From a virus: a stretch of DNA of 21,771 bases. The notes under the pieces were generated by a model. The model was not told the origin of the DNA. It saw nothing but the letters and a program-made list of their open reading frames with translations, and searched no databases. Below, piece by piece: positions 1-21,771 of the stretch (positions are counted from its first letter, which is position 1; every line of letters starts with the position of its first letter). The translations under genes were made by a program, and so were the position numbers. The stretch is taken from IMG/VR virus record IMGVR_UViG_3300025652_000649, positions 1 to 21,771 of that record; one strand, 5' to 3'.

Positions 1-292
1 GCCACCTGTAATCATATAGTTTTAAAAATTCATCATCTATAAGATCAAGTGAGATTGCCCCTATGATTTCGTCTAAACTTGTAACATTATTGTTATCTGG
101 GTGTCTTGTAATGGTAATATCATTACCCATAATGGATTTTTTAATCATACCCGACTGATATACCCCTAAATAGTCAATGTGCTTTCCAGTTAGTGCTTTC
201 CAGTAAGCAGAATATATACATGGATTGCCACTTGATCCTTTACCGTCTATGGATCTCTTGTCGTGTAAAAATCCGAATCTATCAAAGAACAT
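1..292 (-). CDS. Partial phage protein of unknown function (N-terminal 97 codons)
   Basis: An open frame starts at ATG 292 and runs off the left edge, so only the N-terminus is present. Its start overlaps the last 11 nt of the HNH gene, and a GGTGGGGAT ribosome binding site lies just upstream inside that gene. The readable protein starts MFFDRFGFLHDKRS and contains NPCIYSAYWKAL, then ITRHPDNN and SLDEIIGAISL. From memory this layout (NP-x-YSAY, RHP, then S-x-DE-x-x-GA) resembles a group of uncharacterised phage proteins, but I cannot name a family. There is no signal peptide or membrane segment in the visible part. I see no catalytic motif and assign no function. Confidence 0.8.
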   Translation of the reverse strand, partial: MFFDRFGFLHDKRSIDGKGSSGNPCIYSAYWKALTGKHIDYLGVYQSGMIKKSIMGNDITITRHPDNNNVTSLDEIIGAISLDLIDDEFLKLYDYRW

Positions 293-824
293 ATCCCCAC
301 CTTTTTCTGTGTATAACTAAACTAACATACTGAGGGTGTAGGTTATATTTCTTAGCTATCTCGTATTGTTTATGCTTTCCACTTCCCCACATATTTCTTA
401 TGTCTCTTACATTATCCTCTGTTATTTTTGTTTGATGTAACTCAGAGCCAAGCCTCTTTCGCTGTAATCCACTAGCAAAAGCATGTAACTGATTATCTCT
501 ACTAGAGCACCACTCTAAATTCTCTACATTATTATTTTCCTTATTACCGTCAATGTGGTTTATTTCTGGCAAGCCTTTTTTATTATCTAAAAAAGCTATC
601 CCCACAAGCCTGTGTACAGAAAATTTTATATTTTTGCCGTCCGATGATAAAGCAACTCTAACATATCCATTTTTCTCCACTCTCAACTTCATAGGTCTAC
701 CAACTCTTCTACATTTAGACCCTCTATTTCCAAGAACAATTCTATCCAAGCTCTTTACATTGCCCTCATTACTAACCTTATAATAGCCATCGTAACCTTC
801 AATATCCTTCCAAACTTCACCCAT
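282..824 (-). CDS. NUMOD4-HNH homing-type endonuclease with C-terminal HTH
   Basis: Predicted 180-aa free-standing DNA endonuclease. Residues about 3-30 (VWKDIEGYDGYYKVSNEGNV) form a NUMOD4 DNA-binding motif. Residues about 70-115 carry the HNH_3 core, VHRLVGIAF followed by INHIDGNKENN and NLEWCSSRDNQ. The C-terminal 45 residues (ITEDNVRDIRN through AKKYNLHPQYVS) look like a helix-turn-helix that would add target specificity. The architecture matches the second HNH gene at 7481-7972, so the two are likely paralogous mobile genes. Its ribosome binding site, AAAGGATAGATATG, is built from the last codons of the 69-aa gene and falls in a 42-nt direct repeat. Such genes usually spread by homing between phages. 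The cleavage site is unknown, and here it stands between small accessory genes rather than inside an intron. Confidence 0.88.
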   Translation of the reverse strand: MGEVWKDIEGYDGYYKVSNEGNVKSLDRIVLGNRGSKCRRVGRPMKLRVEKNGYVRVALSSDGKNIKFSVHRLVGIAFLDNKKGLPEINHIDGNKENNNVENLEWCSSRDNQLHAFASGLQRKRLGSELHQTKITEDNVRDIRNMWGSGKHKQYEIAKKYNLHPQYVSLVIHRKRWGYVL

Positions 825-863
825 ATCTATCCTTTATCTTTGTTGTATTTAGCTTTGTATTCT
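822..863. repeat. 42-bp direct repeat, copy A
   Basis: This copy matches 1034-1075 at about 39 of 42 positions. On the minus strand it encodes the C-terminal YKAKYNKDKG of the 69-aa gene, its stop codon, and the ribosome binding site and ATG of the downstream HNH gene. Confidence 0.85.
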
Positions 864-1036
864 ATCAATTTATCTTTATCATAGCTGTGCATGACTGTTT
901 CAGTTAAACAATAATCAATAAGATCGTCAGCTTCTTTTAGTTGGGCTTTTAGGTGTTTAATTTCACAGTATTCACAATTAAAAAGCTCTTTAATATCATG
1001 CTCGCAAAACTCACCATTCCTAGTTACAATATTCAT
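827..1036 (-). CDS. Small zinc-ribbon-like plus coiled-coil protein (69 aa)
   Basis: Unknown 69-aa protein. It has an N-terminal Cys/His cluster, FCEHDIKELFNCEYCE (Cys11, His13, Cys20, Cys23), which could bind zinc, followed by a heptad-rich segment LKAQLKEADDLID. Short proteins with a CxH...CxxC knuckle and a coiled coil are common in tailed phages and mostly have no known role. The start follows GATAAGGGATAGATATG, a good ribosome binding site. The segment LKEAD and the end KAKYNKDKG recur in the 77-aa protein at 1548-1781 and in the remnant at 1039-1113, so this looks like one member of a small local family. It ends 2 nt before the HNH gene. Confidence 0.7.
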   Translation of the reverse strand: MNIVTRNGEFCEHDIKELFNCEYCEIKHLKAQLKEADDLIDYCLTETVMHSYDKDKLIEYKAKYNKDKG

Positions 1037-1075
1037 ATCTATCCCTTATCTTTGTTGTATTTAGTTTGGTATTCT
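1034..1075. repeat. 42-bp direct repeat, copy B
   Basis: Second copy of the 822-863 repeat, differing at about three positions. On the minus strand it encodes the end of a gene remnant (YQTKYNKDKG, stop) and supplies the ribosome binding site and ATG of the 69-aa gene. The two copies therefore bracket that gene exactly. Confidence 0.85.
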
Positions 1076-1113
1076 TCGCCTAGCTTAGCGATTTTAACCC
1101 CTCTTTATCTCAT
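1039..1113 (-). pseudogene. Remnant of a paralogue of the 69-aa gene
   Basis: On the minus strand an ATG at 1113 is followed by one codon and then an in-frame TAA. After that the frame is open and reads RGVKIAKLGEEYQTKYNKDKG before a TAG at 1039-1041. The last ten residues match the end of the neighbouring 69-aa protein almost exactly. The leader (TTAGTGAAA, then AAAGAGGGG) resembles the leader of the 121-aa gene at 1509. The best reading is a decayed or truncated duplicate whose 3' end is kept because it provides translation signals for the next gene. A short peptide from a non-canonical start (ATC, preceded by AGAGGGG) cannot be excluded. Confidence 0.5.
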
Positions 1114-1143
1114 TTCACTAATACTATTTAGTTAATCATTGAC

Positions 1144-1509
1144 TTATAAAAAATCACTTTTTTCCTTTAACCAGTCATTTACAATACTATTCGTCTGATC
1201 ATAATGAACTTCTTTCATTTGAGGTATTTTGTATTTGGGAATGACTGGCAGTTTTTTTATTCTTTTGTCTTTTTGTGGATGTAGCCAAAAATCTTTAACC
1301 CATGATTCTTCATTTAAAAACATATTTATAGAAAAATAAACATTGTTTCTTTTGTCTAGTAAGACCTCTACGTCTTTCACTTTACAACAAGTTCTCGTTA
1401 GGCACATTTGCATCGGTATAAACTGTTTAATAGAGTAGTTTTTAATAGCACCATTAGATGTTCTAATTGTAATGAATCTTGCTTGTAGCTCATTTATTTT
1501 TTCAGTCAC
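1144..1509 (-). CDS. Hypothetical phage protein (121 aa)
   Basis: Unknown 121-aa protein, GTG start at 1509. The ribosome binding site AAAAGGATAAATGA sits 7 nt upstream. The nearby ATG at 1513 is in another frame and stops after three codons, so GTG is preferred. The protein is basic and contains three Cys (CLTRTCCK near residues 36-43), an aromatic-rich middle (EESWVKDFWLHPQ) and a charged C-terminus (NDWLKEKSDFL). No family is recognised, and there is no signal peptide or membrane helix. It lies in the accessory cluster between two coiled-coil small genes. Confidence 0.65.
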   Translation of the reverse strand: MTEKINELQARFITIRTSNGAIKNYSIKQFIPMQMCLTRTCCKVKDVEVLLDKRNNVYFSINMFLNEESWVKDFWLHPQKDKRIKKLPVIPKYKIPQMKEVHYDQTNSIVNDWLKEKSDFL

Positions 1510-1547
1510 TCATTTATCCTTTTCCTTGTTTCACTAAATCTCATTAT

Positions 1548-1781
1548 CTAATCATTGTATTTATTGCGATACCAAAATATTAGTTCAGTTATTTCTTTAT
1601 CTGGATTGTCGTTTACCTTAATATATTCAAGAGCGTCATTAAAAATATCCTCTGCATCAGCTACTTGCTGTTTAAGAGATTGGATTGAAGTGTCAGCCTC
1701 TTTTAATTGTGTTTCTAATTTTTCGTACTTAGATAATAAAACAAACTCGTTATCCTCATGATATAAATCAACATCCTTCAT
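1548..1781 (-). CDS. Small coiled-coil protein (77 aa)
   Basis: Unknown 77-aa acidic protein that is mostly helical. Residues about 18-50 (YEKLETQLKEADTSIQSLKQ and onward) form heptads typical of a coiled coil, and the C-terminus ends in WYRNKYND. The LxxQLKEAD block and the terminal KYN are shared with the 69-aa protein at 827-1036, suggesting duplication and divergence. The start follows a good AAAGGATAAATATG signal. It is the first gene after the 243-nt non-coding region and so may be the promoter-proximal gene of this accessory cluster. Confidence 0.7.
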   Translation of the reverse strand: MKDVDLYHEDNEFVLLSKYEKLETQLKEADTSIQSLKQQVADAEDIFNDALEYIKVNDNPDKEITELIFWYRNKYND

Positions 1782-2024
1782 ATTTATCCTTTATTGTTTC
1801 TATAGTAGGCATTATCGTATCTAATCTAATACTAAAACCTACAATTTGATAGCTATCTCTAGTAAACTGTTTGAAACGGCGGTTTTAGTATCTAATTAAA
1901 CCCCCTATGTAATGTTATGTACTCAATACACCCTCAAGAAGCACTCACTGAGTGTATATAATTACATTGTTTATATTCCTTATAATGTATCTAAACTGCG
2001 AATAAATACATTACACTGAATAGT
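1782..2024. promoter_or_regulatory. Non-coding region with nested inverted repeats and GTATCTAA repeats
   Basis: This is 243 nt without a gene. It holds an 11-bp inverted repeat, ATACTAAAACC (1829-1839) and GGTTTTAGTAT (1881-1891). Inside it is a 10-bp palindrome, GATAGCTATC (1848-1857). A second hairpin is ATGTAAT (1907-1913) with ATTACAT (1961-1967), enclosing TACAC/GTGTA and the near-palindrome CACTCACTGAGTG. The octamer GTATCTAA occurs three times (1817, 1888, 1987). There is no hairpin with a T-run that would make a clear terminator. It probably separates the replication operon from the accessory cluster and holds a promoter, an operator or an origin-like element. The function is inferred only. 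Confidence 0.5.
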
Positions 2025-2579
2025 TTATTCTCTAAGACTTGGCATATTATCAACTGCTCGTCCTGCCTCGTCTGCGGCTTCTTGCTGTTGCTTCGTAGCT
2101 TCTGCTACTTTCATATCTATAAAATACCTGTGCTTATCTTCAAAACCAATAGAGTCAATATACTTCAGGGTCCACTTATGTCTAAAGTCTAACTCTGCAT
2201 GATTTCTTAACACTTCTTCTTGATCGTCTATCATAGATCTGAATTGGTCATAGAACTTCTCATAGTTATCGGTAATAGATTTTAAGTATGGGTAGAAAGC
2301 TTTCCAAAACAACTGTACTGCTTGCAAGTTAGTCATACCTCTATAGAATCCGCATCCTGTAGAAAGCACGAAATCCATGTGAGTATAGTCTACTCCGTCT
2401 ACTTCCTTATCAAATAAGATAGCCTTTTTCTCTATGGCCATCTGGTATCTAGTCATCTTAGCTTCATCAAAAGTTCCCTTAAGATCTAGCCCACCTTCTC
2501 CGCCTGAAGTTCTTTGAGTAAGCTTCTCGCCTAGCCCTAAGTCATCCTCCATACGTTTCTTCTTTCCAAATAATCCCAT
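2025..2579 (-). CDS. Hypothetical phage protein (184 aa)
   Basis: Unknown 184-aa protein. The N-terminus, MGLFGKKKRMEDD, is short and basic, followed by a Gly-rich linker (TSGGEGGLDLKG). Residues about 40-170 look all-helical with many aromatic residues (VQLFWKAFYPYLK, FRHKWTLKYIDSIG), and the end (EATKQQQEAADEAGR) is a charged helix. It has no signal peptide. Its start overlaps the stop of the metzincin-like gene as TAATG, so the two are translationally coupled and probably work in the same process. It is the last gene of the long replication operon before the 243-nt non-coding gap. No family is recognised. Confidence 0.75.
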   Translation of the reverse strand: MGLFGKKKRMEDDLGLGEKLTQRTSGGEGGLDLKGTFDEAKMTRYQMAIEKKAILFDKEVDGVDYTHMDFVLSTGCGFYRGMTNLQAVQLFWKAFYPYLKSITDNYEKFYDQFRSMIDDQEEVLRNHAELDFRHKWTLKYIDSIGFEDKHRYFIDMKVAEATKQQQEAADEAGRAVDNMPSLRE

Positions 2580-3136
2580 TATAATATCCTTCCAAAAAAT
2601 CTCTTAACTCTCGTCCATAAAGATCTCTTGTATTTAAAGTTGATTGTTGATTCTAGTCCTAGTCTCTTCTTAATTCTGTCCCTAACCATATACCCAAACT
2701 TATAGGTAACTGAATCCCTATTAGCTTTGGGGTGCCCTAGACCTTGATTATGTAAACCTTCGTGCGCGATATTCCCACCGATGTCTCCAAGATCAAAACC
2801 TTTGAATACGTTTCTATTTATCCAAGTGTACCAAGTACTAGGTGTTGTATAACCTACAACTGATCTCCAAGAATAATAAAACTCCACTAAAACGTCCAAG
2901 ATCTTGTCTTCATGGTGGTCAAATACTGTAGATCCACCAAGGACCATTTCTTTGAACTCTTTGAAGTTCTGATCTCCTAACTTCTTATTTTCCCAAGTAT
3001 TATAAACCATAGCTACGTCATACCAAAATTCATCAGAGTTAAGCTCAATTTCTACCTGTCTCGCCGCCGCCCTAAATGCCTTGGCTTCTGCATTGGTCGC
3101 TTTCTTAACTTCGTGTACTTTTACTTTAAAGGTCAT
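2579..3136 (-). CDS. Putative metzincin-type zinc metallopeptidase (185 aa)
   Basis: Predicted zinc-dependent peptidase. It carries a complete HExxHxxGxxH signature: His125-Glu126-x-x-His129-x-x-Gly132-x-x-His135 (HEGLHNQGLGH). In metzincins the three His bind zinc and the Glu activates water. A possible Met-turn follows in KFGYMV about 10 residues later, closer than in most families. The upstream half is aromatic and helical, and the C-terminus is strongly basic (KRSLWTRVKRFFGRIL). There is no signal peptide, so it would act in the infected cell or be carried in virions. I chose ATG 3136, which has AAAGGA 9 nt upstream. The TTG at 3145 abuts the same AGGA and cannot use it. It overlaps the HTH gene upstream by 4 nt. 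The substrate is unknown. The motif is exact, but the enzymatic role is inferred from it alone. Confidence 0.72.
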   Translation of the reverse strand: MTFKVKVHEVKKATNAEAKAFRAAARQVEIELNSDEFWYDVAMVYNTWENKKLGDQNFKEFKEMVLGGSTVFDHHEDKILDVLVEFYYSWRSVVGYTTPSTWYTWINRNVFKGFDLGDIGGNIAHEGLHNQGLGHPKANRDSVTYKFGYMVRDRIKKRLGLESTINFKYKRSLWTRVKRFFGRIL

Positions 3137-3354
3137 AGAAACCAATCCTTTAAGCCTACCTTTCCTTTGGTGGCTTTATAAACCTTGTAAGCATTGGAAA
3201 GTGAAGGGAGGACCCTCCCTAACTTATATAAACTTAGCGTTCTAAAGTTAATTCCGGTCCTCTTCTCCATGTCTTTCAAGGTGACATCATTAATATTAAG
3301 GTAATTTTTAAAATTCAAAGTCCGAAGCCTCGTCACCGCCTGTAGCGTTTTCAT
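3133..3354 (-). CDS. Small Cro/XRE-like helix-turn-helix protein
   Basis: Predicted DNA-binding regulator. Residues about 23-60 (VTLKDMEKRTGINFRTLSLY, then KLGRVLPSLSNAYKV) match the XRE/Cro five-helix pattern: Thr-Leu-x-x-Met, Gly at the turn, Ser-x-Tyr in the recognition helix, and PSL before the fourth helix. It starts inside the ssDNA-binding protein gene. ATG 3354 has no good ribosome binding site. A TTG at 3318, preceded by GAGG and overlapping only the SSB stop, would trim 12 residues without touching the HTH and may be the true start. It overlaps the metzincin gene by 4 nt. It could repress early genes or modulate the operon it lies in. Confidence 0.7.
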   Translation of the reverse strand: MKTLQAVTRLRTLNFKNYLNINDVTLKDMEKRTGINFRTLSLYKLGRVLPSLSNAYKVYKATKGKVGLKDWFL

Positions 3355-3916
3355 TAGTTTCTGAAACTTCTACCGCTACATCAAAAGCAGTTTCTTCAAA
3401 GTAACTATCTGAAGTAGGCGCAGTATAAAATGCTTCATCAGCTTTAATAAATTGAATCCCGTCAAAGTTAACTTTAACACCTTTCTTCCCTTGGTACTCC
3501 CAAGCAAAAAATGAGATTACTGCTCTTGCATGATCTCCGGCTTTTAAGTCTCCATCGATTAACTTTTCAAGTTTCCCGTCTGGTCCTCTATTAGATCCGT
3601 AAACTTCTGGCGGTCCAAAAGTTCCATTTCTGTCCATATTCATAACTAACATATTTCCGTCTAGAAAATCTACTTTGTTGTCATCAGCGTCTACCGCTTT
3701 AACTCCCCAACTAAACTTTTTAGATTTGATGTCCTCTTCCTTAAATTTCAATTTAGCGCACTCTAACATTCCTGCTTTAAGTGCTTTAAGGTCCTGTGAT
3801 TTATCAAAGATTAAAGCCCCTGAAAATCTGTCCTTGTCTCCGCCACTTACGAAAAGGTTTTTGATAAAAGCTAATCTACCTGTTGGACTTACCATTGTTT
3901 TTCTTTCTTCACTCAT
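3308..3916 (-). CDS. DUF2815/T7 gp2.5-like ssDNA-binding protein
   Basis: Predicted replication and recombination ssDNA-binding protein (202 aa). It has the OB-fold-like pattern of the DUF2815 family: an N-terminal SPTGRLAFIKNLFV strand, a KFSWG/GNMLVMNM middle block, and LKAGDHARAVISFFAWEY with GVKVNFDGIQFIK near the C-terminus. The last 25 residues are acidic and end SDFEF, like the tails of bacterial SSB and T7 gp2.5, which bind partner proteins through acidic residues and a terminal Phe. It has an excellent AGGAG 8 nt before ATG and lies just after the RecB-like nuclease. This grouping (DUF2800, DUF2815, polA, SF3 helicase) is a common phage replication module. Confidence 0.8.
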   Translation of the reverse strand: MSEERKTMVSPTGRLAFIKNLFVSGGDKDRFSGALIFDKSQDLKALKAGMLECAKLKFKEEDIKSKKFSWGVKAVDADDNKVDFLDGNMLVMNMDRNGTFGPPEVYGSNRGPDGKLEKLIDGDLKAGDHARAVISFFAWEYQGKKGVKVNFDGIQFIKADEAFYTAPTSDSYFEETAFDVAVEVSETNENATGGDEASDFEF

Positions 3917-3926
3917 TTTGATTCTC

Positions 3927-5138
3927 CTAGAATTCTAGCTGACTATAGTCAATAGCTACGTTAGTATCTGCGTCATCAAACATATCAGACGCGGTTTTTA
4001 TTACAATTTCTTTTCTCTTATCGCTAGTAACTGCGATAGTTGTTCCTGTATCTGGCTTCACGAAAAATGCTTCTGATTCTTTCTTACCTACTAGTTTCTC
4101 TAGGGCAATTACACCTAAAAGTTTTCTAGGTACATATAAAGCGTCCCCGAATGTATCTTCAAATTGAAGCTTGAACTCGGATTCATTTTCTACTTTCCTA
4201 TTCGACTTTCTAGCTACTAGTTTATAGCCTTCAACTTCTTCACCTTTCTGTAACTTAGAATGGGCATAACTAGCCACGGATTTAAACCAATCTGTTATTA
4301 ACTTTTCATGCTTTAAGATCTTTACTATTTGATCTCCACTCATACCTACAACTTCAGGAAGTACTGGCTTTGATTCTACTGGCATTGTATCAAATTTGTT
4401 TTGCACTAAGTCCTCCAACTCTGATTTAAGCTTAGGACAAACTGCCTTGGCTTTACACCACTTGCAATGATCCCCTGAACTTATATCTGGTTTTTTAGAG
4501 TATACTTTCTTGACTCCTGCTTTAAGTATTTTTTCATACTTGAGAAGTTCTTTAATCGATATACTCCACTCGTCATACTCTCCGCCCTCTATTCTCGGTT
4601 GGACGATAACAAGTTTAACAGTCTTAAAATCATAAATATGATCGAACTCATAGTAAGCCCCAAGCGCATATATAATCATTTGAATGTTTTCTTTAGCTAG
4701 TACATTTAATCCTGCACCATACTTGAAGTCAACAATAACCATTTCTTTATTCTCAATACCAAACGCGCAAAAGTCGTTAGATCCAAACATGTCTTTATGA
4801 ATCTTAGGCATTGAAAATCTTTGTTCTACAAACGTGTCGTAACCACTGTCTTCATTAGTGTATTTCTCCATAGCGTTTAAATAGTATTGAACAAAGGGCT
4901 TCATTTCACTTGGAACTACCTTGCCTTGGAACTCTGTAACTTCATCAGCAGTTAAATTCTGCTCTAGACAATGCTCAGATAATTCATGGGCGTAGGTCCC
5001 TTCTTCTGCGAAGCTACTTGAACTCTCTTCTATTCCGCGCGATAAAGAAACTGAAGCCGGACATCCTAGCCATCTTGAAGCTGAACTTGCTCCAATCTCA
5101 CTATGCGCTCTCTCTCCATGATCTATTACCTCTGACAT
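3927..5138 (-). CDS. DUF2800-like PD-(D/E)XK (RecB/Cas4-type) nuclease
   Basis: Predicted 403-aa exonuclease of the RecB/AddB/Cas4 fold. The N-terminus has SASRWLGCPASVSLS, whose Cys is normally the first Fe-S ligand. EEGTYAHELSEHC follows with a conserved His. The nuclease core is NDFCAFGIENKEMVIVDFKY (Asp, Asp, Lys), followed by NIQMIIYALGAYYEF. The remaining Fe-S cysteines are in HCKWCKAKAVCPKL. It would resect double-stranded ends for recombination in concert with the ssDNA-binding protein encoded just downstream. Start ATG 5138 overlaps the end of the 146-aa gene by one base. Its C-terminus, DYSQLEF, belongs to the shared tail pattern described in the findings. Confidence 0.85.
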   Translation of the reverse strand: MSEVIDHGERAHSEIGASSASRWLGCPASVSLSRGIEESSSSFAEEGTYAHELSEHCLEQNLTADEVTEFQGKVVPSEMKPFVQYYLNAMEKYTNEDSGYDTFVEQRFSMPKIHKDMFGSNDFCAFGIENKEMVIVDFKYGAGLNVLAKENIQMIIYALGAYYEFDHIYDFKTVKLVIVQPRIEGGEYDEWSISIKELLKYEKILKAGVKKVYSKKPDISSGDHCKWCKAKAVCPKLKSELEDLVQNKFDTMPVESKPVLPEVVGMSGDQIVKILKHEKLITDWFKSVASYAHSKLQKGEEVEGYKLVARKSNRKVENESEFKLQFEDTFGDALYVPRKLLGVIALEKLVGKKESEAFFVKPDTGTTIAVTSDKRKEIVIKTASDMFDDADTNVAIDYSQLEF

Positions 5139-5578
5139 TATACGGCCAACGCTTTAACAAGCTTTCCGTAAAGTTTTGCATCTACTTCAGCTAGTTTCTT
5201 TTTACCTGTAACATCGTGAAGTACTTCAACTGCCATTTCTTTAGAATCTTTAGCTTCTGCATAAGATCTCATAGCGTTTAAAACTTCTTCTTTAGTAACT
5301 ATTACTACTTCTTTTTTAACTGCGAGCTTTCTTGTTCTCTTAGTCTTCTCAGCTTCAACAACTTCAGCTACTACAACTTCTTTAACTACTTCTTTAGTTT
5401 TAACTGTAGCTTTTGCTTCTGTCTTTAAACCAAGCGCAATGGCTACTAATCTCTGAGCTTCAGCTATTGCAATGTTAGCGCAATCTCCTTCCACTAGAGC
5501 TATTTCTGCCATACTTTCTTTTTTCTCATAGTTTCCCATGTTTCTTACTTGTAAATAACTAACTTTTGATACTTGCAT
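5138..5578 (-). CDS. Lys/Glu/Val-rich phage protein with helical C-terminal domain
   Basis: Unknown 146-aa protein. The N-terminus (VSYLQVRNMGNYEKKE) resembles a short motif found near the start of many small phage replication-region proteins. The middle (residues about 55-95) is a low-complexity Lys/Glu/Val linker. The C-terminal 50 residues (EEVLNAMRSYAEAKDSKEMA, then LAEVDAKLYGKLVKAL) form a compact helical domain. Similar helical ends occur in phage proteins next to SSB or recombinase genes, which suggests an accessory role in recombination. It begins inside the SNF2 gene (20-nt overlap) and ends one base into the nuclease gene, so the three are coupled. The function is not established. 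Confidence 0.7.
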   Translation of the reverse strand: MQVSKVSYLQVRNMGNYEKKESMAEIALVEGDCANIAIAEAQRLVAIALGLKTEAKATVKTKEVVKEVVVAEVVEAEKTKRTRKLAVKKEVVIVTKEEVLNAMRSYAEAKDSKEMAVEVLHDVTGKKKLAEVDAKLYGKLVKALAV

Positions 5579-6863
5579 TTTTGTCTCCTTGAATGACTTT
5601 ATTTATATCACTTTGCTTCTCAGCAAGGTTCATACTTATTTTCTTTGCTACTGAACTCCCAAACATCTTATGAACTACACAAGATCTTGTTTGCCCTATC
5701 CTGTGAAACCTTTTAAGAAGCTGACTCATGTGAGAAGCGTCCCAAGGTTCATCATTTAAAACCATATTCCTACTTGCTGTTAAAGTTATCCCTGTACTCG
5801 CCGCTCCTACACTACATAGAATTGCGTCTAGTTCATTAGCTTGGAAAGCTTTAACATAAGCATGTCTTACTTCAACTTTAGTTCTACCTGTTATAACTGC
5901 TACTTTAAATTTCTTGTTAAGCTTCTTCTCAATAACATCAAGGGGTGCAATATGGTCAGAGAATACAATAACTGGACCCTCTCCCGATTTGATGATATCC
6001 CGAACATAATCCGCAGTAAATGAAGCGACATTTTTAGCGGAACTAGCTTTAGCCGTAATATCAAAACTTTCACCTTTAACGTGTGCTTGGTACGCCTTAT
6101 CCAATTTTTCATCATGCTTATAGCTCACTTGTACTGGCTTAAATATAAGAGGGGGTAGCGTCAATACTTTTGAAGCTAGTCTTCTTATTAGTTTATGTTT
6201 CATAAATAGCTTAAGTTCTTCTTCGTTCCTAATGCCACTATATTTTTTGACAGTTTTATAAAACGTCCCTGTCTTGCTCGTTACTTTAACCTTCATTTGG
6301 TACTCATTAGCAAAGTGTTTATTGAAGGCTTCTTGTGTCTTGAACTTATCAGTTATCAGACGTCCATTATTTTTAATAGGAGAGTAAGAACAAAGGACCA
6401 ATAGAGAATAGAAATCTGTTACTCTATTCCTAATTGGCGTCCCTGTTAATAATAGTAATCTCTCCGGTAAATACTTTCTTATCATCCTGTGTGCGTATGT
6501 TGTTCTCTGCGCATCCAAGTGAATTAGATAGTGAGCTTCATCTATAATAATCATATCGGCTTTCATGAATAACTCTGTACATTTATAGATATTTTCATAG
6601 TTAACAATATTAATCTTAGATGGTTTAAGTCCAACTGTTACACTAGTTTCATCAGTAAACTTCTCGTATTCATCTTTCCAATTAAGTTTAAGCGTAGCAG
6701 GACAAATAACTAGGCAAGTAAGATCTGAAGCTTGCTGTACAGCAATGGCTTCTAATGTCTTGCCAAGCCCTTGTTCATCAGCACAAATAGCATAGTTATG
6801 AGCTAACATAAACTGGATTGCCTTTGGTTGATGGTCCATAATTTCTATTTCGTTTCTAATCAT
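5559..6863 (-). CDS. SNF2-family DEAD/DEAH-box helicase
   Basis: Predicted ATP-dependent DNA translocase (434 aa). Motifs are in order: a Q-like start (DHQPKAIQFML), Walker A ADEQGLGKT at about residues 28-36, motif Ia CPATLKLNW, Walker B IIIDEAHYL near 107, motif III LLLTGTPIRNR near 140, motif V GAASTGITLTAS near 358 and motif VI QLLKRFHRIGQT near 386. The length is that of compact phage SNF2 proteins without the long insertions of chromatin remodellers. Phage members are thought to remodel DNA-protein complexes in replication or recombination; here it is coupled to the RecB-like nuclease and SSB. The start at 6863 lies just downstream of the tRNA-like element. The C-terminus (KNASIKS) lacks the shared Phe tail. 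Confidence 0.93.
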   Translation of the reverse strand: MIRNEIEIMDHQPKAIQFMLAHNYAICADEQGLGKTLEAIAVQQASDLTCLVICPATLKLNWKDEYEKFTDETSVTVGLKPSKINIVNYENIYKCTELFMKADMIIIDEAHYLIHLDAQRTTYAHRMIRKYLPERLLLLTGTPIRNRVTDFYSLLVLCSYSPIKNNGRLITDKFKTQEAFNKHFANEYQMKVKVTSKTGTFYKTVKKYSGIRNEEELKLFMKHKLIRRLASKVLTLPPLIFKPVQVSYKHDEKLDKAYQAHVKGESFDITAKASSAKNVASFTADYVRDIIKSGEGPVIVFSDHIAPLDVIEKKLNKKFKVAVITGRTKVEVRHAYVKAFQANELDAILCSVGAASTGITLTASRNMVLNDEPWDASHMSQLLKRFHRIGQTRSCVVHKMFGSSVAKKISMNLAEKQSDINKVIQGDKNASIKS

Positions 6864-6877
6864 TTAATTCCTAAAAG

Positions 6878-6996
6878 TGGGAGTGGACGGATTCGAACCG
6901 TAGTGGGGGTCAACGCTTCCCCTAGATAGCTCACCCTACAGGTATTCTAGGACTCTCTCTTTCCACCTTACTAGTATTTGCCGAGTACTCACTCCC
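6878..6996 (-). tRNA. Oversized tRNA-like element, identity uncertain
   Basis: On the minus strand GGGAGTG (6996-6990) pairs perfectly with CACTCCC (6885-6879), giving a 7-bp acceptor stem with discriminator A. A T-arm ACGGTTCGAATCCGT precedes the 3' strand. A D-arm-like AGTACTCGGCAAATACT follows the 5' strand and contains GG. GGGG/CCCC could form a long variable arm. However, the element is 119 nt, about 30 nt longer than a class II tRNA. Position 8 is not T, CCA is not encoded, and no canonical 5+7+5 anticodon arm is visible. The best anticodon candidate is GTA (Tyr) in CTGTAGG with a 3-bp stem, and CCTAGA/TCTAGG forms another helix. It may be a tRNA with an insertion, a decaying tRNA or a tRNA mimic. 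Confidence 0.5.
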
Positions 6997-7022
6997 ATAT
7001 TTTCTTCTATTGAAGAGTAGAG

Positions 7023-7337
7023 CTAAAAATCCATCGTGTCAAAGATTTCTTTCGGTTTATTTTCGTTTATCATAGTTTCAGTAACTTCTGACATTGTGTT
7101 ATTCCACTCTTCTGCAAGTACTGAAAGTTTAACTCTAGATACTTCAACTAAGATGAAAGCTTCTACTAAATGTTTCGGGAGATCTTCTCTAATCTTTCCT
7201 ACTTCCTCAAGCTCCATACAGCGTCCAATAGTCTTAACTATCTCTGAGCTTCTAGCTAATTGTGCCGATAATTCCTCTAAACATTCAAAGTGGTCCTTGT
7301 TCTTCATTACTTGTATTAAGTCCTGTAATTTATTCAT
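7023..7337 (-). CDS. Hypothetical helical replication-region protein (104 aa)
   Basis: Unknown 104-aa, mostly helical, acidic protein. I start it at ATG 7337 (MNKLQDLIQVMKNKD). A longer reading from further upstream would add a Lys/Arg-only stretch that is the out-of-frame shadow of the 49-aa gene. ATG 7337 overlaps the 49-aa stop as ATGAATAA, so the two are coupled. There is one Cys near residue 18 (HFECLEE) and another in GRCMELEE, and no membrane segment. The C-terminus, EIFDTMDF, has the same hydrophobic-acidic-Phe ending as the polymerase, helicase, SSB and TerS. It lies between polymerase and SNF2 helicase, suggesting a replication accessory role. Confidence 0.72.
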   Translation of the reverse strand: MNKLQDLIQVMKNKDHFECLEELSAQLARSSEIVKTIGRCMELEEVGKIREDLPKHLVEAFILVEVSRVKLSVLAEEWNNTMSEVTETMINENKPKEIFDTMDF

Positions 7338-7479
7338 CTTCGTTTTCTCCCTTATCTTCTTCTGTTTCTTCTTTGGTTTCTTTTTCTTCTTTCTTCTTGC
7401 CAAAAATCTTGTCGTAATTGCTACTGTACTTTTCCATGTCTGTATTCAAGTGTGCTGTTTCTTTAAATGAATCTCCCAT
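7330..7479 (-). CDS. Small charged protein (49 aa)
   Basis: A 49-aa ORF with a strong ribosome binding site, AGGAGAATAGTATG; the AGGAG lies in the last codons of the HNH gene just upstream. The protein starts MGDSFKETAHLNTDMEKYSS, continues NYDKIFGKKKEEK and ends in a Glu/Asp/Lys-rich tail. It is probably disordered. The stop overlaps the ATG of the next gene by 8 nt, the same coupling used elsewhere in this operon. No family is recognised. Good translation signals and tight packing support it, but the low-complexity sequence says little about function. Confidence 0.7.
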   Translation of the reverse strand: MGDSFKETAHLNTDMEKYSSNYDKIFGKKKEEKETKEETEEDKGENEDE

Positions 7480-7480
7480 A

Positions 7481-7972
7481 CTATTCTCCTATATGCTTCC
7501 AAGTTCTTCCGTTTCTTATATCCCTTATAGTTCTATCGTGTACTTTATATCGCTTTCCTATTATTACAGGAGATACTCCTTGCTTAAGGTATATTCTTAT
7601 ACTTCTAACTTGACCCTCTGTTAGTTTTCTGCCGCATTGAGGTATTCTTAATTTATTATCCAAGGCGTGTTGATTATTTTCTGAGTAGGTATTCCACTCT
7701 AAATTAGCTAATCTATTATCTGTTTTAACTCCGTTTTTGTGGTTTACTGTGGCTTTGTTTTCCGGATTGGGTATAAAAGCGATAGCTAATAGTCTGTGTA
7801 CATACAGCTTTTCTTTTTTATACCTTCCGCATAAAGTTATCATGTGGTAATTTACTTTAGTTAAGCAAGTCTTTAATATTTTTTTAGATATTTTAGAATA
7901 TATTTCTCCTTTTTCAGAGATCATATATCTACCTTCATAGCCTCTAATATTCTTAAAATTGCATAGATTCAT
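7481..7972 (-). CDS. NUMOD4-HNH homing-type endonuclease nested at the end of DNA polymerase
   Basis: Predicted 163-aa endonuclease. It has an N-terminal NUMOD4-like segment (FKNIRGYEGRYMISEKGEIY) and an HNH_3 core (VHRLLAIAFIPN, VNHKNGVKTDNRLANLEWNT). The C-terminal HTH is LTEGQVRSIRIYL followed by IIGKRYKVHDRTIRD. Domain order and motifs parallel the HNH gene at 282-824. It starts 20 nt inside the polymerase gene, and its ribosome binding site (GAGGTAGTATATG) is made of polymerase codons. Its own last codons in turn hold the ribosome binding site of the 49-aa gene. It thus fits between two genes without breaking either. HNH genes next to polymerase genes are a recurring homing pattern. Confidence 0.9.
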   Translation of the reverse strand: MNLCNFKNIRGYEGRYMISEKGEIYSKISKKILKTCLTKVNYHMITLCGRYKKEKLYVHRLLAIAFIPNPENKATVNHKNGVKTDNRLANLEWNTYSENNQHALDNKLRIPQCGRKLTEGQVRSIRIYLKQGVSPVIIGKRYKVHDRTIRDIRNGRTWKHIGE

Positions 7973-10031
7973 ATACTACCTCTTCTTTGTTAAAGTATTT
8001 CTTAAATTGTTTATACTGATCTACTCCCCGTTCATCGATATATAGGGGTTGTTGATGTACTCCCATTATTTGTTCTCCGAATTTAGTGGGGTATGAGATA
8101 TTGAAAGTATTTTCTTTTAACTCAGGACTCCATATATCTCCGTCTAATCTACAAAATGCTATTTCTTTCATTTCTTCAGGGAAGTAGAATCGGAAAGCTT
8201 CATCCATAGATGTAGCTAGTATCTTTATTTTTTCGATATTTTTGTCTACGTCCTCCATAATATAAATAGCGTCATGGAGTTGATATGATACATTTAGTCC
8301 ATAATCTTGTGCTACTCCAGTAGCTTTTCGCATTATGGCCGCTGCTAGTCCTTGCGATGGTACATTACCTACCGAACGAAAATTGGCATTGTCCCCCCAT
8401 AAATACCATCCATCGGGTAATCTTAGGTGTCTTTTAAGCTTGTAGTTCCTCTGTATACTAGCTTTCCACTTCCATAAGGTACGATAGGCTTGTTTATGTT
8501 TGTTAATCCATTTAAGGGCCATTTCAGGTGTGTGGGGTATACCTGTAGTCTCTGTTAATTGTTTAGATAGACCATATTCAGTTAGATCATACTGCTGTCC
8601 TAATATAATAGGCTTAGCCATAACTCTTTCTTTCCCATGTGATTTCTTTGTAGCGGTATTAGGTACTGCTCCGCAATCTTTAAGGAAAGCCATATATACA
8701 TCACCAGTAGCGTAAGCTTTTAGCATATTTTTATCATTACTAAGTAAAGCTGAGATTAGGTACTCCTGACTGGCCCAATCTATAGAAATCATACATTTGC
8801 CTTTGGGGGGTTCTATCATTACGCGCATCCAAGAACTTTTTAATGGGATAAATGAAGAAGCTTTGGGTTGCGATCTGCTACTTTGTGCTGTGTAAATACC
8901 TAAATACGGGCGTACCATACCGTCACTTCCGATATAATCCCATATACTTGTCTTTCCTCCGGCTGTGAATCCATTTAAGTTCTGCTTTAATTTTAAGTAT
9001 CTTATAAGCTGAGCAAAATAATGCCCTTCTGGGTATGTATGGGTAAAGTTAAAGTGTTTCGAGAAAGCCGGAAGGGATAAAGAAAGATCTTTCTTCCCTG
9101 ATTTTCCTCCATCTGTCATCATCCATTTTGTTTTAGGGTGAGTACCTAACCATTTTCGTATTTCATCTCTAATAGCGGATTGATTCATAGTGAATAGTCC
9201 TTCCTTCCTCTTAAATTTATAGAAGGGGCTATTGTCTGGAAACTGTCTTATGATATCTTGCTGACAACTGAATAGAATCTTCCCTACTTGATCCGAAAAG
9301 TTCTTAGTTTTTTCTACATTTATAGGGTAGCCTAAACTTTCAATTTTTGCAGTTCTGCATGAAAATTCTGCTCTTACTTTCATGTCAGCAATTAACTGTT
9401 TTATATCGAATTGCCTTCCAAGTAGTCTTTTATATTCTGTAAGCATGGCTTGAAACATAGGCCATAGGTATTCGGTATCATCAGCACAATATTGTAAGAT
9501 CTCTTCTTGTTCTGCTTTAGTAAATTCAACTGGATTAGATATGATTAGCTTTCTCATATTCTCTTTGAATACAGTATCTATCTGTACATTTAAGAGTTTA
9601 AAGCAAGCTGCCGCTAAATTGTATCTAGGTTTCTCATTATCAGACTTCTTCTTCTCTTCTTCAGTCTGTTCCCACTTATTAACAGGTGGCTTGGTAGTTT
9701 TTACTCTACCGTCCATATACTGCCTACCATATTGTAACTTATGATTATGGTTTAATAGTTGGCGATATTCTAAGTAATTATCTACCCATTTATATTTGAG
9801 TGGTTCAAGATTTAAAGCTAGGAATACGCGAGCTTCTGCTGTGGCCGCGTAGGATATAAAAACGTAACCCTGCCTATGCAATTCATTTATCTTATTTACT
9901 ACTGGGGTTCTATCCGAGTTATGTACCCAATATTTAAATACATCGTCTGCCGTCCTTATGACAATACAGACTAAGTTTAGCTTGGGTTCCTTAGATTGGT
10001 TATACTCTGCGTCTATTGAGGCGTACTTCAT
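7953..10031 (-). CDS. Family A DNA polymerase with 3'-5' exonuclease domain
   Basis: Predicted replicative DNA polymerase (692 aa). The N-terminal exonuclease has Exo I YASIDAEYN (Asp7, Glu9), an atypical Exo II ISYAATAEARVF with Glu in place of the usual Asp, and Exo III ILQYCADDTEYL near residue 182. Polymerase motif A is MISIDWASQEYLI near 415 and motif B RVMAKPIILGQQYDLTEYG near 473. Motif C is SYQLHDAIYI near 586, where the usual His-Asp-Glu reads His-Asp-Ala. The catalytic Asp residues are kept. It has a good AAGGA ribosome binding site 7 nt before ATG. The C-terminus, EVVYESMQF, carries the shared Phe tail, and the same bases encode the start region of the HNH gene. No RNA primer-synthesis domain is present; priming probably comes from the SF3 protein or the host. 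Confidence 0.95.
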   Translation of the reverse strand: MKYASIDAEYNQSKEPKLNLVCIVIRTADDVFKYWVHNSDRTPVVNKINELHRQGYVFISYAATAEARVFLALNLEPLKYKWVDNYLEYRQLLNHNHKLQYGRQYMDGRVKTTKPPVNKWEQTEEEKKKSDNEKPRYNLAAACFKLLNVQIDTVFKENMRKLIISNPVEFTKAEQEEILQYCADDTEYLWPMFQAMLTEYKRLLGRQFDIKQLIADMKVRAEFSCRTAKIESLGYPINVEKTKNFSDQVGKILFSCQQDIIRQFPDNSPFYKFKRKEGLFTMNQSAIRDEIRKWLGTHPKTKWMMTDGGKSGKKDLSLSLPAFSKHFNFTHTYPEGHYFAQLIRYLKLKQNLNGFTAGGKTSIWDYIGSDGMVRPYLGIYTAQSSRSQPKASSFIPLKSSWMRVMIEPPKGKCMISIDWASQEYLISALLSNDKNMLKAYATGDVYMAFLKDCGAVPNTATKKSHGKERVMAKPIILGQQYDLTEYGLSKQLTETTGIPHTPEMALKWINKHKQAYRTLWKWKASIQRNYKLKRHLRLPDGWYLWGDNANFRSVGNVPSQGLAAAIMRKATGVAQDYGLNVSYQLHDAIYIMEDVDKNIEKIKILATSMDEAFRFYFPEEMKEIAFCRLDGDIWSPELKENTFNISYPTKFGEQIMGVHQQPLYIDERGVDQYKQFKKYFNKEEVVYESMQF

Positions 10032-10075
10032 TATTATATCCTTAGTAGTAGTGGTAAACTGGTTTTGAGATCTGT

Positions 10076-10279
10076 TTAAAACAGGTTAATGCCACTCATG
10101 CTTTCCGCACAAATAGATCCCTTCATTATATAGTTTGATTTCATCTTAATTGTGTATAGGCCATTTGGCTTTCCGCCATCATCTTCATGCCTTTTTATAT
10201 ACTCAATTGACTCTAGTGCTATCAGTATAACTAGTCCGTCTTGATTGCCCTCGTAAAATTCTATAAATTGTGTCTTCAT
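10076..10279 (-). CDS. Small hypothetical protein (67 aa)
   Basis: Unknown 67-aa protein, predicted mainly beta: IALESIEYIKRH, GLYTIKMKSNYIM. The pattern of a short strand pair and a turn rich in Gly/Asp (EDDGGKPNG) resembles small single-domain phage proteins, but no family is assigned. Its ATG immediately follows the SF3 helicase stop (TAAATG), so it is translationally coupled and lies between helicase and polymerase. It also ends in Phe (SMSGINLF), a hydrophobic end only loosely like the acidic-Phe tails of its neighbours. Confidence 0.72.
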   Translation of the reverse strand: MKTQFIEFYEGNQDGLVILIALESIEYIKRHEDDGGKPNGLYTIKMKSNYIMKGSICAESMSGINLF

Positions 10280-11872
10280 TTAAAACTCCATATTGGTTGT
10301 ATCTATTTTTGTGTCTACTTCTACTGCTTTACTTTCTATTTCATACTTCTTGGAAGGTATTATAACTCTTTCTGATCCCTTCCTTACTACATAACCGTAG
10401 TCCTCTCCATGTTCATCCTTGTGGACGTCTAGGAAGTTCTGGCAATTAGTATATCCTTGGCTTTTCCCTTTATACATTAATTCAGGGTTTCCAGTGATAG
10501 GTATGTCCTCGCACTCTCCTGAAGCTAAGCTACTTACTATATATCGTTGCCAAGGCAGTAATGCTTTCTCTACTATCTCGTAAAATAGTGAAGTTTTATA
10601 AGGTTGTTCTCTTCTGAACTCTTTCGTGAATCCATTTTGTAGAATCCAATGCCCTAAATTCGAGTAAAATTCCTTATGTTCTTCAGGTTTTCTTATTATG
10701 GAATAAAGTTCATCCATCTTATCTTCCCCTATCCCTGCTGTCAGAGTTTTAGTGGTCAATACTGGAACTGCAAACCTTCTTGATTCATAAACTAAATGGT
10801 TAATAGTTTCTAAGTTGTTACTTATTATTGAAGAGGCATAATTTACTTCATTCCCTTCAATAGTTAAGTTCTTCCCATGATATGTCATCCTTGGGTCGTA
10901 TAGTTGTTTGAAGTCATCTAAGTTCTGCTTGGTGTAAATTCCATGTTCATCAAAATAGAGAAGTCTTCTATGTCTAAGTTCACTATTGAAGTTATTATCC
11001 CAAAAACCTTTGGGTACTAGATAGTAATTTGAGTCTCCTACTAGATTAGAGAAGATCTCAACTAATGTATTTTTACCTATCCCATGATGTCCATGTAGTA
11101 ATAAATGAACTGGACTTCTACTTGTGAGCATATTGTATGCCCAAAACATTACATATTGCCTACATTTCTTGTCTGGGAACAAGTGATTCATTAGATCTTT
11201 GAATAGTTCAGGCATTTTCGGACGCGCATTTTCGGACTTTCTCCATAATGGTGAGTTATGAGAATTGATACTTGTTATCTCCTGGCCATCACTTAATTCG
11301 ATTATCTTAGATCCGCCCGATGTTGTGGGGTCGAAATCTATTTGAGCAGAGGTGAATTTACCATGTAGTAGTTTCTTATCTTCAGCAGATTGCTTCTTTT
11401 CCCATATTTCATAAGCTTTATAACTTGCTTCGTGTATTACTGTCTTATCTTCAATATTAAACATTATCGTTTGGGCGGTCCTATAATCGATTATAGGGAT
11501 TAGAGGAGAGTAGTCCATTTCTTCAATACCTCTACTAGCGATATCGTTTGCTTTCCTCTTCATCTTATCTTTAGTTAGTTTATTGAGAAGTGTATTAAAT
11601 ACGAATAAACCCATACTGCTTTTAATATCTTTCTCTTCTTCTACATTATACTTATCTGAGATGTAGTTTTCTACTAAGAAGAAGTTCGTTCTCCCGAGCT
11701 TATCCTTCAAAGGCTTGTAGTTGGTCACTAAGAGTCTGCAAAAGGTCGCAGAGGTGTAATTATCCCCTCGTAAGGCTATGCTACTAATTGACTTACCCTC
11801 GGATAGTCCTTGGTTAGCGTAAAAATCTAATAATTGTTGGATTGCTTGTTTCTGTTTCTGTTCTTCAGTCAT
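10280..11872 (-). CDS. SF3-type phage primase-helicase (D5/DUF5906-like)
   Basis: Predicted superfamily 3 replicative helicase (530 aa), probably hexameric. Walker A is LHGHHGIGKNTLVEIF near residue 260, Walker B RRLLYFDEHG near 303, motif C (sensor) YASSIISNN near 345, and the arginine-finger region is YESRRFAVPVL near 362. This is the arrangement of the D5-like/DUF5906 C-terminal domain of phage primase-helicases. The first 240 residues show no classical primase catalytic triad that I can identify, so a primase function is only inferred from relatives. The ribosome binding site AAGGA lies 7 nt before ATG. The C-terminus, KIDTTNMEF, shares the Phe-ended tail with polymerase and SSB. In T7, comparable tails on gp4 and gp2.5 dock the polymerase. 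Confidence 0.88.
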   Translation of the reverse strand: MTEEQKQKQAIQQLLDFYANQGLSEGKSISSIALRGDNYTSATFCRLLVTNYKPLKDKLGRTNFFLVENYISDKYNVEEEKDIKSSMGLFVFNTLLNKLTKDKMKRKANDIASRGIEEMDYSPLIPIIDYRTAQTIMFNIEDKTVIHEASYKAYEIWEKKQSAEDKKLLHGKFTSAQIDFDPTTSGGSKIIELSDGQEITSINSHNSPLWRKSENARPKMPELFKDLMNHLFPDKKCRQYVMFWAYNMLTSRSPVHLLLHGHHGIGKNTLVEIFSNLVGDSNYYLVPKGFWDNNFNSELRHRRLLYFDEHGIYTKQNLDDFKQLYDPRMTYHGKNLTIEGNEVNYASSIISNNLETINHLVYESRRFAVPVLTTKTLTAGIGEDKMDELYSIIRKPEEHKEFYSNLGHWILQNGFTKEFRREQPYKTSLFYEIVEKALLPWQRYIVSSLASGECEDIPITGNPELMYKGKSQGYTNCQNFLDVHKDEHGEDYGYVVRKGSERVIIPSKKYEIESKAVEVDTKIDTTNMEF

Positions 11873-11959
11873 GCGTTATTCCTTAGTGGTAGTAGTTCAA
11901 AAAATTTACCTATTAGCTAACTATAAGTAATCACTTAGAGTAAACCTAATGCTATACTT

Positions 11960-12127
11960 TTACTTGCTTACGATTGTATTTAACAATACATTGTAATGTT
12001 TTATTTTTTTAGAAAAAAACGTAGCAGCGTAGCAATATAGGCTAGCAATATTACTAATAGTTGCTAATAAAGGCTTGCTTGCCGTTTGCTTTACATTATA
12101 AATATGTTCTACGTTTAGTGTTTTCAT
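11960..12127 (-). CDS. Small ORF with hydrophobic centre (55 aa)
   Basis: A 55-aa frame on the minus strand fills most of the gap between amidase and helicase genes. It starts MKTLNVEHIYNVKQ, has a hydrophobic stretch KPLLATISNIASLYCYAA that could span a membrane, and ends KHYNVLLNTIVSK. AGGAG lies upstream, but only 3 nt from the ATG, closer than usual. A promoter-like TTGACA lies 32 nt upstream. The ORF length is somewhat more than expected by chance in AT-rich DNA. If real, it may belong to the membrane-active gene set of this operon. Otherwise the region is non-coding and the hairpin inside it is the functional part. Confidence 0.5.
   Translation of the reverse strand: MKTLNVEHIYNVKQTASKPLLATISNIASLYCYAATFFSKKIKHYNVLLNTIVSK
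12043..12066. repeat. Inverted repeat TAGCAATATTA/TAATAGTTGCTA
   Basis: A near-perfect palindrome: TAGCAATATTA, one base, then TAATAGTTGCTA. The arms pair over 11 bp with a single bulge. TAGCA is repeated nearby (GTAGCAGCGTAGCAATA at 12021-12037). It falls inside the 55-aa ORF, so it is either coincidental, a protein-binding site or an origin-like element. Confidence 0.5.
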
Positions 12128-12135
12128 GTTCTCCT

Positions 12136-12164
12136 ATTAACCTCTATTAGCTAGTGTGTGTCAA
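12136..12164 (-). promoter_or_regulatory. Candidate sigma70-type promoter after the amidase gene
   Basis: On the minus strand a perfect -35 TTGACA (12164-12159) is followed after 17 nt by GTTAAT (12141-12136), a 4/6 match to the -10. The predicted start falls at about 12128, next to the ATG of the 55-aa ORF. It would drive that ORF and the replication operon behind it. The weak -10 keeps confidence low. Confidence 0.35.
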
Positions 12165-12166
12165 GT

Positions 12167-12607
12167 TTAATAATTAATTAAGTTCGCGCCAAAATTAGGG
12201 CATGTCTTATTGCTATTAAAAGCATAGTGGCCATATATATCACTATTCTTTAAATCATGTTTAAGTTTGAGTATGTCTATTAGATCAAAGAATGATTTGA
12301 ATTGAGCTAACGTGAATCTGGTGTTTCCTGTTAGGCATATAGCTATACTGTCGTGGTTCTGTCCATAACAGTGTGCGCCCCAATACATTTCGTTTCTACC
12401 TTTGTGCATCCTCCCGTCTTTAGTAATGACATAATGATAGCCTATCCTATCAAAGCCTCGTCCTGCTATAAGACGTCCGTTCCATCTGACATCATGAGAT
12501 ACTGGCGTTATGTGTAATGCGCTTATAGCTCCTATTGAGTCATCAGCAGGAGCGTCACTAGCGCTACAATGAACTATGATCTTATTAACCCTACTTATTA
12601 GTCTCAT
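12167..12607 (-). CDS. N-acetylmuramoyl-L-alanine amidase, T7 lysozyme-like endolysin
   Basis: Predicted zinc amidase (146 aa) that cuts the MurNAc-L-Ala bond of peptidoglycan. The Amidase_2 motifs are all visible: His13 in KIIVHCSAS, Tyr57 in IGYHYVI, GAHCYGQNHDSIAICLTG, then His127 in IYGHYAF and Lys134/Cys136 in NKTCPNF. By comparison with T7 lysozyme (H17, Y46, H122, K128, C130), His13, His127 and Cys136 bind zinc and Tyr57/Lys134 are catalytic. The length is close to T7's 151 aa, with no extra cell-wall-binding domain and no signal peptide, so it needs a holin or similar for release. It has a strong AGGAGG ribosome binding site. It is the last gene of the overlapping micro-ORF operon upstream. 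T7 lysozyme also inhibits its RNA polymerase; no such polymerase is seen here. Confidence 0.94.
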   Translation of the reverse strand: MRLISRVNKIIVHCSASDAPADDSIGAISALHITPVSHDVRWNGRLIAGRGFDRIGYHYVITKDGRMHKGRNEMYWGAHCYGQNHDSIAICLTGNTRFTLAQFKSFFDLIDILKLKHDLKNSDIYGHYAFNSNKTCPNFGANLINY

Positions 12608-12857
12608 GATTCTTTACCTCCTGTATTAGATAGTATTCTGTTCTGATTGCTTGCTTTGCAGGTTCTATGCAAGTTGTGAAGTATGCAAAGCTTCTAAATG
12701 GTTCGAGTCCCTTCTTTGATGTCCCTACTAGTTTGCGTCTGCCTGAACTAGTGTCTATTACTTTGAAGTTCAGGTATTTATCTGCTTGAAGTGATTGGTC
12801 CATTAATACATTGACTTGGACCGCGTTTAACCTCTTGGGTAGTGCTATTAATGTCAT
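12591..12857 (-). CDS. Hypothetical protein next to endolysin (88 aa)
   Basis: Unknown 88-aa basic protein starting MTLIALPKRLNAVQVNVLMD. The sequence suggests alternating strands (KYLNFKVIDTS, RRKLVGTSKKG) and a helical end, with one Cys (TTCIEPAKQ). It has no clear membrane segment. It has GGAG 7 nt before ATG, overlaps the upstream 65-aa gene by 4 nt and the amidase by 17 nt, and so is co-translated with both. The position suggests lysis or an early accessory function, but nothing in the sequence proves it. Confidence 0.72.
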   Translation of the reverse strand: MTLIALPKRLNAVQVNVLMDQSLQADKYLNFKVIDTSSGRRKLVGTSKKGLEPFRSFAYFTTCIEPAKQAIRTEYYLIQEVKNHETNK

Positions 12858-13051
12858 AGTTTGACTCCGTATTCGCTAGGCTGTTTAACTTCTTCTTCTA
12901 TTTCTAGTGCTTTTACTTCCTTTAGTTCGTTCTCTAGGAAATAGATCTCTGCATTTACATCAGACTTAGTTCCGAAGAACTTTCCAGTCTTTATTTGATC
13001 TTTGAGTATTCTAAGTTTATTGGTTTTTCTCTTAAATTCGTTATTTGTCAT
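12854..13051 (-). CDS. Small helical protein (65 aa)
   Basis: Unknown 65-aa protein with a basic N-terminal half (FKRKTNKLRILKDQIKTGKF) and an acidic helical C-terminal half (EIYFLENELKEVKALEIEEE), a likely coiled coil. It has no membrane segment. GAGG lies 6 nt before ATG. Its start overlaps the end of the 57-aa membrane ORF, and its stop overlaps the 88-aa gene by ATGA. It could form a soluble partner of the membrane peptides upstream, which is inference from gene order. Confidence 0.7.
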   Translation of the reverse strand: MTNNEFKRKTNKLRILKDQIKTGKFFGTKSDVNAEIYFLENELKEVKALEIEEEVKQPSEYGVKL

Positions 13052-13214
13052 TGATTACCTCTTTTACCATAAGTTTGAATTTTAGTGCTTTGTTCTCCGT
13101 CTGACATTCTTGCTCTATTTCACTGATTGTTCGTGCTAGTTCGATAGTGTATCTTAGTTGATATTGAGAATAGACGATATTAGCTAGCAAGATGACTATT
13201 AGTATTTCTTTCAT
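13041..13214 (-). CDS. Membrane micro-protein with coiled-coil tail (57 aa), possible lysis protein
   Basis: Predicted 57-aa protein. It starts MKEILIVILLANIVYS, a single N-terminal membrane anchor or uncleaved signal. A helical, mixed-charge tail follows (LARTISEIEQECQTENKALK), with one Cys. The topology (short anchor plus helical tail) recalls Rz-type inner-membrane spanins in miniature, or a small holin. It starts by an ATGA overlap with the 32-aa ORF, with AAGGGAGAAC upstream, and its end overlaps the 65-aa gene. Position upstream of the amidase supports a lysis role, but no homology is claimed. Confidence 0.65.
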   Translation of the reverse strand: MKEILIVILLANIVYSQYQLRYTIELARTISEIEQECQTENKALKFKLMVKEVINDK

Positions 13215-13309
13215 TTAGAGTTCTCCCTTATACACTTGCATATATTCTCACTGGCTTGGAATATATTCCAACATATAAATAGCGTACTTATTCCTATAAT
13301 TAAGATCAT
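13211..13309 (-). CDS. Membrane micro-peptide (32 aa)
   Basis: Predicted 32-aa peptide. A hydrophobic N-terminus (MILIIGISTLFICWNIF) is followed by a Cys-containing polar end (ENICKCIRENSK), three Cys in all. The ribosome binding site GGAG is 7 nt before ATG and is formed by the last codons of the 23-aa ORF. Start and stop both sit in ATGA overlaps with its neighbours. Size, hydrophobicity and coupling make it a candidate holin-like or regulatory lysis peptide. It is too short to be assigned to a family. Confidence 0.6.
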   Translation of the reverse strand: MILIIGISTLFICWNIFQASENICKCIRENSK

Positions 13310-13377
13310 TTAAACGCTCCTCTCAAAAAGACTAAAGCTAAATACAGGAAAAATAGGTAGTAGATAATGTAGTTCAT
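13306..13377 (-). CDS. Membrane micro-peptide (23 aa)
   Basis: Predicted 23-aa peptide, almost entirely hydrophobic and aromatic: MNYIIYYLFFLYLALVFLRG then AFK. It would form one transmembrane helix with a positive C-terminus. It has a strong AAGGAG 8 nt before ATG and is the first gene of the lysis-like operon. Its stop overlaps the next start as ATGA. Alternatively it is a leader peptide whose translation opens the ribosome binding site of the next ORF. Confidence 0.58.
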   Translation of the reverse strand: MNYIIYYLFFLYLALVFLRGAFK

Positions 13378-13563
13378 TAGTTGTTCTCCTTCGTTGAACG
13401 ATTGATTTTAGACGTGCATTTTTAGATATTTGCCCACCTGTTCTAAATGTATGTTTATTTATTTCTCGATTTTTGAAAATATTTTTGATTTTTTTGAATT
13501 TGTTTTTCGTAGTTAGTAGTAGCATGTATTTGCATCAAACCGTTTTAATGATATCTTGTAAAC
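13378..13563. promoter_or_regulatory. Divergent intergenic region with phased T-tracts
   Basis: This 186-nt region separates minus-strand lysis-like genes from the plus-strand HNH gene and must hold promoters for both. From 13470 to 13507 it contains T-tracts starting at about 13470, 13482, 13489 and 13503, spaced roughly one helical turn, which would bend DNA or serve as an UP-like element. No clear sigma70 pair was found. A 71-codon minus frame crossing it lacks a ribosome binding site and was not called. Confidence 0.4.
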
Positions 13564-13935
13564 ATGCGGTGCGACTTAGTATGTAATATTGACAAAAAAG
13601 ACTTAACACAGATTAGAACAGGACTAAGACAGGCGTTTATTAGATCCAAGTATAAGGGCGCGTTCTTACGCTCCAAGCGTATTGAGATAGACCACTTTAA
13701 GAAGTGCGGTGGTTTGGCCAAACGTCCCCACGTCCGTTATAAGTGTGTTAAATGCACTGATTTATTTAAGGTTGATGAAATTAATGTAGATCATATTGAA
13801 AAAGTAGGGAGTTTTAAGGATATTTTAGAAGTTGATAGTTTCTTTTTTAGGATATTTTGTGAGTTCTCTAATTTGCAGATACTTTGTAAAAAATGCCACG
13901 CGCTCAAAACTAAGTATGAGAGAGCTACGTTCTGA
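13564..13935 (+). CDS. HNH endonuclease with CxxC zinc knuckles
   Basis: Predicted 123-aa nuclease. The HNH core is RYKCVKCTDLF (CxxC), VDEINVDHIEKVG (the Asp-His pair), then NLQILCKKCHALKT (CxxCH). Together these form a zinc-stabilised beta-beta-alpha-metal site. The N-terminal 50 residues are basic and probably bind DNA. It differs from the two NUMOD4-type HNH genes in this window and is more like general phage HNH proteins, some of which help packaging or resolve DNA. It is the only plus-strand gene between two minus-strand groups. The start has no strong ribosome binding site (TTGTAAACATG). A hairpin surrounds its stop codon. It could be a homing gene or a working endonuclease. Confidence 0.85.
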   Translation: MRCDLVCNIDKKDLTQIRTGLRQAFIRSKYKGAFLRSKRIEIDHFKKCGGLAKRPHVRYKCVKCTDLFKVDEINVDHIEKVGSFKDILEVDSFFFRIFCEFSNLQILCKKCHALKTKYERATF

Positions 13936-13947
13936 AAAACGAACGTA
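13926..13947. terminator. Hairpin around the HNH stop codon, weak terminator candidate
   Basis: TACGTTC (13926-13932) and GAACGTA (13941-13947) form a perfect 7-bp stem with an 8-nt loop containing the TGA stop. There is no T-run on either side, so it is not a classical intrinsic terminator. It sits between convergent genes and might act in both directions or stabilise the mRNA end. Confidence 0.35.
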
Positions 13948-13968
13948 ACCCCCATGACGCGTGAACTT

Positions 13969-14187
13969 CTAAGATCTTGAACTATTAAATTCTCTAATCA
14001 TTCTTTTTTCGTCCAATTTGTCCTGTTTATTCATTCTAGTATAATACTCTTCTCTTATTTCGCTTAACTCATTACTAAAATCAGTGCCATTCTCGTTTAC
14101 GTAGTAGGGAGCTGAATCCAGAACAAATTGTAATTTTGACGTGTTCCAAGACTTAAATTTAGAGTAGTATTTTTGAGGTTTATTCAT
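13969..14187 (-). CDS. Hypothetical protein (72 aa)
   Basis: Unknown 72-aa charged protein starting MNKPQKYYSKFKSWNTSKLQ, with helical, Arg/Glu-rich C-terminal segments (SEIREEYYTRMNKQDKLDEK). It has no membrane segment. ATG follows the stop of the 108-aa gene after one base, with no strong ribosome binding site of its own, so it depends on coupling. It is the last gene of this minus-strand group, convergent with the HNH gene. Confidence 0.65.
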   Translation of the reverse strand: MNKPQKYYSKFKSWNTSKLQFVLDSAPYYVNENGTDFSNELSEIREEYYTRMNKQDKLDEKRMIREFNSSRS

Positions 14188-14188
14188 G

Positions 14189-14515
14189 TTACCAACTTAG
14201 ACAGTAGTGAGTTCCGTCAGTTTCTTCCCATTGAAAGAGTGAATCTTCTTTATAATTGGTATCTGAGTAACTACTTGCTTCATCTGGTGAGATGATTTCA
14301 GCGTTAATAGCGTAATTATCAGCTAGGTTTGAAACGTCAATAAGGTCTGAAGTATTGACGCCGATATTACTTAATAGTTGGGCCATAGACTCTTTTTCGT
14401 TTGTAGTCATAGAATGATTAAAGTTTTTAGCGCGCACCTCAATACGATCTACTAAGTCCGTAGCTTGATCGATGTTTAAAAAGTTTACTTGGTGGTCTTC
14501 ATTATTGTTATACAT
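14189..14515 (-). CDS. Hypothetical acidic protein (108 aa)
   Basis: Unknown 108-aa acidic protein. It starts MYNNNEDHQVNFLNIDQATD, has helical stretches (RIEVRAKNFNHSM, KESMAQLLSNIG) and ends SLFQWEETDGTHYCLSW. It has a good ribosome binding site (AAAGGATACAAAATG). Upstream on the same strand is an intrinsic terminator, so its expression needs read-through or a promoter overlapping the 27 nt after the terminator. No family is recognised. Confidence 0.68.
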   Translation of the reverse strand: MYNNNEDHQVNFLNIDQATDLVDRIEVRAKNFNHSMTTNEKESMAQLLSNIGVNTSDLIDVSNLADNYAINAEIISPDEASSYSDTNYKEDSLFQWEETDGTHYCLSW

Positions 14516-14541
14516 TTTGTATCCTTTGGTTAGTTGGTGTT

Positions 14542-14569
14542 AAAAAAGGGAGAGCTATTAACTCTCCCC
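14542..14569 (-). terminator. Rho-independent terminator
   Basis: On the minus strand GGGAGAG (14568-14562) pairs with CTCTCCC (14554-14548) across a 7-nt loop and is followed by six T. It is a textbook intrinsic terminator just after the exported 86-aa protein gene. Confidence 0.9.
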
Positions 14570-14600
14570 AAGTACTCTTTGTTTCTGCTACTACTGCTCT

Positions 14601-14861
14601 CTATGACTTAGTTTTTTCTAGTAATGACTCGTATCTCTTTTTGGCATTTGCTAGTTTCATAGCGTCAACCTCTGATTTACTCAGTGCTTTTTTAGTCACT
14701 GTGCATTTAGTGCTTAAAGCCTCTTGAATTTTAGCTGATACACTTACGCCATTAATGTAAGCGGTCTTAGCTCCCTCTTTTTTTACATCGAGCTCAATTG
14801 TACAAGCTGAGTAAGATACTGTTGAAAGTGTAAGTAGTGCAATCGTGATTAATTTTTTCAT
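14601..14861 (-). CDS. Small exported protein (86 aa)
   Basis: Predicted secreted protein. MKKLITIALLTLSTVSYS is a typical Sec signal peptide, with cleavage probably after Ser18 just before ACTIELD. The Cys at +2 is not in a good lipobox. The mature part (about 68 aa) has two Cys, a strand-rich start and a Lys/Glu-rich helix at the end (DAMKLANAKKRYESLLEK). I use ATG 14861: it has AAAGGA 8 nt upstream and begins the signal peptide, whereas a start further upstream would bury it. Leader and start match those of the neighbouring exported 73-aa gene. It may act in the periplasm, for example against superinfection; this is inference. Confidence 0.75.
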   Translation of the reverse strand: MKKLITIALLTLSTVSYSACTIELDVKKEGAKTAYINGVSVSAKIQEALSTKCTVTKKALSKSEVDAMKLANAKKRYESLLEKTKS

Positions 14862-14980
14862 AGTAGTAGTCCTTTCAGGAATGACTTTAGTCATGTTCCC
14901 TTGGTTATGAGTCATTATTGACTCTGTTTATTATTTATATCATGTTAAGCGTTAAATTCAATATAGGGTGTAATAGTTAC

Positions 14981-15202
14981 CTAGTAGTCAGTTTCACATT
15001 CAGCTTGCATCTCAAGGATATCTCTCTCTTCTTCTTCTTCATGCTGAATTAAAACTTCTTCTTTACAGTCATTGATATCCTCTTGAGTAACGATATAAAC
15101 TGAGGCGTTAAAACCTGCTGAATCAAATTCACCTGTGTCTGCTGAATCAAAGGCTTGTGCTGAAGTTGATAAGATAAGTAGTAATAAGATTAAGTGTTTC
15201 AT
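14981..15202 (-). CDS. Small exported acidic protein (73 aa)
   Basis: Predicted secreted protein. MKHLILLLLILSTSAQA is a clean signal peptide with an AQA cleavage site. The mature part, about 56 aa, is strongly acidic (FDSADTGEFDSAG, later EEEEERDILEMQAE) with two Cys (NDCKEE, AECETD) that could form a disulfide. The ribosome binding site region AGGAACTACTACTATG is nearly the same as that of the 86-aa exported gene downstream. It is the first gene of the minus-strand group, right at the divergent promoter region, so it is likely expressed early. The role is unknown. Confidence 0.75.
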   Translation of the reverse strand: MKHLILLLLILSTSAQAFDSADTGEFDSAGFNASVYIVTQEDINDCKEEVLIQHEEEEERDILEMQAECETDY

Positions 15203-15387
15203 AGTAGTAGTTCCTCGTTAAGTGTTTTTAGTTGATAAGATAGTTATACAGGAAAATAAAAATAAATATATAGTAGTTGTAATATTTACAGCGTATGGCG
15301 TTAGATTGGTACTACTTGCAGTACTAATAAATAGGCGTTAAATTAAAAGTATTAGTATATATAGACAGGAATTAAGGGCTATTTAGT
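15203..15387. promoter_or_regulatory. Divergent promoter/operator region
   Basis: This 185-nt AT-rich region lies between divergently read genes. It holds an inverted repeat, GTACT/AGTAC (15309-15324), suited to a small dimeric regulator. Two copies of GGCGTTA(A/G)ATT lie at 15297 and 15334; GCGTTAAATT recurs at 14949. A -10-like TATATA at 15358 lies 17 nt after the second copy, so the repeat may occupy a -35 position for the plus-strand gene at 15388. None of this is proven beyond the sequence pattern. Confidence 0.45.
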
Positions 15388-15726
15388 ATGGACAATAAGT
15401 TGGAGACGATTAGAAATAAGGATTTACAGTCAGTTAAGAAAATCAGACGCGCATTTAGCAGGGCGAATAGTTTAGCTCTGAGTGTACTGGTTGAAGTAAT
15501 AAGTCGAGGTAATAGAGGGAATAGTGGTGGGTTAACAGAAAAACAGGCATGCTTACTACTCAACATAAACTATAAATTATTCAGATACTGGCTAGATAGT
15601 GGAGATCCAATAGCTACTAATAGAGTTAAGCATCAACTAGGTAGAGCAAGGGACTATAGATCTACTATTAAGAGAGAGAAGACTATAAGATCTATTAGTA
15701 GGACAGTGAGTAGACTAATAGAATGA
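15388..15726 (+). CDS. Small basic HTH-like protein (112 aa)
   Basis: Unknown 112-aa basic protein, the first plus-strand gene before the packaging block. The middle (GGLTEKQACLLLNINYKLFR then YWLDSGDPIA) reads like a MerR/Xis or terminase-type winged helix: a turn after the second helix, an aromatic residue in the recognition helix and an Arg/Lys-rich end. The N- and C-termini are Arg/Lys-rich helices (KSVKKIRRAF-like and TIRSISRTVSRLIE). It probably binds DNA, as a late regulator or a site-specific packaging partner. The ribosome binding site is weak (AAGGG about 11 nt upstream). Confidence 0.65.
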   Translation: MDNKLETIRNKDLQSVKKIRRAFSRANSLALSVLVEVISRGNRGNSGGLTEKQACLLLNINYKLFRYWLDSGDPIATNRVKHQLGRARDYRSTIKREKTIRSISRTVSRLIE

Positions 15727-15841
15727 GAAGAGAGAGGTCGTAAGTATAGGTAATCATAGATGTTTGTAGGGGGTAGCCTTGTAATATTAATAGCTTAGAA
15801 GGGGGGTGGGGGGCAAAGTTCGCGGTCTGTTTGATGGAGTG

Positions 15842-15880
15842 CCGACCCTCGCACAAACTTTTCAGATTTTTCCATTTTAG
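15842..15880. repeat. 39-bp tandem direct repeat, copy 1
   Basis: Starts CCGACCCTCGCACAAAC and ends TTCCATTTTAG. It is identical to 15885-15923, with a 4-nt spacer TCAA, so the period is 43 bp (about four helical turns). Confidence 0.95.
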
Positions 15881-15884
15881 TCAA

Positions 15885-15923
15885 CCGACCCTCGCACAAA
15901 CTTTTCAGATTTTTCCATTTTAG
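15885..15923. repeat. 39-bp tandem direct repeat, copy 2
   Basis: Identical to 15842-15880. It lies 111 nt before the terS start. Two copies on one face of the helix would suit binding by an oligomeric protein such as TerS. Confidence 0.95.
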
Positions 15924-15996
15924 CTACCTCCCTAATGATTCTAAGCAGTTATCCCACGTAAGTCACCTAAAACTCTACAAGCCCTTTCTAGCCCAC

Positions 15997-16026
15997 TTGC
16001 TTTTCCCTGTAAGTTTGGTTTATAGT
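15997..16026 (+). promoter_or_regulatory. Candidate late promoter, possibly leaderless terS transcript
   Basis: TATAGT (16021-16026) matches the sigma70 -10 at 5 of 6 positions. TTGCTT lies 18 nt upstream as a weak -35. Transcription would start at about 16033-16034, on the ATG of terS, which has no ribosome binding site. Confidence is limited by the poor -35. Confidence 0.35.
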
Positions 16027-16033
16027 TATCTGT

Positions 16034-16513
16034 ATGACACAAGTTACTAAAGTAGATAAGAAATTAGAAGAGAACGCCATTGATATATTGGATATGATAG
16101 CAGGTGGCGCAGACGAGAAAGCAGTTTGCGATCATTTCCATATAAGACGGGGTACGTTCGTTCAGTGGATGATTAAGTATCCGCCCTTTGAGTCAGCAGT
16201 AATTGAAGCTAGAAAGCAAAGAGCAGATAGTTTTCGCTCTATAATCCAGAATAGACTTTATGATGACAACGGCGACTTCATTACTTTGAACAAGGATGAT
16301 GTCCCAGGAGAGAAGTTAATCTTCGATAAGTTGAAATGGCTAGCGGAAGTGGATAATCCGGAGAAGTACGGGACTAAAGTTAAGCACGAAGGCGGTAGCA
16401 TTATGCCAGTTCAGATCGTAGTTGACACAGGAATAAAGAACAAAGAAGATAAAGCAATAGAAACTGAATCCACCGAAGTACCCGAAGAAGGCTACAAGGA
16501 TATGGATTTTTAA
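16034..16513 (+). CDS. terS: Terminase small subunit
   Basis: Predicted DNA-recognition subunit of the packaging motor (159 aa). The N-terminal HTH is DILDMIAGGADEKAVCDHF followed by IRRGTFVQWMIKYPPFE, of the type seen in TerS proteins. The middle is a helical oligomerisation region (ESAVIEARKQRADSFRSI). KWLAEVDNPEKYGTKVKHEG is the typical end of many phage TerS cores. The C-terminal tail is acidic and ends EEGYKDMDF, the shared Phe ending. No ribosome binding site precedes the ATG. It lies directly upstream of the packaging block and downstream of the tandem repeat it might bind. Confidence 0.85.
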   Translation: MTQVTKVDKKLEENAIDILDMIAGGADEKAVCDHFHIRRGTFVQWMIKYPPFESAVIEARKQRADSFRSIIQNRLYDDNGDFITLNKDDVPGEKLIFDKLKWLAEVDNPEKYGTKVKHEGGSIMPVQIVVDTGIKNKEDKAIETESTEVPEEGYKDMDF

Positions 16514-16527
16514 CAAAGAGAGGAAGT

Positions 16528-17025
16528 ATGAGTGACGCAATCGGAAAAGCATTAGGTAAGAGAGTATTGATGGAAGATGGGACTTGGATCTCAGTTAAGT
16601 CATTACCGAAAGACGTTCAAGATGAAATGTCTAATAACTCTAAGATAGCTGATGCACAAAGAAGAGACAAAGCATTAGCTAATAGTACTGACTTCAATAA
16701 GAAGAAAGACAATAAGATTGAAGCTGCTTTAAGAGCTGAGAACAATGAACTTAAAGATATGGTTAGAGCGCAAGGTGAGATGTTAGCAACTATTAATGCT
16801 AAGATGGAACTTGGGGCGGCTGTCGCTAAACCTGCTAGAATGGCTACCGGGGCTGAGCTTAAAACTGCTACCCCGAAGCCTAGAAAGCCAACTAAGAAAG
16901 AAAGCCTACAAGCACAATGTGAAGATAAAGGTCTTGAGTTTGAAGACTCTAATACTATCGCTGAATTAGAAGAATTGATTACAGAAGCGGAATTAGACGA
17001 GTTTGACCAAGCCGCAGAAGCTTAG
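16528..17025 (+). CDS. Hypothetical protein between terS and terL (165 aa)
   Basis: Unknown 165-aa protein. The N-terminus starts MSDAIGKALGKRVLMEDGTW. The middle is a charged coiled coil (KIEAALRAENNELKDMVRAQ), followed by an Ala/Pro/Lys linker (ATPKPRKPTKKESLQ). The C-terminus (QAQCEDKGLEFEDSNTIAEL then EELITEAE) resembles a SAP/HeH-like helix-extended-helix. It has a strong GAGGAAGT ribosome binding site. It may assist terminase or head assembly, which is inferred from position. Confidence 0.72.
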   Translation: MSDAIGKALGKRVLMEDGTWISVKSLPKDVQDEMSNNSKIADAQRRDKALANSTDFNKKKDNKIEAALRAENNELKDMVRAQGEMLATINAKMELGAAVAKPARMATGAELKTATPKPRKPTKKESLQAQCEDKGLEFEDSNTIAELEELITEAELDEFDQAAEA

Positions 17026-17027
17026 TA

Positions 17028-18467
17028 GTGCCTGATTGGTTAGGGAAGTATTCTAAAGATAAAGATATTATGTCCGAAGGACCTACTGTCGTTGGCATGG
17101 AACTTCCCTACAATCGGGAACTTAAGAAAGAGATTAAGAGAGTTGAGACAGGCTATTGCCCTAGACCGCTCCAAGCACTAATACATGCAAGCCTGAAGAG
17201 ATTCAATGTACTTGTATGTCACCGCCGTTTCGGTAAAACTATCCTATTGATAAATGAAACTATTAATAGGGGGTTAAAGAATCAACTACATAATCCACAA
17301 TATGCCTATGTCGCGCCTACCTACAAACAGGCAAAGATGATAGCATGGGAATATATTGTTGATTACACATCTTCGTTACCCGGAGTTAAAGTCAATAAGT
17401 CAGAACTATCAGTAGAGATACTGAGAGAAGGGACTAAAGATGCCAATGGTGCATGGCTCAAAAAGCCAGATAAAATTAAGTTTATGCTCCTTGGGGCTGA
17501 CAATCCCGATTCACTTAGAGGGATATATTTGGACGGGGCGGGTCTTGACGAATTCGCTCAATGCGACCCTATCATCTGGGGAGAGATTATACGTCCGGCA
17601 CTTGCTGATAGGAAGGGATGGGCAATATTTATTGGAACTCCCAAAGGACAGAATCACTTTTATAATAGATTAAAGAAAGCAGAGACACAGCCTGAGAACT
17701 GGTTCACAGCGATATATAAAGCTAGTGAAACTGGTGTTTTGCCTACAGAGGAACTTGAGGATATGATGTCCGATATGGAGCCTGAAGAGATCGAACAGGA
17801 ATTGGAGTGTTCGTTCCATGCGGCAGTTAGAGGATCTTACTACGGGGACGCCCTTCGAGAAATTGAAGAGAACGGGCAAATCCGAAGAGTCTTCCATAAC
17901 CCTAAATATCCGGTAGATACGCATTGGGATATAGGTATTGGGGATTCAACAGCGATTGTATTTAGACAAAAGATTAACGATACTTGGCATTACATTGACT
18001 ATTTGGAAGCAAACGGTAAAGGTGTTGAGTGGTATATAGATGAATTAGAAAAGAAGCCCTATGTTTATGGCCGCCATGTATGGCCACATGATGGGAAGAA
18101 TAAGGATTTCATAACTGGTCAATCAAGAGTTGAAGTAGTTAGAGAGTTGAAGCCGGGCTGGGAATGGCATATCCTAACCAAGCAAGGTCTAGACGATGGG
18201 ATCCAAGCAGCAAGAAGAAGATTAAAAACTTCTGTCTTTGACTCAGTAAAGTGTGTTAGACTCTTAGACTGTTTAAAGAATTACCAACGAGAATGGGATT
18301 CTAAGCTTATGTTATTCAGAGACAAGCCCAAACATGACTGGGCCTCTCATGGTGCTGATGCCTATAGATACGATGCCTTAGATGAAATAGACTCTAGGGA
18401 ATTGAAGAAAAGGCGAGATAGTTTGCCAAGAATGGCTGATAGCGACTATAATGAACTTGAGTACTAA
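17028..18467 (+). CDS. terL: Terminase large subunit
   Basis: Predicted ATPase-nuclease of the packaging motor (479 aa). The ATPase has Walker A CHRRFGKT (residues 64-71), an adenine or coupling region (YVAPTYKQAKMIAWEY) and Walker B with catalytic carboxylates YLDGAGLDEF (168-176). Motif III follows in FIGTPKGQNHFY. The RNase H-like nuclease has HWDIGIGDSTAIVF (Asp301 first acidic residue) and DWASHGADAYRY near 437 (last Asp). I use the GTG at 17028, two bases after the upstream stop; an ATG at codon 15 is the alternative. The C-terminus DSDYNELEY is a Tyr version of the tail ending TerS and the replication proteins. Confidence 0.95.
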   Translation: MPDWLGKYSKDKDIMSEGPTVVGMELPYNRELKKEIKRVETGYCPRPLQALIHASLKRFNVLVCHRRFGKTILLINETINRGLKNQLHNPQYAYVAPTYKQAKMIAWEYIVDYTSSLPGVKVNKSELSVEILREGTKDANGAWLKKPDKIKFMLLGADNPDSLRGIYLDGAGLDEFAQCDPIIWGEIIRPALADRKGWAIFIGTPKGQNHFYNRLKKAETQPENWFTAIYKASETGVLPTEELEDMMSDMEPEEIEQELECSFHAAVRGSYYGDALREIEENGQIRRVFHNPKYPVDTHWDIGIGDSTAIVFRQKINDTWHYIDYLEANGKGVEWYIDELEKKPYVYGRHVWPHDGKNKDFITGQSRVEVVRELKPGWEWHILTKQGLDDGIQAARRRLKTSVFDSVKCVRLLDCLKNYQREWDSKLMLFRDKPKHDWASHGADAYRYDALDEIDSRELKKRRDSLPRMADSDYNELEY

Positions 18468-18478
18468 GGAGATGATGT

Positions 18479-18880
18479 ATGGGCGCAATGGAGATATTTT
18501 CAGGAGTAAAGTCCTTTAGCAAGAAGCGAGATCTAGCGGTGCAAGCTGGATTCAATAAGCAAGAATTACAAGGCTTCATGAAGATGGCAGGTAGTCTAGC
18601 TTCTGCGACAAGTAGGGTAGATGCTTCTGCTGAAGGGTTCGGACCTCAATTTAAGTCTAGGGTCGTTGATAAGAAAGCCCTTGATGCCTCTAATAGACTG
18701 AACGCTTCTACAGATGTAGGATTCCAAGACAGAACATTTAATCAAGGCGAAAACCTATATACACAAGAGTTCTCAAAGGATCAAGTACAGGGTTTTATTA
18801 AAGCATTTAGCGCAAGACAAGACGAAGTATTCGGAAGACGGGCGCAACCCGGAGTCGTAAATCAAACAAGGCTAGTATAA
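18479..18880 (+). CDS. Hypothetical protein between terL and portal (133 aa)
   Basis: Unknown 133-aa protein with a strong AAGGAG ribosome binding site. It has an internal repeat: GFNKQELQGFMKMAG near residues 24-38 and EFSKDQVQGFIKAFSA near 97-112, both helical. The part between is Ser/Asn/Asp-rich and likely flexible. Two matching helical ends joined by a linker suggest a small adaptor or a minor virion protein. It starts 11 nt after terL and ends 1 nt before portal. Confidence 0.75.
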   Translation: MGAMEIFSGVKSFSKKRDLAVQAGFNKQELQGFMKMAGSLASATSRVDASAEGFGPQFKSRVVDKKALDASNRLNASTDVGFQDRTFNQGENLYTQEFSKDQVQGFIKAFSARQDEVFGRRAQPGVVNQTRLV

Positions 18881-18881
18881 A

Positions 18882-20495
18882 ATGAAAGACACGAAAGCAC
18901 AGGCAGAAGCTTGCCTGAAGAGATTCAAATCCCTTAAGAAGTCCCGAGCGAATTGGGAAGAACATTGGCGAGATGTCGCTAGATATGTAATACCAAACAA
19001 AGAAAACGTACATGATTTCAAGTCCCGGTCTACTGGAGACAAGAAAAGGTTACAACTATATGATAGTTCTGCTGCCCATTACAACGAGCTTCTTGCCTCT
19101 GCTCTACATTCTATGCTTACTAACCCTAGTGTTCAGTGGTTTGAGCTTACTTCTGGTGATCATGAAGTCGACAAGAATCAAGATGTTCAAGAATACCTTC
19201 AAGCAGTAGTTAGAAAGATTCACCAAGTACTAAACAATACAAATTTCCAAACTGAGATCCATGAAGTCTATCTAGACCTAGGATCATTTGGGACAGGTGC
19301 TATGCTTATAGAAGAAGATGACGAGAATGTCCTCAACTTTAGCTCACGCCCTATTTATCAGTTTTTCATAGAAGAGAACTTCAAGCACGAAGTAGATACT
19401 TTCTTCATAGAACTTAAGTACAACAGCAGACAATTATTACAGAAATACGGTGAAGAAGCTCTAGGAGAGGACTTGTGTAAACTATGCAAGAAGAAGCCTG
19501 AAGACAATCACATCGTAATAATGGAAGTAAGTCCAAACAGTGACTATGACGAGTCTAAGAAATTAGAGGCTGCTAAGAGTAAGCCATATAAGTCTATTCA
19601 TGTTCATGAGAAATCTCAGATGGTAGTAAAGGAAGGAGGCTTTGACGAGTTTCCGGCTGTATTCCCTAGATGGATCAAAGACTCTATGGAGACTTACGGT
19701 AGAAGCCCCGGGATGAAATCACTTCCTGAGATCAAGATGATTAACGCTATGATGCGTACCATCATTAGAGCTGCTCAGAAGATGGTAGATCCTCCTCTAA
19801 TGGTTCCTGATGATAGCTTCCTTAACTTCAACACTAAGCCGGGTGGGTTAAATCCCTATAGATCTGGTACTCAAGATAAGGTTTACCCTATAGAAATTCG
19901 TGGGCAAATCGGTATTGGTCTTGAGATCCTTAAAGACACTAGAGATAGAATCAAAGAAAGCTTCTTTATAGATCAATTACAACTTCGTGAAGGTCCTCAG
20001 ATGACAGCGACCGAAGTTAATGCAAGAACTGATGAACACTTAAGACTCCTGGGACCTATCCTTGGACGTATGCACTTTGAGTTATTACAACCACTTATCG
20101 TTAGAATAATTGGAATCATGATGCGAAAAGGTGAACTTCCTGAGAAAGTACCTAAAGAGCTAGAGGGTAGAACTCCTCAAGTGTTCTATTCTTCACAAAT
20201 AGCTAAAGCCCAAAGAGTATCTGAGGGTCAAAACTGGAATAGGTTCCTTGGATCAATCGCTGGACTTGCTGAAGGTAAACCAGAGATCATGGATAACATC
20301 GATAGTGATGGAGTAGTTAACTACTTGGCAGGAATATACGGCGCGCCTACTGAGACTCTTAAGAAACCTAAAGATGTTAAGAAGACTAGGGACGATAGAG
20401 CCAAGCAACAACAAGCAGAACAACAAGCGTTAATGGAACAAGAACAGGCAAAAACTGCCGAAATTTCTTCTAAAGCGGCTAGTAACCAACAATAA
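18882..20495 (+). CDS. Portal protein, podoviral head-to-tail connector
   Basis: Predicted dodecameric portal (537 aa). It matches the head-tail connector family of T7- and Bbp/epsilon15-like podoviruses. An N-terminal helix (RANWEEHWRDVARYVIPNKE) leads into LYDSSAAHYNELLASALHSM, then LDLGSFGTGAMLIEED, a core with VFPRWIKDSMETYGRSPGM, KMVDPPLMVPDDSF and REGPQMTATEVNARTDEH. The last 40 residues are Gln/Ala/Glu-rich and probably disordered or coiled. It forms the vertex through which terminase packages DNA. It begins 1 nt after the 133-aa gene, with only a weak ribosome binding site (AAGGC). Confidence 0.94.
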   Translation: MKDTKAQAEACLKRFKSLKKSRANWEEHWRDVARYVIPNKENVHDFKSRSTGDKKRLQLYDSSAAHYNELLASALHSMLTNPSVQWFELTSGDHEVDKNQDVQEYLQAVVRKIHQVLNNTNFQTEIHEVYLDLGSFGTGAMLIEEDDENVLNFSSRPIYQFFIEENFKHEVDTFFIELKYNSRQLLQKYGEEALGEDLCKLCKKKPEDNHIVIMEVSPNSDYDESKKLEAAKSKPYKSIHVHEKSQMVVKEGGFDEFPAVFPRWIKDSMETYGRSPGMKSLPEIKMINAMMRTIIRAAQKMVDPPLMVPDDSFLNFNTKPGGLNPYRSGTQDKVYPIEIRGQIGIGLEILKDTRDRIKESFFIDQLQLREGPQMTATEVNARTDEHLRLLGPILGRMHFELLQPLIVRIIGIMMRKGELPEKVPKELEGRTPQVFYSSQIAKAQRVSEGQNWNRFLGSIAGLAEGKPEIMDNIDSDGVVNYLAGIYGAPTETLKKPKDVKKTRDDRAKQQQAEQQALMEQEQAKTAEISSKAASNQQ

Positions 20496-20509
20496 GAGAG
20501 AGTGACACA

Positions 20510-20821
20510 ATGAAAGATGACGAGAAAAAGAAGGCTCTAGCTAGAGCTAAGGCGACTAAAATTCAAGACTACATTGATGTATTTGACAATGAGAGGGGCA
20601 AAGCCGTTCTATTGGATCTTATGTCCAACGGTTTCATATTGAAACCCACTTCCGGGGATCCTCTTAACGAGGGTAAAAGGGAGATGGTTCTCTATATTCT
20701 TGACATGATAACCTACGATGTAGAAGATATAATGAACGTAATCACAACAAAAGATAATACACAGACAAGCTCGGGAGGCTCAGATGAAGACGAAGTACTT
20801 TTCAATTTTTTCAAAGATTAA
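20510..20821 (+). CDS. Bbp19-like phage protein (103 aa)
   Basis: Small protein between portal and scaffold. It shows the Bbp19-like pattern: a helix ending in VFDNERGKAVLLDLMSNGFI, then a loop, then NEGKREMVLYILDMI. This family occurs just after the portal in podoviruses and is of unknown function, possibly a minor head or ejection protein. The C-terminus is a Ser/Asp/Glu linker ending in NFFKD. The next gene may start inside its last codons. Confidence 0.75.
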   Translation: MKDDEKKKALARAKATKIQDYIDVFDNERGKAVLLDLMSNGFILKPTSGDPLNEGKREMVLYILDMITYDVEDIMNVITTKDNTQTSSGGSDEDEVLFNFFKD

Positions 20822-21716
20822 ATTAATTATAGGCAATGAACGCGGAAACGTGGGATTTATGGGCGGTGACGAAGGCGGATCTACTGAAGGTGGAGCTACT
20901 GATGAAGGCGGAACTACTGACGAAGGTGGCGGAATCCAATATGCTTATCCTGAAGGTTTTGACGAAAAGCTGAAAGGTGACGCTAGTTTAATGAAATATG
21001 CTACGGAAGACGGGAAGTTTGACCAAGCAAAGATCATGAAAGCTTATGTTCACGCGTCTAGCATGATCGGTAAGGACAAGATGGGTATCCCTGATGATAC
21101 TTGGACAGACGATCAATACAAAGAACTTTATACAAAACTAGGAAGACCGGAAGATATTAGCGAATACGGTGTAGAAAACAACATAAGTAAGGGGATTGAG
21201 AAGAACGAAGAGTTTTTCAATGGCCTTAAGCAATCAGCTTATGACGCAGGTCTAGCACCTAAGCAAGCTCAGAAGATGGCTGATTTCTTCAATGACTTTC
21301 TTGGAGAGTCGGTTGCCAAGAATAACGAAATGTCTGAAGCGGCTTATGAAAAAGAAGCTAGTCAACTTAAGTCTGATTGGGGCGACAAGTACGATCACAA
21401 GCTAAATAGAGCATTTACAGCACTTCAGAACTTTGCTTCTCCTGAAGATATTCAAGAAATGAGAAGTAAAGGCCTTATGGAGAATACAGTAATTACTCGT
21501 CTTTTCGACAAGATCGCAGACGGTATGGCTGAAGATTCTCTTAAGGTTAAGGGAAGCAACACTTTTGGTATGTCACCAGAAGAAGCAGGAAACGAGATCA
21601 GAAAGTACTATGAGAAAGGTCATCCTTTCAGTACTAAGGGTCACCCAGAGCAAAGCTTCTATCAAAATAAAATGAGACAATTACAGAGTATCAAATTGGC
21701 GTCTAAAACGCGCTAA
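20784..21716 (+). CDS. Probable capsid scaffolding protein
   Basis: Predicted internal scaffold (up to 310 aa) that guides procapsid assembly. Support comes from its position after portal and Bbp19-like genes and from its composition: acidic, Gly/Glu-rich N-terminal repeats (EGGSTEGGATDEGG), then long charged helices (QMADFF-like, YEKEASQLKSDWGDKYDHKL) with a basic C-terminus. IPDDTWTDDQYKELYTKLGR followed by PEDISEYG resembles scaffolds of this podovirus type. The start is uncertain. ATG 20784 has a fine GGGAGG 5 nt upstream but lies inside the previous gene and adds a hydrophobic, basic stretch (KYFSIFSKIKLIIGNERG). ATG 20859, or GTG 20850, is the conventional choice. The major capsid gene should follow beyond the window. 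Confidence 0.82.
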   Translation: MKTKYFSIFSKIKLIIGNERGNVGFMGGDEGGSTEGGATDEGGTTDEGGGIQYAYPEGFDEKLKGDASLMKYATEDGKFDQAKIMKAYVHASSMIGKDKMGIPDDTWTDDQYKELYTKLGRPEDISEYGVENNISKGIEKNEEFFNGLKQSAYDAGLAPKQAQKMADFFNDFLGESVAKNNEMSEAAYEKEASQLKSDWGDKYDHKLNRAFTALQNFASPEDIQEMRSKGLMENTVITRLFDKIADGMAEDSLKVKGSNTFGMSPEEAGNEIRKYYEKGHPFSTKGHPEQSFYQNKMRQLQSIKLASKTR

Positions 21717-21730
21717 TACCTCTCAGGGTT

Positions 21731-21770
21731 GAGGGGGAGGTAACGTGTCAGCTTCCCCCTCTTTTTTCCT
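21731..21770 (+). terminator. Rho-independent terminator after the scaffold gene
   Basis: GAGGGGGA (21731-21738) pairs with TCCCCCTC (21754-21761), followed by six T. TACCTC at 21717-21722 can pair with GAGGTA at 21737-21742 and so compete with the stem. Confidence 0.92.
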
Positions 21771-21771
21771 T

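What the first reader, a model, noticed from the sequence alone, without database searches (positions are those of the whole stretch)
3308..18467. One C-terminal tail shared by replication and packaging proteins
Seen: SSB ends SDFEF, the DUF2800 nuclease YSQLEF, the 104-aa protein DTMDF, DNA polymerase YESMQF, the SF3 helicase TNMEF, and TerS KDMDF; TerL ends NELEY. The pattern is hydrophobic (Met/Leu/Phe), then Asp/Glu/Gln, then a terminal aromatic, in seven unrelated folds read from both strands. The SNF2 helicase, HNH proteins and portal lack it. Known: acidic tails ending in Phe on bacterial SSB and on T7 gp2.5 and gp4 dock partner proteins. Inference: a common docking peptide recognised by one hub, phage or host (clamp, SSB-binding partner), could tie replication, end resection and DNA packaging into one complex. 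I know of no described phage where terminase shares the replication tail.
Basis: partly seen in the sequence, partly recalled or inferred. Interest (0 to 1): 0.75.

Follow-up and report, generated by a model that had tools for sequence, protein, structure and literature searches.

The report
Genome-wide shared docking tail in phages
In this phage the DNA polymerase, helicase, nuclease, single-strand-binding protein and DNA-packaging initiator all end in the same short tail, and related phages use a different tail that is again shared within each phage, which points to one common docking partner joining replication to packaging.

Summary
TerL's ELEY is a TerL family trait and does not covary. 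Different codons encode one tail, so selection acts on protein. All 14 also encode a small two-domain protein (p146/p220); 16 tail-less relatives lack it. Blind finds agreed. Cultured phages show the same: Chi and Enc34 end primase, nuclease, SSB and TerS in DEV; Aeromonas AVP3 in DEEL; BPP-1 in DLV. T7 shares DF only on gp2.5 and gp4; T4 clamp-binding tails are the closest mechanism, but no clamp was found. Verdict: a shared docking tail, very likely; the protein that reads it is unproven, p146 being the best candidate.

The parts
3308..3916 (-). SSB (Enc34/DUF2815, gp2.5-like); tail SDFEF encoded at 3311-3325
   Evidence: Pfam PF10991 1.7e-8, phrog_112; tail covaries with genome
3927..5138 (-). 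DUF2800 PD-(D/E)XK exonuclease; tail SQLEF at 3930-3944
   Evidence: PF10926 5.5e-90, phrog_69 exonuclease
5138..5578 (-). p146: candidate tail reader/adaptor (bba domain 1-50, disordered basic linker 54-90, helical C-domain 93-146); itself without tail (KALAV)
   Evidence: family in 14/14 tail-bearing and 0/16 tail-less related contigs; AlphaFold2 pLDDT about 90 in both domains
5559..6863 (-). SNF2 helicase, no tail (ASIKS); present in tail-bearing and tail-less relatives
   Evidence: PF00176; tail similarity to the others not significant, p=0.057
7023..7403 (-). p126 (104 aa from internal ATG), lysine-rich N-terminus; tail DTMDF at 7026-7040
   Evidence: no database family; homologue in G058 ends FEDMEF; a 75-aa protein of similar position in G033 ends DDMEF
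7953..10031 (-). Family A DNA polymerase; tail ESMQF at 7956-7970
   Evidence: PF00476 1.6e-11, phrog_17; tail lies beyond the conserved core, which ends near KKYF
10280..11872 (-). SF3-type helicase/primase-like protein; tail TNMEF at 10283-10297
   Evidence: phrog_1156 2.7e-18
16034..16513 (+). Small terminase TerS (Sf6-like); tail KDMDF at 16496-16510
   Evidence: PF20901 3.2e-11, phrog_1482; orthologues end IDLL or SDLL in G004, G006, G018
17028..18467 (+). Large terminase; ends NELEY but is NOT a member of the covarying set
   Evidence: same [EL][ED]Y ending in relatives whose other tails are DLL

Best explanation
The last three to five residues are a short linear docking peptide (acidic stretch, then hydrophobic residues, at the free C-terminus) that the phage attaches to its DNA-handling proteins: SSB, end-processing nuclease, polymerase, helicase and TerS, and in relatives also a methyltransferase, an HNH nuclease or an HTH regulator. 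One partner reads the peptide. Because all ligands in a genome match each other while orthologues differ between genomes, the ligands have co-evolved with that partner. Shown by computation: presence, excess over chance, covariation within genomes, protein-level selection, association with the p146/p220 family. Such an adaptor would hold replication enzymes and TerS together at the phage DNA and could pass concatemers to packaging.
For: Six tails in the window, 0/796 background. Permutation: within-genome BLOSUM62 of the last 3 residues 5.70 over 103 pairs against 1.05, sd 0.53, 0/4000, fading away 8-12 residues upstream; ten deep lineages 5.59 against 1.27, sd 0.64, 0/10000. Nuclease (RecE/DUF3799 or DUF2800) and SSB (p145 or Enc34 type) families are swapped between genomes, and the tails of orthologous Pol, SF3 and TerS follow. 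Genome-wide, tail hits are almost all DNA-metabolism proteins. Synonymous codons and stops differ. The p146/p220 family separates tail-bearing from tail-less contigs 14 to 16 without overlap, with changes at three or more places on the Pol tree, e.g. sisters G006(+)/G052(-). Blind finds agree: L166 EFDL/EFNL/FDFDL, L171 DLL on TerS, SF3, nuclease and others, L172 neither p220 nor tails. Cultured phages: Chi, Enc34, AVP3, BPP-1.
Against: No binding data. p146/p220 itself carries the tail in Chi, Enc34, AVP3, JC01 and about half of the type A genomes, odd for a pure reader. G059 has FF/LF tails but homology of its syntenic Lys-rich protein to p220 was not shown. p220 sits in a module with nuclease and SSB, so association could be by linkage. 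Not every member is tagged: Pol has no tail in Chi, Enc34 or BPP-1, TerS none in G033, G037, G058, G060. No PDB fold match supports a peptide-binding fold.
Confidence: 0.55

Rival explanations
1. Same shared docking tail, but the reader is a host protein (sliding clamp, an SSB-tail binding protein, or another replisome part); tails differ because hosts differ.
For: Phages are known to dock on host clamps (own knowledge). Hydrophobic-acidic tails resemble host ligands in general character; no phage clamp was found. MAG contigs suggest some hosts are Bacteroidota.
Against: Tail presence tracks a phage gene (p146/p220) across 30 contigs. Bacterial clamp and SSB-tail pockets are strongly conserved (own knowledge), whereas tails range from MDF to DLL to DEV to FNI; the Q of the clamp motif QLxLF and the P of SSB-Ct IPF are absent.
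Confidence: 0.2
2. A T7-like mesh: tails of SSB, helicase and others dock on phage enzymes themselves (polymerase patch, SNF2 helicase, SSB cleft), with no dedicated adaptor.
For: T7 shares DF ends only on gp2.5 (DGDF) and gp4 (DTDF), and gp2.5's tail is implicated in contacts with polymerase and primase-helicase (PMC5686142). SNF2 has no tail in most genomes and is always present.
Against: Here the polymerase itself bears the tail in all 14 tail-bearing contigs; SNF2 and Pol are equally present in tail-less contigs, so neither explains presence or absence.
Confidence: 0.2
3. The tails are not docking ligands but acidic ssDNA-mimic or stability tags: they shield DNA-binding sites, as SSB tails do, or protect from or deliver to host proteases.
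For: Tails are acidic in SSB, SF3 and TerS; Enc34 SSB tail removal alters dsDNA binding (PMC5686142). Terminal hydrophobic residues can be degrons (own knowledge).
Against: Charge alone does not explain why the exact last three residues agree across unrelated folds within a genome and change together between genomes; structural and lysis proteins do not carry them.
Confidence: 0.1
4. Chance, composition bias or a DNA-level repeat near gene ends.
For: Tails are short and low in complexity.
Against: 0/796 background and 0/4000 permutations; codons differ (CAG CTA GAA TTC TAG, AAT ATG GAG TTT TAA, and TTG/TTA/CTA/CTG/CTC for Leu).
Confidence: 0.01

Closest known systems
T4/RB69 clamp-binding C-termini (gp43, gp55, gp33 to sliding clamp gp45; gp17 terminase tied in through gp55)
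   Same: Several unrelated DNA proteins of one phage carry highly similar, interchangeable hydrophobic and acidic C-termini that dock on one hub; packaging is linked to it (PMC2988020; PMC9026906).
   Different: No clamp found in 15 records with tails; here SSB, nuclease, helicase and TerS bear the tail directly; the tail differs from genome to genome; hub unknown.
T7 gp2.5 and gp4 C-terminal Phe tails
   Same: SSB and helicase share an acidic tail ending DF (DGDF, DTDF); the window SSB is gp2.5-like.
   Different: In T7 only two proteins share it; gp5 polymerase, gp6 exonuclease and gp18 TerS do not. Here polymerase, nuclease and TerS join.
Bacterial SSB-Ct (DDDIPF) interactome
   Same: Acidic, hydrophobic, free C-terminus as a protein-docking ligand (own knowledge; PMC9917605).
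   Different: There one protein has the tail and many have pockets; here many have the tail. No IPF/LPF ending.
Salmonella phage Chi, Enc34 and Aeromonas AVP3 (Casjensviridae), Bordetella BPP-1
   Same: Same DUF2800-DUF2815 module with a p146-type C-domain protein and shared tails on nuclease, SSB, TerS (and primase in the Casjensviridae).
   Different: Polymerase without tail; p146-like protein has a coil-like N-terminus in place of the bba domain and, in Casjensviridae, bears the tail. Not described as such in the papers found.

Membership tests
T4-type clamp-binding tails | similar hydrophobic/acidic C-termini on polymerase and other DNA proteins | tested here: met
T4-type clamp-binding tails | phage-encoded sliding clamp as hub | tested here: not met
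   PF00712 and PF02916: 0 of 15 records; several records, the window included, are incomplete
T4-type clamp-binding tails | tails interchangeable between proteins | not testable with these tools
   needs binding or swap experiments
T7 gp2.5/gp4 tails | gp2.5-like SSB and replicative helicase share an acidic tail with terminal aromatic | tested here: met
   SSB SDFEF, SF3 TNMEF; T7 DGDF/DTDF
T7 gp2.5/gp4 tails | polymerase lacks the tail and serves as dock | tested here: not met
   Pol ends ESMQF and carries the genome's tail in all 14 contigs
Host beta-clamp ligand (QLxLF) | conserved Gln five residues from the final Phe/Leu | tested here: not met
   tail lists: no consistent Gln
Bacterial SSB-Ct mimic | ending [IL]PF | tested here: not met
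   no such ending among the tails
p146/p220 family as a known domain | match to a Pfam, PHROG or PDB family | tested here: not met
   no significant Pfam, PHROG or PDB hit for p146 or the family; C-domain matches BPP-1 bbp35 and the RDJL TolA-like protein by profile

The most novel reading that the evidence does not exclude
A phage-encoded, clamp-free adaptor (p146/p220 family) reads a genome-specific C-terminal tag that the phage attaches to proteins that must work on its DNA, so that replication, end resection and packaging initiation share one address label; the label and its reader co-evolve, and the system is widespread, including in the laboratory phages Chi, Enc34 and BPP-1.
Probability: 0.38. 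Interest if true: 0.87.

Novelty: new variant of a known kind. Interest (0 to 1): 0.76.

Why it matters
It gives a sequence-readable list of which phage proteins belong to one replication/packaging complex, including proteins of unknown function, and a direct lead on how terminase finds replicating phage DNA, a long-standing question. The tails can be cut by a few codons and p146-type genes deleted in cultured phages, so the idea is directly testable. It also suggests a role for a widespread unannotated small protein next to DUF2800 nucleases.

Tried and rejected
TerL as a member: rejected, its ending does not covary. Phage sliding clamp as hub: no PF00712 or PF02916 hit. Distant polymerase relative, Silvanigrella phage CP017838: no shared tails seen. 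Vibrio LP.1: no shared tails although it has DUF2800 and SSB. Homology of the G059 Lys-rich neighbour to p220: not shown. Fold matches of p146 and a type A p220: none significant. Pol and SF3 single-sequence scans found no relatives; the alignment scan did. SNF2 as a member: p=0.057. L168 has only the N-domain of p146 and no evident shared tails. DNA-level repeat: rejected by codon differences. One call failed on a malformed reference. Searches for a paper describing the shared tails gave none.

Full report
What is there. The window is a 21,771-base fragment of a phage genome. Its replication block on the minus strand holds SSB, DUF2800 nuclease, p146, SNF2 helicase, p126, family A polymerase and an SF3-type helicase; TerS, TerL and portal lie on the plus strand. 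SSB, nuclease, p126, Pol, SF3 and TerS end SDFEF, SQLEF, DTMDF, ESMQF, TNMEF and KDMDF.

Chance. Most of the nine other occurrences among 1,532 ORFs are TerL or tagged proteins of relatives. Six of 33 window ORFs at the upper-bound background rate gives P about 4e-12. The tails use different codons and stop codons, so this is not a DNA repeat.

Relatives use another tail, again shared. Contigs with TerL 72-80% identical to the window's (G004, G006) end the equivalent proteins in DLL-type tails: G004 TerS PIDLL, SF3 FTDLL, RecE-type nuclease AVDLL, Pol KTHLL; G006 TerS SSDLL, nuclease GVDLL, Pol YLDLL. TerL stays NELEY/DELDY there, so TerL is not in the set. A scan with a polymerase alignment gave 33 loci, and contigs of 28 of them were taken whole or nearly so. 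Genome-specific tails appear: G033 LEF/LTF/LVF, G058 MDF/MEF/MGF/FGF, G037 YNI/LDI/FNI, G060 LDI/DEI/TDI/DDI, G034 and G043 DLL/DIL, G038 DGL/DVL/DFL, G042 DYL/DAL.

Definition-free test. Among 14 contigs, the mean BLOSUM62 score of the last three residues between Pol, SF3, nuclease, SSB and TerS of the same genome is 5.70 (103 pairs); after shuffling genomes within each family it is 1.05, sd 0.53, never reached in 4,000 shuffles. The signal is weaker 5 residues upstream and gone by 8-12. With one representative for each of ten deep lineages it remains: 5.59 against 1.27, sd 0.64, 0 of 10,000. SNF2 does not take part (p = 0.057). The genome-wide motif lists use motifs derived from the tails themselves, so they are descriptive; the permutation tests are the evidence.

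The tail follows the genome, not the protein family. The nuclease is RecE/DUF3799-like in some contigs and DUF2800 in others, and the SSB is of two different sequence families (the p145 type is called an SSB by position and acidic tail only). Orthologous Pol, SF3 and TerS carry whichever tail the local nuclease and SSB carry. Further tagged proteins are a cytosine methyltransferase-like protein (G035 YEDIF), HNH-family proteins (G042 MDYL, G043 GDLL), HTH regulators (G043 SDML, G038 IDAL) and small unknown proteins. Morphogenesis and lysis proteins are essentially absent.

A gene that tracks the tail. The family of window p146 (p220/p239 in relatives) is found in 14 of 14 tail-bearing and 0 of 16 tail-less contigs; tail coherence does not overlap (at least 0.50 against at most 0.17). 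On the polymerase tree (quick method) the label changes at least three times, including the well-supported sister pair G006 (both) and G052 (neither). Blind finds agree: L166, found with the p146 family alone, has EFDL, EFNL and FDFDL on Pol, SF3 and SSB (its nuclease ends TNID); L171 has DLL-type tails on TerS, SF3, Pol, nuclease and a small protein; L172 lacks both. G059 has DFF/NFF/DLF tails and a syntenic Lys-rich protein, but homology to p220 was not shown. HNH (10/0) and HTH (8/0) families are also restricted to tail-bearing genomes, less completely.

What p146 is. AlphaFold2 gives a confident bba domain (1-50), a disordered basic linker (54-90) and a confident helical C-domain (93-146); a type A relative has the same plan. 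There is no significant PDB match by fold or sequence. Type A C-domains go with RecE-type nucleases and mostly DxL tails; type B with DUF2800 and F, I or FxL tails. In cultured phages a protein with a type B-like C-domain lies next to or near DUF2800 (strong for RDJL and BPP-1, weak for some Firmicutes phages, where reversed-sequence decoys score as well).

Cultured phages. Salmonella phage Chi: primase DDEDEV, gp4 (p146-like) GEEDDV, exonuclease DDDDEV, SSB DWEDEV, TerS VDDDEV. Enc34: primase DEDEV, ORF3 EEEEV, exonuclease DDDEV, SSB DEDEV, TerS DDDEV. In both, Pol (YRKD), TerL and helicase do not match. Aeromonas AVP3: primase-polymerase DEEL, p146-like EEDL, DUF2800 DEDL, SSB DEEL, SNF2 EEEL, TerS DEEL. 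BPP-1: nuclease EDLV, SSB ADLV, TerS AGLV, methyltransferase ADLI. Cronobacter JC01 is partial (SSB and p146-like DDDF, helicase VEDF). T7 shares the ending only on gp2.5 (DGDF) and gp4A (DTDF). The tails of these highly acidic proteins are low in complexity, so single matches there mean less than the agreement of five or six proteins.

Mechanism. A free-carboxylate hydrophobic-acidic tail that is the same on unrelated proteins and changes as a set is best explained as a ligand for one partner. [quoted passage not shown] No clamp was found here. Against it: in Chi, Enc34, AVP3, JC01 and about half of the type A genomes this protein bears the tail itself, so it may be another ligand, may self-associate, or may be a linked module member. 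Probabilities: shared docking tail under protein-level selection about 0.85; p146 as reader about 0.4; host reader about 0.2; other phage enzyme about 0.2.

Limits. Gene calls are ORF-based, most contigs are incomplete, the number of genomes is modest, the tree is a quick one, and nothing here measures binding.

Noticed in passing
window 13564-13935 (+): HNH endonuclease (phrog_1985) whose family is present in 10 of 17 tail-bearing and 0 of 18 tail-less contigs; it carries the genome's tail in G042, G043 and possibly G039. It may be a packaging-linked HNH.
   Followed up: partly
window 3133-3354 (-): Cro-like HTH regulator family found in 8 tail-bearing and 0 tail-less contigs; relatives in G043 and G038 bear the shared tail.
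   Followed up: partly
window 282-824 and 7481-7972 (-): Two HNH proteins of homing-endonuclease type, the second overlapping the polymerase gene end to end; relatives lie elsewhere in the replication block of G004.
   Followed up: no
window 2579-3145 (-): Conserved protein with an HExxH-like motif (IAHEGLHNQG), a possible metalloprotease, next to the conserved protein p184 (2025-2579); both have relatives in G004 and G006.
   Followed up: no
L066 (CP017838.1) 21111-24358 and 30344-33420: The Silvanigrella phage record has a duplicated terminase region and a run of N: probably an assembly artefact.
   Followed up: no
L170 (JAFMCI010000016.1): A Bacteroidia MAG contig matches the G004 phage over the replication block, and L171 is in a Flavobacteriaceae MAG: hint of Bacteroidota hosts, but binning of phage contigs is unreliable.
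   Followed up: no
L173 (Roseobacter phage RDJL Phi 1): A p146-type C-domain protein is annotated TolA; the annotated integrase and a 111-aa protein share FPDDL endings, while nuclease and SSB do not.
   Followed up: partly
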